This document shows, in pieces, positions 1-64,000 of a stretch of 64,000 nucleotides of DNA. Positions within the stretch are counted from its first letter, which is position 1. Each line of letters opens with the position of its first letter. The notes beneath the pieces were generated by a model. The model did no database searches and was not told where the DNA came from. It saw only the letters and a list, made by a program, of their open reading frames with translations. Made by a program: the position numbers and the translations under genes. Source of the stretch: Nitrosococcus halophilus Nc 4. Lineage in GTDB: Bacteria; Pseudomonadota; Gammaproteobacteria; Nitrosococcales; Nitrosococcaceae. The stretch is from contig NC_013960.1 of assembly GCF_000024725.1 (NCBI RefSeq), forward strand, positions 1,820,261 to 1,884,260. Direction: 5' to 3'.

Positions 1-1
1 G

Positions 2-3000
2 GTCGCGCAGACCCATTTGCGAAGCAATCTGGACGATCTATTGGTGATGACTCTAGCCCGGGTTTTGGCACAACATAGTGGTCAATCCGCTGTGCGCATA
101 TACCGAGAAAGCCATGGCCGGGATCTCAGCTTCAGCGGCTTGGATCTGAGCCGAACAGTGGGTTGGTTTACCAGTCTTTATCCCCTGCTGTTGAGGGTGC
201 CCACGGCTCGGGAGGAAGCGCTTAAAACGCTCAAAGAACAGCTCCATGCGGTTCAGAATCAAGGCTTGGCCTTTGGGGCCTTATCCCATTGGAGTGATTG
301 GGAACCGGCAGATCATCGTATCGAGGTGCTGTTTAACTATCTGGGGCAGTTGCAGTGGGATGGCCAGGGGATGTTGTCATTTCTGAGTGCAGGGCTCTGG
401 CGGTCGCCAGGAAGCAGGCGGGATGCCCCCTTGGTGATCAATGCCCACCAGCAGGAGGGGGAGTTGATAATGGCGCTGGAATTCAGCCCTGTCCATTTTG
501 AGCCTTCCTTGCAGCAGGCACTGATGGCCGCTTTTGAAGCAGAACTGAAGGCCCTGATGGATTGCTGCGAGCAGCATGGACCTTGGTTGACACCGTTCGA
601 TGTCCCCCTGTCCGGCCTCAATCAGGAAGCCTTGGATCAGCTGTCGAAGTTGGAGCTGGAAAATGTTCTGCCCCTCTCACCCTTGCAGCAGGGCTTGCTA
701 TTTCATAGCGAATTGAGTCAACAAACCGATACCTATGTCAACCAGCTAAGCTTGCCCCTGTCAGGCTTGGATTCCGCTCGTTTTGAGCAGGCCTGGCAGC
801 GCCTGGTACAGCGTCATTCCATATTGAGAAGCGCCCTGCTGGCTGGTGAGGGGAAAGTCGAGCAGCCCCTGCTAGGGGTGTGGCGGTCAATAACGCTGCC
901 CTGGAGCCGGCAGGATCTGCGTGGGGAGGAGGATGCGGTCCAGGCTATGGAGAGGGTTCGGGCCGAGCGCCGGCAGCAGGGGTTTAATTTGTACCGCCCT
1001 CCTTTGTGGCATGTGGATCTGTTGCAAACGGGGGACGAGGATTATCACTGTGTGCTGACCTTGCATCATTTGCTTATGGATGGTTGGAGCACCGGTATCC
1101 TGCTGCAGGAGTTGCTGCAATTGTATCATGGCCGGGCGCTCCTGCCTGAACCGCCTCCATTCAGTGCCTTTCTGCAATGGTTGGCGGATAAGGATCAAAT
1201 GCGCGCGCGGGCCTTCTGGCAAGATTACCTATCAGCTATCGCTTCCCCTACTTGGCTAGCTTCCAGTGTGGGGCAGGTTTCAGAAGCAAAGGATTTCCGC
1301 CGTCATTCTGTGATCTTGGATTCCAAGCTGCAGCAACATCTCCAGGAACAGGCCCGCCAGCAGGGCGTTACCTTGAGTACCCTGATGCAGGGGGCTTGGG
1401 CGCTGATATTGTCCCGTTATACCGGCCAGCAGCAGGTGGTCTTCGGCAATACCGTTGCCGGACGGCCGCCTGAGCTGCCCGGCAGCGAGCGTATGTTGGG
1501 GCTGTTTATTAATACCTTGCCGGTAGCAGTCAAGATACCTGCCGTTGAGCCCTGCGGGCGTTGGCTATTGGCGCTACAGCAGGCGGGCTTGGATACTCGG
1601 GAGCATGGCCATCTGCCCCTGTTTGAAATACAGCAGGCTGCCGGTTGGGCCGGTGAGGGACTGTTCGACACCCTGATGGTATTTGAGAACTACCCTCTGG
1701 ATGACAACCTGCTTAACAGTAAGGCTGATGGATTGACCATTGGCGCTCCAGATAGCTACGAGTTTACCCATTATCCTCTGACGTTGGCGGTATTGCCGGG
1801 CACCGAGTTGCAAGTGGTGTTTGCCTATAATGCGGCGGTGTTGCCGCCAAGGGTGATAGCGCCGCTGGCGGAGGCCTTCAAGCAAGCGTTAATGGCGTTG
1901 GCTACACAGCCCGAGGCGCCGCTGGCCTCTATTGCAAGCATTACCCCGGAGCAAAGGGAACGTCTCAAGTTGTGGTCAGGGGGGAGTGAGGCGTATGGGC
2001 GTGGGGTGACATTAGCGGGATTGATATCGGCGCAGGCGGCGCGGCGACCGGAGTCGGAAGCGCTGGTCAGTGGAGAGGAGCGGGTCAGCTACGGCGAGCT
2101 GGAGTCGAGGAGCGAGCGTTTGGGGCGCTGGTTGCGTTCGCAAGGAGTGAGCGCGGAGACCGTGGTGGGGGTGCTGCTCGAGCGAGGGGTGGGGATGATA
2201 GAAAGCTTTTTAGGGATACTCAAAGCGGGGGGAGCGTTTTTACCGCTGGACCCGGACTATCCCGAAGAGCGGCTGGGGTACATGCTCCGAGACAGCGGGG
2301 TAGAGCTGCTGCTGAGCGAGAGCGGTTTGGCGGGTCGGCTGCCGGCGGTGGAGGGGCTGCGGGTAGTGGCGTTGGACCGGCTGGACTACGGGGCGGAGGA
2401 GTCCGGGGATTTAGCAGTCCCCGTGCATCCGGAGCAACTGGCCTATGTGATTTACACCTCTGGGTCCACGGGACAACCCAAAGGAGTGGGGGTGACCCAA
2501 GGGGGGCTAAGCATGCACGTGCAAAGCATCGGGGAGCGCTACGGGATGGGCCCGGAAGATGTGGAGCTGCACTTTGCTTCTATTAGTTTTGACGGAGCGG
2601 TGGAGCGTTGGGCGGTGCCGCTGGCCTTTGGCAGTCGGCTGGTGATACGGGATCAAGGGTTATGGAGCGCGGAGCGGACCTGCCAGGTATTGGAAGAAGA
2701 AGGGGTGACGATTGCCTGTTTTCCACCGAGCTACGTGGGGCCCCTGCTGGATTGGATTGAGCACCGCCGCCCGCAGCTCAAGGTGCGCTCCTGGACGTTG
2801 GGGGGAGAGGCCTTCACGCGGGAGCTTTATGAGCGGCTGCAGCGGGTGCTCAAGCCGCGGCGGGTTCTCAACGGCTACGGGCCGACGGAGACGGTGGTCA
2901 CGCCGCTGCTGTGGGAAGCTGATGAGGGCACGGCGATGAGCAGCGCCTATGCGCCCATCGGCACGGCGGTGGGAGCGCGGCGGCTGTACGTACTGGATGG

Positions 3001-6000
3001 AGAATTAAACCGGGTGCCGCCGGGGGTCAGTGGCGAGCTCTATATTGGCGGAGAGGTGGGTTTAGCGCGGGGGTATTGGGGTCGAGCGGGGCAGACGGCC
3101 GAGCGGTTTTTGCCGGACCGGTGGGGAGCGCCGGGAGAGCGGATGTACCGCACGGGGGACTGGGTGCGGTGGCGAGCAGACGGGGTGGTGGAATATTTAG
3201 GCCGGGTGGACGGCCAAGTCAAGCTGCGCGGTTTTCGGATAGAGCTGGGAGAGATTGAGACGCGGCTATTGGCGTTAGCGCAGGTGCGGGAAGCGGTGGT
3301 GGTGATGCGCCGGGGGCCGGGGGGCGAGCGGCTGGTGGGGTATGTGGCGGCGCCGCCGGAGGTTGAGGGAGAGCGGTTACGGGCGGCGTTGGCGGGGCAG
3401 TTGCCCGAGTATATGGTGCCGAGCCAGGTGGTGAGATTGGAGGCGTTGCCGCTGACCCCGGCGGGGAAGGTGGACCGGCAGGGGTTGCCGGAGCCGCGGT
3501 GGTCAGCCGAGGGGTATGAGCCGCCGCAGACCGAGGCCGAGGCGGTATTGGCCCAGGTGTGGGGGCAGTTGCTGGGGGTCGAGCGGGTCGGACGCCAGGA
3601 CCGCTTCTTTGAACTGGGGGGGCACTCTCTGCTGGCAATGCAGGCCGTGAGCCTGTTGCGCCGGGATTATCAAAAGCAGGTACCGTTGCAGGTACTGTTT
3701 GACTCTCCTCGGTTGGCCGACTGTGCGGCGCGCTTGATCGATGCCGTTGATGAGGACGAAATCATTGTGGCCGCGCCCAGGGACCAAGATCTGCCCACCT
3801 CATCTGCTCAACGCCGTCTTTGGTTTGTGCAACAGCTCAATCCTGAAGGCGGGGCCTACCATTTACCGCTCGGGTTAAGATTGCAAGGGACGCTGGATTT
3901 GACTGCGCTGCAAGCGGCGCTGGATCACTTGGTCGAACAGCACGAAATATTGCGCACCCGTTTTGTGGAGCATAATGGTGAGCCGTGGCAGCGGATTCTC
4001 CCCGAAGCGCCACTCAAAATAAACTATATTGATTTGCGCGAGCAGCCACAGCCCCAGGATAGGGCGGCGGAGCTGTTCCAGGAATGGTTAAGGCAGCCCT
4101 TTGATCTGGCCAGAGATCCCTTGCTGCGCTTGGGTGTGGTCCGGCTGGATGAGCGTTGCTACCAATTGTTGCTGGTGCAGCATCATATCATCACCGACGG
4201 CCGCTCAACCGCCCATTTCCTCGAATCCCTAATCAATGCATATCGGGCCATTGTGGCCGGGGAGCTGTTGTCGGAAGCTCCGCCGCGGCTGCAATACGCC
4301 GATTACGCAATCTGGCAACAGCGCTGGCTGCAAGGTAAAAAGGCGCAGCAGCAACTGGATTATTGGCGCCAAGCTCTGGGAACGGATACCGAGCCGCTGG
4401 AGCTTCCCACCGACTTTCCCCGGAGCAGGACGACTCCTCCCCAGGGTGCGCGCTACCATTTTCGCTTGACTACGGTCCAGGCCCAGGGATTACAGCAACT
4501 GGCGAGAGCCCATGAGACGACCCTTTTTACCCCGCTTCTAAGCTTGTGGTTGCTGCTCTTATCTCGTTACAGCGGCCGGCGGGATATTCGAGTCGGCATT
4601 CCTGTAGCGGGGCGGGTCCGCCCTGAAACTGAAACCCTGCTAGGTTGCTTTATCAATACCGTGGTGCTAGGGGTTCAGATCGACCCGAATAGTTCCTTTG
4701 CTGGGCTGATGGAGCAGGTCAAGGGGCGCTCGGCCGAAGCCCAAAGCCATCAGGAGCTGCCCTTCGAAGCTCTGGTGGAGGCCCTGGGAGTAGGACACAG
4801 CCTGGAATACCATCCCCTGTTTCAGGTGACCTTTAATCATCAGCAAATGGTTACAGAGGCATTGGCGGAGTGGCCCCATGGGAGTGTGACTCCCTTTGAT
4901 CCTGGTGCCGCCGGGGTGCAGTTTGACCTGGCTATGGATACGGAACTCCATAGTGACGGTAGTATCCGCGGTTACCTCAGCTATGCCAGCCAGTTGTTTC
5001 ACAAGGCCACTATTGAGCGTTTGTGGGGGCATTATTTGAACCTGCTGGATGCCGTATTAAACGATGGGAGTCGGCCTGTGGCCAATTTTCCGCTACTGAG
5101 CCAAACCGAGCAGCAGCAGTTGGGGCGTTGGAATGATAGCGGTGTCGCGCGAGATCCGTTTGTGCCCATACCCATTAGGCAGAGCCGGCAGGCGATGGAA
5201 ACCCCTGAGGCCGTTGCTTTGAGTTTTAATGGCCGGCAATTGAGCTATGGCGAATTGGAACGCTGGGTTAATCAACTTGCCCACCGATTGCAGCGCGCCG
5301 GCGTAGGTCCTGAGATTCGGGTTGCCATCAGCCTGCACCGCTCGGTGGAGCTGGTGGTCGGTATTCTGGCGATTACCCGGGCAGGGGGGGGCTATGTGCC
5401 CCTGGATCCCAGTTACCCGGAGGAACGCTTGCGCTACATTTTGGCGGCGGCGGAGCCGGCGCTGGTGTTGACGCAGAGCACCCTGGCTTTGACTGGGTTG
5501 GAAGATCCCGGTTGTCCTTGCTGGTCTCTGGATGATCTGGACTGCAGTGATGAGCCCGCCTACCCGCCGATGGTCGATTGGCATCCAGATCAGGCCCTCT
5601 ATGTGATTTACACCTCCGGGTCCACGGGGCGTCCCAAGGGGGTGGTCAATACCCATGCCGCCTTGGAAAATCGCTTGCTGTGGATGCAGGAGCAATATTC
5701 GCTGGGCGGCGATGATTGTGTTTTGCAGAAAACGCCTTTCAGTTTCGACGTATCGGTTTGGGAATTCTTTTGGCCCTTCATGGTAGGCGCCCGTTTGGCG
5801 GTGGCGCCGCCGGAGGCGCACCGTGATCCAGTTGCATTGCAGCGGGTGATCGAGGCTGAACAGGTCACGACGCTGCATTTTGTGCCGTCCATGCTGCAGG
5901 CCTTTATCGCGGCCACCCATCTGGTCGGTTGCGCTTCCCTTAGAAAGGTGATTTGCAGCGGCGAAGCGCTGAGCATGGATCTGCAGCAGCAGGTGTTACA

Positions 6001-6976
6001 GGCAAGGCCGAAATTACAGCTGCACAACCTCTATGGGCCTACGGAAGCTGCGATTGATGTCAGCTATTGGCAGTGTCAAGCGGATAACCGGCATACGGTG
6101 CCCATTGGAATGCCCATTAGCAATATTCAATTGCACGTGCTGGATGAGCAGCTAAACCTGGTGCCCATAGGAATACCCGGTGAACTGTATCTAGCGGGTG
6201 TGGGACTGGCCAGGGGGTATTTCGGCCGTGCCGATCTCACCGCCGAGCGGTTTCTGCCCAACCCCTTTGGCGCTCCCGGCAGCCGTATGTATCGCACCGG
6301 CGACAAAGTCAAGCGGGGAGTGGATGGGGTGCTGGAATATCTGGGGCGGTTGGATCACCAAGTCAAAATTCGTGGACTGCGCATCGAGTTGGGTGAGATT
6401 GAGAGTCTGCTGCGCCAGCAACCGTCCGTGTCGGATGCCCTTGTGATTGCCCAGCCCTACAGCATTGGAGACCAGTTGGTGGCCTATGTCATCTTGGATG
6501 GGGTGCCGGCAGAGGATTGGCGGGAACAGCTAAAAGCAGCCTTGTCAGCCCAGTTGCCGGATTACATGGTGCCGGCGCTATTTATGTCCCTGGATGGGTT
6601 TCCCATTTCGCCGAACGGCAAGCTGGATCGTAAGGCATTGCCAGCACCGGAGGGGCAACGCAAGGGATATCGCGCACCGCAAACCCCATTGCAGCAGCAG
6701 TTGGCCGAGTGTTGGCGATGTTTGTTGGAGCAGCCCCGCATTGGGTTGGATGACAACTTTTTTGCCCTCGGCGGACACTCTTTGCTAGCGGTTCGCGCCG
6801 TGGCACAAATTCGTGAGCAACTGGGCCTGGAGATTTCTCTACGGCAATTTTTCCAATGTGAGAGCCTGGAGGCACTGGCCAGTCAGCTGGAATACGAATC
6901 CAGGGCGGGTGAAGAGGAAGAACAGAACGAGTTGGATGCCATGGCTGCTCTGCTGAATGAATTGGGGGAACTATGA
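2..6976 (+). CDS. Non-ribosomal peptide synthetase, 5'-truncated by window edge (E'-C-A-PCP-C-A-PCP)
   Basis: The reading frame is open from the first bases, so the gene begins outside the window. Visible domains in order are: the C-terminal half of an epimerization domain (to about nt 620, motif SRTVGWFTSLYP); a condensation domain (about nt 660-1930, PLSPLQQGLLFHS, HHLLMDG); adenylation domain A1 (about 1960-3480, YTSGSTGQPKG, YRTGD); a carrier domain with phosphopantetheine Ser codon at 3626; a second condensation domain (about 3790-5090, HHIITDG); adenylation domain A2 (about 5150-6640); and a carrier with Ser codon at 6779. The A2 pocket residues read D-V-W-H-I-S-L-I-D-K, one change from the classical serine code. 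The A1 pocket reads D-G-E-C-T-G-G-V-T-K and has no confident assignment. The stop overlaps the next NRPS start (ATGA), so the two are co-translated. Role by inference: cytoplasmic assembly of a hydroxamate siderophore peptide. Confidence 0.95.
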   Translation, partial: VAQTHLRSNLDDLLVMTLARVLAQHSGQSAVRIYRESHGRDLSFSGLDLSRTVGWFTSLYPLLLRVPTAREEALKTLKEQLHAVQNQGLAFGALSHWSDWEPADHRIEVLFNYLGQLQWDGQGMLSFLSAGLWRSPGSRRDAPLVINAHQQEGELIMALEFSPVHFEPSLQQALMAAFEAELKALMDCCEQHGPWLTPFDVPLSGLNQEALDQLSKLELENVLPLSPLQQGLLFHSELSQQTDTYVNQLSLPLSGLDSARFEQAWQRLVQRHSILRSALLAGEGKVEQPLLGVWRSITLPWSRQDLRGEEDAVQAMERVRAERRQQGFNLYRPPLWHVDLLQTGDEDYHCVLTLHHLLMDGWSTGILLQELLQLYHGRALLPEPPPFSAFLQWLADKDQMRARAFWQDYLSAIASPTWLASSVGQVSEAKDFRRHSVILDSKLQQHLQEQARQQGVTLSTLMQGAWALILSRYTGQQQVVFGNTVAGRPPELPGSERMLGLFINTLPVAVKIPAVEPCGRWLLALQQAGLDTREHGHLPLFEIQQAAGWAGEGLFDTLMVFENYPLDDNLLNSKADGLTIGAPDSYEFTHYPLTLAVLPGTELQVVFAYNAAVLPPRVIAPLAEAFKQALMALATQPEAPLASIASITPEQRERLKLWSGGSEAYGRGVTLAGLISAQAARRPESEALVSGEERVSYGELESRSERLGRWLRSQGVSAETVVGVLLERGVGMIESFLGILKAGGAFLPLDPDYPEERLGYMLRDSGVELLLSESGLAGRLPAVEGLRVVALDRLDYGAEESGDLAVPVHPEQLAYVIYTSGSTGQPKGVGVTQGGLSMHVQSIGERYGMGPEDVELHFASISFDGAVERWAVPLAFGSRLVIRDQGLWSAERTCQVLEEEGVTIACFPPSYVGPLLDWIEHRRPQLKVRSWTLGGEAFTRELYERLQRVLKPRRVLNGYGPTETVVTPLLWEADEGTAMSSAYAPIGTAVGARRLYVLDGELNRVPPGVSGELYIGGEVGLARGYWGRAGQTAERFLPDRWGAPGERMYRTGDWVRWRADGVVEYLGRVDGQVKLRGFRIELGEIETRLLALAQVREAVVVMRRGPGGERLVGYVAAPPEVEGERLRAALAGQLPEYMVPSQVVRLEALPLTPAGKVDRQGLPEPRWSAEGYEPPQTEAEAVLAQVWGQLLGVERVGRQDRFFELGGHSLLAMQAVSLLRRDYQKQVPLQVLFDSPRLADCAARLIDAVDEDEIIVAAPRDQDLPTSSAQRRLWFVQQLNPEGGAYHLPLGLRLQGTLDLTALQAALDHLVEQHEILRTRFVEHNGEPWQRILPEAPLKINYIDLREQPQPQDRAAELFQEWLRQPFDLARDPLLRLGVVRLDERCYQLLLVQHHIITDGRSTAHFLESLINAYRAIVAGELLSEAPPRLQYADYAIWQQRWLQGKKAQQQLDYWRQALGTDTEPLELPTDFPRSRTTPPQGARYHFRLTTVQAQGLQQLARAHETTLFTPLLSLWLLLLSRYSGRRDIRVGIPVAGRVRPETETLLGCFINTVVLGVQIDPNSSFAGLMEQVKGRSAEAQSHQELPFEALVEALGVGHSLEYHPLFQVTFNHQQMVTEALAEWPHGSVTPFDPGAAGVQFDLAMDTELHSDGSIRGYLSYASQLFHKATIERLWGHYLNLLDAVLNDGSRPVANFPLLSQTEQQQLGRWNDSGVARDPFVPIPIRQSRQAMETPEAVALSFNGRQLSYGELERWVNQLAHRLQRAGVGPEIRVAISLHRSVELVVGILAITRAGGGYVPLDPSYPEERLRYILAAAEPALVLTQSTLALTGLEDPGCPCWSLDDLDCSDEPAYPPMVDWHPDQALYVIYTSGSTGRPKGVVNTHAALENRLLWMQEQYSLGGDDCVLQKTPFSFDVSVWEFFWPFMVGARLAVAPPEAHRDPVALQRVIEAEQVTTLHFVPSMLQAFIAATHLVGCASLRKVICSGEALSMDLQQQVLQARPKLQLHNLYGPTEAAIDVSYWQCQADNRHTVPIGMPISNIQLHVLDEQLNLVPIGIPGELYLAGVGLARGYFGRADLTAERFLPNPFGAPGSRMYRTGDKVKRGVDGVLEYLGRLDHQVKIRGLRIELGEIESLLRQQPSVSDALVIAQPYSIGDQLVAYVILDGVPAEDWREQLKAALSAQLPDYMVPALFMSLDGFPISPNGKLDRKALPAPEGQRKGYRAPQTPLQQQLAECWRCLLEQPRIGLDDNFFALGGHSLLAVRAVAQIREQLGLEISLRQFFQCESLEALASQLEYESRAGEEEEQNELDAMAALLNELGEL
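1943..3622 (+). repeat. Near-identical adenylation-domain repeat, copy 1 of 2
   Basis: This 1,680-bp block recurs at 8416-10095. By eye I find only two differences (G/A in the codon block near 3419 and C/T near 3571), both synonymous. It runs from the condensation-adenylation linker through the whole A domain to the FFELGG motif just before the carrier Ser. Flanking condensation and carrier sequences are clearly different. Base use is very G-rich compared with neighbouring NRPS DNA. This fits recent gene conversion or domain copying. Confidence 0.95.
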
Positions 6977-9900
6977 GTTTAGATAAGCAGGCGCTGGCCC
7001 AGCGTTTTCTAGCCTTAGGTGACGCTGATCAAGAGCGCTTTTTAGCTGCGTTGCGGGAAAAAAGTCTCCGTTTCGATCGCTTGCCCATCGTCAAAGGAAA
7101 AAGGAGCAATCGGGCACCGTTGGCACCGGCCCAACGCCGATTATGGTTATTGCACCAGATGGAGCCGGACAACAGCGCCTATCACATGGTAGGCGCATTT
7201 GAACTTAGCGGAGTGGTACAGAGTGAAGCACTGCGCGGAGCGCTGGCGGATATTCAGCGCCGTCATGAAGCGCTGCGTACCCGTTTTGTTGAGATTGACG
7301 GTGAACCCTGGCAGGTGATTGACGAGCATCCGCCCCTGGCGCTTACCGAACAGGACATGACTGACGCAGACAGCAGTACCATTGAGCATCTGGCGGATGA
7401 TCATGCCCAGGCTGGGTTTGACCTGAGCCGTGGGCCCCTGCTGCGAATCCAGCTGCTCCGGTTGACATCCCAGCGTTGGCGTTTGCAGGTGGTGATGCAC
7501 CATATTATTTCCGATGGCTGGTCTATCGGCATCTTTTTCAAGGAATTGGAACAGGCTTGGCGGACCCGCCAAGCCGGCAACACCGAAGGGCTGCCAGCGC
7601 TGGCAGTGCAGTATGCGGATTACGCCATCTGGCAGCGGGCCTGGTTGAATGCCGGTGAGCGGGAGCGCCAACTGGCCTATTGGCGTGATCAGCTGGAGCC
7701 GGGACAACCGCCCTTGTTGCTGCCCTATGACACGCCAGTGGCTGACAGTGATCTCCGTCAGGCTGCCGCGGAGCGGTTAAGCTTGCCAGTGTCATTAGTC
7801 ACAGCCTTGCGCATGCTGGCGCGGGAATGCGATGCCACCTTGTTTACCGTATTGTTGGCTGCCTGGCAGTGGGCGCTGGCGGTACAGAGCGGACGTCGTG
7901 ATATTCCGGTGGGCGTGCCTGTGGCCAACCGGAACCGGCCCGAAATTGCCCCCCTGATCGGCTTTTTCGTCAATACCTTGGTGTTGCGCGGCCAGCCGGA
8001 CCCGGCCGCATCAGTGCGCGACTGGGTGAGGCAACTGCACACCCGGATGCTGGATGCTCAGGATCACCAAGCGTTGCCTTTCGATCAACTGGTGGAGGCT
8101 ATTGCGCCCCGGCGGAAGCCGGGAGAAACTCCGCTGTTCCAGGTCTTGTTCAATTATCAGCGGCGAGATGCCCAGGCCTTTGAAGTGTTGCCGGGCGTGA
8201 CCCTGCGGCCCCTATCCCAAGGCGTGCCTCATGCCCTTTTTGATCTGGCGCTGGATGCGGACGAGCAGGCCGATGGTCAGGTGAGTCTTACCCTGACCTA
8301 CGCCGCGGACCGTTTCAAAGCGGATACCATCTCGCGCTTGCTAAGTATGCTTGAACAAGCCTTGAGCGGCTTCACTCAAGATGCCCAGCGACCTCTCGGT
8401 AGTTTGGAACTGCTGACCCCGGAGCAAAGGGAACGTCTCAAGTTGTGGTCAGGGGGGAGTGAGGCGTATGGGCGTGGGGTGACATTAGCGGGATTGATAT
8501 CGGCGCAGGCGGCGCGGCGACCGGAGTCGGAAGCGCTGGTCAGTGGAGAGGAGCGGGTCAGCTACGGCGAGCTGGAGTCGAGGAGCGAGCGTTTGGGGCG
8601 CTGGTTGCGTTCGCAAGGAGTGAGCGCGGAGACCGTGGTGGGGGTGCTGCTCGAGCGAGGGGTGGGGATGATAGAAAGCTTTTTAGGGATACTCAAAGCG
8701 GGGGGAGCGTTTTTACCGCTGGACCCGGACTATCCCGAAGAGCGGCTGGGGTACATGCTCCGAGACAGCGGGGTAGAGCTGCTGCTGAGCGAGAGCGGTT
8801 TGGCGGGTCGGCTGCCGGCGGTGGAGGGGCTGCGGGTAGTGGCGTTGGACCGGCTGGACTACGGGGCGGAGGAGTCCGGGGATTTAGCAGTCCCCGTGCA
8901 TCCGGAGCAACTGGCCTATGTGATTTACACCTCTGGGTCCACGGGACAACCCAAAGGAGTGGGGGTGACCCAAGGGGGGCTAAGCATGCACGTGCAAAGC
9001 ATCGGGGAGCGCTACGGGATGGGCCCGGAAGATGTGGAGCTGCACTTTGCTTCTATTAGTTTTGACGGAGCGGTGGAGCGTTGGGCGGTGCCGCTGGCCT
9101 TTGGCAGTCGGCTGGTGATACGGGATCAAGGGTTATGGAGCGCGGAGCGGACCTGCCAGGTATTGGAAGAAGAAGGGGTGACGATTGCCTGTTTTCCACC
9201 GAGCTACGTGGGGCCCCTGCTGGATTGGATTGAGCACCGCCGCCCGCAGCTCAAGGTGCGCTCCTGGACGTTGGGGGGAGAGGCCTTCACGCGGGAGCTT
9301 TATGAGCGGCTGCAGCGGGTGCTCAAGCCGCGGCGGGTTCTCAACGGCTACGGGCCGACGGAGACGGTGGTCACGCCGCTGCTGTGGGAAGCTGATGAGG
9401 GCACGGCGATGAGCAGCGCCTATGCGCCCATCGGCACGGCGGTGGGAGCGCGGCGGCTGTACGTACTGGATGGAGAATTAAACCGGGTGCCGCCGGGGGT
9501 CAGTGGCGAGCTCTATATTGGCGGAGAGGTGGGTTTAGCGCGGGGGTATTGGGGTCGAGCGGGGCAGACGGCCGAGCGGTTTTTGCCGGACCGGTGGGGA
9601 GCGCCGGGAGAGCGGATGTACCGCACGGGGGACTGGGTGCGGTGGCGAGCAGACGGGGTGGTGGAATATTTAGGCCGGGTGGACGGCCAAGTCAAGCTGC
9701 GCGGTTTTCGGATAGAGCTGGGAGAGATTGAGACGCGGCTATTGGCGTTAGCGCAGGTGCGGGAAGCGGTGGTGGTGATGCGCCGGGGGCCGGGGGGCGA
9801 GCGGCTGGTGGGGTATGTGGCGGCGCCGCCGGAGGTTGAGGGAGAGCGGTTACGGGCGGCGTTGGCGGGGCAGTTGCCCGAGTATATGGTACCGAGCCAG

Positions 9901-12354
9901 GTGGTGAGATTGGAGGCGTTGCCGCTGACCCCGGCGGGGAAGGTGGACCGGCAGGGGTTGCCGGAGCCGCGGTGGTCAGCCGAGGGGTATGAGCCGCCGC
10001 AGACCGAGGCCGAGGCGGTATTGGCCCAGGTGTGGGGGCAGTTGTTGGGGGTCGAGCGGGTCGGACGCCAGGACCGCTTCTTTGAACTGGGGGGGGATTC
10101 CATTATTGCCTTGCAGGTGGTCAGCCGGGCCCGTCAGGCGGGCTGGTCGCTCCGTCCCCGGGACCTGTTCGAGCAGCCCACCCTAAGCGCCCTGGCCGCC
10201 GTGGTGCAACCGGCCAAGGCCAGTAATGCGGTCCAGGAGAGTTTGGTTGGTCCGCTACCTTTGACGCCAATCCAATCCCATTTCTTTGAGTTGCAGCCAC
10301 CTGTTCCCTCACACTGGAATCAGCATTTGTGGTTAGCTTTAAAGGTGCCGCTGGATGTGACGGCATTATCGGCGGCATTGCAGGCCTTGATGCGGCATCA
10401 TGATGCCTTACGTTTGCATTTCCGGCAGCAAGGGGGGCAATGGCAACAGTCATTTGTCGACCCGGCGGAGCTGAACAGCGAGCTCCTGTGGGTGCGAGCC
10501 GCTGAGGGCGAGGAGGAAGTGGAGCGGTGGTGCAACGAAGTTCAGCGCAGCCTCGATATTGAAACTGGAGAGCTGCTGCGGGCCCTGTATGTCAGCAGCC
10601 CCAGTCAGCCGGATCGGCTGCTGTTGTGCATTCACCATCTGGCCGTGGACGGAGTCTCCTGGCGTATTTTGCTGGAAGACCTGTTGCGTGCTTATCAACA
10701 GTACTTGGCCGGGGAGGCCATTGAACTGCCTGCCAAGACCCATAGCCTGCGGGATTGGTCCCAAGCGCTGTCGGCATGGGCCAAGACTGCACAGGCCGAG
10801 TCTCGTTTACCATTCTGGCAACAGCAATTCACAGAAACGACAAGCTGCCGGACCCCATTCGCAAAATGCGGTCACTGGACGATGATGTTGAGTAAGGCCG
10901 AGACCCAAAAATTGCTTTATCAGGCACCGGCGCAGCTCGATGTAAATGTCCCCGCTTTGCTCGTAACGGCGCTGGTGCAGGTATTGGCCGATGAGCGGCA
11001 ACCGCGAATCGCCGTAAATCTGGAAGGGCATGGGCGTACAGAGGAGGTCACCCCCCATCTGGATGTCAGCCGCACTGTGGGCTGGTTTACCAGCTTTTAT
11101 CCGGTAGCGCTGGAGTGGCAGCCCGATCTCCAACGTTGCATGGCCGGGGTGGCGGAACAGTTGCGCCGTGCCGATCAGGATGGCGGGATCAGCTATGGGG
11201 CGTTGCGTTATCAGGGCCATGAGAGTAGCCGTAGGCAACTGGCAGGGGCAGCCGCTGCTCCCGTCACCTTTAATTATTTGGGGCAGTACCGTTCCGATGG
11301 GCTGGAGCACTGGTTTTCGCCATTGCCCGGCGGCGGTGATCCACAGGCGCCGGAGAATCCCATGGCGGCACCCCTATCGGTCAACGCTCAAGTAGTGGCA
11401 GGGCAATTAAGTCTGGACTGGCTGTATAGCCAGGATCATTATAACCCTTTGCAGATCAAGCAACTGGCCCAGTGCTATAAGCAAGTGCTGCTTACCCTGT
11501 TGGAAACGCCGGTAAGTAACGTGCCCGCCGCGGCTGATCCCCGCTTGCTGGTTCCCTTGGCTGAGGCTTCATTGGAGCAACCGCCGGTGTTTTGTATTCA
11601 CCCGGTGACCGGTCGCGTCAATGGCTATCAGCCTTTAGCCATGGGTCTACAGGGGCATCGAACCCTGATTGGACTGCAATCCCGTAGTTTTGTGGATACC
11701 CTTTGGTTTGACCCTAGTCTCAGCCAGATGGCGGACCGTTATGTGGCAACTTTGCGCTACCGGCAACCGGTAGGGCCTTATTATTTGCTGGGTTGGTCAT
11801 TGGGGGGTGCCTTGGCCATGGAAATAGCCTGCCGGCTTGAACAAGCCGGCGAGGGTATCGCTTTTCTAGGCTTGTTAGATAGTTATGTGCCGGGATTCGA
11901 AATCCCTGAGGATCAGTGGACTTCTCCCCAGGCCCAGCAAAAGTTGGCAGACCATCTACGAATATTGTTACCGGGTGTGGCTGAGGAGGGTTTACAGCAT
12001 TGCCTGGCTCAGTTCAGCGAGTCGCAACCACGGCAATGGCCGGAGATCTTCTCGGCCTGGTTATCCACTCAGGGGGTTGATGCCGTGAGCGCAGAAAATG
12101 CCCAGCAACTCCTGTTTTCATGGGCTCTGGAACAGCATTACCGTCGGCTTTGTGACGGTTATACCTTGCCCTCGGTGAGCACAAAGGCACACGCCTGGTG
12201 GGCGGGTAAGCCGGAGGGTCGAGGCCAGCAGCTTCAGCAGGCCTTGCAGGAAAAGGTTCGATTGACCTTCAGTCGCATCGTTGCCGCAGATCACCTCAGC
12301 ATTGTCCGGGATGCTGAATGTCTCTCGGATCTGCATGAATCACTCCGAATCTAA
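6973..12354 (+). CDS. Non-ribosomal peptide synthetase, terminating module (C-A-PCP-E-TE)
   Basis: This 1,793-residue protein carries the final module. It has a condensation domain (about residues 45-470, PLAPAQRRLWLLHQM, HHIISDG), an adenylation domain (about 482-1000) identical in sequence to A1 of the preceding gene, a carrier with the GGDS signature (about 1042) typical of carriers before epimerases, an epimerization domain (about 1093-1510, HHLAVDG, DVSRTVGWFTSFYP) and a type I thioesterase (about 1535-1793, GWSLGG nucleophile near 1607, Asp in LLDSY, His in ADHLSIV). It overlaps the upstream NRPS stop by ATGA. By family knowledge it adds the last residue, epimerises it to D and releases the peptide. 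The shared A domain implies that the last residue equals the one chosen by A1. About 126 AT-rich bases follow before the next gene. Confidence 0.95.
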   Translation: MSLDKQALAQRFLALGDADQERFLAALREKSLRFDRLPIVKGKRSNRAPLAPAQRRLWLLHQMEPDNSAYHMVGAFELSGVVQSEALRGALADIQRRHEALRTRFVEIDGEPWQVIDEHPPLALTEQDMTDADSSTIEHLADDHAQAGFDLSRGPLLRIQLLRLTSQRWRLQVVMHHIISDGWSIGIFFKELEQAWRTRQAGNTEGLPALAVQYADYAIWQRAWLNAGERERQLAYWRDQLEPGQPPLLLPYDTPVADSDLRQAAAERLSLPVSLVTALRMLARECDATLFTVLLAAWQWALAVQSGRRDIPVGVPVANRNRPEIAPLIGFFVNTLVLRGQPDPAASVRDWVRQLHTRMLDAQDHQALPFDQLVEAIAPRRKPGETPLFQVLFNYQRRDAQAFEVLPGVTLRPLSQGVPHALFDLALDADEQADGQVSLTLTYAADRFKADTISRLLSMLEQALSGFTQDAQRPLGSLELLTPEQRERLKLWSGGSEAYGRGVTLAGLISAQAARRPESEALVSGEERVSYGELESRSERLGRWLRSQGVSAETVVGVLLERGVGMIESFLGILKAGGAFLPLDPDYPEERLGYMLRDSGVELLLSESGLAGRLPAVEGLRVVALDRLDYGAEESGDLAVPVHPEQLAYVIYTSGSTGQPKGVGVTQGGLSMHVQSIGERYGMGPEDVELHFASISFDGAVERWAVPLAFGSRLVIRDQGLWSAERTCQVLEEEGVTIACFPPSYVGPLLDWIEHRRPQLKVRSWTLGGEAFTRELYERLQRVLKPRRVLNGYGPTETVVTPLLWEADEGTAMSSAYAPIGTAVGARRLYVLDGELNRVPPGVSGELYIGGEVGLARGYWGRAGQTAERFLPDRWGAPGERMYRTGDWVRWRADGVVEYLGRVDGQVKLRGFRIELGEIETRLLALAQVREAVVVMRRGPGGERLVGYVAAPPEVEGERLRAALAGQLPEYMVPSQVVRLEALPLTPAGKVDRQGLPEPRWSAEGYEPPQTEAEAVLAQVWGQLLGVERVGRQDRFFELGGDSIIALQVVSRARQAGWSLRPRDLFEQPTLSALAAVVQPAKASNAVQESLVGPLPLTPIQSHFFELQPPVPSHWNQHLWLALKVPLDVTALSAALQALMRHHDALRLHFRQQGGQWQQSFVDPAELNSELLWVRAAEGEEEVERWCNEVQRSLDIETGELLRALYVSSPSQPDRLLLCIHHLAVDGVSWRILLEDLLRAYQQYLAGEAIELPAKTHSLRDWSQALSAWAKTAQAESRLPFWQQQFTETTSCRTPFAKCGHWTMMLSKAETQKLLYQAPAQLDVNVPALLVTALVQVLADERQPRIAVNLEGHGRTEEVTPHLDVSRTVGWFTSFYPVALEWQPDLQRCMAGVAEQLRRADQDGGISYGALRYQGHESSRRQLAGAAAAPVTFNYLGQYRSDGLEHWFSPLPGGGDPQAPENPMAAPLSVNAQVVAGQLSLDWLYSQDHYNPLQIKQLAQCYKQVLLTLLETPVSNVPAAADPRLLVPLAEASLEQPPVFCIHPVTGRVNGYQPLAMGLQGHRTLIGLQSRSFVDTLWFDPSLSQMADRYVATLRYRQPVGPYYLLGWSLGGALAMEIACRLEQAGEGIAFLGLLDSYVPGFEIPEDQWTSPQAQQKLADHLRILLPGVAEEGLQHCLAQFSESQPRQWPEIFSAWLSTQGVDAVSAENAQQLLFSWALEQHYRRLCDGYTLPSVSTKAHAWWAGKPEGRGQQLQQALQEKVRLTFSRIVAADHLSIVRDAECLSDLHESLRI
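8416..10095 (+). repeat. Near-identical adenylation-domain repeat, copy 2 of 2
   Basis: Second copy of the 1,680-bp block at 1943-3622, in the same orientation and in frame, 6,473 bp further on. The boundaries fall at ACCCCGGAGCAAAGG on the left and in the G-run of the carrier FFELGG motif on the right. Confidence 0.95.
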
Positions 12355-12405
12355 AATCAACAACACTTAAATGGGAAGCTTATATATAAAAATTTAAATT
12401 ATTAG

Positions 12406-12424
12406 TTTAATGATTATTGTTTTT
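12406..12424. promoter_or_regulatory. Weak Fur-box-like site upstream of the acyltransferase
   Basis: The AT-rich gap between the NRPS stop and the acyltransferase start contains TTTAATGATTATTGTTTTT. It matches the 19-bp Fur consensus (reverse orientation) at about 13 positions. It could drive the acyltransferase-hydroxylase-fhuF group separately from the NRPS genes. The low base complexity makes chance matches likely. Confidence 0.35.
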
Positions 12425-12480
12425 ATTTATATTATTTTTTTTAATAATTTTTCATGTTTTTCCCAGGGTGACCTTAAGTT

Positions 12481-13479
12481 ATGGCGGGTAATAAAGACAT
12501 TACCGTACCCCTACCTTCGGGGCGGCAGTTGACGGTTGAACAGACTGGTACGGTGCAGCGTTGCTTGTTGGAGGATAGACAATTACTCGGGGTGGAGGCG
12601 AATCCCGAACAGCCCCATAGGCTGCGGGTTTTCAGGACACCAGACTGTCTCAGTGCCCTGCGTTCAGCGAGCTATGCCCTGTTTGTCGGCAATCCCGCCG
12701 TAACCGTGCTGGTATTCGACAGGGCAGATGGCGTTTTAATTGATCCTGCCCTGATGTTTTGTCATGCCGCTCAGCAGTGGCACTTGTATCGGGATGCACT
12801 TTGGCAGTGGCCGGAACTTTGGTTGCAAGGTCACTCTCACTCGGTGGCACCTACCATTTATAGGATGGGCGCAAATGGCCATTACCATCCGCTTCGGCCA
12901 GCTCGGCCGGAAGGGGAGGTGTATCGGCGGTTTGATTATCAACTGGGCGCTTGGGTTTCGTTGCGTACTTTGGAGATTAACGAAGACTTGGAGCGGTTTC
13001 ACCGTTGGCAAAACAGTGAGCGGGTGGCTTGTTTCTGGGAGGAGCAGGGCACATTGGAACAGCACCAAGGCTATTTACAAAGGCTGTTCGATGATCCCCG
13101 AGTGCTTCCCTTGATTGGCTGTATCAATAATGAGCCCTTTGCCTATTTTGAAGTCTATTGGGCGAAAGAAGACCGGATTGCCCCTTACTATCAGGCCGAT
13201 GACTACGATCGGGGGATTCATATGCTGGTCGGAGAAGAAAGCCACCGCGGCCCCCATAAAGTGAAGGCTTGGTTAACGGCTTTATGCCATTACCTTTTTC
13301 TCGATGATCCGCGTACTCAGCGTATTGTTTCTGAGCCGCGTTTTGATAATCAAAAAATGATTAGTTATTTGCAAGCGTATCGTTTTGCAAAGATCAAGGA
13401 GTTTGATTTTCCCCATAAACGAGCTTCCTTGATGATATTGACGCGGGAAGCGTTTTTTGATCGCTGCACCCTGGGCTAA
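12481..13479 (+). CDS. GNAT acyltransferase for siderophore hydroxamate formation (IucB-like)
   Basis: This 332-residue protein resembles the IucB/Acetyltransf_8 family, which acylates the N-hydroxyl amine of hydroxylysine or hydroxyornithine using an acyl-CoA. The C-terminal half carries the recognisable part: a core with PFAYFEVYWAKEDRI, the DRGIHMLVGE strand and a RIVSEPRFDNQKMISYL segment typical of the CoA-binding fold. The N-terminal 150 residues are the more variable extension also found in such enzymes. It sits between the NRPS and an ornithine hydroxylase, so the expected product is an N5-acyl-N5-hydroxyornithine that is loaded onto the NRPS. The acyl group (acetyl, or another) cannot be read from the sequence. 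The ATG at 12481 follows an AT-rich leader with only a modest GGTGA ribosome site. Confidence 0.85.
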   Translation: MAGNKDITVPLPSGRQLTVEQTGTVQRCLLEDRQLLGVEANPEQPHRLRVFRTPDCLSALRSASYALFVGNPAVTVLVFDRADGVLIDPALMFCHAAQQWHLYRDALWQWPELWLQGHSHSVAPTIYRMGANGHYHPLRPARPEGEVYRRFDYQLGAWVSLRTLEINEDLERFHRWQNSERVACFWEEQGTLEQHQGYLQRLFDDPRVLPLIGCINNEPFAYFEVYWAKEDRIAPYYQADDYDRGIHMLVGEESHRGPHKVKAWLTALCHYLFLDDPRTQRIVSEPRFDNQKMISYLQAYRFAKIKEFDFPHKRASLMILTREAFFDRCTLG

Positions 13480-13517
13480 ATGCCGGAAAAAAACCGTTGT
13501 TCAAAGGAGCAAAGATA

Positions 13518-14819
13518 ATGAATTTTCAGACTTTAAGCTATGACGTGATCGGTATCGGCTTTGGTCCGTCGAACCTGGCTATTGCCATTGCCTTGGAAGA
13601 GCATCAGCAGGCTAACGAGGCGCCGTTGAATTGCTGCTTTATCGAAAAGCAACCCGCTTTTGAATGGCACGGTGGTATGTTGCTGGATAATACCCATTTA
13701 CAAGTTTCCTTCCTAAAGGACTTGGTGACCTTGCGTAACCCTAGCAGTCGATATTCTTTTATTAATTATCTGCATCAGCAGCGGCGCCTCGAATCTTTTA
13801 TCAATTTAGGCACCTTTTTCCCGAGCCGCCTGGAATACAATGATTATATGCGGTGGGCAGCCACAGCATTCAAGGATCGGGTCCATTATGGTGAAGAGGT
13901 GATTGCCGTTGAACCCTTAGAGGAGAACGGCAAGGTTGAGTGGTTGCAGGTAGTGTCGCGCCTCAAGGAGGGCGCCATTGAACATCGATATGCCCGGAAT
14001 GTGATTATCGGTATTGGTGGTTATCCCCGCATTCCAGAAGTATTTAAGTCACAAAAACATCCGCGAATTATTCATTCATCCCAATATAAAAATTGCCACT
14101 ATCGCTTTAGCCGGGTGGGCGAAAAACCGCGGCTGGCGGTTATCGGCGCGGGGCAGAGCGCGGCAGAGATTTTTAGGGATCTGATGGGCCGTTATCCCCA
14201 AGGGCGGATTGATTTGATCAGCCGCAGCCGGGCATTGCAACCCTCTGACGACAGCCCCTTTGTCAATGAGATATTTGATCCGGACTTCACCGACGAAATA
14301 TACCGCACGCCTAGGGAACAGCGACAATCATTCCTCCGTGCATTCAGCCATACCAACTACTCTGTGGTGGATTTGCCCTTGATCGAAGAGATTTATGAGC
14401 GACTTTATATGCAACGTATCACTGGGGATGTGCGGCATCGTTATTTCCCTTCCTGTCTCATCCAGGCAGTGAGCAGTTCAGAAGAACGACTGCAGATAAC
14501 GCTGTTCAATAAAAATACTGGCGTGCATAAGGAGGTGGAGTACGACGGCATCGTCCTTGCCACGGGCTATCAGCGTGATGGGCACCACAAGCTGTTGGAA
14601 GGACTGGAACCTTGGATGGTCTCCAGAACGGTGGAGCGCAGCTATCAGCTGCCCATGGCGAGCGGGTGCCAGGCGCGTGTATTTCTTCAGGGGTGTTGTG
14701 AAGAGACCCATGGTATTGCCGACTCCTTACTGTCAGTATTGGCGGTGCGCTCCAAAGAGGTGGTTGATTCCCTCTATATGCCTAATGAGTTAAAAGCCCC
14801 TTTGGAAAACACCGGCTGA
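13518..14819 (+). CDS. pvdA: L-ornithine N5-monooxygenase (PvdA-like)
   Basis: This is a flavin-dependent N-hydroxylating monooxygenase of 433 residues, the first enzyme of hydroxamate siderophore synthesis (FAD, NADPH and O2 convert ornithine to N5-hydroxyornithine). The FAD motif GIGFGPSNLAIAIALEE is near the N terminus, the NADPH motif GAGQSAAE is near residue 210, and the D(x)3(L/A)TGY-type signature appears as DGIVLATGYQRD near 350. Many blocks match the Pseudomonas PvdA pattern (VSFLKDLVTLRNP, INLGTFFPSRLEYNDYMRW, DDSPFVNEIFDP), so ornithine is a better substrate guess than lysine. I chose the ATG at 13518 because AAAGGAG lies 9 bases before it; an upstream in-frame TTG at 13497 would place that site inside the gene. 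It lies 38 bp after the acyltransferase. Confidence 0.92.
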   Translation: MNFQTLSYDVIGIGFGPSNLAIAIALEEHQQANEAPLNCCFIEKQPAFEWHGGMLLDNTHLQVSFLKDLVTLRNPSSRYSFINYLHQQRRLESFINLGTFFPSRLEYNDYMRWAATAFKDRVHYGEEVIAVEPLEENGKVEWLQVVSRLKEGAIEHRYARNVIIGIGGYPRIPEVFKSQKHPRIIHSSQYKNCHYRFSRVGEKPRLAVIGAGQSAAEIFRDLMGRYPQGRIDLISRSRALQPSDDSPFVNEIFDPDFTDEIYRTPREQRQSFLRAFSHTNYSVVDLPLIEEIYERLYMQRITGDVRHRYFPSCLIQAVSSSEERLQITLFNKNTGVHKEVEYDGIVLATGYQRDGHHKLLEGLEPWMVSRTVERSYQLPMASGCQARVFLQGCCEETHGIADSLLSVLAVRSKEVVDSLYMPNELKAPLENTG

Positions 14820-14825
14820 GCCTCC

Positions 14826-15596
14826 ATGGCAGCGATTCCCCCCTTGGCCCCGTTGTTTGAGGGAGTACTGGCTCCTTATGAATCGGTGTTGCGGCTACCT
14901 GATTCAGACCCGCGGGCGCGGCCGGCCAGGGATTTACTGCACTCTTCTACACTGAATGAGGTAATGGCGCAATATTGGCCCAATTGTCAGCATCAGGATC
15001 CGCGTGCTTTGCTTTCCGCCTGGAGCCAGTTTTATTTTTTGCGCCTACTACCGCCGGTGCTGGCAGCTAATCTGATAATGGGTTGGTCATTGCCGCTGGC
15101 ATTGGATGGCATGAATGTGATTATAGGTGGCAATGGATTGCCTGTCGCCTTCGTTTTGCCGGATGAGGGGAGACCTTTTGATGCCGGTGTGAGTGTGCAG
15201 GTCCGTTTCCAGGTGCTCAGCAAGCAGCATATGGCGCCACTCATCAGGGCTTGGTCATGCCAAACGGGGCTGTCGGAACGGGTCTTTTGGGGCAACGGGG
15301 GGCGCTATTTGGATTGGTTGCTCATGCAATTTCAAGAACTGGGGCAGCCTTCGCAGGTATGGGCACCCTTGCAGGATTGGCTAAACCTGCCAGAGGATTG
15401 GAATGGTGGGCGCAACCCCTTTTATCAATTATACCGCAATTGCCCCAGATTAGACCGGGAGCCACCCCATCGAGTTCGGCGTACTTGTTGTATTCGTTAC
15501 CGGTTATCCGGTATTTCTCTTTGCTCCGACTGTCCCCGCTCCTGCCGTTGCCAGCAATCCTCCCTTGAGACTGTCGGTGGCGTACGCCAGTTTTGA
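14826..15596 (+). CDS. fhuF: FhuF-family ferric siderophore reductase
   Basis: The 256-residue length is close to E. coli FhuF (about 260). The C terminus carries the family's iron-sulfur motif C-C-x10-C-x2-C, seen as CCIRYRLSGISLCSDC, which binds an unusual [2Fe-2S] cluster. The upstream part has the FhuF-type GWSLPLALDGMNV block. By family knowledge it is a cytoplasmic or inner-face protein that reduces Fe(III) in hydroxamate siderophores after import. It starts 6 bp after the hydroxylase stop, so it is probably translationally coupled. It converges on the phosphopantetheinyl transferase, with only 5 bp between the two stops. Oddity: after the cluster motif the tail has extra cysteines (CPRSCRCQQ). 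Confidence 0.88.
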   Translation: MAAIPPLAPLFEGVLAPYESVLRLPDSDPRARPARDLLHSSTLNEVMAQYWPNCQHQDPRALLSAWSQFYFLRLLPPVLAANLIMGWSLPLALDGMNVIIGGNGLPVAFVLPDEGRPFDAGVSVQVRFQVLSKQHMAPLIRAWSCQTGLSERVFWGNGGRYLDWLLMQFQELGQPSQVWAPLQDWLNLPEDWNGGRNPFYQLYRNCPRLDREPPHRVRRTCCIRYRLSGISLCSDCPRSCRCQQSSLETVGGVRQF

Positions 15597-15601
15597 CCCC
15601 T

Positions 15602-16306
15602 TTATTGACCAGCTTCGGCCTGAATAAGAATCCAGTTCAGGATCTGATCGCCCTCTTGGCGCCAATTAAACCGTAGAATTTTATCTTCTTTCCAGCGATG
15701 GGAGAGGGTTGTTAACAGACGGATATACTGTTCATCAATCAATTCGGCCTCATGAAAATAGAAAGGCTGACGGGTTAAGGGAAATAGCGCCTTAAAAAGG
15801 CTTTCTTTCACTGAAAAAGCCAAACTCACCCAATGTCTCCGCTGTGACCCTGACAGCTTATCCAGCTTGCTTTTTTCGTAAGGGGTCAGAATATCACCGG
15901 CTATTTCCTGTGCTTCTCCTTCAGGCAACACCCTTTCCAGATCTAATCCAATCCCTTGCCAATGGTGGCCAAGACCTACTAGTGCGGCAGCTTGGCCATT
16001 GGTATGGGTGATGGCTCCGGTTAGGCCCGTGGGCCATTGGGGTGCACGATTGGGCCCCATATCAGGGAACACAGGTTTGTGCTGCAGGGCTTTGATGGCA
16101 GCCCGGGCACAGATTCGCCCGGCCACATATTCGGCCTGACGTTGACTCACGGCCTGTTGGACCGAAGTGGGCAGTTCGAGCCCAAGTTGCTGGCAGTATA
16201 ACTGCGAAATAGGCAATTCATGGTATGGGCATTGGCTGAATACCAGGCCAGGACCCCATTGGGAGGTGGTTACGGGCCTGAATGGGGCGAAAACGGTATC
16301 GTGCAC
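15602..16306 (-). CDS. entD: 4'-phosphopantetheinyl transferase (EntD-type)
   Basis: This 234-residue protein has the Sfp/EntD signatures: GIGLDLERVLPEG (Mg-binding Asp and Glu) in the middle and FSVKESLFKALFP further on. The N-terminal part has the RICARAAIKAL block and GAITHTNGQAAALVG. It transfers the phosphopantetheine arm of CoA to the carrier serines of the NRPS proteins, making them active. It is transcribed on the opposite strand, back to back with the TonB receptor gene, and shares with it an AT-rich intergenic region holding a Fur-box-like site, so both are likely iron-repressed. Identification is firm. Whether it serves only this pathway is inference. Confidence 0.92.
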   Translation of the reverse strand: MHDTVFAPFRPVTTSQWGPGLVFSQCPYHELPISQLYCQQLGLELPTSVQQAVSQRQAEYVAGRICARAAIKALQHKPVFPDMGPNRAPQWPTGLTGAITHTNGQAAALVGLGHHWQGIGLDLERVLPEGEAQEIAGDILTPYEKSKLDKLSGSQRRHWVSLAFSVKESLFKALFPLTRQPFYFHEAELIDEQYIRLLTTLSHRWKEDKILRFNWRQEGDQILNWILIQAEAGQ

Positions 16307-16347
16307 AGGTATCTCTCATCATTGCGAAATTAGGTTGTTTATGTAAT

Positions 16348-16366
16348 TATAATGATAATTGTTATT
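16348..16366. promoter_or_regulatory. Fur-box-like operator between entD and the TonB receptor
   Basis: TATAATGATAATTGTTATT matches the 19-bp Fur consensus at about 15 positions, with the first 11 consensus bases after position 1 unbroken. It is placed 42 bp before the entD start and 93 bp before the receptor start, where it could repress both divergent promoters when iron is plentiful. Confidence 0.75.
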
Positions 16367-16458
16367 ATTTATTTTAATTTTATAAAAATAAATAAGTTTG
16401 TTATTTATAAGGATATGAACTCTGTTAATAACAAATAATTAAGGAGTGGTCTTTTACC

Positions 16459-18837
16459 ATGCGAAAACGATTGGGTATCCCCATGGTTTATTTGGGGCTA
16501 CTGCTTATCATCAGCCTGACCCTGTTTCGGCCCGCTGCGGCCGATACTGCGGTCACACTGGATATTCCGGCCCAGCCGCTGGAGCAGGCGGTCACTGTCT
16601 TGGCGAGCCAGACTCAGTTGACTATTGGTGGCGATACTAGGTTATTGCGTGGCCACCAGGCGCCCCCCCTGCGCGGTAGCTATACGCCGGAAGCCGCTTT
16701 GCGGGCGCTGCTAGCGGGTACGGGGATTACTTACCGATTCACCGGAGCGAAGACGGTGACCCTGGAGCAGGCGGTGGCGTTGGAAGAAGGCGCGATGATG
16801 CTCGGGCCGGTCGAAATCGAAGGGGCCGCAGAGTCGGCCTTTGGGCCGGTTGAAGGATATCGTGCTAGCCGGAGTGCGACCGGTACCAAAACCGACACGC
16901 CGCTGATTGAGATACCGCAATCGGTTTCTGTTATCACCCAGGAGCGGTTGCAGGATCAGCGTGCCGACAGTCTTGACGAAGCCTTGCGTTATACCCCAGG
17001 CGTGCAGGGGGAGACCTTTGGTTTTAATCCCCGTGCGACCTCATTAAAAATTCGGGGTTTTGATTCGATCACCACGGGCCTTTTCCAAGACGGTCTCCAA
17101 CTTCGTACCCCCACCACTTCGGGGGAGGCCTTTAACCCCGAACCCTATGGGGCGGAACGAATCGAAGCCCTACGTGGGCCGGCCTCCGTTCTCTATGGCC
17201 AAAGCAGTCCCGGCGGCATCATTAATATCGTCACTAAACGGCCGCCGCAAGAACCGCTGCGAGAACTGCAATTTCTAGCAGGCAATTTTGATCGCTACGA
17301 AGGAAGGTTTGACTTTGGCGATTCCATTGATGAGGGGGGGGTGTTTTCTTATCGGCTGACCGGTCTCGTTCGGGACAGCAATACGCAAGTGGATTTCATT
17401 GAAAACGATCGCCGGTTTATTGCACCGGCCCTGACCTGGCGCCCCACTGAAAATACTTCGCTGACCTTTCTGAGCCATTACCAGGAAGATGAGTTGGGGG
17501 ACTTTCAATTTTTACCCAGCCAGGGAACGGTATTGCCCAACCCCAATGGCAGCCTGCCAGCCAGCCGTTTCACGGGTGAGCCCGACTTCGACAAATTGGA
17601 GCGAACCGTGCATTCAGTGGGTTACCTGCTTGAGCATCATGTGGGTGAGACCTGGACCTTCCGCCAAAATCTCCGTTACAGCCGCAGCGATCTGGATAGG
17701 GCTGTCGTGTTCAGCGCGGGTTTGCGGGATGACCTCCGGACCCTGGATCGGTTTGCCTTTGGCAATGACAAAGACTTGGATGTTTTTGCCCTGGATAATC
17801 AGGCTCAGGTGAATTTTTCAACCGGTCCTATTGAGCACACGTTGTTGGTCGGAGTTGATTATCAAAACTTCGACGTTCGCAACTTGACCCCCTTCGGTTC
17901 GGCTCCTGCCATTGATATTTTTAATCCCGTCTATGGAGCGCCGGTTCCTTCGCCTCCTATCATCAGCGATATGGATACCAGCTTGCAGCAAATTGGGTTT
18001 TATTTTCAGGACCAACTCAAGCTCTATGATAAGTGGGTGCTCTCCCTGGGTGGGCGCCAAGACTGGGCCAATACAGAGAGGATGAATAACTTGGCAGGAA
18101 CGGGCACGGAACAGGATGACGACAAATTTAGCGGGCGTGTGGGCTTAGTCTATCTCGCCGATATGGGGTTGGCGCCCTATTTCAGCTACTCGGAATCCTT
18201 CCTACCCATTGCGGATGTCAACTTAGCTGGAGAGCCGTTTGCGCCGGAGACCGCTCGGCAGTATGAAATTGGCGTTAAATACCAGCCCCCTGGCTGGAAC
18301 AGTTTTGTGACTGTCGCTGCCTTTGACCTGGAACGGCAGAATGTGCGCACGCCGGATCCAAACAATCCCTTAAATCAGGTCCAGACCGGGGAAGTTCGCT
18401 CCCGCGGGGTTGAGCTAGAGGGGGTGGCGAGCTTGAATTTCGGCCTGGATGTGATTGCTTCTTATACTTATCTGGATGCGGAAATTACTAAGAGCAATGT
18501 TCCCGGCGAGGAGGGTGAGCGGCCCACCCAGGTACCGGAGCATCAGGGCTCGGTATGGGCCAAGTATACGGTTCAAAAGGGCCTTTTAAGAGGGCTCGGT
18601 TTGGGGGGGGGCGTTCGTTATACCGGATCCAGCTTCGCCGACACCCCTAACACTTTTGAAAGTCCGGATTTTACCATGGTGGATGCAACCATCTCCTATG
18701 ATTGGCGTCAATTCCGCTTCGCGCTGAACGCCAGCAACCTCTTTAATGAGGAGGCTTTCGTCTGCTTCAGCGGGGGTAATTTCTGCTCCTTTGGTCCCCA
18801 GCGCACTGTCGTTGGAACCATTCGTTACCGCTGGTAG
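16459..18837 (+). CDS. TonB-dependent siderophore receptor with N-terminal STN signalling domain
   Basis: This 792-residue outer-membrane receptor has a signal peptide (residues 1-28, ending near RPAAA), an STN domain (about 30-95, LDIPAQPLEQAVTVLASQT), a plug (about 135-260, TPLIEIPQSVSVITQERL, GPASVLYGQSSPGGIINIV) and a beta-barrel ending in an aromatic residue (Y-R-W). STN receptors such as FpvA and FecA signal to an anti-sigma/sigma pair, but no fecI or fecR homologue is present nearby. Position within the siderophore island and the shared Fur-box promoter suggest that it imports the siderophore made by the NRPS genes; that is inference. The start is supported by AAGGAG ten bases upstream. 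The PepSY gene follows after 15 bp. Confidence 0.93.
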   Translation: MRKRLGIPMVYLGLLLIISLTLFRPAAADTAVTLDIPAQPLEQAVTVLASQTQLTIGGDTRLLRGHQAPPLRGSYTPEAALRALLAGTGITYRFTGAKTVTLEQAVALEEGAMMLGPVEIEGAAESAFGPVEGYRASRSATGTKTDTPLIEIPQSVSVITQERLQDQRADSLDEALRYTPGVQGETFGFNPRATSLKIRGFDSITTGLFQDGLQLRTPTTSGEAFNPEPYGAERIEALRGPASVLYGQSSPGGIINIVTKRPPQEPLRELQFLAGNFDRYEGRFDFGDSIDEGGVFSYRLTGLVRDSNTQVDFIENDRRFIAPALTWRPTENTSLTFLSHYQEDELGDFQFLPSQGTVLPNPNGSLPASRFTGEPDFDKLERTVHSVGYLLEHHVGETWTFRQNLRYSRSDLDRAVVFSAGLRDDLRTLDRFAFGNDKDLDVFALDNQAQVNFSTGPIEHTLLVGVDYQNFDVRNLTPFGSAPAIDIFNPVYGAPVPSPPIISDMDTSLQQIGFYFQDQLKLYDKWVLSLGGRQDWANTERMNNLAGTGTEQDDDKFSGRVGLVYLADMGLAPYFSYSESFLPIADVNLAGEPFAPETARQYEIGVKYQPPGWNSFVTVAAFDLERQNVRTPDPNNPLNQVQTGEVRSRGVELEGVASLNFGLDVIASYTYLDAEITKSNVPGEEGERPTQVPEHQGSVWAKYTVQKGLLRGLGLGGGVRYTGSSFADTPNTFESPDFTMVDATISYDWRQFRFALNASNLFNEEAFVCFSGGNFCSFGPQRTVVGTIRYRW

Positions 18838-18852
18838 TTAGGAGGGATTCAC

Positions 18853-20103
18853 ATGCGGCTCTTCCTGGTACTTCTCCACCGCTGGTTAGGATTGTTCATC
18901 GCCGTGTTCCTGTTGATCGCGGGCCTGACCGGGGCGGTGATCTCCTGGGATCATGAGCTGGACGAATGGCTCAATCCGCAGCTATTCAAGGCCCGATCAG
19001 GGTCGGAGGAGGCAGGGGAGTCCCTGTCCCCAGTGGCTTTGGCCGCGCGAGCGGAGGCCGCCGATCCGCGGGTGCGGGTCACCTATCTGCCCCTTGCGGC
19101 CGAGCCAGGCCATACTGTGGTTTTGTTTGTTCAGCCGCGCATAGACCCGGCTACGGGAGAGGCTTTCGAGCCTGGTTACAACCAGGTCGCGCTGGATCCC
19201 ATGACCGGGGAGATCCAGGGCCGACGCCTATGGGGCGAAATTGGATTTAACCGCGAAAATTTGTTGCCCTTTCTCTACAAATTGCACTACAGCCTGCATA
19301 TTCCGGATGGCTGGGGCCTCGAGCTGGGCATTTTGCTCATGGGCATTGTGGGCATCATCTGGGTGCTCGATAGTTTTATTGCCTTGTGGATTGCTTTTCC
19401 AAGCGCCGGTGCTTGGCGCAAATCCTTCGCCTTCCGTTGGCGCCAGGGCGGTTATAAGCTTAATTTTGACCTGCATCGCTCCGGCGGTGTCTGGGTTTGG
19501 GGATTGCTGTTCATCATGGCCGTGACCTCCGTCTCGATGAATCTTGAGTTTCAGGTCATGCGCCCTGTGGTATCGGTCTTTTCTGATCTAAGTCCTAGCC
19601 CATTTGAGACCCGCACGGCCAGCCCGCCAAATCAACCTGTTGAACCTCGGATTGATCGCGCCCGCGCCCTGGAAATCGCCCAGACCGAGGCGGATCGACG
19701 GGGCTGGACGGTCCCCGCCGGCGGGATATTTTATTCGCCGGCTTATGGGGTTTACGGGGTCGGTTTCTTTACGCCAGGCAATGATCACGGTGATGGTGGT
19801 TTGGGCAATCCGCGCTTCTATGTCGACGGCATGGACGGCTCTCTAGCCGGTGCGGAGGTGCCGGGGAGCGGGAGCTTCGGCGATATCTTCATGCAGGCCC
19901 AGTTTCCGCTGCATTCCGGACGTATTCTGGGTTTGCCTGGGCGCATTCTCATCTCTGTCATGGGCTTGGTCGTTGCCATGCTCTCGGTGACCGGCATTGT
20001 CATCTGGGTCAGAAAGCGCCGGGCACGCTTGGTTGCTGGGGTGCGTAAGCAAAATGCACCTGCAGCAACGGGGCCTTTACCGGCTGAATTTGGCGATCGC
20101 TAA
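18853..20103 (+). CDS. PepSY-associated membrane protein (PiuB-like, iron uptake)
   Basis: This 416-residue inner-membrane protein has an N-terminal membrane segment (LHRWLGLFIAVFLLIAGLTG), a central pair near residues 150-185, one near 215-235 and a last one near 360-385 (ILISVMGLVVAMLSVTG). Periplasmic stretches of PepSY type lie between them. The family is common beside TonB receptors for siderophores. Some members act as periplasmic ferric-siderophore reductases using haem bound by membrane histidines, and conserved His residues are visible here in LHRWLG, the LHYSLHIPD segment and LHRSGG. It has a good ribosome site (TAGGAGGG) and lies 15 bp after the receptor, so they probably form one operon. 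A reductase role is inference. Confidence 0.85.
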   Translation: MRLFLVLLHRWLGLFIAVFLLIAGLTGAVISWDHELDEWLNPQLFKARSGSEEAGESLSPVALAARAEAADPRVRVTYLPLAAEPGHTVVLFVQPRIDPATGEAFEPGYNQVALDPMTGEIQGRRLWGEIGFNRENLLPFLYKLHYSLHIPDGWGLELGILLMGIVGIIWVLDSFIALWIAFPSAGAWRKSFAFRWRQGGYKLNFDLHRSGGVWVWGLLFIMAVTSVSMNLEFQVMRPVVSVFSDLSPSPFETRTASPPNQPVEPRIDRARALEIAQTEADRRGWTVPAGGIFYSPAYGVYGVGFFTPGNDHGDGGLGNPRFYVDGMDGSLAGAEVPGSGSFGDIFMQAQFPLHSGRILGLPGRILISVMGLVVAMLSVTGIVIWVRKRRARLVAGVRKQNAPAATGPLPAEFGDR

Positions 20104-20107
20104 AATT

Positions 20108-20243
20108 AAGGAATCTCAGTTAATTGGGAGAAACTGATGGAGATGCTCATCTCTAATGAAGCAAATGATTCTATTCTATTTAAGGTTTTGATTTCTTTGT
20201 GCTCTTCGTGTCTTTGTGGTGATCTCTTGAATTATCTGGGCTA
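20108..20243. repeat. 136-bp dispersed intergenic repeat, copy A
   Basis: This sequence, directly downstream of the PepSY gene, is clearly homologous in the same orientation to 46798-46933, which is also 136 bp. The strongest shared block contains TCTCTAATGAAGCAA and GTGCTCTT(C/T)GTG(T/C)CTTTGTGGTGAT. It has no coding capacity. Its nature (MITE remnant or other dispersed repeat) is unknown. Confidence 0.8.
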
Positions 20244-20275
20244 GGAAAAGGATTGACTGATTTGTTATTAGTAAT

Positions 20276-20294
20276 AATAATGATAATAAATATT
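20276..20294. promoter_or_regulatory. Fur-box-like operator upstream of exbB
   Basis: AATAATGATAATAAATATT matches the Fur consensus at about 15 of 19 positions and lies 57 bp before the exbB start. It suggests iron repression of the exbB-exbD-tonB-ABC exporter group. Confidence 0.7.
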
Positions 20295-20350
20295 AATTAT
20301 ATTTTTTCCTGTGTCCCTATTAATTTACAGCCGCGACCCCTGATAAGCCA

Positions 20351-21286
20351 ATGAAAACCGTTACCCTTAATGTGACCAGTTCGTTATCTGGACGGAAGAT
20401 ATTTCGTTTCTGTTGGCCTCATGTTCTGTGGGCGATCCTTATCCTCTTTTGGAGTCAGGGCATTGCTTGGGGGCAGACTGAGGCTCTAGCAGAAGCTTCT
20501 TCTTCCCCTGAGCCAACCGTAAGCGCTGCCTCGGCAGGGGCACGGGTAGTCGATCCTGCCATATTGCCTCATGATTTATCCCCTTGGGGGATGTTTCTGG
20601 GCGCAGACTGGGTGGTTAAGGCGGTCATCCTCGGTCTTGTTTTCGCTTCGATAGTCACTTGGACCATAGGGTTGGCGAAAAGCTTGGAATTGGGAATGGG
20701 AAAACGGCGCTTGAGAGGGGCGTTGGAAAGGTTAGGAGAAGTGCGCACCCTCGGGGAAGGCATGAAATCCCTACGTGACGAAGAAAGCATTGTCAGTTTA
20801 TTTGCCGACGTGGTGGAGAAGGAATTGGATTTTTTTGCCGATTCTATTCCTGAGAAAGAAGGTATCAAGGAACGCATTGCCACGGGATTGGGTCGGATCG
20901 AAGTGGCGGCTAGCCGACGCATAAGCCGGGGTACCGGCATACTGGCCACTATTGGCTCAACTGCGCCCTTCGTGGGGTTGTTTGGGACGGTCTGGGGGAT
21001 TATGAACAGTTTTATTGGTATCTCTGAGGCCCAGACTACGAACCTGGCCGTGGTGGCCCCGGGTATTGCCGAAGCGCTTCTAGTGACGGCCATTGGCCTC
21101 ATCGCTGCCATTCCGGCAGTGGTGATTTATAATTTTTTTGCCCGTTCGATTGCCGGCTATCGGGCCTTGCTGGCGGATACCTCCAGCGAAGTCCTGCAGT
21201 GGGTGAGCCGGGACTTTGACCAGCGGCAACTTGCAAGTTCAGCGCCTGAACAGCGGCAACGATTGCTGCGTAATGTGGTGGAGTAG
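20351..21286 (+). CDS. exbB: ExbB proton channel subunit
   Basis: This 311-residue MotA/TolQ/ExbB-family protein has an N-terminal hydrophobic segment ending near ...GIAWGQT, a periplasmic linker, then the family's three membrane segments (about 90-115, 195-220, 235-265). The core block GTGILATIGSTAPFVGLFGT and the following GIMNSFIGISEAQTTNLAVV are diagnostic. With ExbD and TonB it uses the proton-motive force to power outer-membrane receptors. The long N-terminal extension is like that of Pseudomonas ExbB. It starts the exbB-exbD-tonB operon, 5 bp before exbD, behind a Fur-like site. No strong ribosome site is seen at the ATG. Confidence 0.93.
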   Translation: MKTVTLNVTSSLSGRKIFRFCWPHVLWAILILFWSQGIAWGQTEALAEASSSPEPTVSAASAGARVVDPAILPHDLSPWGMFLGADWVVKAVILGLVFASIVTWTIGLAKSLELGMGKRRLRGALERLGEVRTLGEGMKSLRDEESIVSLFADVVEKELDFFADSIPEKEGIKERIATGLGRIEVAASRRISRGTGILATIGSTAPFVGLFGTVWGIMNSFIGISEAQTTNLAVVAPGIAEALLVTAIGLIAAIPAVVIYNFFARSIAGYRALLADTSSEVLQWVSRDFDQRQLASSAPEQRQRLLRNVVE

Positions 21287-21291
21287 ACCCT

Positions 21292-21732
21292 ATGGGAGTT
21301 CAGCTCGATCAGGGTGAGGAAGATCTTGCCGAGACCCACGAAATCAATGTCACGCCTTTTATCGACGTGATGTTGGTGCTGTTGATTATCTTCATGGTGG
21401 TTGCCCCCTTAGCTACGGTGGATGTGCCGGTTGACTTGCCGGCTTCCACGGCCGAGTCCCAACCTCGCCCCGACAAGCCCCTCTATCTGACCTTGCAGGA
21501 TGATCTCACCCTGGTGCTTGATGATCAGCCGATCAAACTCGAGATGCTCGAATCGGCGCTGGATCAGGCGACGGAAGGGGATAAAACGAGCCGCGTATTT
21601 CTGCGCGCGGACAAGACGGTGGCTTATGGCGACTTGATGGAGGTGATGAATGGCTTGCGGGCCGCAGGTTATCTGAAGGTGGCGTTGGTTGGCCTTGAGG
21701 GAGCGGGGAAGGATTCCAGGGGAGAAGGGTAA
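21292..21732 (+). CDS. exbD: ExbD energy-transducing subunit
   Basis: This 146-residue ExbD/TolR-family protein has a short cytoplasmic N terminus (residues 1-22), the signature EINVTPFIDVMLVLLIIFMV with the membrane Asp required for proton coupling, and a periplasmic domain ending in the usual GDLMEVMNGLRAAGYLKVALV. It lies 5 bp after exbB and 5 bp before tonB, so the three are co-transcribed. Length is typical. Confidence 0.95.
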   Translation: MGVQLDQGEEDLAETHEINVTPFIDVMLVLLIIFMVVAPLATVDVPVDLPASTAESQPRPDKPLYLTLQDDLTLVLDDQPIKLEMLESALDQATEGDKTSRVFLRADKTVAYGDLMEVMNGLRAAGYLKVALVGLEGAGKDSRGEG

Positions 21733-21737
21733 TCAGC

Positions 21738-22532
21738 GTGCCTTTGGCTATGGATAAAGCCAGGCGGGAGGAGATTGTTCGCTGGGGTTTGGGGGTATTC
21801 CTTGCCGTGGGTCTGCATGTGGGCGCAGCCTTTGGGGTAATCGTATGGAATGCCACTAGGACTCCGCCGCTATCGCCGCCACCGGCAATGATGATCGAGT
21901 TGGCGGCAGTTCCTGTTGCGCCGCCACCCCAGCCTAACAATGCGCCACCCGAGCCTAAACAAGAGAAGGTGGAACCCCCTCCCCCTGAACCGGAGCCAGA
22001 ACCTTTACCGGAGAAGGTGGAGCCCCCTCCGCCGCCAAAGCCTAAGGTCAAACCGGAGGTGGCGTTGCCTAAACCGCCGCCGCCCAAGCCCCGCCCTAAA
22101 CAGCCCCAGCAGCCTCAACCAATTGAGGAAAAGACTCCACCACCGGAGCCGGTATCAAAGCCTCCAGCACCGGCGGAACAATCGCCACCGGCGCCTAAAG
22201 CGAAGGCACCAGCGCCTAGTGCGTCATCAGCTCAGGTTAGGAAGACCGTACAGACCTGGCAACAGCTATTGCTTGCCCATATCGAACGCCACAAGCGCTA
22301 CCCCAGCTCGGCCCGAAGGCGGCGGCAGGAAGGAGTTACCTATCTGCGTTTTGTGATGGACCGGGAGGGGCAAGTCCTTTCCGCTCGGATCGAACGTAGT
22401 TCAGGTTATACCCTCTTAGATAAGGAAACCCAAGCGTTGATTGAGCGGGCCGCGCCTTTGCCGGTTCCCCCCCCGGAGATTTCCGGCAAGCAGTTAGAGT
22501 TTGTGGTACCGGTACAATTTTTTATCCGTTAA
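21738..22532 (+). CDS. tonB: TonB energy transducer
   Basis: This 264-residue protein has one N-terminal membrane anchor (about residues 12-38), a long Pro/Glu/Lys-rich periplasmic spacer (about 45-160, with PEPEPEP and KPPPPKPRPK runs) and a C-terminal TonB domain (about 175-264, YPSSARRRRQEG, YTLLDKETQALIERAAPLP). It contacts the TonB boxes of the receptors in this window. The start is a GTG at 21738 following GGAGAAGGG; an ATG at 21750 is a possible alternative. The spacer is long for a TonB of this size. Confidence 0.93.
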   Translation: MPLAMDKARREEIVRWGLGVFLAVGLHVGAAFGVIVWNATRTPPLSPPPAMMIELAAVPVAPPPQPNNAPPEPKQEKVEPPPPEPEPEPLPEKVEPPPPPKPKVKPEVALPKPPPPKPRPKQPQQPQPIEEKTPPPEPVSKPPAPAEQSPPAPKAKAPAPSASSAQVRKTVQTWQQLLLAHIERHKRYPSSARRRRQEGVTYLRFVMDREGQVLSARIERSSGYTLLDKETQALIERAAPLPVPPPEISGKQLEFVVPVQFFIR

Positions 22533-22608
22533 TGGAGGCACACCAGTAATCTTCCCTGCGGCGATTTTTGTCTTGGGGGGTTTCCTTTAGCCTGAGGGGA
22601 ATATCTTG

Positions 22609-24414
22609 ATGGCTTCCAACACTCTCAGCTTCCAAGCCTTGGTGCGCTTGCTGCGCTATGCCAAAGGCTATCGTCGGCGGATCTTGGCCGCCACGACCTG
22701 TTCGATCATCAATAGATTGTTCGACATTGCCCCGGAAATACTGATTGGGGTGGCTATCGATGTGGTAGTCAATCGGGAAGATAGTTTCATCGCCCTGCTG
22801 GGGTTCACCATGCCCCAGGAGCAGATCCTGATGCTGGCGGTGCTGACTTTCCTGATCTGGGCTGGGGAGTCGTTGTTCGAATATTTCTACGAGATCCTGT
22901 GGTGCAACTTGGCCCAGCGGTTGCAAGCCGACTTGCGCCAGGATACCTATGAGCACGTCCAGCGTCTAGACATAAGTTTCTTCGAGTCGCAAAGTTCCGG
23001 GCGGTTGGTGGCGATCATGAATGACGACGTCAACCAACTTGAACGCTTCTTGAACGGCGGCGCCAACTCTTTGATCCAGACAGGGGTTACGGTGGTCGCA
23101 GTGGGGATAGTGTTCTTCGTCCTGTCCCCGCTGATTGCGCTGCTGGCCTTCACCCCCATCCCATTGATTATTTGGGGCGCCTTTTTCTTCCAGCGTAAGG
23201 CTAGCCCCCTCTACAGCAATGTGCGAGAAAAGGTCGGCGACCTGTCGAGTCGGCTTTCCAATAACCTAAGTGGCATCGCCACCATCAAGAGCTTTACCGC
23301 CGAGGTCCGCGAAGCCGAGCGCCTAAAGGCAGCCAGCGAAGCCTATGTGGAAGCCAACCACCAGGCAATCCGAATCAGTTCGGCATTCATTCCGGTGATC
23401 CGCATGGCTATCCTAGTCGGCTTCCTAGCTACTTTTACCGTGGGGGGCATGTTGGCCCTGGAGGACAGCTTGAATGTGGGGGCCTATGGCGTGTTGGTAT
23501 TCCTCACCCAGCGGCTGCTGTGGCCGCTAACCGGCCTGGCTGAGGTCATTGATCTCTATGAGCGAGCCATGGCCAGTACGCGGCGGATCCTCGATTTGTT
23601 GGAAGTGCCGGTAATGGTGAAAGATAAGAGTGGCCAGCCCTTATCTCAACCGGTACGAGGTAGGGTAAGCTTTGAAGGTGTCAGTTTCCATTACGAAAGC
23701 AGTGGTATGGGGGTAGATGGCGTCAGTCTGCATGTGCCGGCGGGTAATACCCTGGCCCTAGTGGGGGCGACGGGGTCTGGAAAGTCGACCCTAATCAAAC
23801 TGTTACTGCGCTTTTATGATCCTCAGCAGGGGCAGGTATGCATTGACGGTCAGCCGATTCGCGAGGTGAGTTTATGCTCCCTGCGCCAGGCCATCGGTCT
23901 GGTGAGTCAAGAGGTTTACCTATTTGAGGGCAGCATCCGGGACAATATCACCTACGGCCGGCCCGGTGCCTGCGAGACCGATATCGCAGAAGCAGCGCGT
24001 ATGGCCGAGGCGTGGGATTTCATTCAGACGCTGCCGGAAGGGCTTGATACCTTGGTGGGTGAGCGTGGCGTGCGCCTTTCCGGCGGTCAGCGCCAGCGCC
24101 TGTCGCTAGCCCGAGCTCTGCTCACGGATCCGCCGATTCTGGTGTTGGACGAGGCCACCAGTGCCGTCGACAATGAAACCGAGGCGGCCATCCAACGTTC
24201 CTTGCAACGAATCGGTTATGGCCGCACCGTGATCATCATCGCCCACCGCCTGTCGACCATTGTCCATGCCGACGAGATCATCGTGATCGATCAGGGGCGG
24301 GTCGCCGAGCAAGGTACCCACACCGAACTCCTTGAAGCTGAGGGTCGCTATGCCACCCAGTGGCGGGTGCAGACCGGCATGGCCAAGGCCGTGGACGTGC
24401 CGTTGCCCTGTTGA
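22609..24414 (+). CDS. ABC transporter, fused permease-ATPase (MsbA-like exporter)
   Basis: This 601-residue type I ABC exporter half-transporter has six membrane segments in residues 20-320 and an ATPase domain in about 345-590 with Walker A GATGSGKST, signature LSGGQ, Walker B ILVLDEATS and H-loop IIAHRLST. It works as a homodimer in the inner membrane. Its position after exbB-exbD-tonB, with a 76-bp gap, suggests export of the siderophore or its precursor, as such exporters often do in NRPS siderophore loci; lipid or peptide export cannot be excluded. I chose ATG 22609, preceded by GAGGGGA; a TTG directly before it is less likely. Confidence 0.88.
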   Translation: MASNTLSFQALVRLLRYAKGYRRRILAATTCSIINRLFDIAPEILIGVAIDVVVNREDSFIALLGFTMPQEQILMLAVLTFLIWAGESLFEYFYEILWCNLAQRLQADLRQDTYEHVQRLDISFFESQSSGRLVAIMNDDVNQLERFLNGGANSLIQTGVTVVAVGIVFFVLSPLIALLAFTPIPLIIWGAFFFQRKASPLYSNVREKVGDLSSRLSNNLSGIATIKSFTAEVREAERLKAASEAYVEANHQAIRISSAFIPVIRMAILVGFLATFTVGGMLALEDSLNVGAYGVLVFLTQRLLWPLTGLAEVIDLYERAMASTRRILDLLEVPVMVKDKSGQPLSQPVRGRVSFEGVSFHYESSGMGVDGVSLHVPAGNTLALVGATGSGKSTLIKLLLRFYDPQQGQVCIDGQPIREVSLCSLRQAIGLVSQEVYLFEGSIRDNITYGRPGACETDIAEAARMAEAWDFIQTLPEGLDTLVGERGVRLSGGQRQRLSLARALLTDPPILVLDEATSAVDNETEAAIQRSLQRIGYGRTVIIIAHRLSTIVHADEIIVIDQGRVAEQGTHTELLEAEGRYATQWRVQTGMAKAVDVPLPC

Positions 24415-24474
24415 TCAAATCATTTTCACCTCGTTGCTGATTGCGGGAGAACCAGTTTTAAATCGGTCTTGATA

Positions 24475-26154
24475 TTAAAACCGGACACTCATACTGGCGC
24501 TGACAGTACGAGGAGCACCCGGTGTGAGTATGCCGAATTGGGCATTTGCAAAGTGGCGCTTGTCTAGGAGATTGTCCACATTCACGCGGAGGGTGGCCAG
24601 TGTGCCGCCGAGCTGCATATTATAGCGGGCACCAAGGCCAAATACGTCGAAATCAGGAGCATCATCGCCGGTATTGAAGTCGTTCAGGGGTCGCGACCCG
24701 GTGCGGGTCCAACTACCGCTGAAAACCAAACCGGGGAAGACTCGAGGCGCGTACTCTGTAACCAACGCCATTCGGTGGCCGGGTACCCCAGAAGGGCGAT
24801 TGCCCTCGATAGCGGGATCTTCCATATCCTTGAGCTCGGCATCTAACAGCATGGCGCTGCCGAACACGATCCATTCGGGGGTAATCCGCCCGGTCACTGA
24901 AAACTCTACGCCCCGGTGGATTTGGCTGCCGTCCTGGACAAACGTATTGGCGGCGTTCACGATTTCGGCTGTACGGTCAATTTGAAATAGGGCCGCCTCT
25001 GCCCTCATTTCATCCAGTTCTACCTTGGCGCCGATTTCGATTTGATTACTGGTCAGTGGTCCGAGCTGCTGATTTTGATTGGTGGTGCCCAAGGGGGCGA
25101 CGCCCCCCGCCTCGAGCCCTTCGATGTAACTCACATAGGTGGAAATGTTGGATAGGGGCTTGAACACCAGCGCAACGCTTGGTGTCAGCACGCTCTCATC
25201 AAAGCGTGCGGTCAAGGCGCCGGTGCTATCAAAGCTTTTTTCGTCGCGCCCCGTATAACGGCCGCCCAGATGAAGTTTCCAGGCCTCCCCGAAGGAGAGG
25301 ATATCATGGGCGAATACCCCCTGCTCCTTGATGCGCATGGTGGCAAAGGATGGCGGAGCTTGGGGCGAAGGATCCGGGATGGACACCGGGTTAAAGATAT
25401 TGGTGGTGCCAATTTCCTCGAAAAAGCCGTCGCCCCAGCGAGTCTTGAGGCGATGATCGGAGTACCCGAATGCCAGTTCATGGGCGATGGGGCCGGTGGT
25501 AAGTTCTCCTCTAATCATCGCTCGGGCGCTGAAGGGCTCGCGGGTCTGATCAGGGCTGAAGAACAGAAAGACGGTAGCATCCCCATTAGGCTGGAGGCTG
25601 TCGAGCAAGATTGAGTTCTGCTCCCGGTCCAAGCGCATCCAGTTTCCTTCCGCTACGATCGACCATTGATCACTGAGAAAATGCTCAAGTTTGCCGCTTA
25701 CGAGCGTAAAGGTGGTGGGGAAGGTGGCCCAGGTTTGGCCTAAGAAGGTCTCTGGATCGAACCCTGAAGGAATGTTGCCATTCACATCTGCCAGCAGGTC
25801 GGGTTGGGTGATCTGATCTCTTTCCTCATGTTCTACATCAAATTGGAATAACGTATCGGGCGTAATCCGCCAATCGGCTGCAAGACTGACGAACGGTCGT
25901 TCGCTCTCGACCTGGTCAACAAAGGATTTCTGCTCTTCCCAGGCCGCATTGACCCGAACGCCGAAGTTACCGTTATCGGTACGACGGCTGAAGTCGGCAT
26001 GGGCTCTGATGTTGCCGAACTCATTGCCTACCACATGGAGCGCATTGATAGGCTCGAAGGCTGGTCGTTTGGTGACATAGTTGACTAAACCGCCTGGCGC
26101 CCCAAAGCCCGCTTGCAAGGCCGATGGGCCTTTGAGAATTTCAACGCGCGCCTT
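24475..26154 (-). pseudogene. TonB-dependent siderophore receptor, 3' part (split by IscB element)
   Basis: This codes for 559 residues of plug and barrel, beginning at KARVEILKGPSALQAGFG and ending in a typical terminal aromatic (SVRF). The 5' part lies beyond the IscB element at 27798-28292. Joining the codon before the element (AAT) to the first codon after it (AAG) gives ...GLENKARVEILKGPSA..., with exactly the spacing usual in this family, so an uninterrupted 724-residue receptor would result. In the present arrangement the frame stays open into the element up to 26289, but that product would lack a signal peptide and the first half of the plug. It lies 60 bp from the convergent end of the ABC exporter. 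Its substrate is unknown; siderophore-type by the NYVTKRP block. Confidence 0.9.
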
Positions 26155-27797
26155 GAAGGAGTACAAGGAAGTGCGACGCCCCCCTAGCGAGAGTGCGCAG
26201 CGCAGCGGAGCATCGAGCGCGAGGGCCGCATTACTTGCTGTCGTCGCCGTATTTGGTTCAGACAGCCGAAAGACTGTAGTCATAACCATCTCCCCTCTGT
26301 ATTAGTTTGAAATTTATCCAGTTGGCCGAGATCTTCCCGGCCTTGGCTTTCACATCAAAGGTGCCGCTAGCCCGAATGCTGGCCAGTATCCCAACATGAT
26401 CGCCAGCGTACTTGCCTTGGGGTTGCGAGAGCCTGACGAGATCACCCGTTTGAAATCCCTTTACTCGCCTACACCGCCCCGCCTTGCCGCGAGGAAAGCC
26501 ATATTTGTCGGTTCTGACGACTTGCCTTGTTCCGCGCCCCGTGGCTTTGATATGTAGCGCCCGATAACCTTCAGTTATTGTCACTTGCTCAGCGCTTTCG
26601 CCAACACATGCCGCGTCTATCCAATGGTCTTTGGTATAGCCTTGGCTGATCCTGTTTTTCTTGGTGCGCCCACCAGACCAAAAAGAAGTCGGCAATCCCA
26701 CTGACTGAATAGTGCACCCGATGGCGTAGCGGGTAGCATTGACCGCCGCTGCATCTTTTAGAGGCAGCTTGGATTTGGACTGGATCTGGGTATACCCAAA
26801 CTCGGCCGCCGTTTTGCTGTTCTTTTTTTTGTTGCAGGGCGCGCGGGCCAGGGTTAAATTAGATACCCGATTACTACCCCCCCTCGATCTCGGTATAATA
26901 TGCTCAACCTCTAGCGGGATATCTTTCTTATTGCAATAAGCGCACTTCCTGTCCCACTTCTCTAGCAGATATTCGCGCACCTCATACCCCATCAACTCGC
27001 CCTGCTGATACTCAACGCCGTTAATTTCAGGGTTCTGAATTTTTTGAGTATCAAAGCGCACAGTTTCGATATGACATTCTGAAATGGGAACTCTATCTAG
27101 CAGACGATTAAACCAGCTCGAAACGTTTTCAACCCGCGAGTTTAGCGATGGCGGCAGCCAACCCTTCGGTTTTGTTCTGTTTAGAAATCGTGGCGCACGA
27201 TAGCGGGTCTTTCTGCCTCTACGACCTCGGCGCAAACTACGACGACTAGCCAGCCGCTCACGGATGGCGTACCCGCGATGGGTAAGATTGGCGGCCCATA
27301 ACACCACGCGCCCCTGTTGAGGAAAATTCCCAACTAAAGCCAGCCCGGTTATTTTGCTGCCCGGATCAACCTTAAATTCAACCGGCTGCGGGTTGGGATC
27401 AACCCTATATTTCAGGATGATCGTAAATGGCTGCATCCGATAAACGCCAGCCTTCCCGTCTCGCAACAGCCGTCTTGCCCTTGCTGGGCTGCATGGCATC
27501 AACGGTTTTCTATCAGTGTCTAATACAAAAACTCTATTCATTAGCTTTTGCTACTCTAAAAGTTAGGGTTCTCTCGCCAATGTTTGAAGGGTCGTTCAGT
27601 CTCGGCATTCGCTCCTGTGTCGCTCCGTAGTTCATTGCCTTTGACCTCAGTGCCTGGGGCTGAGAAATGCACCCCAGGGTGAGTCGCTTTCGCTTCAACT
27701 TCAAACGTAGCCCCGAAGGGCTGAGGCTGGTTGAGCCAACCAACTCATTCGGAAAGTTCAGGACGAACTTGGAGAATGAGTTAGGCGACGACTCAAC
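26155..27797 (-). mobile_element. IscB/omega-RNA insertion element, copy 1 (1,643 bp)
   Basis: The block 26155-27797 equals 51142-52784 except for four substitutions that I can see. Both boundaries are sharp, and outside them the sequences differ completely. On the - strand it holds the omega-RNA scaffold, the iscB gene and about 100 GC-rich bases. It has no transposase gene, so it must be moved in trans, by family knowledge by an IS200/IS605 Y1 transposase. No target-site duplication is seen, as expected for that group. It interrupts a TonB receptor gene. The two copies are direct repeats about 25 kb apart. Confidence 0.92.
26258..27541 (-). CDS. iscB: IscB RNA-guided nuclease, copy 1
   Basis: This 427-residue protein has the complete IscB layout. 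The PLMP domain is at residues 1-45 (DRKPLMPCSPARARRLL). RuvC-I is at FKVDPGSKITGLAL with Asp59. An Arg-rich bridge helix lies at about 92-120 (RRSLRRGRRGRK). RuvC-II is at CHIETVRFD with Glu159. The HNH domain has CxxC at 200-203, EHIIPRSRGGSN with His214, and CNKKK at 236-240. RuvC-III is at KDHWIDAAC with His306 and Asp309. The C-terminal domain, by homology target-adjacent-motif reading, runs from about 345 to 427. All expected catalytic residues are present, so it could be active. IscB proteins are Cas9's ancestors and cut DNA using an omega-RNA encoded just upstream of their gene; such a scaffold precedes this gene. It differs from copy 2 at residue 32 (Gly here, Ala there). Confidence 0.95.
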   Translation of the reverse strand: MNRVFVLDTDRKPLMPCSPARARRLLRDGKAGVYRMQPFTIILKYRVDPNPQPVEFKVDPGSKITGLALVGNFPQQGRVVLWAANLTHRGYAIRERLASRRSLRRGRRGRKTRYRAPRFLNRTKPKGWLPPSLNSRVENVSSWFNRLLDRVPISECHIETVRFDTQKIQNPEINGVEYQQGELMGYEVREYLLEKWDRKCAYCNKKDIPLEVEHIIPRSRGGSNRVSNLTLARAPCNKKKNSKTAAEFGYTQIQSKSKLPLKDAAAVNATRYAIGCTIQSVGLPTSFWSGGRTKKNRISQGYTKDHWIDAACVGESAEQVTITEGYRALHIKATGRGTRQVVRTDKYGFPRGKAGRCRRVKGFQTGDLVRLSQPQGKYAGDHVGILASIRASGTFDVKAKAGKISANWINFKLIQRGDGYDYSLSAV

Positions 27798-27813
27798 ATT
27801 CTCTAGCCCGGTG
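27542..27813 (-). ncRNA. Predicted omega-RNA of IscB copy 1 (scaffold plus about 16-nt guide)
   Basis: The 256 bases before iscB are kept in both element copies and fold into nested hairpins. On the - strand GTTGAGTC (element edge) pairs with GGCTCAAC. Inside is AACTCATTC/GAATGAGTT (27742-27750 with 27774-27782), enclosing AAGTTC/GAACTT. Further on are AGCCC/GGGCT with a tetraloop (27709-27722) and CCTGGGG/CCCCAGG (27653-27678). By analogy with known IscB systems the guide is the flanking DNA 5' of the scaffold, here caccgggctagagaat (27813 down to 27798), which is receptor coding sequence for TGLEN. The RNA ends and the guide length are not determined. Confidence 0.75.
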
Positions 27814-28292
27814 GCTTGCTGGTTTATTATCCTTAAGCCGTTGTAGCGGTAGTTGTTGAAATTATTCAAATTTAAGCCACGGATGGCCAGATTGGTAAAT
27901 GCACCTGGATTGACGGCGGAGGAGGTCACGCTGGCATCGAGTCGATCCATCGCACCGATGTCATTAAAAGATTGATTGAAAAATAACTCCCATGGCGCTA
28001 CTTTGACTGAAAATGGCGTATCCAACAGTGGTTGATCACCAAAACCTGCTAAGGCAGAATCTTTTGCCTTGTAGCCTTGGCTTGCGCCTTCTGCCTCAGT
28101 TTCGGAGGTGACGGTCACCATTGGCAATCTCATCTCTTCTGCTTGTGTCGGCTCCTCGGCACCGGTTTGCTGGGCATGGGCCTGTCCAGCAAACGCTAAC
28201 CCAAGCAGTGCATAAGGCAGCGAAAGGGAAAATAGGGTGCGTTGGAGGCGAATAAAATTCTTGGTCATTTTTTTGGGGGTTTTAGTCTTCAT
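27798..28292 (-). pseudogene. TonB-dependent siderophore receptor, 5' part (split by IscB element)
   Basis: This codes for the first 165 residues of a receptor: a signal peptide (about residues 1-40, LPYALLGLAFAGQAHAQ), a TonB-box-like region (MVTVTSETEAEG) and the first half of the plug (LLDTPFSVKVAPWELF, NLAIRGLNLNNFN, RYNGLRIINQQ). It stops in mid-plug at the codons for GLEN, where the IscB element begins. Continued reading into the element gives about 87 unrelated residues translated from the omega-RNA region before a stop near 27534. The rest of the receptor is at 24475-26154. The gene is non-functional unless the element is excised. Confidence 0.9.
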
Positions 28293-28407
28293 TTTGGTTT
28301 TTATGGTCGAAAGTTGTACAGAGCTTCCTAGTTAGGTTAAATGCAGCGAAACGGCAGCCGGTGCAGATGAATCTGTCGCGGTGATTGAAAAACGGGACAA
28401 CTCCAGC

Positions 28408-28426
28408 CAGCCTTCTCAGAAGGCTG
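28408..28426 (-). terminator. Candidate transcription terminator hairpin
   Basis: The perfect inverted repeat cagccttctcagaaggctg lies 16 bp after the stop of the exported chelatase-like gene. The T-run (GTTTTTC on the - strand) comes only about 15 bases after the stem, so a Rho-independent terminator is plausible but not typical. Confidence 0.4.
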
Positions 28427-28441
28427 ACTCTATCGCCCCCT

Positions 28442-30124
28442 TCAATGAGAAGTACTGTGGTGGTCTACCGCAGCTTCGGTTAATTGTCCCTTAGCGCCTG
28501 CCTTGAGGACGGCGATGCCTTCCCGAAGGCTCTTCTCTACCCAGCGGGTGAAGTTAGGATGCGGTATTAAGCCTTGTCCATTCATCACATACTCCAACCC
28601 GTCCAGATATGTCCCATAGGAGCCTGAACCGTAAAGCCGATTGGAAATGACGATGGCTTGGCCACCATTATTCGCCTGTTCGATAAAGGCGCGGATCTCG
28701 CGTAGGGCTTCGGCCCGCTTGTCGGGCCAGTCCTCCCGCAGGCTCATGGCGCGGATGTCACGGAAAGGCGCCGGGAGTATGGCTTTGATAGTGGCGATGT
28801 TATGCTCGGTGATGAGGGCAAGGTCGGCCGCATTTGCCTTGTCACTTCTGCTACCGTGGGAGAGGAGAAGGATGCTTTCTTGCGAGGGATCTTGGCTCAC
28901 CTCCAGTATCCGGTCCTTGAGGATTTCCGAGATCAAGGGATCGGGCTGATAGCCGCCTGTGGTCACAAAACGGACGGAGGTGCGCACGCGCTCAGGCACT
29001 CCGCCATGGTTGTGGGCCGGTGGAGCCATGCGGAGCCCAAGAATATAGTCGCTCGCCTCGCGGAAATGATGGGACATGGCGTAGAGGCGCAAAAAGACCC
29101 CATGGCGCACCCCCGCAGCCTCTAGCTCGTTCACCGCTTGGCCAATAGCGAAAGGGCTTGCCATGCCGAAGGCGAAGGCGGTGGGATAACGCCTCACCAT
29201 GTCTGGCATGGCGGCGATGATGCCGTCATTGTAGGGCGCGGTTGAGCCATGGGGCATGATGATGAAGCCGATAGTGTCTTTGGTCACCGGGACATGCCTA
29301 TTGATCATACGCCGCAGCCAGGTGCGCACTGCCGAGTGAGGCATGACGCTTTCGGCAATATGGATATTGGCGTGGGTATAGCGCCGCTTTAGCATCGTTT
29401 CAAGCGACATATTGGGCGTAAATTTGAGGCCGACGACCGAAGGGATAATGAGGGTGCGGCCCGCCTCGGCGAACCGGTTCACGAGTGTCGCCGTCTCGGC
29501 CTCCGCAGCCTCTGCCTCTGGACCTCCTGCTGTTCTGGAATAGGTGAGCGCAACCTCGGTTTCGGCAAAGGAAACGAAGGGGCGGATATCGTCCAGTAGA
29601 CGCTCGCCGAGCGATCGCAAGGTCGCGGCGCCTCCGGTATCGCCGGCCCCCGAAAGCCATAGCACCAGCCGTTCTGCTGCCGGCGTTTTGCTCACCGAGC
29701 GGATGCGGTCGAGCAGTATCTCTCGGAGCAGATAGCTTTCTCCGAGAGCCGGCGTCCAGGTGAGCACAGCGGGGGCCATGGCAGTCTCGATTTGGCTGCG
29801 GAAAAGCCCGAGGAGATGATCGGCCTCCGAGACGAAAAGAGGAATGGCGATGACCTTACCCACGCCATGCTCATGGAGAAAGGCCCGGGCCGCTTCCATA
29901 TAGGCGGCATAGCCGTTCTCAATACCCTGATAGTCGGGTCCGATGAGCAAGAGTTTTACCGGATAGTCCGGGTCTAGGTCCGCGACGGTAGCCGCAAGCT
30001 CCTGGTTGCCGACGGCCCCCCGGTCCATGGCGACGACCAGGACGCCGATCCGCTCTGAAGCGCTGGTGAGAGGAGGAAAAATGCACAAGATAAACAAGAA
30101 TAACCACCGGAGCATCACTTTCAT
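28442..30124 (-). CDS. Exported protein with four CbiX/sirohydrochlorin-chelatase-like repeats
   Basis: This 560-residue protein has a signal peptide (residues 1-22, LRWLFLFILCIFPPLTSAS). The rest reads as four class II chelatase half-units, each starting with a hydrophobic strand and a loop where CbiX proteins have HGS. Unit 1 has VLVVAMDRG (no His). Unit 2 has VLWLSGAGD (no His). Unit 3 has FIIMPHGSTAPYNDG. Unit 4 has ILLLSHGSRSDKANA. A second His is seen in PLFVSEADHLLG (unit 1) and YAMSHHFREAS (unit 3). Known CbiX enzymes are cytoplasmic and insert cobalt or iron into sirohydrochlorin; a periplasmic four-unit version must do something else, perhaps binding or remodelling tetrapyrroles. 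It follows a His-rich small gene and a haem-type receptor gene. The ribosome site is AAGAGG. Function is unknown. Confidence 0.8.
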   Translation of the reverse strand: MKVMLRWLFLFILCIFPPLTSASERIGVLVVAMDRGAVGNQELAATVADLDPDYPVKLLLIGPDYQGIENGYAAYMEAARAFLHEHGVGKVIAIPLFVSEADHLLGLFRSQIETAMAPAVLTWTPALGESYLLREILLDRIRSVSKTPAAERLVLWLSGAGDTGGAATLRSLGERLLDDIRPFVSFAETEVALTYSRTAGGPEAEAAEAETATLVNRFAEAGRTLIIPSVVGLKFTPNMSLETMLKRRYTHANIHIAESVMPHSAVRTWLRRMINRHVPVTKDTIGFIIMPHGSTAPYNDGIIAAMPDMVRRYPTAFAFGMASPFAIGQAVNELEAAGVRHGVFLRLYAMSHHFREASDYILGLRMAPPAHNHGGVPERVRTSVRFVTTGGYQPDPLISEILKDRILEVSQDPSQESILLLSHGSRSDKANAADLALITEHNIATIKAILPAPFRDIRAMSLREDWPDKRAEALREIRAFIEQANNGGQAIVISNRLYGSGSYGTYLDGLEYVMNGQGLIPHPNFTRWVEKSLREGIAVLKAGAKGQLTEAAVDHHSTSH

Positions 30125-30198
30125 ACCTCTTTTGAAGGGACCAAATTAAGGTTTCCCTCTTGTTCAATTTCTGCTGTAAAACAATGGGGGTGATTTAA

Positions 30199-30489
30199 CT
30201 AATGCCGGCGTGACTTTACTCCAACCGACAGCAGGCTCTCATGAGAATGCCAATTTCTCCCGGTGCGGCGCTGCCAGTATTCAAGGAGGTGTAAATAGGC
30301 TTTGCGGCTTTCCGAGTCGTTTTGAACGAGGGGGTGTTCGCTCAGCAAGTGCAAGTGATGCACAATGGCCGAGGCCAGGTGGGGGCAGGAATGATGGGTA
30401 TAACGGCTCATGAGACAAGAGGCCGTTGCCTGGAGATGGGTGAGACCCCGGATTAAGGTATTGGGGGAAGATATTTTATGATTAGCCAT
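30199..30489 (-). CDS. Small His-rich hypothetical protein
   Basis: This 96-residue protein has 13 histidines, including THHSCPHLA, VHHLHLL and NWHSHE, and two cysteines. I see no signal peptide or membrane segment. It is likely a real gene: GAGGAG lies nine bases before the ATG, and it sits in line between the haem-type receptor (264 bp upstream) and the exported chelatase-like gene (74 bp downstream), all on the - strand. His-rich composition fits binding of metal or haem, but I recognise no family. The 263 bases between it and the receptor hold no gene that I can support. Confidence 0.6.
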   Translation of the reverse strand: MANHKISSPNTLIRGLTHLQATASCLMSRYTHHSCPHLASAIVHHLHLLSEHPLVQNDSESRKAYLHLLEYWQRRTGRNWHSHESLLSVGVKSRRH

Positions 30490-30752
30490 GATGCGCGCTC
30501 CTCATTTTGGGCGTTAGGATGGAATTAAAAAGGGTCTGGAAGGGCAGACTGCGCCAAAAAAGCAAGTTACGGAGAAGAAGGACCGTTTGTTTCAAGCGCC
30601 TGGAAATGATTTCCGGAGGCGCTAAACGATGGAGGGAGGTGGGTCCTACTTGTTTCATTGAATTGCGGAGTCCTTGAGTACCCTGCCAGACCAAAACTTG
30701 AAAAACTGTTTTTATCTCAGATTTGCTTATATATTCTTTTGATGATGGAGGC

Positions 30753-32783
30753 TTAAAATTGGTAGGTGAGTGCCACTTTGAAATTACGCCCAGCCTCCTC
30801 GATGACTGAAAGATGACGTCTGTAAGCTTTATCGGTCAGGTTGTCGATAGCGAAATCCACCCGTAAACCCTTGAGGCCAGCAGAAGGAGGCAACCAGCTA
30901 GCGTACAGGTCATACACGCTATAGCCAGGGGTTTCCAGCACTCCTGGAGGAACTCGATCCTGCCGAGCGACAAAACGGCCCCGCCCGCCGAGGACAAATC
31001 CTAACCGAGAGAAGCGCCAGCCCAGATCGACCACTCCCTTGTCAGGTTGCACATTGGTGAGCGGCAAGCCGGTATTGTCGTCTTCACCGCGAGTGCGGCC
31101 AAAGCTGGCCCGAGCGAAAAAGCGGCTAGTGTCATAATGGATAGCCGCTTCGAAACCGTGAAGACGCGCCTGATTGAGATTGGCGTTTTGAGTAGTGCCG
31201 GCGAGAATATCGACTCTCAGATCGATGAAATCCTCGGCTTTAGTATCGAAGTAGGTGAATTCCAGATTTAGCCGATCCGCTGCCGCCAGTACTCCCTCCC
31301 AAGCGCTCCGGAAACCGGTTTCCCAGGTGTAAACTGTTTCCGGTTTGAGGGTTGGATTGGGGATGAAGAAGTTATCGGGGAAGCGGCCTGGAACCCCCCG
31401 AAAGTGGAGTCCTTCGGTGAGGCGCTCGGGCAGCGTGGGGGCGCGAAACGCCTTGCCGTAACTGCCCCATAGTTTGAGCCAGGAGGTCAGATGGAATATC
31501 CCGCCAATACGGGGGGAGAGGGCATCGTCGGTGGTGCTCTGGCCTTGCCCCGTCTCTAGCTCCAAAGTGTAGCGGTCATAGCGTAGCGCCGGAATGAGGC
31601 TTAGGTATTGACCGAGGGCGATCTCATCTTGGAGGTAAAATCCCCAGACATCGCTTTCCGCCTTGGGAAAGGAGGGCCGGGGCTCGCCGTTTTCCCGGCC
31701 TTCCTCTTCATCCTTGAAGTAATCCACCCCAAAAGTGAGTGTTTGTCCCAAAAAAGCCATGGGACCGGCAAGATCCATACTATTTTGGAGCTTAAATCCG
31801 GTGGTGAAAAACTCGCTGGTGGTTTGTCTACCGCTTTCCAGACGCCTTCGGCTATCGCGCAGCTCGGTACGGTAGGCATTGAGCTTGGGTTTGAGCCAAG
31901 GATGGGCTGGATCGTCGTAGCTGTACTGCAGGGTGTAGGTGCGGCGTTCGATATCGGTGGTGGCGTTTTCGTTGGTGCCACTCGACACTGTTTGGGGATT
32001 GGCGGGAAAAACCCCTTCGGTATTGAAGTAATCACCTCCAATGCGCAACTGATGGGCTCCAGGAAGATAGTTCAAGCGGACGAGGCCGGAAAGGTTCTCC
32101 GCAGCCGAGCTATCTAGCTCCTGGCCACTGCCCAAAGTGAGATCGCCAGAGTCCCGGTAGGCAAAATTACCCAGGAAATCCCAGTCGGCGGCACGCCCAA
32201 ATAAGGTAGCACTGGTTGACCCCTCGTCGTTGACACTTTGGTAGCCGCCCTTAAGCCGCGCGCCAAAGCGCTCGCCGGGGGCGAGGAAGTCGCTCGCCTC
32301 TCGGGTGGTCATGGCCACCACGCCGCCAAGGGCGCCACTGCCATAAAGAGCCGAGGCCGATCCGCGCAGGACTTCAATCTGTTTAAGTAAATCCGGTTCG
32401 ATAAAAAAACGGCCTAGATGACCGACACTGAAATTCTGCCGGGCGCCGTCGATAGTGGTCAGGATGCGTTCGCTGCTGAGACCGCGAATGGTAATGGTTT
32501 CGCCGATAGGTCGCGGTCCGGAGGCAAAATCGATGTTCGGCAAGACTTGCAAGAGATCGTCCATACTCTGGGCCTGCCGGCGCATGATCTGCTCGCTATC
32601 CAAAACACTTACCGAAGCAGGCAATTCAGCCAAGGGGCGTTCGGTCTGGGTTGCAATAACAGTCACCGGATCGAGAACATGGTTTTCTACATCCAGAGAG
32701 GTATCCGCGAGTGCTTTGGCGCCTATTCCACTGCATAGAAGAGGGATCATCGCCATCTCCGCACATCTTATTTCTTTGTTCAT
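30753..32783 (-). CDS. TonB-dependent haem/haemoglobin-type receptor
   Basis: This 676-residue receptor has an N-terminal export signal ending near AKALADTS, a TonB box region (DPVTVIATQTERP), a plug (about 55-165, SVLDSEQIMRRQAQSMDDLL, then GSASALYGSGALGGVVAM, the form typical of haem/lactoferrin-type receptors) and a barrel ending in ALTYQF. The haem-receptor markers FRAP (FRAPTLPERL) and an NPNL-like NPTL (IPNPTLKPE) are both seen in the extracellular-loop region between about residues 455 and 495. A strong Fur box lies about 155 bp upstream. It heads a likely operon with the His-rich small gene and the exported chelatase-like gene. Haem as substrate is a family-based inference. Confidence 0.87.
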   Translation of the reverse strand: MNKEIRCAEMAMIPLLCSGIGAKALADTSLDVENHVLDPVTVIATQTERPLAELPASVSVLDSEQIMRRQAQSMDDLLQVLPNIDFASGPRPIGETITIRGLSSERILTTIDGARQNFSVGHLGRFFIEPDLLKQIEVLRGSASALYGSGALGGVVAMTTREASDFLAPGERFGARLKGGYQSVNDEGSTSATLFGRAADWDFLGNFAYRDSGDLTLGSGQELDSSAAENLSGLVRLNYLPGAHQLRIGGDYFNTEGVFPANPQTVSSGTNENATTDIERRTYTLQYSYDDPAHPWLKPKLNAYRTELRDSRRRLESGRQTTSEFFTTGFKLQNSMDLAGPMAFLGQTLTFGVDYFKDEEEGRENGEPRPSFPKAESDVWGFYLQDEIALGQYLSLIPALRYDRYTLELETGQGQSTTDDALSPRIGGIFHLTSWLKLWGSYGKAFRAPTLPERLTEGLHFRGVPGRFPDNFFIPNPTLKPETVYTWETGFRSAWEGVLAAADRLNLEFTYFDTKAEDFIDLRVDILAGTTQNANLNQARLHGFEAAIHYDTSRFFARASFGRTRGEDDNTGLPLTNVQPDKGVVDLGWRFSRLGFVLGGRGRFVARQDRVPPGVLETPGYSVYDLYASWLPPSAGLKGLRVDFAIDNLTDKAYRRHLSVIEEAGRNFKVALTYQF

Positions 32784-32938
32784 CTGACGCTGTTGCCCCT
32801 AGCATCAAATGCTCTGTAATCCTAGCCATCAGAGCAAAATGAGGTGAACCTTGTCTCCATTTTGGTTATTGCAAGCCTAGTCTTTGGCGCTAGTTTTAGG
32901 CCGCAAGCGGGAGAGGGTAAGGTCAATTAAAATATAAT

Positions 32939-32957
32939 AATAATGATAATCATTAGT
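32939..32957. promoter_or_regulatory. Fur-box operator upstream of the haem-type receptor
   Basis: AATAATGATAATCATTAGT keeps 16 of the 19 Fur consensus bases, including the unbroken core ATAATGATAATCATTA. It is the best Fur-like site in the window and faces the haem-type receptor gene. Confidence 0.8.
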
Positions 32958-32987
32958 GTTTAGTAAATCAATGCCAGTGTGTGAAGG

Positions 32988-33218
32988 ATGATGGCAACGC
33001 TGTTTGCGGAAAATGAGGCTCATGTTGATCGCATCGATGAATACGGCGTCTTTTACCGGGTCGAGGGTGCGTTGCAAGACCCTGAAGGGATATTGGCCGT
33101 AGTTACCATTTGGATGCGGCAAGAGGCAAATCCATTTTACTTTCCTTGCCCCGGCATATCGCCAGCCCTTAGTGTTTTGGGAATTCAACGGGACGGGAGC
33201 TGGTTTTCCCTTGATTGA
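32988..33218 (+). CDS. Small hypothetical protein, possible DUF6883-like remnant
   Basis: This 76-residue frame begins ATLFAENEAHVDRIDEYG and contains GVFYRVEGALQDPEG followed by VVTIWMR. That pattern reminds me of the small DUF6883-type proteins (the GTKYxVxG...G...VRTVW pattern), although the C-terminal part does not follow it, so it may be a decayed copy. No convincing ribosome site is seen. A - strand frame over 32877-33188 is less protein-like. It lies beside the Fur box and just before a MITE-like repeat. Confidence 0.3.
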   Translation: MMATLFAENEAHVDRIDEYGVFYRVEGALQDPEGILAVVTIWMRQEANPFYFPCPGISPALSVLGIQRDGSWFSLD

Positions 33219-33241
33219 CTTGCATGTGGAAAGGAATGCAA

Positions 33242-33392
33242 TTTAGCCGCGAATTAACGCCCATGAACGCAAATATTTCAATGACTTAGAGACAGGCAAG
33301 AGTTTGCCCGCTAAGCAATCATTCAAGGCATTGTTTTATAAGCGTTTATTCGCGTGCATTCGCGGCTAAAAACCGAATCTAGGTTGTTCCCC
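33242..33392 (+). repeat. MITE-like repeat, copy 1 (inverted relative to 36161-36295)
   Basis: It starts with tttagccgcgaattaacgc and its core ends at 33370 with gcgtgcattcgcggctaaa, so the core has imperfect terminal inverted repeats. Homology with the second copy continues through aaaccgaatctaggttgttcccc to 33392. The two copies face each other across the TonB receptor gene. The rest of the gap up to 33558 holds nothing that I can name. Confidence 0.75.
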
Positions 33393-33558
33393 GTATCTAT
33401 TTTCCTTTGCCCCTGTCAGTAGGTTCTAACGTAGAGCCGTAGGGGGGGAGCGCAGTGAAACCCACCGCTACCCGCCAAGGTTTTCCAACAGTTTCTGAAC
33501 CACGGCCGATGCCGGGTTTTCAAAGTCACGGGCAATCAATATGTCTGTCTTATCTCCA

Positions 33559-35883
33559 CTATGGTGTCAGCCTAACCCCAACCCAAGCCCCAATAGGTGC
33601 CCCTGGGCCAAGAAAGCGGGGATCTTCCAGATCGCTAAGTCCTGGCGCCTCATCCGGTTCGCCAAAAACCCCAAAGGTCTCATAGTCCTGGTCAAAAAGA
33701 TTCTGCACTCGGGCAAAAATCTCCAGGTGTTTATTGACGATATAACGGCCTCGCAGATTAGCGATGACAAAACCAGGGACCTGGCTGAAATCATTGCTTT
33801 CATCGCCGCGAAAACGCAAACTGGATTGGCCTAAGACATCAAAGCCCAGGGAAAGATTAGGCCGCAGCCAATAATCGGCACCGACTTTAAAGTTATGCTT
33901 GGGCAGTCCTGGGATTCGGTCTCCGGCCTCCACCTGGAGCCGCCCCTCATTTTCCTCGGCCTGGGGGTTACTAGGGCTTAAGGCGATAAAGGGGGTCTCG
34001 AAAGTAGCCTCCAAGTAAGTGTAATGGGCAAACCAGCGCCAGCGTTCATGGCGTCCCCTCAGCCCTACTTCCACCCCCTGGCGCAAGGTTTCGCCCACAT
34101 TCTCAAAGAAGCCCTCACTGGCGGTGACTCCTCCTGTGGTCTGGAAGAGGATATCGTCCTCATTCCGGGTATGAAACCAATTGGCATTCCAGTCGATTTG
34201 GCCCAGCAAAGTTCCCCGAAACCCGGCTTCCCCGGTTTTAGCGACCACTTGTTCCAAGGGGGGATCGGCCACAAAGGAGTTGGGCAAGCGGCAAGGATCT
34301 TCCGGATCGGCGCAAGTGAGTTCCGAGGGGGTGGGAGCACGGGAAGATTCACTATAATTGCCATAAAAATTCACCTCCGGACGAAAGGCATAGGTGAGTC
34401 CTACGGCGGGGTTGAAACGAGAGAAGCTGTGTTCACCATTAAGCGCTGTGCCAAGCTGATCGCTCAATTCTATCTCGGTATGGTTATAGCGGCCTGAGAA
34501 GGTGACGGCCAAGGCCTCGGTGAGGGAGAAAGTATCGGTAAAAAAGAAGCTATAGGTTCTGGAATTAATATTGACGCTAACCAGCGTATCAGCGACGACC
34601 GGACCGAGTCCCCGGGTCCCCCGGCTTTCGGTAAATTGGGCCATCTCGGTCTCGAAATTAAAGTCCGCTTCGGCCTCGGCGTAGCTCACGCCCAAAATTA
34701 ATTGGTTGTCCCGCCCGGCAATGGGCTGGAGGAAAGTGCTTTGAAAAGAGACCCCATAACTCTCCTGCTCGGTCTGGCTTTTGTTGTTAATGGCTAATTC
34801 ATCTTCATCCGCTTCTCCCACGAAAATTTCCCCATTTTCCCTATCCACCACCCGTTCGTCTGGGTTGTCGGCCTCGACTAAGAAACCTTCTTCATCCACC
34901 TCAAACTCTTCTTGACCGTCGCCGTTAAAGGTATCCCGGTCGTTGCGGCGGTAGTAGGCGTTGCCAGTCAATTGCACGGTGTCTGTCAACCAATGATCGC
35001 CAATAAGATTGACCATCACCAGTTCATTTTGCGTATTGTCAGGAAAGGTAAACACCGCTTCCCGGTCCCTGGCCAACAGTTCTATAGGGGCCGCACCGTT
35101 GCCATTGAGATCCGTATCGGCGGCGGTCACTTTCAAATCCAAAGTGGTGCCGGGAGTCTGCCACCCAAAATCGGCAAAAATCTGCTTCACTTGGGAAGGG
35201 GATTCATCCCGCCAGCCGGCTTCATCAATAAAGTTGCCGGTGATGAAATAGCCCAATGCGCCATTATTGGCGCCGCTTTCAAATTCCACCGCCGCCCGGC
35301 CAAAAGAGCCGCCGTAGGTTTGAACGGCATGGCCTGGAGCCGTGAAACCATCTTTGGTTTGGATAGAGAGGGCACCGCCCAGGGCGTTAAGGCCAAATAA
35401 GGGATTAGAGCCGGGCATAAGGTTGATGCTGGCAATGGCCGAGGGGGGGATAAGATCCCAGTTTACTGCATCTCCAAAAGGTTCATTGATACGGACTCCG
35501 TCCTGGAAAACCGCTAATCCTTGAGGCAACCCCAAGAGGGGGGAGGCAGTAAAACCCCGGTATTGCAGATCTGGCTGAAAGGGATTGTTCTGGGCGGCGT
35601 TGAGATTGATACTGCCAAAAGTCTGGTTAAGAAAGTCAGAGAGATTTAAGCTTTGTTGGCGTTTAAGGTCTTCTGCGGTGGCCCCCTGGATATGGGAGGG
35701 GATAAGCTGCTTGGACAAGCCCACGCCGTGGAGGGGGGTTATCCCTATCACGTCGAGGGGCGGCAAGGTGTAAACGGTTTCACCCTCTTGAGCATTGGCC
35801 GTTGAGGCGGGCAACAAAATGATCATGGCTACCCCGGCCATTGTGGCGTATCGCCAGGGGATGGTTTTAGAAGTCGGGTTCAA
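33559..35883 (-). CDS. TonB-dependent receptor, substrate unknown
   Basis: This 774-residue receptor has a signal peptide (about residues 1-31, ending ASTANAQ), a TonB-box region (LPPLDVIGITPL), a plug (about 60-180, IQGATAEDLKRQQSLNLSDF, GSNPLFGLNALGGALSI) and a barrel. A strongly acidic stretch around residues 320-370 (EEFEVDEEGF, GEADEDEL) is probably an extracellular loop and could bind a cation. The end GAWVGVRLTP lacks the usual final aromatic residue. It is flanked by inverted MITE-like repeats. The P1B-type ATPase gene lies upstream on the same strand, 430 bp away, which suggests a transition-metal rather than a siderophore substrate; that is inference. No clear Fur box is near its start. 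Confidence 0.85.
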   Translation of the reverse strand: MNPTSKTIPWRYATMAGVAMIILLPASTANAQEGETVYTLPPLDVIGITPLHGVGLSKQLIPSHIQGATAEDLKRQQSLNLSDFLNQTFGSINLNAAQNNPFQPDLQYRGFTASPLLGLPQGLAVFQDGVRINEPFGDAVNWDLIPPSAIASINLMPGSNPLFGLNALGGALSIQTKDGFTAPGHAVQTYGGSFGRAAVEFESGANNGALGYFITGNFIDEAGWRDESPSQVKQIFADFGWQTPGTTLDLKVTAADTDLNGNGAAPIELLARDREAVFTFPDNTQNELVMVNLIGDHWLTDTVQLTGNAYYRRNDRDTFNGDGQEEFEVDEEGFLVEADNPDERVVDRENGEIFVGEADEDELAINNKSQTEQESYGVSFQSTFLQPIAGRDNQLILGVSYAEAEADFNFETEMAQFTESRGTRGLGPVVADTLVSVNINSRTYSFFFTDTFSLTEALAVTFSGRYNHTEIELSDQLGTALNGEHSFSRFNPAVGLTYAFRPEVNFYGNYSESSRAPTPSELTCADPEDPCRLPNSFVADPPLEQVVAKTGEAGFRGTLLGQIDWNANWFHTRNEDDILFQTTGGVTASEGFFENVGETLRQGVEVGLRGRHERWRWFAHYTYLEATFETPFIALSPSNPQAEENEGRLQVEAGDRIPGLPKHNFKVGADYWLRPNLSLGFDVLGQSSLRFRGDESNDFSQVPGFVIANLRGRYIVNKHLEIFARVQNLFDQDYETFGVFGEPDEAPGLSDLEDPRFLGPGAPIGAWVGVRLTP

Positions 35884-36160
35884 ACTTTATTCCTCATTCC
35901 TCCAGCACAGAGCTTAATTGGCGACCTGTTTGTTAGTTTGTCCCGGCCTTAAAATACTCACTAGGCGATATTGTCACGGGTTTGGCATAGGGATATCCCA
36001 TAATCACTGACTTTTTTTCCCAAAATAAGGGGGAGTTATTCTCATGATTCTATATTAAAGAGTTAAAATCCACGCATGTACTCTGTCACGGAGGTGAGTA
36101 ACAAGACGACAAAGCATAGGCGGGGTGGTTTTTGGCCCTTCCGAAAAAAGAGGTTATAAG

Positions 36161-36295
36161 GGGGAACAACCTAAATTCGGCTTTTAGCCGCAAATGCACG
36201 CGAATAAACGCTTATAAAAAATGCCTTGAATGATTTTCTGGCGGGCGAACTCTTGCCTGTCTTTAAGCTATTTAAATATTTTATTCATAGGTGCT
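36161..36295 (-). repeat. MITE-like repeat, copy 2
   Basis: It is the reverse complement of the repeat at 33242-33392: ggggaacaacctaaattcgg, then ttttagccgcaaatgcacgc, and a more degenerate far end near 36295. The remainder of the 430-bp gap 35884-36313 is AT-rich, presumably holds the receptor promoter, and shows no gene. Confidence 0.75.
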
Positions 36296-36313
36296 TGCTA
36301 ATGATAGTTATTT

Positions 36314-38377
36314 TTATTTCATGGCCCGCAACAGTCCGGCAATGGTGGCTCCATTGTGGAGAGCGGCGGCGAAGAGCGGGGGAATCCAGCCCATAGCCCC
36401 CCCAAACATCACTAGGGAGTTGGCGCAAGCGGCCAACTGGATATTGCTTTGGATCAGCGCCAGCGTGGCAGTGCTCAGTTCCCGTGCCTGCACGACACTT
36501 TCCAGGGAATCCTGGGTTAATACCACATCGGCCATATACCGAGCGACATCCGCTCCCCCGGACATGGCAATCCCCACCTGTGCCGCCGCTAGCGCCGGTG
36601 CATCATTGACTCCATCCCCCACAAAGGCGACCTGATAGCCTCGCTGTTGAAGCGCCTGGACGATATGGGCCTTTTCCTCGGGGCTTGTCTCAGAGTAAAT
36701 TTCGTCAAATCCCAACGCTTGGGCAAACGCCTCCGTCTTATTTTGGCGGGCGCCGGTAATCAGTATCAGGCGTTTTACCCCGCTAGCGCGTAGTTGTTGT
36801 AATACCTTGGGGGTTTCATCTCGATACCGCTCCCGCAGGGCAATCAAGCCAAATAATAATCCGTCCTGGGCCAGATACAACAAAAATTTACCCTGGGTTT
36901 CCAGTTTTTTAATGTCACTTTCCGCTTTCTGAAAACTCACGCCCTCATGTTCTTCCAAGTAATGGCGGCTGCCCACATAGACTCTCGCCCCTGCTATTTG
37001 GGTGTTGATCCCATGGGCCACAATGTGCTCAATCCCTAAATGATCGATGTGTCGTAAGTGACGGATTTTGGCCGCATCCACGACGGCTTCCGCCACCGGA
37101 TGGTGGGTATGTTCTTCAATGGAGGCCGCCATGGCCAGCACGGTATTTTCATCAAAGCGTCGTGGGTAGAGGGCGATCACATCGGTGACTTCGAGAGTTC
37201 GGTGGGTGAGGGTGCCGGTCTTATCAAAGACAACAGTATCGGCATGGGCTAATGACTCCATGACCTGGCTGCCTTTGAAGAGCACCCCTTGTTGAGCGCC
37301 CCGGTGCATCCCCGAGCGAAAGGCCACCGGGGTGCCTAATTTTAGGATACAGGAATAATCCACTAAAAAGACGGCCATGAGGCGAGTAGGATCCCGGGTC
37401 AATAGGAACACGGTAGCGCCGATTCCCAGAGTGAGAGCCACCAGTCGGTCAGCCAGTTCCGACAGACTGTGCTGGGTCTGGGAGCGGGTTTGTAACGATT
37501 CCTGAATAAAACGGGTGATGCGGGCCGTGGTGGTTTGATCCCCCACTCGGGTCGCTTTGATTTTGGGATGGCCTTCTTCGATGACCATGCCGGACCAGAC
37601 CGAGTCGCCGGGTTCGCAGCGCTGTGGAATCCCCTCGCCGGTGAGAGAGGCTGGATTGATCAAAGCCTGTCCCTCGACGACTTTCCCATCCACAGGAATA
37701 AATTCCCCCGGACCGAGGACTAACACATCACCCGCCAGGAGTTGCTCCGGGGCAAGCTGTGTTTCTTGTCCCTCCCGTTCCACCCATACTGGATTAAACT
37801 TCGGCCTGAGCAAGGGGCCCAGCAAGGCTTCCGATTCCCGTGATACCAATTGCTCCATATACTCTCCCAGGCTCAAGAACAATTGGGTGAGACAGGCCGT
37901 CACATATTCCCCCCTGGCTGCGGCCAACCCCACGGCGGTGGCATCCAGGACTTCGATTTTCACTCCCCGGGTGAATAAGGTGGTGATGCCCTTCAAGAGG
38001 GTTGGAGCAATGGAACAGTAGGTGAGCACGGTCTTTAAAAGAGAAGGCACAAAAGGGATCGCCAGCACCCCTAAGGCCCGCAGCCATACCCTGCTTTTGG
38101 CCACGGGAGGTAGCGGGCTCTCGTGGGACGTTGGGGCCAGGTCTTCCTGGGAAAGGGTCTTTAGCTTTTTGATTAAAGCCTGACGGGTCTTGGGATCTCC
38201 GTCATATTCAACCACCACACTATGGGCATAGTCATTGGCCCGGACTCGTTCTACCCCAGCGCTGGCTAACAAATAGCCTTCTAATGCCGCTCCCTCGCGG
38301 TGAGGCATCCCCAACTGGGGGACGCGGAAGCGTATCCTTTTGGGAAGTTCATGGACGATGAAGGGACTTTGGGCCAC
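36314..38377 (-). CDS. P1B-type heavy-metal ATPase with altered membrane metal-site motif
   Basis: This 687-residue P-type ATPase has an N-terminal HMA-like fold without CxxC (residues 1-75), membrane helices, an actuator loop with TGE (246-248), the phosphorylation motif DKTGTLT (Asp385), the P1B hallmark HP (EEHTHHPVAEAV near 425) and the hinge GDGVNDAPAL near 617. In membrane helix 6, where copper and zinc pumps have CPC, CPH or SPC, this protein has DYSCILKLGTP (340-350): a cysteine is kept but the adjacent proline is absent. It is thus a P1B pump of an unusual metal group; the exact ion is unknown. It is followed downstream by a TonB receptor and preceded by cytochrome and peroxidase genes, all on the same strand. 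Confidence 0.88.
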   Translation of the reverse strand: MAQSPFIVHELPKRIRFRVPQLGMPHREGAALEGYLLASAGVERVRANDYAHSVVVEYDGDPKTRQALIKKLKTLSQEDLAPTSHESPLPPVAKSRVWLRALGVLAIPFVPSLLKTVLTYCSIAPTLLKGITTLFTRGVKIEVLDATAVGLAAARGEYVTACLTQLFLSLGEYMEQLVSRESEALLGPLLRPKFNPVWVEREGQETQLAPEQLLAGDVLVLGPGEFIPVDGKVVEGQALINPASLTGEGIPQRCEPGDSVWSGMVIEEGHPKIKATRVGDQTTTARITRFIQESLQTRSQTQHSLSELADRLVALTLGIGATVFLLTRDPTRLMAVFLVDYSCILKLGTPVAFRSGMHRGAQQGVLFKGSQVMESLAHADTVVFDKTGTLTHRTLEVTDVIALYPRRFDENTVLAMAASIEEHTHHPVAEAVVDAAKIRHLRHIDHLGIEHIVAHGINTQIAGARVYVGSRHYLEEHEGVSFQKAESDIKKLETQGKFLLYLAQDGLLFGLIALRERYRDETPKVLQQLRASGVKRLILITGARQNKTEAFAQALGFDEIYSETSPEEKAHIVQALQQRGYQVAFVGDGVNDAPALAAAQVGIAMSGGADVARYMADVVLTQDSLESVVQARELSTATLALIQSNIQLAACANSLVMFGGAMGWIPPLFAAALHNGATIAGLLRAMK

Positions 38378-38400
38378 ATCAGCAGGACCTTTAGCCGTTG

Positions 38401-39024
38401 CTATCGTTTCCCGTATTCCAGCGGGGTTCCTTTGCGTTGGGCATAGATGTAGGCTTCCAAAGCCCGCATCTCAGGTGAGTCGGGCGCCAGTTTGGTGTTG
38501 CTGCGCACTGGATTCTGGATGCACCAGTTGATCATATCCCGCAACATGGCCACTCGGCCAAGCTGAACCTGAAACTTGGGATAAGTTTCGGGATGGGTAT
38601 TGGCGCCATCAGGATGGCACATGTCACAGGAGACTCCGATGGTGCTACCCAAACGCTCTGCACTGTGGAAGATGCGCGATCCCTCCACGGCCAGTTTATA
38701 GGTCTCATGTTCCCATAAAGCCACATCCTGTTCGGTAATTCTGCCGTAGCTCGACCCCTGGCCTTTACCGACAAGCTCCTGATTGTCGACGGGTTTAGTG
38801 ACCTGGTGCTTGGCCAACTCTTCTGCCATCCAGTGGGGATATTCTGCTTGGCGTTGCCATTGGCCCATGGTCGCTCCTGTCACCTTTTGGGAGGCCATGG
38901 TTTCGCATTTCTTCTCGTTAGCATCTTCGGGTTTTTCCTCTCCCATCTGAGCGTAGCCATGATGAGAACCTCCACTGAACAAGACCCCCAGGGCGATGAG
39001 ATCAATCATAGAACGAATGCGCAT
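38401..39024 (-). CDS. Periplasmic c-type cytochrome, SoxA-like
   Basis: This 207-residue protein has a signal peptide (LIALGVLFSGGSHHGYAQ) and one haem-binding motif CDMCH near residue 137. After it comes a SoxA/class I cytochrome pattern: GRVAMLRDMINWCIQNPV, then DSPEMRALEAYIYAQRKG. I start at ATG 39024, which precedes the signal peptide; the frame continues upstream to 39138, but that part is not protein-like. It is the last gene of a set with the metallophosphoesterase and cytochrome c peroxidase, 20 bp after the former. The electron partner is unknown. No SoxX or other Sox genes are nearby, so thiosulfate oxidation is not supported. Confidence 0.82.
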   Translation of the reverse strand: MRIRSMIDLIALGVLFSGGSHHGYAQMGEEKPEDANEKKCETMASQKVTGATMGQWQRQAEYPHWMAEELAKHQVTKPVDNQELVGKGQGSSYGRITEQDVALWEHETYKLAVEGSRIFHSAERLGSTIGVSCDMCHPDGANTHPETYPKFQVQLGRVAMLRDMINWCIQNPVRSNTKLAPDSPEMRALEAYIYAQRKGTPLEYGKR

Positions 39025-39044
39025 GTGATATCCTTTTGAAATCC

Positions 39045-40196
39045 TTAGTAGCTTACGAGATTGGGTTTCGGCGGTACAGCTTTCGTGCCGTTGCTGACGA
39101 GATAAGTACTCTTGACCTCCACCGGATTGCGATTCCACAAGTTATAGAGCTTGTCCACCAACCCCTCTGACTGGACCTGGACTGAGCCATCACCCAAAGC
39201 GTCATTGGGGTTAAAGGGATCCGCGCGATTCATCTGTACCGTTAACTCGGGTAACCCCTCCGGCGCATAGGGCCAAGGCCAGGCAGTGGATAGCATGCCA
39301 TGGAAGTGGATATTGCCCATGCGGTGGGTGAGGAGCTGATGGGTATGACCGTGGATGACGGTGACTTGGTCGAAACGGCGTAGGAGGGCCTGCACTTCTT
39401 CGGCATCTTCAGTCCAGAAGTTCCAAGGACGATAGTATTTATAAAGGGGGGAGTGGGAGAACACGATCACCGGGGTATCGTTAGCATAGGATTCTAGATC
39501 CTGTTGGAGCCATTGACGTTGGCTCGCCCCCACTTGAAAACGACTCTGGAGGCCATTGTCGAGTCCGGCTACAGTTTTCATCCGCTCCATGGGAGTCATA
39601 TTCCGCTCGGTCCAGAAGTCCTCTTCCAGGACGCTATTCAGAGTAACGAAATGCACGCCCTTATGGTCGAAGGAATAGTTCGGTTCTCCAAACAATTCCC
39701 GCCATTTTTCTCCCATGTCTAGGAACCAATCGTGTTCACCGACCATCATGCGGACGGGGGCCTTGAGCTCTTTTAGGATTTGGGCTCCCAGTTCCAGCTC
39801 CTCAGGCTGTCCCAGTTGGGCCAGATCACCTCCGTAGAGGACGAAATCCGGCTGAGGATCCAGATGGTTGACGTCGTCTACGGCCCGCAATAATTGCCGC
39901 ACAAAGCGGTCATTGAGCTCTCGTTTATAAAGGTGGGAGTCAGAAATGTAGGCGAAGGTGAACCCCTCCTGACCACTACCGGTGTTTTCCGTAGCAGCCG
40001 CATTAGCGACCCGAACCGGCATAAAGCTATGAACATTAAACTCCACCCCCTTGGCTAGGGCGGCGGCCATAGCCGCCATGGAAATTTTTAGGAAAGTCCG
40101 TCGATCCAGATTTTGCAGTTCCTGGAATAGGGCCTCACGCTCTTGGTAATACTGGGTTTCGACACTCTTAAGTGTTATGAGCCGTTTCTTGCTCAT
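39045..40196 (-). CDS. Tat-exported calcineurin-like metallophosphoesterase
   Basis: This 383-residue protein has a twin-arginine signal (DRRTFLKISMAAMAAALAKG, residues 31-50), so it is folded and metal-loaded before export. The metallophosphoesterase motifs appear in order: SDSHLY (DxH), YGGDLAQ (GD), VGEHDWF (in place of GNHD), VFSHSPLY and IHGHTHQLL (GHxH). By family knowledge it binds two metal ions and splits phosphoesters in the periplasm; the substrate is unknown. Its start overlaps the peroxidase stop (TAATG), so it is co-translated with a cytochrome c peroxidase, and a cytochrome c gene follows. Confidence 0.87.
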   Translation of the reverse strand: MSKKRLITLKSVETQYYQEREALFQELQNLDRRTFLKISMAAMAAALAKGVEFNVHSFMPVRVANAAATENTGSGQEGFTFAYISDSHLYKRELNDRFVRQLLRAVDDVNHLDPQPDFVLYGGDLAQLGQPEELELGAQILKELKAPVRMMVGEHDWFLDMGEKWRELFGEPNYSFDHKGVHFVTLNSVLEEDFWTERNMTPMERMKTVAGLDNGLQSRFQVGASQRQWLQQDLESYANDTPVIVFSHSPLYKYYRPWNFWTEDAEEVQALLRRFDQVTVIHGHTHQLLTHRMGNIHFHGMLSTAWPWPYAPEGLPELTVQMNRADPFNPNDALGDGSVQVQSEGLVDKLYNLWNRNPVEVKSTYLVSNGTKAVPPKPNLVSY

Positions 40197-41515
40197 TAGT
40201 CTTCCCCCTTCACCCGACGCTCAAATGGCAATACCCGGCGCGCTGCCATATCTTTGTCCCGGAAAGGACGGGCTTTCTTGGCCTGCTGGCGCTGTTCTGC
40301 AAAAATTGCTTGGTTTTGATCGGCAAAGCGCTCATCGGTCAGGGTAAACATCCATGCTACCAGGGCGTCGATTTCCTCTTCGCTCAAGGCTAGGGGTTCG
40401 ATGCCGCCATCCAGAAAGGGATTGGGCTCACCTCCCTTGTTGTAGTGGTCCATGACATCCCATAAGGTTTGCATGGAGCCGTCATGCATATAAGGTGCGG
40501 TTAAAGCGATATTGCGCAGTTGCAGGGTTTTAAAGGCGCCAATATCACCCCGGTCTTTAGTGACCAAAAACCGGCCTAGTTCAGAGAGATCCGTTTCCAA
40601 CGCTAGTTGATCCACGGTTTCTATTCCCCCTTCTTTTTCTAGGGCTTCCAATGCCCGACGGGCCAATTGCTCAAAATCCTGATAGCGGGCCGCCACGCCA
40701 ATATTGTGAAAGCGGTTGTCCGTGCCGATGGGATTAGAGGGATTCATGTGGTGGCAACTTACACAGCGGGCCTTGCCATTAAAGAGGGCCCAGCCCCGTT
40801 TCGCCTCTTCTGAAATCGCTTTTTCCTCACCCGCCAGAAAACGATCGAAGGGGGCGCTAAGAAAGACCTGAGTTCGCTCAAAGGCCGCAATAGCGCGAGC
40901 GAGATCTTCATAGTTCGGCGCCGCCCCATAGGCGGCCTGGAATAGGTTTTGATATTCAGGATCACCGGCAATGGCAGCGAGTGCTTTTTGCTGATTAGGA
41001 TGGGCCATCTCAATGGGGTTGACGATAGGCAACTTGGCTTGCTCTTCCAGACTCGGTACCCGGCCATCCAAGAATTGGGTTTGCATGAACATGGCGTTCA
41101 TGGTGGTTGGTGCATTGCGTTGACCCAGTGCACCGCCGACCCCTTCCGAGACTCTCCGTTGGTCGGTAAAGCCTCGGCTCACATCGTGGCAAGTGGCACA
41201 GGCGACGGTTCCATCCCTGGAAAGGCGGGTATCAAAGAACAATTTCTTGCCCAGAGTTACCCGTTCGGGAGTCATGGCGTTATCTTGGGGGATGATAACT
41301 TCCTGCCAAAAGATGGGATCAACTTCCGGGGGGGGCTGGGTCACATCTCGATCCGCAAGGAGCTTATCGAAAATGGTGACTTGGACGTTCATGGGCAACG
41401 CGCCATGGGGGCCTCGTTCTTCAGTGCCGTTTCCTCGGGCGGGTTCCCCACTGACTAGAAGTAAGGTAGTCGTCAATAAGGCCAGACCCCCGGCGAGGGA
41501 TGGGTTCCACTTCAC
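40196..41515 (-). CDS. Di-haem cytochrome c peroxidase (MauG/CcpA family)
   Basis: This 439-residue protein has a signal peptide (about 1-28) and two haem-binding motifs, CATCH (106-110) and CVSCH (251-255). Between them are the family blocks RNAPTTMNAMFMQ, FLDGRVPSLEEQA and NPIEMAH. After them comes the FKTLQLRNIALTAPYMHDGS segment with the distal methionine usual in bacterial di-haem peroxidases. It probably reduces hydrogen peroxide, or oxidises a protein partner as MauG does, in the periplasm. It heads the three-gene set with the metallophosphoesterase and the SoxA-like cytochrome. Confidence 0.9.
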   Translation of the reverse strand: MKWNPSLAGGLALLTTTLLLVSGEPARGNGTEERGPHGALPMNVQVTIFDKLLADRDVTQPPPEVDPIFWQEVIIPQDNAMTPERVTLGKKLFFDTRLSRDGTVACATCHDVSRGFTDQRRVSEGVGGALGQRNAPTTMNAMFMQTQFLDGRVPSLEEQAKLPIVNPIEMAHPNQQKALAAIAGDPEYQNLFQAAYGAAPNYEDLARAIAAFERTQVFLSAPFDRFLAGEEKAISEEAKRGWALFNGKARCVSCHHMNPSNPIGTDNRFHNIGVAARYQDFEQLARRALEALEKEGGIETVDQLALETDLSELGRFLVTKDRGDIGAFKTLQLRNIALTAPYMHDGSMQTLWDVMDHYNKGGEPNPFLDGGIEPLALSEEEIDALVAWMFTLTDERFADQNQAIFAEQRQQAKKARPFRDKDMAARRVLPFERRVKGED

Positions 41516-41605
41516 AGAGTGCCTCCTGAACTGTATGGCTTTTATATTTAAGATTTAGTAGGGGATTAGCCTTTTGTCCAGATTTAAACGGGAAGTACTC
41601 TATGT

Positions 41606-42034
41606 TTATCCTGGCCAAAAACAATCATCTAGCATTTCATCCATTGACCAAGGACATTGAGCGGGAAAATCATTTTTCTCCTTATTGGTTTCACGGGCGG
41701 CCATCAACACTGCTCGCCGATAGATTTTTGGCAGCTTCTCATGGATGACAGGCCCGAGACTGGGACTCTCTTCAAGTCGATCCTGTACTCGTAGACGCTG
41801 CTCTTCAATTGTCAGCCGCCAGCTTTTACCTCGTCGTTCAGGCTGGTATTGCCACTTGAGCAAATGCGCCAGCAGCACTTCAAGACGGCTCTCGGTGGCC
41901 CGTCGCTCACTGGCCCCCATATCCTCAAGCTCCTCGATCAAGTCATTCACGTCTACCTCGCTCAGCTTTCCTTGGCGTAGCTTTTCGATGGTCTCTTGAG
42001 TCCAGGCGTAATAATCTTGGGTGGGATCTGTCAT
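41606..42034 (-). CDS. DUF29 family protein
   Basis: This 142-residue acidic-basic helical protein has the DUF29 pattern: an N-terminal DYYAWTQETIEKLRQGK, then DLIEELEDMGASERRA, LLAHLLKWQYQPERRG, and a C-terminal W-rich end. Function is unknown for the family, which is often found in several copies beside mobile DNA. It stands alone, 59 bp after the last antiporter gene and 90 bp before the peroxidase gene, on the same strand. Confidence 0.85.
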   Translation of the reverse strand: MTDPTQDYYAWTQETIEKLRQGKLSEVDVNDLIEELEDMGASERRATESRLEVLLAHLLKWQYQPERRGKSWRLTIEEQRLRVQDRLEESPSLGPVIHEKLPKIYRRAVLMAARETNKEKNDFPAQCPWSMDEMLDDCFWPG

Positions 42035-42092
42035 GTTCTTTCCTGGGCTTCTAAGCGGTCAACTGCCGTTTCTGGGATTATAGCCAACTCTT

Positions 42093-43784
42093 CTATCCCT
42101 GTTGTATCAGGGTGCCATAGAGTACTAAGGCAATGATCAGGAAGAGGAGTCCGAAGTTTCTCCAGCGCTGCAAGGCGGCTTCCAGGCGGGTGGGAGTCGT
42201 ATGGAGATCTAACCTTCGGGGCAGGGTAAAAAGTTGAGACGGGAGGCGAGGGATCGGCTGAATGATCTGATGGGTCCAGCGGGCAAGGATTCTTAACCAT
42301 CGTTCAATCAGAATCAAAATATCGCCGCTAGGAATAAACCACCTCCACTCAAGTCGGCGGCACAGTAAAGCTCCTAGGAGGAAGAGCGCAATGCCGAGGA
42401 GAATGGCTTCCCCGCCGCTTTTGATTGCGGAAAATTTGAGGGAGGCTGAGGCGGCTTGATCGGCATAAGGCCAAAGCCAAGTGGCAAGATCAACGGCAAG
42501 CAAAAGCCCTAGGGCAGGCAGCCACATCCCCAAGGGTAAGCGTCCTTTTAAGTCCTTGGGCCAAGTCAAGTCAATAAACCGGGCCATGAGTAGGGTAGTC
42601 CCAATACTGGAGGCCAACAGCAGGCCGGGCAACCCATCACTCCAGGGTGAGGGGGCTAGGTGACTGAGGGATTTTAAGGCTGTTTTGGCAATGGCCCCGC
42701 TGGTGAAAGGGGCGCCTGCTAAGGTAAGCGCCGGAAACAAGAGGGCCAAACCCACTAGGATCCCGCCGCCATGGCGAGCCAGCCCGACGCCTAGGAACAG
42801 TGCTCCCTTGGCCAGGGCATGGTGGAGGGCAAAGAGAGTGAGGGTGGTAAGTACCAGGGGCCACTGGGCCGGTGCCACGAGGCCCACCCCCACCCCCAGG
42901 GTGATGAGCCCCATTTGGCTGATGCTGGAATAGGCGAGGAGGGCCTTGGGTTCCCGTTGGGCCAGGCCCACCAGCACGCCGTAGAAAGCCGCAATAAGTC
43001 CTGCCACAATCAAACCGGTGCCCCAAGAGGGAAGCGGCATTTGGCCCAGGGGGAGGAACCGCAGCCAGCCTAGCAGGCCGGCATTGATCATGGCCCCCCC
43101 TAAGACCGCAGCCCCCGGCGTGGGGGTCGCCGCGTAGGCTGGGGGCAAAGAGAAATGGAGGGGGAGGAGTCCTAGCTTGATGCCAAAACCTATCAACAAA
43201 AGGGTCAGGACCACCGGGTCAGAACTCACCACTGGGGTTTGAACTATCTCTAGGGTATTCATCTCCACGGCCAGTAATATCATGGCCGAGAAGAGACAGG
43301 CCTCGCCGATGACCACCATGGATAAATAAACCCGTCCGGCCCGCCTCGCTTCCTGGTTCCCTGGGTGGATGACTAAGCCATAGGCGGCAATGCTCATGAG
43401 GGCGAATAGCAACAGAAAGCTCAGCATGTCTTGGGCCAGAATCAGCCCTAAATTGCCGGCCATAGTGAGGAGATAGAAAAAGAAGAACCGGTCCCGCTGG
43501 GGATCATTGGCCTGGTAACGAAGGCCATAAAGGCCGGCTAGCCACCACAGCAAAGCAGTAAAGGATAAAAAAGGGGTCCCCGTGGGATCTAAACCAAAGT
43601 GTGCCCCTAAAAGCAACCAGGGCACTTTGAGGTCCACACCCGCAGGTAGCCAGAAACTTGCTGCCAGTGCCGGGAGGGCTGCCCAAGGAGTGAGCCGAGT
43701 GATCACAGGGCGCAAAGCAGGCACTGACCAGGTAAGGGCCAGGGCCAAAGGCAGAATCAGGGCCAAGGGTAGCAGCAGGCTCAT
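42093..43784 (-). CDS. Proton-translocating antiporter subunit of the NuoL/M/N - MrpD type (third copy)
   Basis: This protein of about 563 residues has roughly 14 membrane helices, the Proton_antipo_M region including KLGLLPLHFSLPPAY (Lys and His of the ion path) and the LAYSSISQMG loop. I place the start at 43784 because it overlaps the previous stop as ATGA; a longer frame to 43829 would run deep into the previous gene. It is the last gene of the Mrp-type operon and is more divergent than the other two MrpD-like subunits, with an extra C-terminal membrane region. Confidence 0.85.
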   Translation of the reverse strand: MSLLLPLALILPLALALTWSVPALRPVITRLTPWAALPALAASFWLPAGVDLKVPWLLLGAHFGLDPTGTPFLSFTALLWWLAGLYGLRYQANDPQRDRFFFFYLLTMAGNLGLILAQDMLSFLLLFALMSIAAYGLVIHPGNQEARRAGRVYLSMVVIGEACLFSAMILLAVEMNTLEIVQTPVVSSDPVVLTLLLIGFGIKLGLLPLHFSLPPAYAATPTPGAAVLGGAMINAGLLGWLRFLPLGQMPLPSWGTGLIVAGLIAAFYGVLVGLAQREPKALLAYSSISQMGLITLGVGVGLVAPAQWPLVLTTLTLFALHHALAKGALFLGVGLARHGGGILVGLALLFPALTLAGAPFTSGAIAKTALKSLSHLAPSPWSDGLPGLLLASSIGTTLLMARFIDLTWPKDLKGRLPLGMWLPALGLLLAVDLATWLWPYADQAASASLKFSAIKSGGEAILLGIALFLLGALLCRRLEWRWFIPSGDILILIERWLRILARWTHQIIQPIPRLPSQLFTLPRRLDLHTTPTRLEAALQRWRNFGLLFLIIALVLYGTLIQQG

Positions 43785-45286
43785 AAAGGGTAACGGTGGT
43801 ATTCTCGCTCGGCAATAAGGCGGGCCCACTCGGCGGGGCTAAAGGGGGCATGGGCCAGAAGGCCGGCAGCCAGGACCATGGCCGCGGTGACCAGTGGCGG
43901 CAGGAGCAGCATCCAAGAGGTTTCGAAACGACCGTGGGAAACCTCTTCGGGCCAAGGGTTTTTCTGGGGCTTGAACCAGGCGATATAAAGAATGGGCAGA
44001 AAATAGGCGGCATTCAAGACGCTGCTAAGGGCCAAAATCACTAATACCCAAGGGTCTCCCGCCAAGACGGCCCCGTTACCCAGATACCATTTGCTGATAA
44101 AGCCGGCCAAGGGTGGGACGCCAATCATCCCTAAGGCGCCGAGAGTAAAGGCAGTCATGGTCCAGGGCATGCGTCGCCCAACGCCTGCCATTTCGCTGAT
44201 ACGATGGATTCCCAGGGTTTCGGCCAGATTCCCGGCACAAAAAAACAGGGTGATTTTCATCAGTCCCTGATGTACCAGGTGGGACATGGCCCCGATGGTG
44301 GCCACTGGATTTAAGATAGCAGCGCCGAGGGCAATATAAGAGACTTGACTGATGGTGGAATAGGCCAACCGGCGTTTGAGATCATCCTGGAACAGGGCCC
44401 GCACCGAGCCATAGACAATGGTAAAGGAAGCCACCCAAGCCAGGGGTGTTGCCAGGCCCAAACTGGCCACGAATTCAATCCCAAAGACATTGTCCACTAT
44501 CCGGACAATGCCGAAGACGCCTGCTTTCACCACTGCAACCGCGTGCAGGAGAGCGCTAACCGGCGCTGGTGCCACCATAGCGTGGGGGAGCCAACCATGC
44601 AAAGGCACCAGGGCTGCTTTGACTCCCACCCCAGCGATAAGTAAAGCAAAGATGATGGTCAGCGTTTGGGGGTCCACGGGAGGAGCATTTACCAGCAGTC
44701 CCCCCTGAATGAAGTTAAGCGGCCCCACCAGGGTTCGGAGCCAGGCCATGCCGACCAAAAAGAACACGCCACCGGCTAAGGTGTAGCCTAGATAGATCTT
44801 GCCAGCACGCAGGGCCTCTTTCGTCCCCCGGTGGATCACTAGAGGATAGGTGGAGAGGGTCAGCATTTCGTAAAAAATAAAAAAGGTCATCAGGTTGCCG
44901 GCGAGGGCAATGCCTACACTGGCGCTGACACAAAGGCTAAAAAAGCCAAAAAAACGGCTCCGATGGGGCGATCCTTCCAGATAGCCTACGGCATAGAGGG
45001 TAGTAAAAAACCACAAGACTGAAGAAAGGGCCACAAATAGTACCGACAGGGTATCGGCCCGAAGCAACAGATCTATTTCTGGCAATAGGGACAGTCGGGT
45101 CTCATAGTGTTGTTGGTGGAAGACGCCCCAGATTAAAAAGGCCACTAGGAGCAATTTGAGGGTAGCTGCCGCCATGTTGAGGGTAGTGCGCGCCCTATGG
45201 GCGTACTGGGGGAGGAAAAAAATCACGATCCCAGGCACCAGGGAGCTTAGCAGGATAAGCAGCGGTAGCCAGAAGCTCCAATTCAC
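43781..45286 (-). CDS. mrpD: Mrp-type antiporter subunit D (second copy)
   Basis: This 501-residue membrane protein of the NuoL/M/N - MrpD family has VKAALVPLHGWLPHAMVAPAPVS (ion-path Lys and the HxW/LP block), LAYSTISQVSYIALG, and about 14 hydrophobic helices. It forms part of the proton path of a multi-subunit cation/proton antiporter in the inner membrane. It overlaps the genes on both sides by ATGA, so all three large subunits are translationally coupled. Confidence 0.9.
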   Translation of the reverse strand: MNWSFWLPLLILLSSLVPGIVIFFLPQYAHRARTTLNMAAATLKLLLVAFLIWGVFHQQHYETRLSLLPEIDLLLRADTLSVLFVALSSVLWFFTTLYAVGYLEGSPHRSRFFGFFSLCVSASVGIALAGNLMTFFIFYEMLTLSTYPLVIHRGTKEALRAGKIYLGYTLAGGVFFLVGMAWLRTLVGPLNFIQGGLLVNAPPVDPQTLTIIFALLIAGVGVKAALVPLHGWLPHAMVAPAPVSALLHAVAVVKAGVFGIVRIVDNVFGIEFVASLGLATPLAWVASFTIVYGSVRALFQDDLKRRLAYSTISQVSYIALGAAILNPVATIGAMSHLVHQGLMKITLFFCAGNLAETLGIHRISEMAGVGRRMPWTMTAFTLGALGMIGVPPLAGFISKWYLGNGAVLAGDPWVLVILALSSVLNAAYFLPILYIAWFKPQKNPWPEEVSHGRFETSWMLLLPPLVTAAMVLAAGLLAHAPFSPAEWARLIAEREYHRYPL

Positions 45287-46776
45287 AGCAATAGCTCCTT
45301 ATCAGGCACCGGGGCGCCGATCCCGATGAGAGTCAGGGGCGTCTGGGCGATGAGACCGAGGACGACGGCCATTAAGGCCAGCAGGAGGGCTGACCATTCC
45401 ATAAACCAAGGTACGGGACGGTAATTGGCTGTACTGGGGACTTGGGCGAAGGCGCGGGCCAATACCCGAAAGACATAACCGGCGGCGAGCAAACCGCCGA
45501 GCACAATAATGAAGGCCCACCCCCATTGGTCGCTGGCAATAGCCGCGGTAAGCAAAGACCATTTGGCCAGGAAACCGCCGCTGGGCGGCAGCCCCATGAG
45601 GCTTACTCCCGCCAGCCCAAAGGCAAAGAGGGTCACGGGCAAGTGCTGGCTGATGCCGTCTAAGTCTTGGATGCGATCGTGTCGCAGGGCATACAGCACG
45701 GTGCCGGCGGCTAAAAACATGCCCCCTTTAGCAAGGCCATGGGCTAGGGCGTGATAAAGGCTACCGCTCCAAGCGGTGAAGGCAGTGGCCGTCTCTTGGG
45801 TCAAGGGAAAAACCAGAAACAGATAACCTAACTGAGCCACGGTGGAGTAAGCCACAAGGAGCTTGAGGCGCTGTGTCTGCAGGGCCTGGAGAGAACCCCA
45901 AAGGATGGCGAAGGCACCCAACAGCCCTAACAGATTGGCGGCTGCTGCGGTGGTAGTCTCCGGAAAAACGGTAAACCACAGTCGTAGCAAGAGATAAAAG
46001 GTGGCTTTGACCACCAACGCCGAGAGGACGCTGCTAACGGGCGTAGGCGCATTAGCATGGGCCGGAGGCAGCCAGAAATGGAGGGGGAAAAGGGCCGTTT
46101 TCAATAACAAGCCCACACCCATCATTGTAAGGGCTGCCCCCGGTAAGGGCCCGGCCTGAATGAGCTGCCCCAGGGAAACCATATCCACCGTATGGTAGCC
46201 GGCATAGAGCAAACCCACGCCTAGTAGATAAAACAGGGACCCTAGGAGGCTGACCAGCAGATAACGGATGGCGGCGCCTAGGGCTGCTGCCTGCCCTGAA
46301 AGGCCCACCAGGGCAACAGAGGCTAAGCCGATTAACTCCAAGGTGACATAGGCATTAAAGACATCGGCGGTGAGAAAAAGGCCATTGAGGGCGGCCCATA
46401 GAAACAGCCATAGGGGCCAGAAATAATCCCGTTCATGGGCATGATGGGGATCTTCCTTCGAGCCAAAATAACCTACCCCATAGAGGCTGGTAAAAACTCC
46501 CACCGAAGCCGCCAGAAGGAGCATGAGTGCGCTCAAGCCATCTATATAGAACTCAATGCCGAGGGGCGCTCCCCAACCACCGATAGGGTAACGCTGGGGG
46601 CCCTCTGCGAGCACTTGTTGAGTGAGGGCAATCCCCAATAACAGCACACCCATAGCGGTCACTAGGCCAATCAGGCTTTTGTAGCGGGGCACGGTGAAGG
46701 CAAGGAGCGCCCCTACCAGGGGCAGAACCATGATCCAGGCTGGCCAGTGGGCGCTGAAATTAGGGGTTTCCATCAA
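45283..46776 (-). CDS. mrpD: Mrp-type antiporter subunit D (first copy)
   Basis: This 497-residue member of the NuoL/M/N - MrpD family has LLKTALFPLHFWLPPAHANAP, VAYSTVAQLGYLFLV and about 14 helices. It starts with two ATG codons (46776 and 46773). A 163-bp gap with a dispersed repeat separates it from mrpC, the only sizeable gap in the operon. Together with its two neighbours it gives three large antiporter-like subunits and no full-length MrpA. Confidence 0.9.
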   Translation of the reverse strand: MMETPNFSAHWPAWIMVLPLVGALLAFTVPRYKSLIGLVTAMGVLLLGIALTQQVLAEGPQRYPIGGWGAPLGIEFYIDGLSALMLLLAASVGVFTSLYGVGYFGSKEDPHHAHERDYFWPLWLFLWAALNGLFLTADVFNAYVTLELIGLASVALVGLSGQAAALGAAIRYLLVSLLGSLFYLLGVGLLYAGYHTVDMVSLGQLIQAGPLPGAALTMMGVGLLLKTALFPLHFWLPPAHANAPTPVSSVLSALVVKATFYLLLRLWFTVFPETTTAAAANLLGLLGAFAILWGSLQALQTQRLKLLVAYSTVAQLGYLFLVFPLTQETATAFTAWSGSLYHALAHGLAKGGMFLAAGTVLYALRHDRIQDLDGISQHLPVTLFAFGLAGVSLMGLPPSGGFLAKWSLLTAAIASDQWGWAFIIVLGGLLAAGYVFRVLARAFAQVPSTANYRPVPWFMEWSALLLALMAVVLGLIAQTPLTLIGIGAPVPDKELLL

Positions 46777-46797
46777 GACCCAAAGGACATGAAGGTG

Positions 46798-46933
46798 AAG
46801 GAATCTCGCTCATTTGGGAAAAGCTGAAGGAAATGAGTATCTCTAATGAAGCAATCCATTCTAATCCATTTAAGTTTTTGATTTTTTTGTGCTCTTTGTG
46901 CCTTTGTGGTGATTTTATAAATCGTTCGGGCTA
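46798..46933. repeat. 136-bp dispersed intergenic repeat, copy B
   Basis: Homologous in the same orientation to 20108-20243, with tctctaatgaagcaa and gtgctctttgtgcctttgtggt as the best-kept parts. It fills the gap between the mrpC stop and the first mrpD start, inside the antiporter operon. Confidence 0.8.
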
Positions 46934-46938
46934 AGGGT

Positions 46939-47256
46939 TCATTCCGAGGGGGACTCATCCTCAAGTTCTGCCCGGCCAGTGATGGCTTTAAATCGGGTGG
47001 CAAGAGCCAGCCCTAGCAACATGGAAGCCGAGGCGACTACAATTCCGGTAAGTACCATCGCTTGAGGAACGGGATCGGGCATCCCTTCGGGGGTGCGGGA
47101 GGCAGCCGCCACATAGACCAAAAAAACCCCGCTGGCCATGATGTTGAAGGCCAGAATTTTGCGCAGCAGATGAGGGTAGGCCAAGAGGGCGTATAGGCCG
47201 ATGATAAACAGCCCAATTCCAGTCAAGATATAGAGTAAAACGGGCGTTAGCATCAT
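46939..47256 (-). CDS. mrpC: Mrp antiporter subunit C (NuoK-like)
   Basis: This 105-residue protein has three helices, with LLYILTGIGLFIIGLYALL at the N terminus and the MrpC/NuoK block DPVPQAMVLTGIVVASASML. I start at the first of two adjacent ATG codons (47256), which overlaps the mrpB stop; the frame continues upstream but is not membrane-like there. It is a small structural subunit of the cation/proton antiporter. The acidic tail (ELEDESPSE) is cytoplasmic by the usual topology. Confidence 0.9.
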   Translation of the reverse strand: MMLTPVLLYILTGIGLFIIGLYALLAYPHLLRKILAFNIMASGVFLVYVAAASRTPEGMPDPVPQAMVLTGIVVASASMLLGLALATRFKAITGRAELEDESPSE

Positions 47257-47954
47257 GGCTTTTTTCCTTTGCGTGGTCGGCCACCGGCAAAAAGGGCAGC
47301 CAGGATAACGCCAATGGAAAGGGCGGCGGGAAATTCCAGCCACAAAATTTTGGTTTTCATCCACTCAGGAGGGGTTTCCAAGAGGGGGCCTCCGGCAACA
47401 AGGGGGATGATGGCCACGGTGAGGAAGATGGCGATGCCTAATGCAGCCGCAAAACGTAGCCAGATCCTCAAGGGGAATAGGATTTCATGGAGGTTAGAGA
47501 GGATGAGGAGTACGCCGATAGTCCCCAGCAGAGCCCCGCCCTGAAAAGCACCGCCGGCAGCGCTTCCCCCGGCCCAGACCAGATAAAGGGAGGCGAGGGT
47601 AATCAGAGGAATCACCAACCGCAGAAAATCGAGCAGGATAGGATCAGACGGTTTCCTGGGAGGGGGGAGGAAAGCTTCTCCTAGGGACCAGACCCCGATC
47701 AGGGCAAGGAGCAAGACGGTAAGTTCCAGCAAGGTGTCGTAATCACGAAATATCAGCAATACCGCCGTCACCGGATTGATTGCCCCGCCGGGTTCTTTGG
47801 CGGCGAGGACCATGGGCTCCAGGCCCGGTGTGACGGGGGCGAGTTCCATGATTCCCCCTACCAGGATAGCCATGAGGATCGATAGCAACGAAAATAACAG
47901 GGCCCGATAGGGGTCTATCCCCGTTTCAATTGACGATCTAGGCTTCGGGGTCAT
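47253..47954 (-). CDS. mrpB: Mrp antiporter subunit B with MbhE-like N-terminal region
   Basis: This 233-residue protein joins two pieces that are often separate. Residues 1-100 resemble the C-terminal part of MrpA, called MbhE in hydrogenases (NPVTAVLLIFRDYDTLLEL). Residues about 105-220 are the MrpB domain (FLRLVIPLITLASLYLVW, then GGAFQGGALLGTIGVLL). It overlaps its neighbours on both sides. This fusion supplies one of the MrpA pieces that the operon otherwise lacks. Confidence 0.87.
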   Translation of the reverse strand: MTPKPRSSIETGIDPYRALLFSLLSILMAILVGGIMELAPVTPGLEPMVLAAKEPGGAINPVTAVLLIFRDYDTLLELTVLLLALIGVWSLGEAFLPPPRKPSDPILLDFLRLVIPLITLASLYLVWAGGSAAGGAFQGGALLGTIGVLLILSNLHEILFPLRIWLRFAAALGIAIFLTVAIIPLVAGGPLLETPPEWMKTKILWLEFPAALSIGVILAALFAGGRPRKGKKP

Positions 47955-48228
47955 GGTGAAGTTCTGAGTCCCTTTGCTGGGGTTGTCGCTCGCCCATTCG
48001 GCGCAAGGTGACCAGCAAGGCGGTGCCTGACAGACCCGCGCCGATAACCGCCTCCGCTAGGGCGATATCAATAGCGGCCAGCCGAACCCAGACCAATGCC
48101 ATGATGAGGCCAAAGGCGATAAACAACACGATGGCCCGGAACAGATCCGGATGGGTGAGCAATTGCCAAGCCAGCCAGAGCAGGGTGAGTGCCAGCAGTC
48201 CATCAATGCTCCACTGCAAGAAGCTCAT
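47938..48228 (-). CDS. MbhD-like (DUF4040) antiporter subunit
   Basis: This 96-residue protein has three helices and matches the DUF4040/MbhD segment found in the middle of MrpA or as a separate subunit: FRAIVLFIAFGLIMALVWVR, then AAIDIALAEAVIGAGLSGTA. It overlaps mrpG (ATGA) and mrpB. It is one of the stand-alone pieces replacing long MrpA in this operon. Confidence 0.85.
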   Translation of the reverse strand: MSFLQWSIDGLLALTLLWLAWQLLTHPDLFRAIVLFIAFGLIMALVWVRLAAIDIALAEAVIGAGLSGTALLVTLRRMGERQPQQRDSELHHDPEA

Positions 48229-48539
48229 GGTTTGCTCCTGGGCTGGATACCTCGGTTTAATGCGGCTCGCGCAATGAGAAAGCTGGTGGTGGCGCTAGAG
48301 GCGATTACCAATAGCCAAATTAAAATCAATTTGAGCGCGCCAGTTAAAGTTTCAGCCTGTAGTACCAGACCGGCGATGACCAGCCCAAGGCCCAGGTTAT
48401 CCGCTTTGGTGAGGGCATGGAGGCGGCTATAGATGTCGGGAAACCGCAACAAACCAATCGTGCCCACGACAAAAAAGAGGACCCCAGATAGGATAAAGGT
48501 AGCGCCTAGCCAATGGCTGAGGGACATCAGGCTAGTCAT
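48225..48539 (-). CDS. mrpG: Mrp antiporter subunit G
   Basis: This 104-residue protein has three helices and the MrpG signature LLRFPDIYSRLHALTKADNLG. It overlaps mrpF by 8 bases and the MbhD-like gene by ATGA. Confidence 0.92.
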   Translation of the reverse strand: MTSLMSLSHWLGATFILSGVLFFVVGTIGLLRFPDIYSRLHALTKADNLGLGLVIAGLVLQAETLTGALKLILIWLLVIASSATTSFLIARAALNRGIQPRSKP

Positions 48540-48816
48540 GGGTTTCGGGTTCTATACCCCAGATACGTTGCACGAAGGCGATGCCGGCGATGGCTGCCAG
48601 GAGAGCAAAAACTAAAGCCACGTCCTGCAAAGCAGGGGTATCCGTTGCTTCGCCCAATAGCAGTAAAATAGCCACGCTGGTGGTGCCAAAAAGTTGTGCT
48701 GTGAGCATCCGGTCCGCCGCCGTAGGCCCTCGCACTATCCGGATGAGGCCTACCATGATGGTGACTATTAGAATTTCACTAAGAACCAACTCCAAATCAA
48801 ATAGTGCCATTCCCAT
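48532..48816 (-). CDS. mrpF: Mrp antiporter subunit F
   Basis: This 94-residue protein has three helices and the MrpF signature RIVRGPTAADRMLTAQLFGTT. It overlaps mrpE by 20 bases. An in-frame ATG two codons later (48810) is equally possible as the start. Confidence 0.92.
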   Translation of the reverse strand: MGMALFDLELVLSEILIVTIMVGLIRIVRGPTAADRMLTAQLFGTTSVAILLLLGEATDTPALQDVALVFALLAAIAGIAFVQRIWGIEPETHD

Positions 48817-49354
48817 TCCCGGTGTTCTCGTTCGTCTCGATATTAGTGTGCTTTAAACGGAACAGGGTTGCAATGCGGGTTTCAAGGGTCTGGACTTCGT
48901 CGATAATCGGCGCCTGGGTGTCTAAGACATGGAGAGTGAGGCGATGGCGATGGATGCGTGCCACTAGGGTACCGGGCAACAGATTGATGGTATAGACAAG
49001 CAGGGTGCGAGCGGGAGTCTCCGGGGGGAGTTGGGTTGAAAATTCCACCAGGCCAGGGTTGAGGGGTAACCGCGGCTGGAGTACCCGTTTCGCCACATCG
49101 ATGCCAGCGCGCAGTGATTGACACAAAAAAAAGAGGATAAAACGTAGTAAACTAAAATAATTTAAACGGAAAAATTTTCTACGGGAAAGCTGTAGGCTGA
49201 CATAGGTCGTTGCTAAGACAGCAGGTATTCCCACTCCCCAGGAGGTGGGATCGCCGCCAGTTAGGATCCACCATAGCCCGGCGAAGAGTAAAATTCGCCC
49301 GAGGACGGGGAACAAGAAGGCTTGATCGCGTTTACTTTGCGAGTGTAGTTTCAC
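48797..49354 (-). CDS. mrpE: Mrp antiporter subunit E
   Basis: This 185-residue protein has two or three N-terminal helices, the MrpE block FILFFLCQSLRAGIDVAKRVL and LVYTINLLPGTLVARIHRHR, and a soluble tail. It is the first gene of the operon mrpE-F-G-mbhD-B-C-D-D-(N-like). By family knowledge the complex exchanges Na+ or K+ for protons and helps in salt or alkaline stress; the ion here is unknown. The promoter should lie in the 490-bp region upstream. Confidence 0.9.
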   Translation of the reverse strand: MKLHSQSKRDQAFLFPVLGRILLFAGLWWILTGGDPTSWGVGIPAVLATTYVSLQLSRRKFFRLNYFSLLRFILFFLCQSLRAGIDVAKRVLQPRLPLNPGLVEFSTQLPPETPARTLLVYTINLLPGTLVARIHRHRLTLHVLDTQAPIIDEVQTLETRIATLFRLKHTNIETNENTGNGNGTI

Positions 49355-49846
49355 TAGTTATCCAGTAGTCACCATGGGGTTGTGAAGGGGGTGTTTTTAT
49401 TTACCAATCCTCCGCCCAAAGCCCCTTCCTTCAGGGAGGGGATGTAGGGCGGTTCTGTTCGTGTACAATGTTCTTTGTTGGTTGTGCTGTTGTTGCACAT
49501 CTCCTCCTGTCTAGCTTTAAGCGGGGGCAGGGTTGAAGTAAGGTGTTTTTCAGAGACATCCCGCTCGGGCATGGGCGTCCGCACTAGGGAATCCTCTTCC
49601 TTAAAGGGAGAGGTGGATGTCAAGAGGCCCATCTTCCAGGTGCCCTTTATTTTGAATGTATTCAAAGATAAGTTAAGCATGGTCTATGATTAACAACAAG
49701 ATGGGTAATGATTTATGGCACATCCTCCTCTCTGGCCGTAGCGTGGTCAATTTCCAGTTTGCGGCTCCCCAATTCTCGACTTCTCGCTTAGGTTAGCTTT
49801 TAAGCAGAGATCTACCCAATAATATTTAACAGGCAGGTCAACTGGC
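49355..49846. other. 490-bp intergenic region with two TnpB-end-like hairpins
   Basis: No supported gene. Two similar hairpins lie in the same orientation. At 49412-49452 an outer stem CCGCCC/GGGCGG encloses CCCCTTCCTTCAGGGAGGGG followed by ATGT. At 49593-49613 CCTCTTCCTTAAAGGGAGAGG is followed by TGGATGTCAAG. Both resemble the hairpin-plus-GATGT ends that I know from tnpB-bearing IS200/IS605 elements, so the region may hold transposon remnants. It also carries the outward promoters for mrpE and the Usp gene. Confidence 0.45.
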
Positions 49847-50782
49847 ATGAAACAAATTAAGAGCATCCTTTTAGCCCTGGACGGCAAATATCACCGGCAG
49901 GCATTGATAGCCCAGGTGGCAGCGGTGGCTGGAGAGGGTGGTGCCCAGGCAACTTTATTGAGCGTTTTGGAATCGCCGCCAAGCAAGCAGGAGGTGGGAA
50001 TAGAACCGTCGGAACTCCAGCGGCTGATGACCGAAGATCGAGTGGAGCAGTTAAAGGATATCGCCTCGGAACTTGAAAAGCATGGCCTTCAAGTCACTGT
50101 CAAGGTCTCCCAAGGGAAGGCCTTTATGGAAATCATTCGGGAAGCTTTGAAAGGAAATTATGATCTGGTCATGAAGCCCGCGGAGAGCGAGTCTACCACC
50201 AGGAGCATTTTGTTTGGCAGCACGGATATGCAGCTTTTGCGGATGTGTCCCTCTCCGATGTGGGTCATTAAACCGACTCACCATACGCAAATGGGCAAAA
50301 TTATGATTGCCGTAGATTTGCTTCCTTTTGATGAAGAAAAAAGCGCGCTTGCTGACAAAGTGATTCAATGGGGGAAAGTGATTGCTCATTTGGCGAATGC
50401 CGAGCTTCACGTGCTTCATGTCTGGGAACTCTATGGGGAAACGACTTTGCGAGGAAGAACGGTTTTGGCGGATACCGTCGATAACCTGGTGCGAGAAGAG
50501 GAGCGGCGGCATCGCCAATGGCTGGATGAAGCACTTTCAAGAAATGGGGTAGAGCAGAAACAAGTGCAGATACATTTTTATAAAGGTGAGGCGAAAAAAT
50601 TAATCCCTACCGTAGCCAATAGAACGGACAGTGATCTATTGATCATGGGGACTGTTGGGCGAACCGGGATACCGGGCTTTTTTATTGGCAATACCGCTGA
50701 TTCGGTGCTTCACCAAGTGGACTGTTCAATTCTTGCCATCAAGCCGGACGGCTTTGTGACACCAGTGAAGGTCGATCGTTAA
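49847..50782 (+). CDS. Tandem-domain universal stress protein (UspE-like)
   Basis: This 311-residue protein has two UspA domains, about 1-145 and 150-305. The second has the ATP-binding pattern GTVGRTGIPGFFIGNTADSV; in the first the loop is degenerate (KPAESESTTRSILFGSTDMQ). It is a soluble cytoplasmic stress protein. It stands alone between the Mrp operon (divergent) and the second IscB element. Its ATG follows AACAGGCAGG-type sequence, a weak ribosome site. Confidence 0.88.
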   Translation: MKQIKSILLALDGKYHRQALIAQVAAVAGEGGAQATLLSVLESPPSKQEVGIEPSELQRLMTEDRVEQLKDIASELEKHGLQVTVKVSQGKAFMEIIREALKGNYDLVMKPAESESTTRSILFGSTDMQLLRMCPSPMWVIKPTHHTQMGKIMIAVDLLPFDEEKSALADKVIQWGKVIAHLANAELHVLHVWELYGETTLRGRTVLADTVDNLVREEERRHRQWLDEALSRNGVEQKQVQIHFYKGEAKKLIPTVANRTDSDLLIMGTVGRTGIPGFFIGNTADSVLHQVDCSILAIKPDGFVTPVKVDR

Positions 50783-50839
50783 CTCTGTCCTGAAAGACGG
50801 GTAAGCCCTACTTTTTAATTTTTTCGAAGAAGCGTTTTC

Positions 50840-50859
50840 CCTCGGCTTGAAAGCCGAGG
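50840..50859. other. Perfect inverted repeat between the Usp gene and IscB copy 2
   Basis: cctcggcttgaaagccgagg can form an 8-9-bp stem. No T-run follows on either strand, so it is a poor terminator. Its sequence is like hairpins near the ends of tnpB elements. Apart from this and the small frame at 50910, the gap 50783-51141 shows nothing. Confidence 0.4.
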
Positions 50860-50909
50860 CTTGCGTGGCTGTGTTAAAAAGCAGGTAAATAAAGAAGCTA
50901 CAAACTCTC

Positions 50910-51266
50910 GTGGATAGGCACCAAGAGTACAAATTTATTAAAGAGTTTCTGCGGCTTTCACACAAAAAGCGAATTTATTTTGCAATACGAATCTTGGCGC
51001 AATTGGATGAAACCAATTTTTGGTTTCTGTATCGTCAAGAGCTGCGATCGGATCTTTTACTCAGATTCATGGCGCGGGAAATCCAAATGAACAAGAGAGG
51101 TTTGGGTAGGAAAGGCTCGGATAGGCCAAAGGTATTACGTAGAAGGAGTACAAGGAAGTGCGACGCCCCCCTAGCGAGAGTGCGCAGCGCAGCGGAGCAT
51201 CGAGCGCGAGGGCCGCATTACTTGCTGTCGTCGCCGTATTTGGTTCAGACAGCCGAAAGACTGTAG
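50910..51266 (+). CDS. Hypothetical small protein, 3' end overwritten by IscB element
   Basis: This frame starts with GTG. The first 77 residues (helical, charged, e.g. FIKEFLRLSHKKRIYF and FLYRQELRSDLLLRF) come from host DNA; the remaining 41 are translated from the antisense side of the IscB element end. If it is a real gene, its 3' part was displaced by the insertion. No ribosome site is visible and I recognise no family. Confidence 0.3.
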   Translation: MDRHQEYKFIKEFLRLSHKKRIYFAIRILAQLDETNFWFLYRQELRSDLLLRFMAREIQMNKRGLGRKGSDRPKVLRRRSTRKCDAPLARVRSAAEHRARGPHYLLSSPYLVQTAERL

Positions 51267-52784
51267 TCATAACCATCTCCCCTCTGTATTAGTTTGAAAT
51301 TTATCCAGTTGGCCGAGATCTTCCCGGCCTTGGCTTTCACATCAAAGGTGCCGCTAGCCCGAATGCTGGCCAGTATCCCAACATGATCGCCAGCGTACTT
51401 GCCTTGGGGTTGCGAGAGCCTGACGAGATCACCCGTTTGAAATCCCTTTACTCGCCTACACCGCCCCGCCTTGCCGCGAGGAAAGCCATATTTGTCGGTT
51501 CTGACGACTTGCCTTGTTCCGCGCCCCGTGGCTTTGATATGTAGCGCCCGATAACCTTCAGTTATTGTCACTTGCTCAGCGCTTTCGCCAACACATGCCG
51601 CGTCTATCCAATGGTCTTTGGTATAGCCTTGGCTGATCCTGTTTTTCTTGGTGCGCCCACCAGACCAAAAAGAAGTCGGCAATCCCACTGACTGAATAGT
51701 GCACCCGATGGCGTAGCGGGTAGCATTGACCGCCGCTGCATCTTTTAGAGGCAGCTTGGATTTGGACTGGATCTGGGTATACCCAAACTCGGCCGCCGTT
51801 TTGCTGTTCTTTTTTTTGTTGCAGGGCGCGCGGGCCAGGGTTAAATTAGATACCCGATTACTACCCCCCCTCGATCTCGGTATAATATGCTCAACCTCTA
51901 GCGGGATATCTTTCTTATTGCAATAAGCGCACTTCCTGTCCCACTTCTCTAGCAGATATTCGCGCACCTCATACCCCATCAACTCGCCCTGCTGATACTC
52001 AACGCCGTTAATTTCAGGGTTCTGAATTTTTTGAGTATCAAAGCGCACAGTTTCGATATGACATTCTGAAATGGGAACTCTATCTAGCAGACGATTAAAC
52101 CAGCTCGAAACGTTTTCAACCCGCGAGTTTAGCGATGGCGGCAGCCAACCCTTCGGTTTTGTTCTGTTTAGAAATCGTGGCGCACGATAGCGGGTCTTTC
52201 TGCCTCTACGACCTCGGCGCAAACTACGACGACTAGCCAGCCGCTCACGGATGGCGTACCCGCGATGGGTAAGATTGGCGGCCCATAACACCACGCGCCC
52301 CTGTTGAGGAAAATTCCCAACTAAAGCCAGCCCGGTTATTTTGCTGCCCGGATCAACCTTAAATTCAACCGGCTGCGGGTTGGGATCAACCCTATATTTC
52401 AGGATGATCGTAAATGGCTGCATCCGATAAACCGCGGCCTTCCCGTCTCGCAACAGCCGTCTTGCCCTTGCTGGGCTGCATGGCATCAACGGTTTTCTAT
52501 CAGTGTCTAATACAAAAACTCTATTCATTAGCTTTCGCTACTCTAAAAGTTAGGGTTCTCTCGCCAATGTTTGAAGGGTCGTTCAGTCTCGGCATTCGCT
52601 CCTGTGTCGCTCCGTAGTTCATTGCCTTTGACCTCAGTGCCTGGGGCTGAGAAATGCACCCCAGGGTGAGTCGCTTTCGCTTCAACTTCAAACGTAGCCC
52701 CGAAGGGCTGAGGCTGGTTGAGCCAACCAACTCATTCGGAAAGTTCAGGACGAACTTGGAGAATGAGTTAGGCGACGACTCAAC
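51142..52784 (-). mobile_element. IscB/omega-RNA insertion element, copy 2 (1,643 bp)
   Basis: Same length and orientation as copy 1 (26155-27797), differing at about four bases: three clustered near 52435 (in the codons for residues 31-32) and one near 52535. Its omega-RNA end lies 3 bp after the stop of the DUF3422 gene, which it leaves intact. Flanks share no sequence with those of copy 1. No transposase gene is present. Confidence 0.92.
51245..52528 (-). CDS. iscB: IscB RNA-guided nuclease, copy 2
   Basis: This 427-residue protein is identical to copy 1 apart from residue 32 (Ala instead of Gly), at the end of the PLMP domain. All RuvC residues (Asp59, Glu159, His306, Asp309) and HNH residues (Cys200, Cys203, His214) are kept, so both copies look intact. 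Because scaffold and protein are the same, the two copies should share RNAs: each IscB could use either guide. The lack of decay suggests recent movement or continued selection. Confidence 0.95.
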   Translation of the reverse strand: MNRVFVLDTDRKPLMPCSPARARRLLRDGKAAVYRMQPFTIILKYRVDPNPQPVEFKVDPGSKITGLALVGNFPQQGRVVLWAANLTHRGYAIRERLASRRSLRRGRRGRKTRYRAPRFLNRTKPKGWLPPSLNSRVENVSSWFNRLLDRVPISECHIETVRFDTQKIQNPEINGVEYQQGELMGYEVREYLLEKWDRKCAYCNKKDIPLEVEHIIPRSRGGSNRVSNLTLARAPCNKKKNSKTAAEFGYTQIQSKSKLPLKDAAAVNATRYAIGCTIQSVGLPTSFWSGGRTKKNRISQGYTKDHWIDAACVGESAEQVTITEGYRALHIKATGRGTRQVVRTDKYGFPRGKAGRCRRVKGFQTGDLVRLSQPQGKYAGDHVGILASIRASGTFDVKAKAGKISANWINFKLIQRGDGYDYSLSAV

Positions 52785-52800
52785 TAATCAGTCCGCTCCC
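52529..52800 (-). ncRNA. Predicted omega-RNA of IscB copy 2 (scaffold plus about 16-nt guide)
   Basis: The scaffold is the same nested-hairpin sequence as in copy 1, with one T/C change near 52535 close to the iscB start. The guide predicted from the flank is gggagcggactgatta (52800 down to 52785). It covers the last codons and the TGA stop of the DUF3422 gene plus three bases. Transcription from the DUF3422 gene running into the element could supply the RNA. Ends and guide length are inferred by analogy. Confidence 0.75.
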
Positions 52801-54077
52801 TGATTCTGGGTTACCATACGCCGGATTTTCCGTACCCCCAGGGCGACTAGTAGGGCCACCACCGGGATTGAAATACCGATGGCCAAATCAGGGTTGATAG
52901 GTAAATGAGCCGCTTTGGCTGCTTTGGCAAGGTAACCTACCAGGCCCACCACATAATAAGTGATTGCCGCTACTGAAAGACCTTCCACCGTTTCTTGCAA
53001 GTGGAGCTGGAGCTTGGCCCGTTTTGCCATGGAAGAGAGAACCTGCTGATTCTGGTGCTCAAGGGAAATATTGACTCGGGTGCGTAATAACTCACTCGCC
53101 CGGCCGATACGCCGGGATAGATTTTCCTGTAGCCGGAGCACCGTCTCACAGGTATGCATTGCCGGCCCCATGCGCCGCTCGCAGAATTCTTTAAAGGTCT
53201 GCATTCCTTGGGCTCGCAACTCACGCAATTCACTAATGCGCCGCTGCACCAGCTCATAGTAAGCCTGAGCGGCGGTGATGCGATACTGGATGGAAGAGGC
53301 CATGCTTTCGGTGGTCGCCGCTAACTTCGTCAGCTGATCCAGAAGCGCTGGTTCTTCCTCGGTGGTGGCCGAGGCGATGGCTTCGGTAATCTTGGCTAAT
53401 TCTTGCTCAGCGCGCCCCAACTTCGGCATGGTTCTGCGCGCCAGTGGGTAGGTGGGCAGTGCTTGCATGAGATAGGACTCAATTTCCAGCAACCGTTGTA
53501 CCATCCGCCCGGCCTGACGTGGGGTGAGGCTAATGTCTTTGATGATAAATCGGCTAAAGCCGTCCCCATGGATACGAAAGTCGGCGTAAGCAATGGCCGC
53601 CCCTTCGCCGGTGCGGGCGCCGGTGAGCACATTACCCTCAAATAGATCTGCCAGCTCATCAGGACTGCGTGGTTTTTCGGGCATGGGATAGATGGCCAGG
53701 TGGGCAGCGACTAGGGTTTGTCCTGGTAACCCTGCTAGCCAGTCTTGGGGCACGCTTTCGATGACGGTGTTGGCGAAGGGTTCCTGGAAGGGGCCGCGCC
53801 GAAAAAAAGTGTAGCTGGTGAATTCCGTATGCTTCTGCCATTTGAGGCGAAATGGACCCAGATCGATGCGAAAGTGATTGCTTTTTGGAACTAGGATGGG
53901 GTGGCCAAAGCGGGCGCAAATCTCGGCGAGTTTTTCCCGTTCCAGCCCTTCCCTTCCAGGATCCGAGGTAAGCACAAGGTGTGATACTTGCTCCGGGGGA
54001 ACGAGTGATTCTGGCGGCCGGGCGTGCAGTTCGTTGTTGAGTAACCACCGTTGAGGATGATCGGCAGGTATCGTCAT
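52788..54077 (-). CDS. DUF3422 family membrane protein
   Basis: This 429-residue protein has the DUF3422 pattern: NNELHARPPESLVPPEQVSH near the N terminus, FTSYTFFRRG, then a helical middle with likely coiled coil (about 195-340), and two C-terminal membrane segments (AAITYYVVGLVGYLAKA and ISIPVVALLVALGV). Function is unknown. It is complete: the TGA at 52790-52788 lies 3 bp before the IscB element edge. No close operon partner; it is divergent from the P-type ATPase gene. Confidence 0.87.
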   Translation of the reverse strand: MTIPADHPQRWLLNNELHARPPESLVPPEQVSHLVLTSDPGREGLEREKLAEICARFGHPILVPKSNHFRIDLGPFRLKWQKHTEFTSYTFFRRGPFQEPFANTVIESVPQDWLAGLPGQTLVAAHLAIYPMPEKPRSPDELADLFEGNVLTGARTGEGAAIAYADFRIHGDGFSRFIIKDISLTPRQAGRMVQRLLEIESYLMQALPTYPLARRTMPKLGRAEQELAKITEAIASATTEEEPALLDQLTKLAATTESMASSIQYRITAAQAYYELVQRRISELRELRAQGMQTFKEFCERRMGPAMHTCETVLRLQENLSRRIGRASELLRTRVNISLEHQNQQVLSSMAKRAKLQLHLQETVEGLSVAAITYYVVGLVGYLAKAAKAAHLPINPDLAIGISIPVVALLVALGVRKIRRMVTQNQGAD

Positions 54078-54200
54078 AAGTCTAGGTTTGGGCTTGCTTC
54101 TGGTGAGGTAAAACTTCTGATTTTACCGAATTTTGGTCATTGATTATGTTCAAAATTACCACCCCTGCAAAAATTTTCACTGTAAAAGGTCCTATATTTT

Positions 54201-57200
54201 ATGGAAAAGCGGAGGTATAGGGTAATTATGAAGTCGGTAAAGCAAGAAAGTGGGCATGCCCATACAGTAGAGGCCGTATTACAGCGGATAGGCAGTGACC
54301 GTCTGGGATTGACCCAGAGCGAGGCAGAGCAACGCCTTCAGCAGTATGGTCCCAACCGGCTCACCCCGCCTAAGAGAAGGGGACCCATAGAACGCTTTCT
54401 GGTCCAATTTCATAATGTGCTCATTTATGTGCTGCTTGCCGCCGCTGTTGTCACCGCTTTGCTCGCCCATTGGGTAGATACGGGGGTCATTCTCGGGGTC
54501 GTGGTGCTCAATGCCCTGATTGGTTTTATTCAGGAAGGAAAAGCTGAGCAGGCGCTAGAGGCCCTCCGCCACCTCCTTTCGCCCCAAGCCAGCGTATTAC
54601 GGGATGGTCGGCATAGGATGATACCTGCTGAGCAGTTGGTCCCTGGCGATGTGGTTACCCTACAGTCAGGGGATAAGGTGCCCGCAGATCTTCGCCTTAT
54701 CCGGGTGAAGAACTTACGCATTGAGGAAGCCGCCCTGACCGGAGAATCCATGCCGGTGGAAAAGGCCCTTGAACCCGTTGCCGAAAATGCGTCTTTGGGG
54801 GATCGGACTAACATGGCTTATTCTGGCACCTTGGTTACCTACGGGACGGCGGAAGGGGTAGTCGTTGCCACGGGGGATCATACCGAGATCGGACGTATTA
54901 GCGCCATGCTAGGGCAGGTACAAACCTTGACCACGCCTTTGCTGCGGCAGATGGCTGTGTTTGGCCGCTGGTTAACGGCGGTTATCTTAGGGGTGGCGGC
55001 GGCGGTTTTTGCCTTTGGGGTAGGGGTCCGAGGTTATTCTTTTCATGAGATGTTTCTTGCCGCTGTAGGGCTTGCGGTGGCAGCCATTCCGGAAGGATTG
55101 CCCGCCATTATGACCATTACCTTGGCAATGGGGGTCCAGCGCATGGCCCGGCGTAATGCCATTATTCGTCGTCTTCCCGCAGTGGAGACTTTAGGTTCTG
55201 TCAATGTGATCTGTTCTGACAAAACGGGCACCTTGACCCGGAATGAGATGACGGTGCGCACGGTGATCACCGCAGACGCTGGGTTTGAGATCAGTGGGGT
55301 AGGGTATAACCCCCATGGCGGGTTTAGCCAGCAAGGCCAGATTATCCTGATGGATGATTATCCTGGATTAGGAGAGCTTTGCCGTGCTGGCCTACTTTGC
55401 AATGATGCGATCCTCCACAATGTGGAAGCTACCTGGGTCATTCAAGGGGATCCCACTGAAGCGGCTTTAGTGAGCCTGGCGATGAAGGCGAATTTGTTAC
55501 CGGAATGGGAACGGGAGGAATGGCAGCGTGTTGATGTGATTCCCTTTGAATCAGAACACCGCTTCATGGCGACTCTGCATCATGATCGGGTGGGCCATGC
55601 TTTCATCTATCTCAAAGGGGCTCCTGAGCAGGTTTTGGAAATGTGTCACCATCAGCGTAGCCGGGGTGAAGATGAGCCGTTGGATCTACCCTATTGGCAT
55701 GATCGTATTCTAGAGATGGCAAGCCGGGGTGAGCGGGTATTAGCGGTGGCTTTTCGGGTGACCCACACTGACCACTGTAATTTGCGCTTTGAGGATGTAC
55801 AAGAGGGGCTGACCCTGTTGGGACTATTTGGAATTATCGATCCCCCCCGGGAGGAAGCCATTGCTGCGGTCAAGGAGTGTCAGGAAGCGGGAATCCGGGT
55901 CAAGATGATTACCGGAGATCATCTCTTGACTGCCCAGGCCATCAGTCGGCAACTGGGCCTTAAACATAGTGATCAGGCTCTAGCTGGTACAAAGTTGGAG
56001 GTCATGGATGATGAGACCCTCCGTAATGTGATTTTGGATGTGGATGTTTTCGCGCGGGCTAGCCCTGAACATAAGCTCCGTCTAGTCAAGGCCTTGCAGT
56101 CTCAAGGACGGGTTGTGGCCATGACCGGCGATGGCGTTAACGATGCACCTGCGTTGAAGCGGGCTGATGTGGGCATTGCCATGGGTCAAAAGGGTACGGA
56201 GGTGGCGAAGGAGGCTGCCGAAGCCGTGCTCGCCGATGATAATTTTGCCTCCATTGCCCAAGCGGTGAAGGAAGGGCGTACCGTCTATGACAATCTGAAG
56301 AAAGCCATCCTTTTTATTTTACCTACCAATGGGGGCGAAGCCATGGCCTTGGTCGCCGCCATTCTATTGGGCTATATGCTCCCCATTACTCCGGTGCAGA
56401 TCCTATGGATTAATATGGTCACCGCAGTCACCCTTGCTCTGGCCCTTGCTTTTGAGCCCCCAGAGGGCAATGTCATGCGTCGTCCCCCCCGGGAGCCAGG
56501 GGAGCCGGTGTTATCCGGGTTTTTAGTTTGGCGGATTGTCTTTGTTTCGGTCATTTTGGTGGTAGGCACTTTCGGGCTCTTCCTGTGGTATCGCGAGCAG
56601 GGTGCCCCTATTGAATATGCCCGTACCATAGCCGTGAATACCTTGGTGATGTTCGAGATCTTCTATCTTCTCAACACCCGCTATATGACTAACTCCGTCT
56701 TATCCCGAGAGGGCCTGTTGGGTAACCGTTACGTCTTGATAGCTATTGCCGTAGTAGTAGGGCTTCAGTTGCTATTTACCTATACCGGACCGATGCAGCA
56801 ACTATTTGCCAGCGTGGCTCTAGGCCTCCATGATTGGGGCTGGATTGTGCTGGTCACCTCTTCCGTATTTGTGCTCGTGGAACTAGAGAAATCCTTTTTA
56901 AGGAGAAGGAAAGAAAAGGCCCCGCCCCGGAGAGTTGAACCGCCTGTGGCGGCATTTGAGAGGTTTAAGCCCCGGAGAGTCTGGCCAGCGGCGCTCATTC
57001 TTCTACTGCTTGGCGTGGGGGTAGGCAGTTGGATATGGGTTCAGTTCGAGGGAGAGGAAAAAGAAGCGATAGTGGTGGCGGAAGCAGAAAGACAGGCGCG
57101 GCCACCTGCCGAGCCCCTGCCGGACACGCAGACTCCGGGGGTAAAAACGCCTTCTGACAGGGAGACGACGCCTGCCCCCCAGCAGCCTGAAGTGGCGGCA

Positions 57201-57491
57201 ATACCGCTGCCGGAGAAAGAGAAGGAAGTACCGGAAAGGCCTGAAATGGTCCCTAAGCCCCCCATAAAGGAAGTGGAAGAAGAACCGGAGCAGATTGAAG
57301 TGTCTCCAGCGGCAAAGACAGTGACTGTCCAGCCGGGCGATACCCTCTCCCAGATCGCTGCACGTGCCTACGGCGATCCCACTCAATGGCCGCTTATCTA
57401 TGAAGCCAATCGGGGCAAGATTGAGAACCCTAACGTCATCATCCCAGGCATGGAGCTGACTCTTCCCCCTGCACCTAAAAATCAGGACTAA
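54201..57491 (+). CDS. P2-type cation ATPase with C-terminal membrane anchor and LysM domain
   Basis: This protein of up to 1,096 residues has ATPase parts in order: cation-ATPase N domain (about 15-85), TGES (about 178), membrane motif IPEGLPAIM (near 297), phosphorylation motif DKTGTLT (Asp340), GDGVNDAPAL (near 650) and the C-terminal helices with LWINMVTAVTLALALAFEPPE. The PEGLP motif places it with Ca2+-pump-like or related P2 ATPases; the ion is unknown. After about residue 910 come features foreign to the family: an extra helix (about 930-950, ALILLLLGVGVGSWIW), a Pro/Glu-rich linker (about 955-1035) and a LysM domain (about 1040-1090, VQPGDTLSQIAARAYGD), which should bind peptidoglycan. 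Start: ATG 54201 or 54231; GGAGG precedes the latter at rather long spacing. Confidence 0.9.
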   Translation: MEKRRYRVIMKSVKQESGHAHTVEAVLQRIGSDRLGLTQSEAEQRLQQYGPNRLTPPKRRGPIERFLVQFHNVLIYVLLAAAVVTALLAHWVDTGVILGVVVLNALIGFIQEGKAEQALEALRHLLSPQASVLRDGRHRMIPAEQLVPGDVVTLQSGDKVPADLRLIRVKNLRIEEAALTGESMPVEKALEPVAENASLGDRTNMAYSGTLVTYGTAEGVVVATGDHTEIGRISAMLGQVQTLTTPLLRQMAVFGRWLTAVILGVAAAVFAFGVGVRGYSFHEMFLAAVGLAVAAIPEGLPAIMTITLAMGVQRMARRNAIIRRLPAVETLGSVNVICSDKTGTLTRNEMTVRTVITADAGFEISGVGYNPHGGFSQQGQIILMDDYPGLGELCRAGLLCNDAILHNVEATWVIQGDPTEAALVSLAMKANLLPEWEREEWQRVDVIPFESEHRFMATLHHDRVGHAFIYLKGAPEQVLEMCHHQRSRGEDEPLDLPYWHDRILEMASRGERVLAVAFRVTHTDHCNLRFEDVQEGLTLLGLFGIIDPPREEAIAAVKECQEAGIRVKMITGDHLLTAQAISRQLGLKHSDQALAGTKLEVMDDETLRNVILDVDVFARASPEHKLRLVKALQSQGRVVAMTGDGVNDAPALKRADVGIAMGQKGTEVAKEAAEAVLADDNFASIAQAVKEGRTVYDNLKKAILFILPTNGGEAMALVAAILLGYMLPITPVQILWINMVTAVTLALALAFEPPEGNVMRRPPREPGEPVLSGFLVWRIVFVSVILVVGTFGLFLWYREQGAPIEYARTIAVNTLVMFEIFYLLNTRYMTNSVLSREGLLGNRYVLIAIAVVVGLQLLFTYTGPMQQLFASVALGLHDWGWIVLVTSSVFVLVELEKSFLRRRKEKAPPRRVEPPVAAFERFKPRRVWPAALILLLLGVGVGSWIWVQFEGEEKEAIVVAEAERQARPPAEPLPDTQTPGVKTPSDRETTPAPQQPEVAAIPLPEKEKEVPERPEMVPKPPIKEVEEEPEQIEVSPAAKTVTVQPGDTLSQIAARAYGDPTQWPLIYEANRGKIENPNVIIPGMELTLPPAPKNQD

Positions 57492-57604
57492 TCTGGACAG
57501 GCGGGCTAAACACCTAGCTAGCTAGTTAATTAAGAGTAACTTTACTAAGCTTTAAATTTAATAGAAGCCGTTTGAATTTATGTTCCAGGAGTGGAGAAGG
57601 CGCG

Positions 57605-58264
57605 ATGGGGTCAAAACAAGAGGCGGATTCTGAAACCAGGGCAAGGCAAGCGGAAACCCAGGCAATGCAGGAATGGGAAGAGCACGAGGTCAGGGAAGAA
57701 GAAAATGAGGCCATGGAAATGACGGAAAAGGCCTATCCTCGGAAGAAGCTGACCTTGGATGAAATGATGTTTTATGGTTTGCTCATCCTTTCGGTGGTAG
57801 GGGTTGCAATCACCCAGTCTTCTGTCATTGTGGGTCGCGCCTATTGGCTGGCCATGATACCGATTATTGCGGCCACTACCCTCTATGTAGAGTGGATAAG
57901 GGGCCGTGGACAGGGAATGAGATGGCGAACGCTACTGCGAACCCAACTTTTCCACTGGGGAGCGCTTTTGGTTTCTGTAGAGTTGGTGTACATGCTTTTC
58001 AATTTTGGCCGGCTCAGCAATGAAGCTGTAAGCTTAATGATTCTCCTGTTGCTGGCGCAGACGACTTTTCAGGTAGGCGTGTACGTGGATTGGCGGTTTT
58101 CCATAGTAGCCCTGTTCCAGGCTTTTTCTCTCATCGTGCTGGCTTATTTGAAAGCTTATATATGGATAATATTGTTAGTTGCTATCGGGATAATCGCCTT
58201 GGGGATTTATTTCCGTAGAAAATTTCCAGAAAAATTTTCATTTCCCCACCGCAGTCGCTTTTAA
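57605..58264 (+). CDS. Hypothetical integral membrane protein
   Basis: This 219-residue protein has a very acidic, Glu-rich, probably coiled N terminus (residues 1-50, EWEEHEVREEENEAME), followed by about six membrane segments from residue 55 on (MMFYGLLILSVVGVAI, YWLAMIPIIAATTLYV, HWGALLVSVELVYMLF and others) and a basic tail. I recognise no family. Start at ATG 57605 is chosen because GGAGTGGAGAAGG precedes it. It follows the ATPase-LysM gene by 113 bp in the same direction. Confidence 0.7.
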   Translation: MGSKQEADSETRARQAETQAMQEWEEHEVREEENEAMEMTEKAYPRKKLTLDEMMFYGLLILSVVGVAITQSSVIVGRAYWLAMIPIIAATTLYVEWIRGRGQGMRWRTLLRTQLFHWGALLVSVELVYMLFNFGRLSNEAVSLMILLLLAQTTFQVGVYVDWRFSIVALFQAFSLIVLAYLKAYIWIILLVAIGIIALGIYFRRKFPEKFSFPHRSRF

Positions 58265-58424
58265 TCGTTAGAAAAACGTCCTGGCGTGTAAAAGTGGACA
58301 TTGCTAGGTCACCCATGATCGTTGGGGCTTTCGGTGGCGGGCATCTTGCTCGCATGCTCACCCACTGCTTATGACTCAGTCTTTGTACACATTACTAGCA
58401 ACTACGTAATTCTTACTGCCTGAT

Positions 58425-59540
58425 ATGCGTCTTGTTCGCGACTGGTTTCAGCGTCACTTTTCCAATCCTCAGGTAGCGGGCCTGGCCTTGTTACTTGTCG
58501 TTAGTTTTGCCACTGTGATCTTCATGGGACACATATTGGCGCCGGTGTTGGCTAGCCTGGTGATCGCCTATCTGCTCGAGGGAATCGTGGGGTATCTGGA
58601 GCGACGACGTTGTCCTCGCTGGCTAGCCGTGCCTTTGGTGTTTGTGGCTTTCATGGTGGCCTTTTTTGGGGACATCTTCGGGGTGATACCCTTGCTCTCA
58701 CAGCAGGTTACCCAGTTTTTCCAACTCTTGCCGACCATGATTGCTCGGGGGCATGAACTTTTATTGAGCCTGCCTGAGCATTATCCCGATTTATTCTCCG
58801 AGGCGCAGGTCAATAATCTGGTGAGCGCTATCCACGTTGAGGTGGCCCAATTAGGGCAAGAGGTGCTTTCCTGGTCCCTGGCGTCAGTGACGAGCCTTAT
58901 TACGTTGGGGATGTACCTGGTGTTGGTACCGTTACTGGTGTTTTTCTTCCTCAAGGACAAGGACCGCCTTATTGAATGGTGTAAATCTTACCTTCCGCAG
59001 GAGCGAAAATTGATAGCTGAAGTCTGGGGCGAGGTAGATTTTCAGATCGCCAACTATGTTCGCGGTAAATGCATCGAGATCCTGATTGTCTGGGCAGTGA
59101 GTTTTATCACCTTTTATGTCTTAGGCTTGCGGTTTTCTATGCTGCTGAGTGTGCTCATGGGCTTGTCGGTTCTTATTCCCTATATTGGCGCGATGGCGAT
59201 CACTTTACTGGTGGCGTTTGTGGCTTATTTTCAATGGGGATTGAGTACTGAATTTGCTGAAGTGCTTGGCGCCTGTGTCATCATCCAGTTTTTGGATGGC
59301 AATGTGTTGGCGACCTTATTGTTTGCCGAAGTGGTGGATTTGCATCCTGTGGCGGTGATTGTGGCCATTGTGGTTTTTGGTGGAGTGTGGGGATTGTGGG
59401 GGCTCTTCTTTGCAATACCGCTTGCCACCATCATACAGGCGGTGCTCAAGGCCTGGCCCAAAGTCCCCCCTGTAGAAGAACGGCCTCCACTGCTAAAACG
59501 TTGGGGTATTTCCTTGCTAGGACGACAACGGTCGCGGTGA
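58425..59540 (+). CDS. AI-2E family transporter (PerM/YhhT-like)
   Basis: This 371-residue membrane protein has the family layout: two N-terminal helices (LLLVVSFATVIFMGHILAPV and following), a soluble middle (about 100-150), and C-terminal helices with GLSVLIPYIGAMAITLLVA and LATLLFAEVVDLHPVAVIVAI, which carry the diagnostic PY/IG and LHP motifs. Members export signals or ions, some acting as Na+ antiporters; the substrate is unknown here. It belongs to a run of + strand membrane-protein genes. Confidence 0.87.
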   Translation: MRLVRDWFQRHFSNPQVAGLALLLVVSFATVIFMGHILAPVLASLVIAYLLEGIVGYLERRRCPRWLAVPLVFVAFMVAFFGDIFGVIPLLSQQVTQFFQLLPTMIARGHELLLSLPEHYPDLFSEAQVNNLVSAIHVEVAQLGQEVLSWSLASVTSLITLGMYLVLVPLLVFFFLKDKDRLIEWCKSYLPQERKLIAEVWGEVDFQIANYVRGKCIEILIVWAVSFITFYVLGLRFSMLLSVLMGLSVLIPYIGAMAITLLVAFVAYFQWGLSTEFAEVLGACVIIQFLDGNVLATLLFAEVVDLHPVAVIVAIVVFGGVWGLWGLFFAIPLATIIQAVLKAWPKVPPVEERPPLLKRWGISLLGRQRSR

Positions 59541-59608
59541 GGTAGGGTATTGTATGCGGCAGCCGTGTTCGCCAGCCGCTTATCCTTAAAGCCAGTGGGG
59601 GCAAGATC

Positions 59609-59700
59609 ATACCAATTTAGCAAAAGGCTGCAATTTATTAAGGTTATAACTGGTTGTTTATACTAAGCCTATACAATGCAAAGTTACGTGAAATTGGTAT
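59609..59700. repeat. 92-bp MITE-like element with 10-bp inverted ends
   Basis: It is bounded by ataccaattt (59609-59618) and its exact reverse complement aaattggtat (59691-59700), and is AT-rich inside with no coding capacity. It sits just before a degenerate copy of the LysM gene end. No direct duplication is obvious at its edges. The gap 59541-59861 holds this and the LysM remnant. Confidence 0.55.
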
Positions 59701-59704
59701 CAAG

Positions 59705-59770
59705 GTCCCTAGCGTAATAGTTCCAGGCATGGGGCTGACTCTTCCCCTTGCATCTAAAAATCAGAACTAA
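59705..59770 (+). pseudogene. Vestigial copy of the ATPase-LysM C terminus
   Basis: Translation gives VPSVIVPGMGLTLPLASKNQ then N and a stop, against NPNVIIPGMELTLPPAPKNQ, D and a stop at 57426-57491. DNA identity is also high (e.g. ctgactcttcccc shared), including the stop and following bases. It is a 22-codon leftover of a second LysM-bearing gene or of a duplication. Confidence 0.75.
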
Positions 59771-59861
59771 TGGGGTTGGCATAATCTATAGAAGGTAAGT
59801 GGTGTCTGTCACCGTGACCCTTTGCTCGAGGCTATTTCCGCATATTGGGGAGAGGCCGTAT

Positions 59862-61547
59862 ATGGTGCCGTTTGAAAATGTCTTTTATGAGATTGGTGCT
59901 CTGCTGGGGGTGGCTGCCGCGGGCGGCGTTTTGGCAATCCTGTTGCGCCAGCCGCTGATCGTCGCTTTCATTGCCGTTGGCATCATCGTAGGACCCACGG
60001 GTTTTGGGTGGGTGGTTGCCAGCGATCAAGTGGATTTGCTTGCCAAGTTGGGGATTGCCCTGTTGCTGTTCGTAGTCGGTCTAAAGCTCGATCCGCACAT
60101 CATCCGGACAATGGGGCCGGTGGCGCTGGCGACGGGACTTGGCCAGGTTGTATTCACTTCGGTAGTTGGCTATCTCATCGCCCTCGCTTTAGGGATGGCG
60201 CCGGTGTCCGCGCTCTATGTGGCCGTGGCGCTTACTTTCTCCAGTACCATTATCATTGTCAAATTGTTATCGGATAAGCGCGAGGTGGACTCTTTGCATG
60301 GTCGGATCGCCATCGGCTTTCTCATCGTGCAGGATATCATGGTGGTGCTGGTGATGATCGGCTTGACGGCTTTTGGCCAGGCTGGTGATGCGCTCAGCCT
60401 GGGCCGGGAGGCGTTGCTAGTGCTCGCCAAGGGAGCGGCGATGCTGGCAGTCGTCGGCTTGCTGATGCGCTATGTTTTGCCACCGTCATTGCACCGGTTG
60501 GCGCGTTCACCCGAGCTACTCGTGCTTTTCTCCATCGCCTGGGCAATACTCGGGGCGTCAGCGGGGGATACCCTAGGCTTCAGCAAAGAGGTTGGGGCCT
60601 TTCTGGCCGGGGTATCAATTGCCGCCACTCCGTACCGCGAACTGGTTGCCGCGCGTCTTGTCAGCTTGCGGGATTTCCTGCTGTTGTTTTTTTTCATCGA
60701 CCTCGGTGCGAGCCTGAATATAAGCACTTTGGGCGCACACTTGGAGGCATCTGCGGTGCTCTCGCTCTTTGTGCTAATCGGCAATCCCTTCATCGTCATG
60801 GCCATCATGGGGGCGATGGGCTATCGCAAACGCACCGGTTTTCTCGCGGGTCTAACTGTGGCCCAGATCAGTGAATTCTCGCTGATTCTGGGAGCTTTGG
60901 GGCTAAACCTGGGCCACATTGACCAGGAGACGATGGGGCTTATCACCCTGGTGGGCTTGATCACCATCAGTCTCTCGACTTATATGATTCTTTACTCTCA
61001 CCCCCTGTACGAACGATTGGCTCCTTGGCTAGGAATGTTCGAGCGTAAAGTGGCGCACCGCGAAGAGGGCGTTGCGGCAGCAATCAATGGCGATACGTAC
61101 GCGTTCCTCTTTGGCTTGGGACGTTTTGGCGCGGGGATCGCCCAGATCCTGCAGAAGCGCGGCTGCCGAGTGCTTGCAGTGGATTTCGACCCCGATCTGG
61201 TGCGCCGGCATGCTGGCGAAGGGTATATGACTCGGTACGGGGATGCCGAAGACCCTGAATTCGTCGCCTCCCTGCCCCTTGAGCGGGTGCCCTGGGTTGT
61301 CAGCACCGTGCGGGAACGGAGTGTGAACCGGACTCTGTTGCACACGCTACGCCAGCAAGGTTTCCGGGGTCGAGTGGCAGTGGCTGCCAATGGCCAGCAC
61401 GAAGCTGAGCTGTTTCGGCGCGAGGGCGCGGATCTTGTCCTGGTGCCTTATTTCGACGCGGCCAGAGAGGCGGTTGACCACCTGCTGGAGCTTGGTGCCG
61501 TGGGGAGCCATCCAGGCGACAGCCCTAAGGAATCGACGGGTGCTTGA
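59862..61547 (+). CDS. CPA2-family cation/proton antiporter with RCK/TrkA-N domain (YbaL/KefB-like)
   Basis: This 561-residue protein has about 12 membrane helices (residues 1-390, with VGLKLDPHIIRTMG and FSSTIIIVKLLSDK, typical of Kef-type exchangers) followed by a TrkA-N domain (about 410-550, LFGLGRFGAGIAQILQKRG as the nucleotide-binding loop and VLAVDFDPDLVRRH). It probably exchanges K+ or Na+ for protons under nucleotide control. I chose ATG 59862 because GGGGAGAGG lies before it; a GTG at 59799 would add 21 residues that do not look membrane-related. A Usp gene follows after 53 bp. Confidence 0.88.
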   Translation: MVPFENVFYEIGALLGVAAAGGVLAILLRQPLIVAFIAVGIIVGPTGFGWVVASDQVDLLAKLGIALLLFVVGLKLDPHIIRTMGPVALATGLGQVVFTSVVGYLIALALGMAPVSALYVAVALTFSSTIIIVKLLSDKREVDSLHGRIAIGFLIVQDIMVVLVMIGLTAFGQAGDALSLGREALLVLAKGAAMLAVVGLLMRYVLPPSLHRLARSPELLVLFSIAWAILGASAGDTLGFSKEVGAFLAGVSIAATPYRELVAARLVSLRDFLLLFFFIDLGASLNISTLGAHLEASAVLSLFVLIGNPFIVMAIMGAMGYRKRTGFLAGLTVAQISEFSLILGALGLNLGHIDQETMGLITLVGLITISLSTYMILYSHPLYERLAPWLGMFERKVAHREEGVAAAINGDTYAFLFGLGRFGAGIAQILQKRGCRVLAVDFDPDLVRRHAGEGYMTRYGDAEDPEFVASLPLERVPWVVSTVRERSVNRTLLHTLRQQGFRGRVAVAANGQHEAELFRREGADLVLVPYFDAAREAVDHLLELGAVGSHPGDSPKESTGA

Positions 61548-61600
61548 TCTATCCTGTAGAGCTTTGACTCCTATTTTAATTAATGCAATGGAGGGGAGTT

Positions 61601-62467
61601 ATGAAGGTCTTGATGGCAAGCGATTTTTCCACAGGTTCCGATCTTGCTCTCGACCGGGCTACGTTTCTTGTGCGTCAATACCAGGCGCAACTTGTGTTGT
61701 TGCATGTATTGGAAGCAAGTGATAGTAGCCTAGTTGGCGCTCTACCAGCACTCGATCGACTCCGTCAAGAAATGGAAACGGCTCTACGCAATAAGGCAGC
61801 CTCTAAAGGAATCCAGTGCGAGATTAGGGTGCGGATTGGCAAGGATTTCGTGGATATTATTCTTGAGGCCCGAGAAAGACAAGTTGATCTTATCATTGTT
61901 GGTGCCCATGGACGTCACTATATCAAGGACGCTCTCTTTGGAACCACGGCTGAACGGGTGATAAGTAAGGGCGATCGGCCAATACTAGTAGTAAAGCGGC
62001 CAGCTCAGGGACCCTACATGCGAGTGTTAGTTGGAATTGATTTTTCACCCGAGTCCCGAAACGCTTTAGAGTATGCTATGAAAATTTTCCCTCAGGCCGA
62101 ACTTTATATTTTGAATGTCTGTGGCTTGGTATATGAGGGAAAACTGAGACAGGTCGGCTTGAGGGACGAAGAAATCCTTTCGCTTGACAATGTTGAATAC
62201 ATGCGCCATCTAAAAGAATTAGACCGCTTTCTTTCTGGGACTGCGGCCTATTCGATAGCAAAACGACTGGTAGCCAAAGGTTACCCGGCAACCATTATAC
62301 TAGCCCAAGCTGCACACCTTAAGGCAGATCTTATCGTGGTCGGCACCCGGGGTGCTTCGGGATTGAAATATATTTTGATAGGCAGTGTGGCCAGGCATAT
62401 ACTGCGTGACGCAGACTGCGATGTGCTCGCTGTGCGTTGCGAGAGGCCCAGTTTCGAGCTTCCCTAG
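61601..62467 (+). CDS. Tandem-domain universal stress protein
   Basis: This 288-residue protein has two UspA domains (about 1-140 and 145-285), both with ATP-binding loops: GAHGRHYIKDALFGTTAERV and GTRGASGLKYILIGSVARHI. I start at ATG 61601, just after GGAGGGG; an ATG six codons earlier would place that site within the gene. It is probably co-transcribed with the antiporter gene and converges on the next Usp gene. Confidence 0.9.
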   Translation: MKVLMASDFSTGSDLALDRATFLVRQYQAQLVLLHVLEASDSSLVGALPALDRLRQEMETALRNKAASKGIQCEIRVRIGKDFVDIILEARERQVDLIIVGAHGRHYIKDALFGTTAERVISKGDRPILVVKRPAQGPYMRVLVGIDFSPESRNALEYAMKIFPQAELYILNVCGLVYEGKLRQVGLRDEEILSLDNVEYMRHLKELDRFLSGTAAYSIAKRLVAKGYPATIILAQAAHLKADLIVVGTRGASGLKYILIGSVARHILRDADCDVLAVRCERPSFELP

Positions 62468-62507
62468 AAGTTTTTCCTTCTCGATTGCCAAGCTAAGGTA
62501 TTGCTAT

Positions 62508-62954
62508 CTAGTGAATGATGGTCACGGGTCCAGTGGCATGACGCACGACTTTCTCGCTTACGCTGCCAAGCAACAGAGCCTCAAAGCGTGAGAGGCCGCG
62601 CCGGCCCATGACCGTTATTGAGCTGGGATATTTTTCCAGGTATTGGATAATTTCTGTGGCCGGGTCACCTGAGAGGCTCTCTTCTTTAATTTCTCCCTCT
62701 TTGCCGCCAAGAGCTTGGTAGGTTTTGTCAAAAATTTTGCGCGCCGCTTCTTTCTTGAGCTGTTCGATATCTTCCTCTTCTGGGTGGGTAATGCGAAGAA
62801 AATCAAAATTGCCGCCCGAGCGTGTCGTAAACACATAGACTAGGGTCATTTTGCTTCCCATCGCTTTAGCCAGGTCGGATGCAAAGCGTGCCGCCCGTAG
62901 GGAGTTTTCTGAGCCGTCTACCGGTACAATAATGTCATTGAATTCAGCACTCAT
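62508..62954 (-). CDS. Single-domain universal stress protein UspA
   Basis: This 148-residue protein of usual UspA length has an N-terminal IIVPVDGSENSLRAARFA strand-helix and the ATP-binding loop GRRGLSRFEALLLGSVSEKV. AAGGAG lies in front of the ATG. It is the third Usp gene within 13 kb, and lies between a convergent Usp gene and the NnrS gene, which precedes it on the same strand by about 128 bp. Confidence 0.92.
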   Translation of the reverse strand: MSAEFNDIIVPVDGSENSLRAARFASDLAKAMGSKMTLVYVFTTRSGGNFDFLRITHPEEEDIEQLKKEAARKIFDKTYQALGGKEGEIKEESLSGDPATEIIQYLEKYPSSITVMGRRGLSRFEALLLGSVSEKVVRHATGPVTIIH

Positions 62955-63082
62955 AATGATGGCTCCTTAATATTAATTAGCTGCTCGAGTGGCGGTTCTA
63001 AATCAAAATCTCCTGGAAAAGCCAAGAACCCATCCATTACTATATCTATAGTCGTTTTTTGTCCTCAGTGCCAATAGGATTT

Positions 63083-64000
63083 TTATCCGGGACGTCCATC
63101 TACCCTCGGTCGCCATAAAATAGTGGTGTAGCGGAATACAAAAAGCCCAAAAGCGGCAATCCAGAGGCCGCCGGAAAGTAGTAAAACCACCATCATATGG
63201 GCAGGGAGTAGCAGCGGGCCCCCGATCCGGACAATAGCCCCCAGTGTGAGCAATACATAAGCCCAAATCATCCCTTGGGGCAATTCCAGCCGCCGTCCTG
63301 TATGACCGAGGGCTACACGGGACATCATCCCTAGAATAAGAGTGCCCATGGCGCCGACCGTCAACAGATGGATCGCAATGCTACGGTAATCCCCCGGCAG
63401 GTAGGCATCTAATCCCTTGGTCATCAACCCGGCGCAAATCCATAAATATCCCAGGTGCAGTACCCAGAGGAGAGGACGTGATAAGGTTTTGTACCCGCCC
63501 CAGCCGAGCAGGCGCGCTAGGTTGAGTCCCCCTGCAGTGAGTGCGATGACACCCATCAACGGGCTCACGCCGGTGATCGCTTCTATAATTAAAATTGCAG
63601 CGACAGAGCCGATGGCTAGGCGATCGAGCCAGGGAAATTGACGGATAGGGGTTTGAGGGAGGGCATTGCGAGTGAAAAAAGGAATCACCCGGCCGCCAAT
63701 GATTACCATCAATAGGGTAATGACATTGACCGTGGCTTGCAGGGCTGGTGCAATGACTGTAGGAAAATAACCTGCTCCACCCAGGTGGACGAGTAAATTG
63801 CAGCTCGCCAAAATTCCCAATATTCCAATCAGGGGAAGACTGCGAGTATTCCCTGTAGCAATGATAGGTCGGGCGATAAAAAACATTAGGCAGGGAATAA
63901 AGGCCATATCGACTGTGATGACGATGAGGGGAGGCAGCGTATTTCCCAAAAGCATGACGGTTCGTCCTGCTAGCCATAATAGGACAAGCAGAAGCAAGGA
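63083..64000 (-). CDS. nnrS: NnrS family protein, 5' end outside window
   Basis: At least 305 residues, all membrane: about nine helices are visible. Typical NnrS blocks are GGRVIPFFTRNAL, HLGYLWICAGLMTKGL, AIHLLTVGAMGTLILGMMSRVALGHTGR and the C-terminal AFGLFVFRYTTILWRPRVDG. The frame is open to the window edge, and NnrS proteins are near 400 residues, so roughly 90 N-terminal residues lie outside. NnrS binds haem and copper in the inner membrane and helps relieve nitrosative stress, by family knowledge. The following Usp gene may be stress-regulated with it. Confidence 0.9.
   Translation of the reverse strand, partial: SLLLLVLLWLAGRTVMLLGNTLPPLIVITVDMAFIPCLMFFIARPIIATGNTRSLPLIGILGILASCNLLVHLGGAGYFPTVIAPALQATVNVITLLMVIIGGRVIPFFTRNALPQTPIRQFPWLDRLAIGSVAAILIIEAITGVSPLMGVIALTAGGLNLARLLGWGGYKTLSRPLLWVLHLGYLWICAGLMTKGLDAYLPGDYRSIAIHLLTVGAMGTLILGMMSRVALGHTGRRLELPQGMIWAYVLLTLGAIVRIGGPLLLPAHMMVVLLLSGGLWIAAFGLFVFRYTTILWRPRVDGRPG

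What the first reader, a model, noticed from the sequence alone, without database searches (positions are those of the whole stretch)
26155..52784. Two intact, almost identical IscB RNA-guided nuclease elements in one 64-kb window
Both 1,643-bp copies carry a full-length iscB with every RuvC and HNH catalytic residue and a structured upstream RNA region. Neither has a transposase gene, so they are minimal elements. Two intact copies with different flanks give a natural pair for defining ends, omega-RNA and target rules of this lineage.
Basis: partly seen in the sequence, partly recalled or inferred. Interest (0 to 1): 0.8.

Follow-up and report, generated by a model that had tools for sequence, protein, structure and literature searches.

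The report
IscB elements sharing ends with TnpB
Two near-identical copies of a small mobile DNA element, carrying an RNA-guided DNA-cutting enzyme related to the ancestor of Cas9, sit in a marine ammonia-oxidising bacterium; they use the same DNA end as elements carrying the ancestor of Cas12, but the bases beside that end differ according to which enzyme is carried, which offers a natural way to separate what the mover prefers from what the cutter needs.

Summary
Two 1,643-bp copies (4 mismatches) each hold an intact iscB and an upstream HEARO-like omega RNA, and no transposase. They belong to a family: the genome has six open full-length copies, a seventh broken by a 90-bp insert, fragments, and a separate 53%-identical iscB. 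Two sister genomes have one each. Empty sites in sister genomes fix the ends to the base, with no target duplication. Copy 1 splits a TonB-dependent receptor gene.

Beyond the finding: read from the other strand, the iscB 3' end is the same sequence (81-91 of 110 bases) as the left end of transposase-less tnpB elements and their ORF-less derivatives in the genus. So both nucleases would take guide and TAM from the same respective sides. At this end base -4 is C for both. Base -3 is C in 11 of 12 iscB insertions but 6 of 25 tnpB insertions (p=2e-4), where A dominates. As an IscB TAM this is 3' NNGG, within reach of the published NWRGNA. My best account: each nuclease filters where the shared end persists. 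No Y1 transposase with these ends was found in four genomes, so the mover is unknown. Nothing was tested at the bench.

The parts
26155..27797 (-). IscB element copy 1 (c1), 1643 bp, no target-site duplication
   Evidence: repeat; ends common to c1-c5; reading across the two flanks restores one receptor frame LENKARVEILKG, and homologues printed beside it show no gap by eye
26258..27541 (-). iscB, 427 aa, RuvC and HNH residues present
   Evidence: AlphaFold model mean pLDDT 83.3, best PDB matches are IscB-omega RNA complexes, TM-score (query) 0.47-0.59
27542..27797 (-). omega RNA (HEARO-like) scaffold, first base = first base of the element
   Evidence: HEARO 27562-27797, model 1-211, E 6.7e-12, below gathering score; covariation
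27798..27813 (-). predicted 16-nt guide (flanking DNA, end of the upstream half of the TonB receptor gene)
   Evidence: inference from IscB biology; 16 nt is given as the optimal OgeuIscB guide length in PMC13180657 (passage)
26149..26154 (-). predicted TAM AAGGCG at the 3' side of the empty site
   Evidence: flank statistics
26155..26178 (+). shared left end in transposase sense, GAAGGAGTACAAGGAAGTGCGACG
   Evidence: pattern search, 66 sites in four genomes, 0 in the backward control; 86 of 110 bases identical to the tnpB-type element L221
27798..28292 (-). upstream half of the TonB-dependent receptor gene interrupted by copy 1 (plug domain, 23.4 bits against a cut-off of 23.9)
24475..26154 (-). 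downstream half of the same receptor gene (TonB-dependent receptor barrel, 149.6 bits)
51142..52784 (-). IscB element copy 2 (c2), 1643 bp
51245..52528 (-). iscB of copy 2, 427 aa, intact frame
52529..52784 (-). omega RNA scaffold of copy 2 (one base different from copy 1)
52785..52800 (-). predicted 16-nt guide of copy 2 (end of the DUF3422 gene at 52788-54077 and the bases after its stop)
   Evidence: inference
51136..51141 (-). predicted TAM TACGTA of copy 2 (the one IscB flank of 12 without G at position 3)
51142..51165 (+). shared left end of copy 2 in transposase sense
   Evidence: G000:C2:1871402-1871425
52785..64000 (.). first 11,216 bp of a 21,129-bp unit that occurs twice in exact tandem, bounded by iscB element pieces
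   Evidence: 0 mismatches over 21,129 bp; window tail identical to start of unit

Best explanation
These are non-autonomous IS200/IS605-type elements. Each carries IscB and its omega RNA on the strand opposite to the one the transposase would act on. The DNA next to the omega RNA supplies the guide; the DNA next to the other end supplies the TAM. When the element leaves a site, or a sister chromosome lacks it, the restored empty site holds guide match plus TAM, IscB cuts it, and repair copies the element back. Mobility depends on a transposase supplied from elsewhere that also moves the tnpB elements with the same end. Shown: gene integrity, RNA family, exact ends without duplication, the shared end with tnpB elements, and the different base at -3. 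Inferred: RNA expression, cutting, TAM, homing and the common mover. I further propose that the mover needs mainly C at -4, and that each nuclease decides which insertions persist: IscB those with GG at TAM positions 3-4 (CCNN in transposase sense), TnpB those with C-N-T-T.
For: IscB and HEARO identity. Exact empty sites: the L139 site against G002, G000 and G003, the c6 site against G003, and the c5 site against G003 and G002 show no gap at the junction. Copy 1 restores the receptor frame. Of 14 tnpB sites queried four were aligned: three have no gap at the junction itself, the fourth is ambiguous because of a CAAT repeat. Shared end: c4 against L222 91, c4 against L221 90, c1 against L221 86, c1 against L222 81 of 110 identical bases, alignment scores 39-65 against shuffle maxima of 8-11; at the other end both have a stem followed by GGCGA..ACTC(C)AA. 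Flanks: -4 C in 12 of 12 IscB, 22 of 25 tnpB; -3 C in 11 of 12 against 6 of 25 (p=2e-4); -3 A in 0 of 12 against 15 of 25 (p=3.7e-4); -2 T in 5 of 12 against 22 of 25 (p=0.006). Same 24-base end, different flank: IscB CCAG and CCCT; tnpB CATT, CTTT, CATC. Published IscB TAMs fit: OgeuIscB NWRRNA (PMC11900391, passage), NWRGNA more optimal and fourth-position G needed by the engineered forms (PMC13180657, passages).
Against: No transposase with these ends was found in four genomes, so a common mover is not shown. C at -4 (G at TAM position 4) is common to both kinds of element, so only position 3 sets IscB apart; the A expected at TAM position 6 is present in only 6 of 12 (5 of 9 in the genus). 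The -2 and -1 positions differ weakly within the genus (5 of 9 against 22 of 25, p=0.061; 5 of 9 against 20 of 25, p=0.2). Copy 2 itself has C, not G, at TAM position 3. ORF-less elements resemble the tnpB set (-3 C in 3 of 27), which could equally mean that the mover prefers C-N-T-T and that IscB elements have a mover of their own. Ends of L038, L039 and L311 were placed by motif, not by an empty site, and over 110 bases L311 is no more like c1 or c4 than shuffles are, so outside the genus the likeness is limited to the 24-base pattern.
Confidence: 0.7

Rival explanations
1. The flank difference is made by transposases, not nucleases: iscB and tnpB elements are moved by two related transposases, or one transposase reads the two elements differently through the dissimilar other end.
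For: The other ends differ (CTCAAC against CTCCAA). ORF-less elements, which carry no nuclease gene, share the tnpB-like flank. Published statements hold that the TAM equals the transposase's preferred site (PMC11870625 passage; PMC8612924 passage).
Against: The 24-base left end with its internal AAGG is identical in some iscB and tnpB elements with different flanks. ORF-less elements keep the tnpB-type right end and could be served by TnpB in trans, so they are not a nuclease-free baseline.
Confidence: 0.3
2. The base difference is a small-sample effect or reflects shared ancestry of few iscB insertions.
For: Only 9 iscB insertions within the genus and 12 in all; several copies are nearly identical in sequence.
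Against: Each is a different genomic site with unrelated flanks; p=2e-4 for 12, 0.0012 for the 9 in the genus; the three outside the genus all have CC.
Confidence: 0.12
3. The copies are inactive relics spread by recombination rather than transposition.
For: No transposase in the family; one broken copy and several fragments; a 21-kb tandem duplication bounded by iscB pieces shows that copies do recombine.
Against: Six open full-length copies, three 99.5-99.8% alike at sites with unrelated flanks, clean base-exact insertions, iscB frame kept open in lineages 76-87% identical in DNA.
Confidence: 0.1

Closest known systems
IscB-omega RNA systems (OgeuIscB, TbaIscB, OrufIscB)
   Same: RuvC plus HNH protein, upstream HEARO-type RNA, TAM pattern with purine then G at positions 3-4; best structural matches 8csz, 9k30, 9liq
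   Different: Shorter protein (427 aa), 15-21% identity to the solved IscBs in the fold alignments and only moderate whole-chain TM-scores, HEARO score below the Rfam threshold, predicted TAM NNGG
HEARO elements (Rfam RF02033)
   Same: Full-length covariance match starting at the first base of the element
   Different: 62.9 bits against a gathering score of 83; the second iscB lineage of the genome (L014) reaches 118
IS200/IS605 tnpB-only elements (often called IS1341-like; name recalled)
   Same: Same left end, no duplication, guide side and TAM side the same
   Different: Carry tnpB on the other strand; flank C-N-T-T instead of CCNN
Geobacillus elements in which TnpB and IscB were reported to share a TnpA in trans (Meers et al. 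2023, recalled; paper not held)
   Same: As I recall, IscB and TnpB elements with related ends in one genome
   Different: I cannot say from a held text whether a difference of flank between the two nucleases was described there

Membership tests
IscB (OMEGA nuclease) | RuvC split by HNH, family profile match over the whole model | tested here: met
   NF040563 431.9 bits, 314/314
IscB (OMEGA nuclease) | Catalytic residues of RuvC-I/II/III and HNH present | tested here: met
   D59, E159, H214, H306, D309 conserved in 33 sequences; roles recalled
IscB (OMEGA nuclease) | C-terminal domain that reads the TAM | tested here: inconclusive
   C-terminal strands modelled with pLDDT about 86-91 for residues 361-420 and whole-protein fold match to IscB complexes; domain not matched separately
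IscB (OMEGA nuclease) | RNA-guided DNA cutting | not testable with these tools
   needs expression and cleavage assay
HEARO RNA RF02033 | Covariance match at Rfam gathering score | tested here: not met
   62.9 bits against 83; E 6.7e-12 and full length. Described as HEARO-like
IS200/IS605 element | Insertion without target duplication | tested here: met
IS200/IS605 element | Subterminal hairpins at both ends | tested here: inconclusive
   one example per end and element kind: clear stem at the omega-RNA end (-15.3 and -13.2 kcal/mol); at the shared end the predicted folds (-8.6, -8.5) differ from each other and do not form the GTGC..GCAC stem that the sequence suggests; no shuffles
IS200/IS605 element | Y1 transposase within the element | tested here: not met
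   no hit inside any element scanned; non-autonomous at most
IS200/IS605 element | Movement by a Y1 transposase in trans | not testable with these tools
   no matching transposase element found in four genomes

The most novel reading that the evidence does not exclude
Two unrelated RNA-guided nucleases ride on the same transposon end, and the flanking motif follows the nuclease rather than the end. Contrary to the usual statement that the TAM equals the transposase's target, the transposase would need little more than one C, and the insertion motif seen in genomes would be largely a record of nuclease-based retention.
Probability: 0.4. Interest if true: 0.75.

Novelty: new member of a known kind. 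Interest (0 to 1): 0.55.

Why it matters
IscB genes seldom lie beside a transposase (PMC9755519, passages), so how they move and how their TAM relates to their insertion site is poorly fixed. Here one genus holds iscB elements, tnpB elements and ORF-less elements with the same end, with base-exact empty sites in sister genomes. That makes a clean comparison possible: same end, different cargo nuclease, different flank. It could separate transposase preference from nuclease TAM without engineering, and it predicts two TAMs that a standard library assay can check.

Tried and rejected
Assigning the right-end match in L015 (5553-5636) to IscB: rejected, it belongs to an ORF-less element of the tnpB type, so it was taken out of the IscB flank list. 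Counting L037 as an IscB deletion form: rejected, it looks like an IscB left end fused to a tnpB-type ORF-less repeat. Treating GTTGAG as a retained target: rejected by the empty sites. A transposase with matching ends among 17 Y1 matches of the own genome and 19 of three sister genomes: the ends of two element families (L020-L022, L023/L024) were worked out and differ; the others were only scanned for the end motifs, without a match that brackets a tnpA. The one motif near a tnpA is in G001, where a 39-residue tnpA remnant lies about 140 bases outside the right end of an ORF-less repeat (L281, L304); I take it as a neighbour, but a decayed former partner is not excluded. The first three-sequence Y1 profile was replaced by one of 22 sequences; its only two hits among the scanned loci, in L305 and L306, lie in loci fetched because a tnpA was there, outside the elements.

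Empty-site queries without a usable answer: c3 and c4 had no match in the sister genomes; c2 matched essentially one flank; L138 in the own genome lacks the bases around the junction; c7 aligned in G003 with a 13-base gap beside the junction; c6 against G001 needs several gaps; c37 matched both flanks in G003 with other sequence between. Of the tnpB sites, matches seen for L220, L224, L225 and others were not aligned. Plasmid searches gave no close relative of the element. Outside the genus, 13 other genomes of the 369 scanned in the class matched the end pattern with up to 2 mismatches; I inspected five sites in two of them (G255, G288). One site (L311) carried iscB; L323 runs into a contig end. 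The backward control pattern also gave scattered hits in that scan, so most two-mismatch hits outside the genus are probably chance. L311 ends before its RNA region, so its lack of a HEARO match says nothing.

In one search the ORF-less set of 28 wrongly included L139, an IscB element; one search repeats the test without it (3 of 27). tnpB membership there means a sequence signature within 1,700 bases downstream on the element's strand, so some of the 25 are shortened or decayed.
Full report
Observation. The two copies are real: 1,643 bp, 4 mismatches, no gap. Each has a 427-aa iscB that matches the IscB family model over its whole length. A predicted structure (33-sequence alignment, mean pLDDT 83.3) finds the solved IscB-omega RNA-DNA complexes as its best matches (8csz, 9k30, 9liq; whole-chain TM-scores moderate, 0.54-0.59). 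The region upstream matches the HEARO RNA family from model position 1 to 211, starting exactly at the first base of the element. The score (62.9 bits) is below Rfam's threshold (83). Four relatives in the genus and one outside it (L010, L012, L138, L139; L038) score 50-63, while L039 and the second iscB lineage of the same genome, L014, score 116-118. Nine aligned relatives show at least one double change that keeps the pair in 34 of 65 predicted pairs; other pairs are broken in some sequences.

Where it is. The window is 1820261-1884260 of a 4,079,427-base contig; the second contig is 65,833 bases. Parts of 12 kb of the latter match plasmids of Nitrosococcus watsonii and N. oceani at 84-86%, so the genus is Nitrosococcus by inference; the sizes fit N. 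halophilus Nc4 as I recall. Three sister genomes of the genus are held (G001-G003).

The family. In the own genome the protein search lists 16 places: six full-length open copies (c1-c6), c7 split by a 90-base insert with stops (two rows), L014 at 53%, a copy split by a larger insert (L015, two rows), two 544-base 5' pieces (L016, L017), one short piece (L018) and two weak partial hits that I did not pursue. The RNA region finds 11 places. G003 and G001 hold one full-length copy each (L138, L139). c1, c2 and c3 are 99.5-99.8% alike, c4 and c5 99.9%; between groups identity is 76-87%.

Ends. The copies of this lineage in the genus start GTTGAGTCG; c1-c5 and c7 end CTCCTTC. Reading across the flanks of copy 1 restores a single TonB receptor frame (barrel and plug domains)...LENKARVEILKGPSALQAG..., and the uninterrupted homologues printed beside it show no gap there by eye (LEHLERVEILKG in L119-L122, LENVQSVEILKG in L190). 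The L139 site is empty in G002, G000 and G003, the c6 site in G003 and the c5 site in G003 and G002, aligned without a gap at the junction. The element therefore inserts without duplication, and GTTGAG belongs to it. c5 sits at the 3' end of a guanylate kinase gene.

Shared end. A search with the ORF-less element L037 uncovered an abundant repeat in all four genomes: 29 to 52 matches per genome, with only 40 candidates scored in three of the four. Longer members encode TnpB: L222, L224, L225 and L226 full size, L220 and L221 shortened. TnpB of L222 and L226 match NCBIfam guided_TnpB at 336 bits, cut-off 100. In tnpB orientation these elements begin with GAAGGAG, a short inverted repeat and a GACGNCC-like stretch; that is the reverse strand of the iscB 3' end. 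Over 110 bases c4 shares 91 and 90 with L222 and L221, c1 shares 81 and 86, far above shuffles. The far ends are less alike but both have a stem followed by GGCGA and ACTC(C)AA. tnpB insertions are also free of duplication: four of 14 queried sites were aligned, three have no gap at the junction though two of them have small gaps further out, the fourth is ambiguous. The end pattern with up to 2 mismatches occurs at 66 sites in the four genomes and not at all in the backward control. So in both kinds of element the guide would come from one and the same side and the TAM from the other.

Flanks. Of the 66 sites, 60 were in hand: 7 iscB, 25 with a tnpB signature, 28 with neither, of which one (L139) is an iscB element. 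The iscB list of 12 is c1-c5, c7, L138, L139, c6 (variant end GGAATT, placed by its empty site) and three from other genera placed by motif (L038, L039, L311). In transposase sense base -4 is C in 12 of 12 iscB, 22 of 25 tnpB, 24 of 28 others. Base -3 is C in 11 of 12 iscB, 6 of 25 tnpB (p=2e-4) and, without L139, 3 of 27 others (p=2.4e-6). For the nine of the genus against tnpB p=0.0012. Base -3 is A in 0 of 12 iscB and 15 of 25 tnpB. Base -2 is T in 5 of 12 against 22 of 25 (p=0.006); within the genus alone this is weaker (5 of 9, p=0.061). Base -1 is T in 5 of 12 against 20 of 25 (p=0.029; genus p=0.2). Several tests were made without correction; the -3 difference would survive a Bonferroni factor of ten. 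Elements with the identical 24-base end still differ: iscB CCAG and CCCT; tnpB CATT, CTTT, CATC; others CATC, CATC, CCTT. The end contains AAGG, complementary to CCTT, which would suit the internal guide known from IS608-type elements (recalled); this is suggestive only.

Mechanism. Turned to the IscB strand, the flank reads NNGG, with A at position 6 in only 6 of 12. Published IscB TAMs are NWRRNA for OgeuIscB (PMC11900391, passages seen), with NWRGNA called more optimal and a fourth-position G needed by engineered OgeuIscB (PMC13180657, passages seen). The fit supports a real TAM. For TnpB the literature I could read says that the TAM is the same motif as the transposase target (PMC11870625 and PMC8612924, passages seen). 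Here the same end shows two motifs. The simplest account is a transposase with a loose preference and nucleases that decide which insertions last, through cutting of empty sites and repair from the occupied copy. The main rival is that two transposases, or the differing far ends, produce the difference. I give the nuclease-filter reading 0.4.

The mover. A profile of Y1 transposases found none inside the elements scanned, nor within the stored flanks (up to 5 kb, often less) of the best 80 of at least 497 related iscB loci. The Y1 genes of the four genomes (17 and 19 matches) showed no such ends where I looked; a tnpA remnant lies about 140 bases outside one ORF-less repeat of G001. Movement in trans is therefore assumed.

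Novelty. IscB, HEARO and tnpB elements are known kinds; this is a new family of them. A link of IscB and TnpB through one transposase was reported for Geobacillus as I recall, but that paper is not held, so I cannot claim the shared end as new. My searches of the held library listed no paper whose title or shown start of abstract describes a flank difference between the two nucleases at one end; most subscription papers are missing from it.

Noticed in passing
window 52785-64000 and G000:C2:1873045-1915302: A 21,129-bp unit occurs twice in exact tandem (0 mismatches), each copy ending in a 544-base iscB element piece joined to a transposase gene that looks IS1-like to the eye; it looks like unequal recombination between iscB copies. 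A misassembly cannot be excluded.
   Followed up: partly
L013 4250-4340 and L015 about 2220-3595: Two iscB copies only about 80% alike are interrupted at the same TA by a TACCAATTT-ended repeat; in L015 a further transposase-like gene sits inside it.
   Followed up: partly
L037 1666-2089: Chimeric element: IscB omega-RNA-side end joined to a tnpB-type ORF-less repeat, suggesting that ends are exchanged between the two families. c6 carries the same variant end.
   Followed up: partly
all four Nitrosococcus genomes: A very abundant ORF-less repeat family derived from tnpB elements, starting TTGGAGTTTCGCCATGACTGA in the L037 orientation, with at least three subtypes of the other end (GAAGGAG, GGAATT, GGAGCC).
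   Followed up: partly
G001:C1:1787029-1787624 (L304): A 39-residue tnpA remnant about 140 bases outside the right end of an ORF-less repeat; possibly a trace of a lost transposase partner.
   Followed up: partly
window 1943-3622 and 8416-10095: A 1,680-bp repeat, 99.88% identical, inside large ORFs that look like nonribosomal peptide synthetases; copy 1 of IscB lies near this apparent siderophore cluster and breaks a TonB-dependent receptor gene.
   Followed up: no
L014 1817-3410: A second, 53%-identical iscB lineage in the same genome with a HEARO RNA well above the Rfam threshold (118 bits); its ends were not determined.
   Followed up: no

What the first reader, a model, noticed from the sequence alone, without database searches (positions are those of the whole stretch)
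27542..27813. Legible omega-RNA scaffold with a receptor-derived guide (copy 1)
The region before iscB is conserved in both copies and forms nested stems right up to the element edge, with GTTGAGTC pairing with GGCTCAAC as the outermost stem. The next 16 flanking bases, caccgggctagagaat, would be the guide and match the plug-domain codons TGLEN of the disrupted receptor. An intact allele would be the target, as expected for homing or retention after excision.
Basis: partly seen in the sequence, partly recalled or inferred. Interest (0 to 1): 0.7.

Follow-up and report, generated by a model that had tools for sequence, protein, structure and literature searches.

The report
IscB guide RNA in jumping element
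A small mobile element sitting inside a nutrient-receptor gene carries a Cas9-like cutter (IscB) and its guide RNA, whose aiming part is copied from the host DNA next to the element; this is a divergent but otherwise ordinary member of a known system, with one unusual twist, a changed zinc-finger residue in the cutter.

Summary
Window 27562-27797 (minus strand) is a divergent HEARO/omega-RNA: Rfam RF02033, full length, 62.9 bits, E 1.3e-11, but below Rfam's cut-off of 83, so standard annotation misses it. Across 13 homologues 27 of 36 structure pairs show compensatory change and the signal collapses when partners are slid. The stem GTTGAGTC/GGCTCAAC is real and covaries; it closes the 5' (guide-adaptor) hairpin, not the whole RNA.

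The 16-nt 'guide' matches the receptor because it is the receptor: joining the flanks restores a 724-aa TonB-receptor frame with no gap against homologues. Three sibling insertions have precise empty sites in sister species.

Homing on an intact allele remains untested: no orthologue of this receptor was found, no transposase bears these ends, and all four copies of this subfamily share Cys233Arg in the HNH zinc finger, a residue kept as Cys in essentially all homologues. New member of a known kind.

The parts
26155..27797 (-). iscB element copy 1 (1643 bp), omega-RNA end at 27797, other end at 26155
   Evidence: edges shared with copy 2 at 99.76% identity and with other genus copies; joined flanks restore the host ORF
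27562..27797 (-). omega-RNA scaffold (divergent HEARO, RF02033)
   Evidence: cmscan 62.9 bits, E 1.3e-11, model 1-211/211, below gathering 83; covariation
27798..27813 (-). guide: CACCGGGCTAGAGAAT, receptor codons TGLEN
   Evidence: 5' end of the transcript not measured; effective guides of about 14-17 nt reported for IscB (PMC9640706, PMC13180657)
27730..27797 (-). guide-adaptor hairpin (nt 1-68), outer stem GUUGAGUC/GGCUCAAC
   Evidence: 6 of 8 outer pairs with change on both sides; fold
27709..27722 (-). scaffold hairpin AGCCCUUCGGGGCU (nt 76-89)
   Evidence: 3 of 5 pairs compensatory
27582..27706 (-). region closed by central stem GUUUGAAG/CUUCAAAC (nt 92-99 with 209-216)
   Evidence: 7 of 8 pairs compensatory
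27646..27683 (-). stem-loop nt 115-152 (CUCA/UGAG and CCUGGGGU/GCCCCAGG)
   Evidence: 9 of 12 pairs compensatory
27576..27578 (-). nexus stem 3' strand (nt 220-222), pairs with nt 71-73 at 27725-27727
   Evidence: 2 of 3 pairs compensatory, 100% paired
26258..27541 (-). iscB, 427 aa (RRXRR PF14239 + HNH); RuvC D59/E190/H306/D309 and HNH H214 kept; Cys233 of the HNH C4 zinc finger is Arg
26151..26154 (-). inferred TAM AAGG, flank at the far edge
   Evidence: NNGG consensus of 9 genus insertions
26155..26239 (-). far end (85 bp), homologous to the end of TnpB elements in the same genomes
27798..28292 (-). TonB receptor, N-terminal and plug part (165 aa); its reading frame runs on through the omega-RNA to 27534
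24475..26154 (-). TonB receptor, rest of plug and barrel
51142..52784 (-). element copy 2: omega-RNA 52549-52784, iscB 51245-52528, guide 52785-52800, flank motif TACG at 51138-51141; lies just past the stop of a DUF3422 gene

Best explanation
A non-autonomous IS200/IS605-type (ISC) element encodes IscB and its omega-RNA. The RNA is transcribed from the host side: here the receptor's own transcription would run in the right direction. It carries about 16 nt of flanking receptor sequence as guide, joined to a structured scaffold that begins at the element edge. IscB bound to it would recognise the same 16 bp followed by NNGG, which is contiguous (guide + AAGG) only in a chromosome lacking the element. 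Cutting or nicking that copy would let recombination with an element-bearing sister restore the element after a peel-and-paste excision or after entry of an empty allele. The occupied site is spared because the guide is then followed by GTTG. Shown here: scaffold identity and covariation, edges, precise insertion, flank motif, kept RuvC residues. Inferred: transcription, RNP formation, cleavage, retention. Uncertain for this subfamily: HNH cutting.
For: RF02033 match over the full model. IscB domains, and PDB IscB relatives at E 7e-42 (TbaIscB) and 1e-23 (OgeuIscB). Covariation: 93.2% of cells paired against 76.1% shuffled and 26-44% when slid; 27 of 36 pairs compensatory. Joined flanks give a 724-aa receptor colinear with homologues (LEN|VQSVEILKG). 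Precise empty sites in sister species for three sibling insertions, without duplicated target; the best, L007 against G002, has the guide with 2 changes and AAGG kept. Flank motif: G at position 4 in 9 of 9 and at position 3 in 8 of 9; OgeuIscB uses NNRR (PMC9640706). Elements lie co-directional with and downstream of (or inside) a host gene in 9 of 10 own/genus loci and 26 of 36 family loci, as expected if the guide is made from host transcription.
Against: All four copies of this subfamily have Cys233Arg, one of the four cysteines of the HNH zinc finger; Cys in essentially all other homologues compared. In copy 1 the receptor frame stays open through the whole omega-RNA, so ribosomes might disrupt it. 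No TnpA with these ends was found in the genome. No intact allele of this receptor found.
Confidence: 0.85

Rival explanations
1. The omega-RNA and guide are genuine but this IscB subfamily is impaired: the HNH zinc finger is broken, leaving at best a RuvC nickase or a DNA-binding protein. The copies persist as transposition passengers or are served in trans by the intact IscB of other copies (L005, L006, L007).
For: Cys233Arg in all four subfamily copies, Cys elsewhere. A C4 zinc finger next to the catalytic His is reported in OrufIscB (PMC13180657). Intact relatives with nearly identical scaffolds are in the same genome. Truncated copies keep an omega-RNA without a full iscB.
Against: The other zinc ligands and all RuvC and HNH catalytic residues examined are kept, and the ORF is intact in three copies; a single Arg may be tolerated. 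The subfamily is the most recently copied in the genome.
Confidence: 0.35
2. The conserved 5' hairpin is kept only as the transposase-recognised end, and no guide RNA is made.
For: A mini-element of about 0.4 kb (L023) keeps just the hairpin-bearing end and the far end, so the hairpin does double as a mobile end.
Against: Covariation extends through the whole scaffold, including nexus and central stems 100-200 nt inside, and the Rfam model matches full length.
Confidence: 0.05
3. Chance stems in ordinary upstream sequence.
For: MFE z-score only -1.8; about 0.9% of positions near the element can form some 8-pair stem with a 40-60 nt loop.
Against: Rfam match E 1.3e-11; covariation far above shuffled and slid controls.
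Confidence: 0.01

Closest known systems
HEARO RNA / omega-RNA (Rfam RF02033)
   Same: full-length model match; guide-adaptor hairpin, nexus and central stems; lies directly upstream of iscB
   Different: 62.9 bits, under the 83-bit cut-off; guide-adaptor hairpin about 68 nt (43 nt in OgeuIscB) closed by GUUGAGUC/GGCUCAAC where most homologues aligned have GUCAAC/GUUGAC
OgeuIscB / OrufIscB / TbaIscB (OMEGA nucleases)
   Same: RRXRR N-terminus, split RuvC with conserved D/E/H/D, arginine-rich bridge segment, HNH; guide at the 5' end and TAM on the 3' side; inferred NNGG fits within OgeuIscB NNRR
   Different: 427 aa; HNH C4 zinc finger lacks one Cys in this subfamily; TAM inferred from flanks, not assayed
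ISC / IS200/IS605-family elements
   Same: no target duplication, precise empty sites, hairpin ends, far end shared with TnpB (IS605 OrfB) elements of the same genomes
   Different: no tnpA in the element and none found in the genome with matching ends
IsrB (HNH-less OMEGA nickase)
   Same: possible functional analogue if HNH is dead
   Different: HNH domain is present here

Membership tests
HEARO / omega-RNA (RF02033) | covariance-model match | tested here: inconclusive
   full length, E 1.3e-11, but below the gathering score; a different copy in the same genome (L031) scores 118
HEARO / omega-RNA (RF02033) | covarying conserved stems directly upstream of iscB | tested here: met
HEARO / omega-RNA (RF02033) | transcribed with the flank as guide | not testable with these tools
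   no RNA data
IscB | RRXRR/PLMP-RuvC plus HNH architecture, sequence kinship to solved IscBs | tested here: met
IscB | RuvC catalytic D/E/H/D and HNH His | tested here: met
   D59, E190, H306, D309, H214
IscB | complete HNH C4 zinc finger | tested here: not met
   Cys233 is Arg in four subfamily copies; a feature of the domain rather than a strict definition of the family
IscB | RNA-guided DNA cleavage next to a TAM | not testable with these tools
   flank motif NNGG is consistent only
IS200/IS605 (ISC) element | precise insertion without target duplication | tested here: met
   empty sites for L006, L007, L130; restored receptor frame for copy 1
IS200/IS605 (ISC) element | Y1 transposase recognising its ends | tested here: not met
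   none in the element; 17 Y1 hits in the genome, none with matching ends: non-autonomous at best

The most novel reading that the evidence does not exclude
An IscB lineage that lost one zinc ligand of its HNH domain before it spread, acting as a natural RNA-guided nickase (or binder) that still promotes retention of its element. Alongside it, IscB and TnpB elements in one genus share the same transposition end yet sit next to different motifs (NNGG against AANG), which would mean that the nuclease, not the transposase, decides which insertions survive.
Probability: 0.2. Interest if true: 0.6.

Novelty: new member of a known kind. Interest (0 to 1): 0.35.

Why it matters
It shows that a raw-sequence reader can find an omega-RNA that Rfam's cut-off misses. 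It also gives a natural set of about a dozen guides, flank motifs and empty sites in one genus for testing guide-directed retention, including a comparison of IscB and TnpB elements that share an end but not a flank motif.

Tried and rejected
Rfam at gathering threshold over the window: no hit; resolved with the E-value search. The guide as a match to a second target: in the family genomes nothing with 2 or fewer mismatches except the locus itself and one G004 site lacking other support; counts near the reversed-pattern control. Three exact hits of the 16-mer in viral contigs were not pursued, since a 16-mer is expected by chance in a collection of that size. Empty sites for copy 2, L008 and L129 were not clean, with indels at the junction. 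A search for a TnpA with the same ends was negative. Meers 2023, Altae-Tran 2021 and Kapitonov 2015 are not held in the library, so their content is from memory or second-hand (PMC11870625, PMC9755519).

Full report
What is there. The window holds two 1643-bp copies of one element (26155-27797 and 51142-52784, both minus), 99.76% identical. Each carries iscB (427 aa, PF14239 + HNH) preceded by about 260 nt that start at the element edge. The genome (4.15 Mb, 2 contigs; contig sizes fit Nitrosococcus halophilus, from memory) has three near-identical full copies, a fourth interrupted one, two at 83%, one at 78%, several truncated ones, and a separate iscB locus at 372 kb. Two sister species hold one related full copy each.

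The RNA. Rfam at its curated cut-off finds nothing. An E-value search finds HEARO RF02033 at 27562-27797 minus, whole model, 62.9 bits, E 1.3e-11. I took homologues found by IscB similarity, cut them from the hairpin edge, and aligned 13 of them. I then counted pairs of a structure written from the window RNA and the Rfam consensus: 93.2% of cells paired; 27 of 36 pairs with change on both sides; covariation score 0.487 against 0.184 shuffled and 0.04-0.16 when partners are slid. RNAalifold independently recovers four of the helices. Energy alone would not have shown this (z -1.8).

The guide and the target. The 16 nt outside the edge are the receptor's own codons, so the match is a consequence of the insertion and not separate evidence. 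What tests the model is whether the insertion is precise and what lies at the other edge. Joining the flanks gives one open frame of 724 aa, ungapped against the closest homologous receptors (TGLEN|KARVEILKG against ALEN|VQSVEILKG). For three sibling insertions an uninterrupted site exists in sister species, with no duplication or deletion at the junction. The clearest is L007: GGATTGCAAGATGGAT|AAGGAA here, GGATTGTAAAATGGAT|AAGGAA there. The far-edge flanks of nine genus insertions read NNGG (position 4 G in 9 of 9, position 3 G in 8 of 9), within the NNRR TAM of OgeuIscB. Copy 1 has AAGG. In the occupied locus the guide is followed by GTTG, which does not fit, so the element would spare itself (inference).

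Shared ends, different motifs. The far 85 bp are homologous to the end of many TnpB (IS605 OrfB) elements in the same genomes. Those 28 insertions have AANG at the same place. Position 4 G is common to both kinds; position 3 G separates them (8/9 against 6/28, Fisher p 0.0006, uncorrected). Some IscB and TnpB ends are nearly identical (L005 and L026, 58 of 60 by eye), so the difference is not explained by the end sequence. Selection by the nuclease's TAM is one reading; different transposases acting on similar ends is another. No Y1 transposase in the genome has matching ends.

Orientation. In 9 of 10 own or genus loci examined the guide side lies just after, or inside, a host gene running the same way. 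In the wider set it is 26 against 10 (p 0.011; longest-ORF heuristic, 12 loci undecided). This fits a guide made from host transcription. In copy 1 the receptor frame stays open through the whole omega-RNA and stops 8 nt inside iscB.

The protein. RuvC D59, E190, H306, D309 and HNH H214 are kept. Position 233, one of the four cysteines of the HNH zinc finger (a C4 zinc finger is described for OrufIscB, PMC13180657), is Arg in all four copies of the window subfamily and Cys in essentially all other homologues compared (one degenerate copy has Trp). So the subfamily spread carrying this change. Whether HNH still cuts is open.

What could not be shown. No orthologue of the receptor above about 35% identity was found in genus, family or 369 class genomes, and no second site matches the guide closely. 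Homing on an intact receptor allele therefore remains a prediction. Retention by transposon nucleases is described for TnpB (PMC11870625).

Verdict. A genuine, divergent member of the HEARO/omega-RNA-IscB kind in a non-autonomous IS605-like element: ordinary in kind, well supported by comparative evidence, with the zinc-finger change and the shared-end contrast as the parts worth a specialist's attention.

Noticed in passing
window 52241-64000 and genome C2 1872501-1915302: Element fragments at 1872501, 1893630 and 1914759 are spaced exactly 21129 bp apart; the middle one joins the left flank of the third to the right flank of window copy 2, with 100% identity over 2044 nt each side. This looks like a recent 21-kb tandem duplication made by recombination between iscB copies.
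   Followed up: partly
L008/L004 (C2 2974132-2975867) and L013/L012 (C2 1154780-1156976): Two divergent iscB copies are interrupted at the same element position (615-617) by inserts with the same ends (taccaattt...aaattggta), one about 93 bp and in frame (461-aa open frame), one about 1.4 kb: probably a MITE and a longer relative using the same target.
   Followed up: partly
L009, L010, L011: Truncated copies that keep a complete omega-RNA with its own or a shared guide but only the start of iscB: orphan guides that an IscB made elsewhere could use.
   Followed up: no
L023 (C2 3794165-3794563): A mini-element of about 0.4 kb made of the guide-adaptor hairpin end plus the far end, with a different terminal hairpin also seen in L007.
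   Followed up: no
window 1943-3622 and 8416-10095: A 1680-bp direct repeat at 99.88% identity inside two adjacent giant ORFs (2319 and 1793 aa).
   Followed up: no

Follow-up and report, generated by a model that had tools for sequence, protein, structure and literature searches.

Three genes in line on the minus strand (28442-32957) of the analysed stretch of Nitrosococcus halophilus Nc 4 DNA (64,000 nucleotides; the window) encode a TonB receptor, a protein of 96 aa and an exported protein of 560 aa with a predicted class II chelatase fold; all three reading frames are open. We tentatively favor the reading, to which we give slightly less than an even chance, that they form an iron-repressed haem-iron acquisition unit, in which a class II chelatase fold working in reverse would take iron from haem in the periplasm. 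A periplasmic system for haem or another metallo-tetrapyrrole was already the subject of the original prediction. What stands of it is an exported chelatase-fold protein that is preceded by a Fur box and tied to a haem receptor; a conserved His-rich binder, and the claim that nothing of the kind had been described, taken in a broad sense, do not stand.

Gene Order, Fur Box and Receptor

The host, a salt-loving ammonia oxidizer, has a genome of 4,145,260 bases in two contigs. The locus contains the following features:

32943..32971, minus strand: sigma-70-like promoter candidate, TTGATT-17-TATCAT, a consensus match only; overlaps the Fur box
32939..32957, no strand assigned: Fur-box-like operator, AATAATGATAATCATTAGT, 16/19 to the E. 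coli consensus GATAATGATAATCATTATC
30753..32783, minus strand: TonB-dependent haem/haemoglobin-type receptor, 676 aa, assigned by TIGR01785/TIGR01786 scores and the FRAP...GLHF...NPTLKPE motif
30199..30489, minus strand: small helical protein, 96 aa, with 13 His, probably cytoplasmic, of no known family
28442..30124, minus strand: exported double class II chelatase-like protein, 560 aa, assigned by sequence and predicted structure

The Fur box is the top-ranking 19-mer of the window and its sole match with at most three mismatches (0.01 expected by shuffling), the runners-up reaching 15/19 at 32933, 20276 and 16348. The collinear one-strand trio behind the window's best Fur box, as first proposed, is indeed there. 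Sigma-70-like sites in the window are not more numerous than in shuffled sequences, and in two congeners the Fur-like site upstream of the receptor matches at just 14/19. The position of the box at the promoter suggests that the trio belongs to the Fur regulon, with repression by iron as the predicted outcome.

Haem receptors are marked by a His located between a FRAP box and an NPxL box, and the window receptor possesses both boxes and the intervening His (FRAPTLPERLTEGLHFRGVPGRFPDNFFIPNPTLKPE). It scores 525.2 bits against TIGR01785 (TonB-hemin; curated cut-off 316.85) and 410.7 bits against TIGR01786 (cut-off 323.75). Judged by these scores and boxes, it is a bona fide haem-family TonB receptor, as had been claimed.

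Other parts of the region are also devoted to iron. A large siderophore island (17-24414) encodes NRPS, a siderophore receptor, a PepSY-like protein, ExbB/ExbD/TonB and an ABC exporter; Fur-like sites within it, at 16348 and 20276, match at 15/19. A gene of the same iron region that precedes the window by about 6 kb (L117:13981-15951) encodes a fusion of cytochrome c and an FTR1 iron permease, and a Fur-like site at L117:16130 matches at 14/19. Another TonB receptor gene looks interrupted, its two parts (24475-26289 and 27534-28292) being separated by the first of two 1.64-kb copies (26155-27797 and 51142-52784), which are 99.8% identical and carry an RRXRR/HNH protein (IscB-like).

Architecture, Export and Fold of the 560-aa Protein

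The protein is divided as follows:

30059..30124, minus strand: signal peptide, about residues 1-22, Sec-type, MKVMLRWLFLFILCIFPPLTSA
29288..30055, minus strand: N-terminal half, units 1-2, residues 24-279; chelatase fold, degenerate site
28481..29284, minus strand: C-terminal half, units 3-4, residues 281-548; chelatase fold, His-Gly motifs retained

A profile-profile comparison aligns the two halves (residues 24-280 and 281-548) over their full length (E 1.1e-24). By this alignment, the protein is an internal duplication, each half corresponding to one two-domain chelatase; the earlier description as a signal peptide with four CbiX-like units was right, and a duplicated two-domain chelatase is the better wording. 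At the motif position, unit 1 carries MDR, unit 2 GAG, and units 3 and 4 HGS. These assignments had been made correctly for the window protein, but HGS itself is not conserved in the family: one Nitrosococcus relative has HGA and HGG in its place, and just His-Gly is kept.

A hydrophobic N-terminal segment is found in 50/51 four-unit homologues (three of them lipobox-like), and in the remaining one, L074, the N-terminus looks lipobox-like on inspection. Exported two-unit relatives exist as well (set A5) and correspond to the C-terminal half. In a tree of this half, the window protein belongs to a group with good support, the 15 four-unit members of which come from Gammaproteobacteria, Nitrospirota and Nitrospinota.

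An AlphaFold2 model of the whole protein, built with 51 homologues, reaches pLDDT 92.8 and pTM 0.89; the C-terminal half folded alone reaches pLDDT 92.9. The top matches of the whole model are class II chelatases: SirB (Z 18.3), coproporphyrin ferrochelatase, human ferrochelatase, the periplasmic CbiK-P and FetB. The C-terminal half aligns with SirB over 231/254 residues (Z 19.0), and also matches the coproporphyrin ferrochelatase LmCpfC (Z 16.2) and protohaem-bound human ferrochelatase (Z 15.3). The modeled two-domain fold places the protein in the class II chelatase superfamily (SirB, CfbA/CbiX, CbiK, HemH); structure prediction, on which the chelatase claim hinged, thus returned that fold with confidence.

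The sequence scores 16.4 bits against Pfam CbiX (PF01903; cut-off 22) and 29.7 and 27 bits against NCBIfam CfbA (cut-off 120). It gives no match to CbiK (PF06180) up to E 1, and phmmer against PDB sequences yields chance matches only. CobN-Mg_chel (PF02514) matches neither the protein nor the host genome. A search of the host genome with PF01903 also finds no match, so that family-based surveys would overlook the protein.

CbiX and CfbA are the best of these weak family matches, and the protein could be taken for a conventional cobalt/iron chelatase that acts on sirohydrochlorin in B12 or sirohaem synthesis and sits beside the receptor by accident. We consider this highly improbable, given its export, scores far below the curated cut-offs, linkage to receptors and a metal triad that is not conserved. 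SirB, CfbA and CbiX share the fold of the window protein (SirB Z 18-19), but they are cytoplasmic, keep the His/Glu/His site and act as a single module or homodimer, whereas the window protein is exported and double.

The host genome encodes a second exported CbiX-like protein (221 aa, P0006; L029:7273-7938), the gene of which adjoins a membrane protein gene. A paralogue of the latter (L117:4082-5934) is divergent from a HemS gene, and the interval separating these two contains a 16/19 Fur box.

Putative Active-Site Residues

In CfbA, His9, Glu42 and His75 (His10, Glu43 and His76 of SirB) are the three metal ligands (PMC11301274). HMM alignments with CfbA place His292 of the window protein on His9, Met321 on Glu42 and residue 353 on His75. 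Conservation was counted in 51 four-unit homologues (A4) and 31 two-unit homologues (A5):

29249..29251, minus strand: His292 codon; aligns with CfbA His9 / SirB His10; 51/51 in A4
29162..29164, minus strand: Met321 codon; corresponds to Glu42, a metal ligand, in CfbA; Met in 51/51 of A4 and 30/31 of A5
28856..28858, minus strand: His423 codon, first-strand His of unit 4; 51/51 in A4, 30/31 in A5

The His/Glu/His site of SirB and CfbA is not retained as such: His292 is kept, Glu is replaced with Met throughout A4, and the second His is mostly Ser, so that two of the three class II chelatase metal ligands are replaced in most four-unit members. The 560-aa protein is not an ordinary CbiX, because Met321 takes the place of the metal-ligand Glu and the second ligand His is mostly Ser. 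At position 353, 37/51 four-unit homologues have Ser and 7/51 have His, the window protein among the latter. We considered His353 as a second catalytic His and rejected it: it is kept in three Nitrosococcus proteins, yet in just those 7/51 overall.

Each of the three corresponding residues (His, Met and second-unit His) is retained in 30/31 proteins of the two-unit set. Unit symmetry places His423 at Arg134 of SirB, or at the second His9 of CfbA. Engineered SirB R134H shows raised nickel-chelatase activity, and its new His was proposed as a base catalyst (PMC11301274). The classical metal site thus appears rebuilt, with Glu changed to Met, the second His mostly lost and a His contributed by the facing unit; the arrangement of His292, Met321 and His423 around one cleft is suggested by homology. 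Glu464-Asp465-Trp466 is invariant as well, and invariant positions of the N-terminal half are DRG...N in unit 1, G in unit 2, M239 and W269.

Recurrence in Other Genomes

A scan of one-genome-per-species contigs with the 560-aa protein alone found no relatives, whereas a profile scan of the same contigs gave 132, of which 80 were kept; close-relative searches therefore miss this chelatase-like family. Its carriers include many ammonia oxidizers as well as members of Nitrospirota, Nitrospinota, Rhodothermota and other groups. Among the ammonia oxidizers found (Nitrosococcus, Nitrosomonas, Nitrosospira, Nitrosovibrio), the four-unit form occurs frequently, an observation from a motif-biased scan that gives no rate.

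Neighbors were counted from our own ORF calls and BLAST clustering for the kept relatives together with the other loci, with duplicates removed, which left 61 judgeable loci. The whole trio is kept in two congeners. A same-strand TonB receptor lies within 3 kb at 34/61 loci (26/40 for four-unit forms) and within 700 bp at 24/61; the recurring linkage on which the original prediction depended does exist, in many unrelated bacteria. Several carrier genomes (1.8-8.3 Mb) have only 3-6 TonB receptors each, and we estimate chance adjacency to be of the order of 1% per genome (receptors x ~6 kb / genome size).

Pooled partner receptors match TIGR01785 at E<=1e-70 in 22/34 cases. HmuY-domain lipoproteins are encoded in the same cluster at 8/9 tested loci, the ninth, L053, having a cupredoxin-like protein instead. 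Other recurring neighbors are FTR1 permease, multicopper oxidase, Fur, PepSY and ExbB/ExbD/TonB. CobN/HmuS is detectable in 0/10 searched genomes of the HmuY-tested set; HemS was not detected in 9/10 of them, and the remaining one has a weak HemS. Across all 24 carrier genomes tested, 21/24 are without CobN and 21/24 without HemS, soft absences as the genomes are mostly drafts.

Part of the survey weakens the iron-removal reading: 27 loci with complete flanks, notably from Planctomycetota, have no receptor nearby, some partners are siderophore-like (the L019 receptor resembles siderophore receptors), and one receptor in 34 matches the B12 family. These receptors, together with the multicopper oxidases and SCO-like proteins near some copies, could mean that the fold binds a ligand other than haem (a siderophore, corrinoid or copper chelate) or strips the metal from it. 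This seems improbable to us, since haem-family receptors dominate (22/34), HmuY is linked, and no cobalamin riboswitch was found in the window or in ten related loci. A cobalamin function had been considered for the 560-aa protein in its own right, and the same riboswitch search counts against it.

Some relatives deviate from the common pattern. The chelatase-like genes at L069:334-2043 (Nitrosomonas sp. Nm34) and L053:1089-2836 (a Chromatiales MAG) are broken up over several frames, which decay or sequencing errors might explain. One genome (G403; L023, L024, L025) has five or more exported two-unit copies; two neighboring pairs account for four, and no TonB receptor lies near these copies. 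At the L030 locus (L030:1375-7173), a two-unit CbiX-like lipoprotein that keeps the classical His/Glu/His is accompanied by a haem-type TonB receptor and a membrane protein of FMN_bind/Fer4_5 type (NosR/RnfG-like); the locus is possibly a version with its own reductant.

The Small Companion Protein

The 96-aa protein has no match above cut-off in the family libraries and no evident signal peptide. Homologues occur at about ten other loci of the chelatase-like family, and by this gene neighborhood it is a recurring companion of the chelatase-like gene. The 13 His in 96 residues pointed out in the original prediction are real, but a conserved metal or haem binder does not follow from them: two congeners have just 7-8 His and more distant relatives 3-9, which makes the His-richness uninformative, and the conserved His-richness of a metallochaperone is absent. 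What is conserved is a short helical Y...LA...L..HP...W pattern.

A second family of small Cys/His-bearing proteins is encoded between chelatase and receptor at L043:8733-8963, L042:2386-2607 and L030:815-1051. The L043 protein matches DUF6686 over cut-off, the L042 protein is its BLAST relative, and the L030 protein just looks similar.

Proposed Mechanism

We hypothesize that haem would enter the periplasm via the TonB receptor and bind, as a tetrapyrrole, in the cleft of the C-terminal module, with the His292/Met321 side of unit 3 facing His423 of unit 4. By reverse chelation, the ring would be distorted, the pyrrole nitrogens helped to protonate and the iron released. The freed iron might then pass to inner-membrane uptake, e.g., by a multicopper oxidase and an FTR1-type permease. 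Having lost the catalytic His, the N-terminal module is probably structural or a docking/loading site. We infer haem as the substrate, the cleft chemistry, the removal of iron, the fate of iron and porphyrin, and the role of the small protein; for substrate and direction, the grounds are the receptor family, the HmuY linkage, the iron context, the absence of HmuS and HemS in most carriers, and the analogy with HmuS and IhtB/FetB.

To release iron from ferric haem, electrons must be supplied, and the gene cluster encodes no source for them, which counts against iron removal. The replaced ligands (Glu to Met; second His to Ser in 37/51) weaken it further, as they fit a binder as well as an enzyme. 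The main rival, and almost as good an explanation, is a non-catalytic periplasmic haem carrier or buffer, the fold of which would bind haem by His/Met ligation and deliver it unchanged, by way of an inner-membrane permease, to HemS; taken by itself, we hold this to be rather unlikely. Such a carrier would account for the loss of the Glu and the second His along with retention of one His and an invariant Met, and the chelatase fold resembles periplasmic binding proteins too (Foldseek; a remark in PMC12583661). The host genome also encodes a HemS-type protein, so the host can probably handle haem in the cytoplasm, which likewise weakens the iron-removal reading. However, HemS goes unseen in most genomes with the protein (the 21/24 above), the host's only strong FecCD permease sits far away with BtuF-like genes, and the invariant Glu464-Asp465-Trp466 and second invariant His423 suggest more than passive binding.

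Relation to Known Systems

A close parallel to the haem-iron removal proposed here is IhtB/FetB of Porphyromonas gingivalis, a CbiK-like haem-binding lipoprotein with a partner TonB receptor, IhtA; the lipoprotein was proposed to strip haem iron outside the cytoplasm (PMC10913741). Both proteins are exported class II chelatase folds beside a TonB receptor (PDB 9b86, Z 15.8), and the window protein possesses both the export signal and the receptor linkage of that group; it is not a member of Pfam CbiK and matches the FetB profile weakly (E 0.0099). IhtB/FetB is a single CbiK-like module, a lipoprotein, within an Iht system that has ABC components, whereas the 560-aa protein is a double CbiX-like module, its partner receptor is of the haem family, and its gene has no ABC genes as neighbors. 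In addition, IhtB production was reported not to be regulated by PgFur (PMC10913741), in contrast to the Fur box before the window trio.

As proposed for FetB, the window protein might instead be a periplasmic metal-exchange enzyme that inserts or swaps Mn, Co, Zn or Fe in imported porphyrin. FetB is a structural neighbor (Z 15.8 whole; Z 15.0 C-terminal half) as well as the weak profile match, and PMC13402209 reports FetB-dependent Mn-PPIX for P. gingivalis. We nevertheless give this little credence, since the Fur box, FTR1 and HmuY indicate a setting of iron starvation and hence of iron gain, and the canonical metal site is lost.

CbiK-P of Desulfovibrio vulgaris, a periplasmic cobalt chelatase according to the titles of PDB entries 2xvx and 2xvz, is likewise an exported class II chelatase and matches the C-terminal half with Z 16.6; it is a single module, and the window protein is without a CbiK Pfam match.

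HmuS is a membrane-bound haem de-chelatase of Bacteroidota that yields protoporphyrin IX and Fe(II), with Met-79 and His-254 as family-defining residues (PMC12583661). It is encoded in hmu haem-uptake operons, and relatives of the window protein sit with HmuY and haem receptors; we propose that they may do an analogous job. HmuS itself, however, is an unrelated large class I CobN-like protein, and neither the window protein nor the host genome has a CobN match.

Novelty and Implications

Class II chelatases that are exported are already known, and so is the notion that haem could be stripped of its iron outside the cytoplasm. In a search of titles and abstracts on CbiX with haem uptake, none concerned this chelatase-like family. 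What seems to be new within the literature searched is the CbiX-like family, its double form, the invariant His/Met/His and the recurring pairing with haem receptors and HmuY. With less confidence than the haem-iron reading itself, we put forward as a possibility that a widespread exported CbiX-like family replaces HmuS in haem-iron acquisition: in the periplasm, a class II chelatase would run backwards, using a rebuilt His/Met...His site, and the twin module fused ahead of it would be catalytically dead.

For environmental bacteria that have no HmuS, HemS or haem oxygenase, the way in which iron is extracted from imported haem is largely an open matter, and an exported chelatase-fold family tied to haem receptors and HmuY is a concrete candidate for the removal step. 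The invariant His/Met/His offers a directly testable set of residues. Many nitrifiers carry the family, and their haem-rich biochemistry makes iron supply critical. If the proposal is true, reverse chelation would extend from class I (HmuS) to class II folds.
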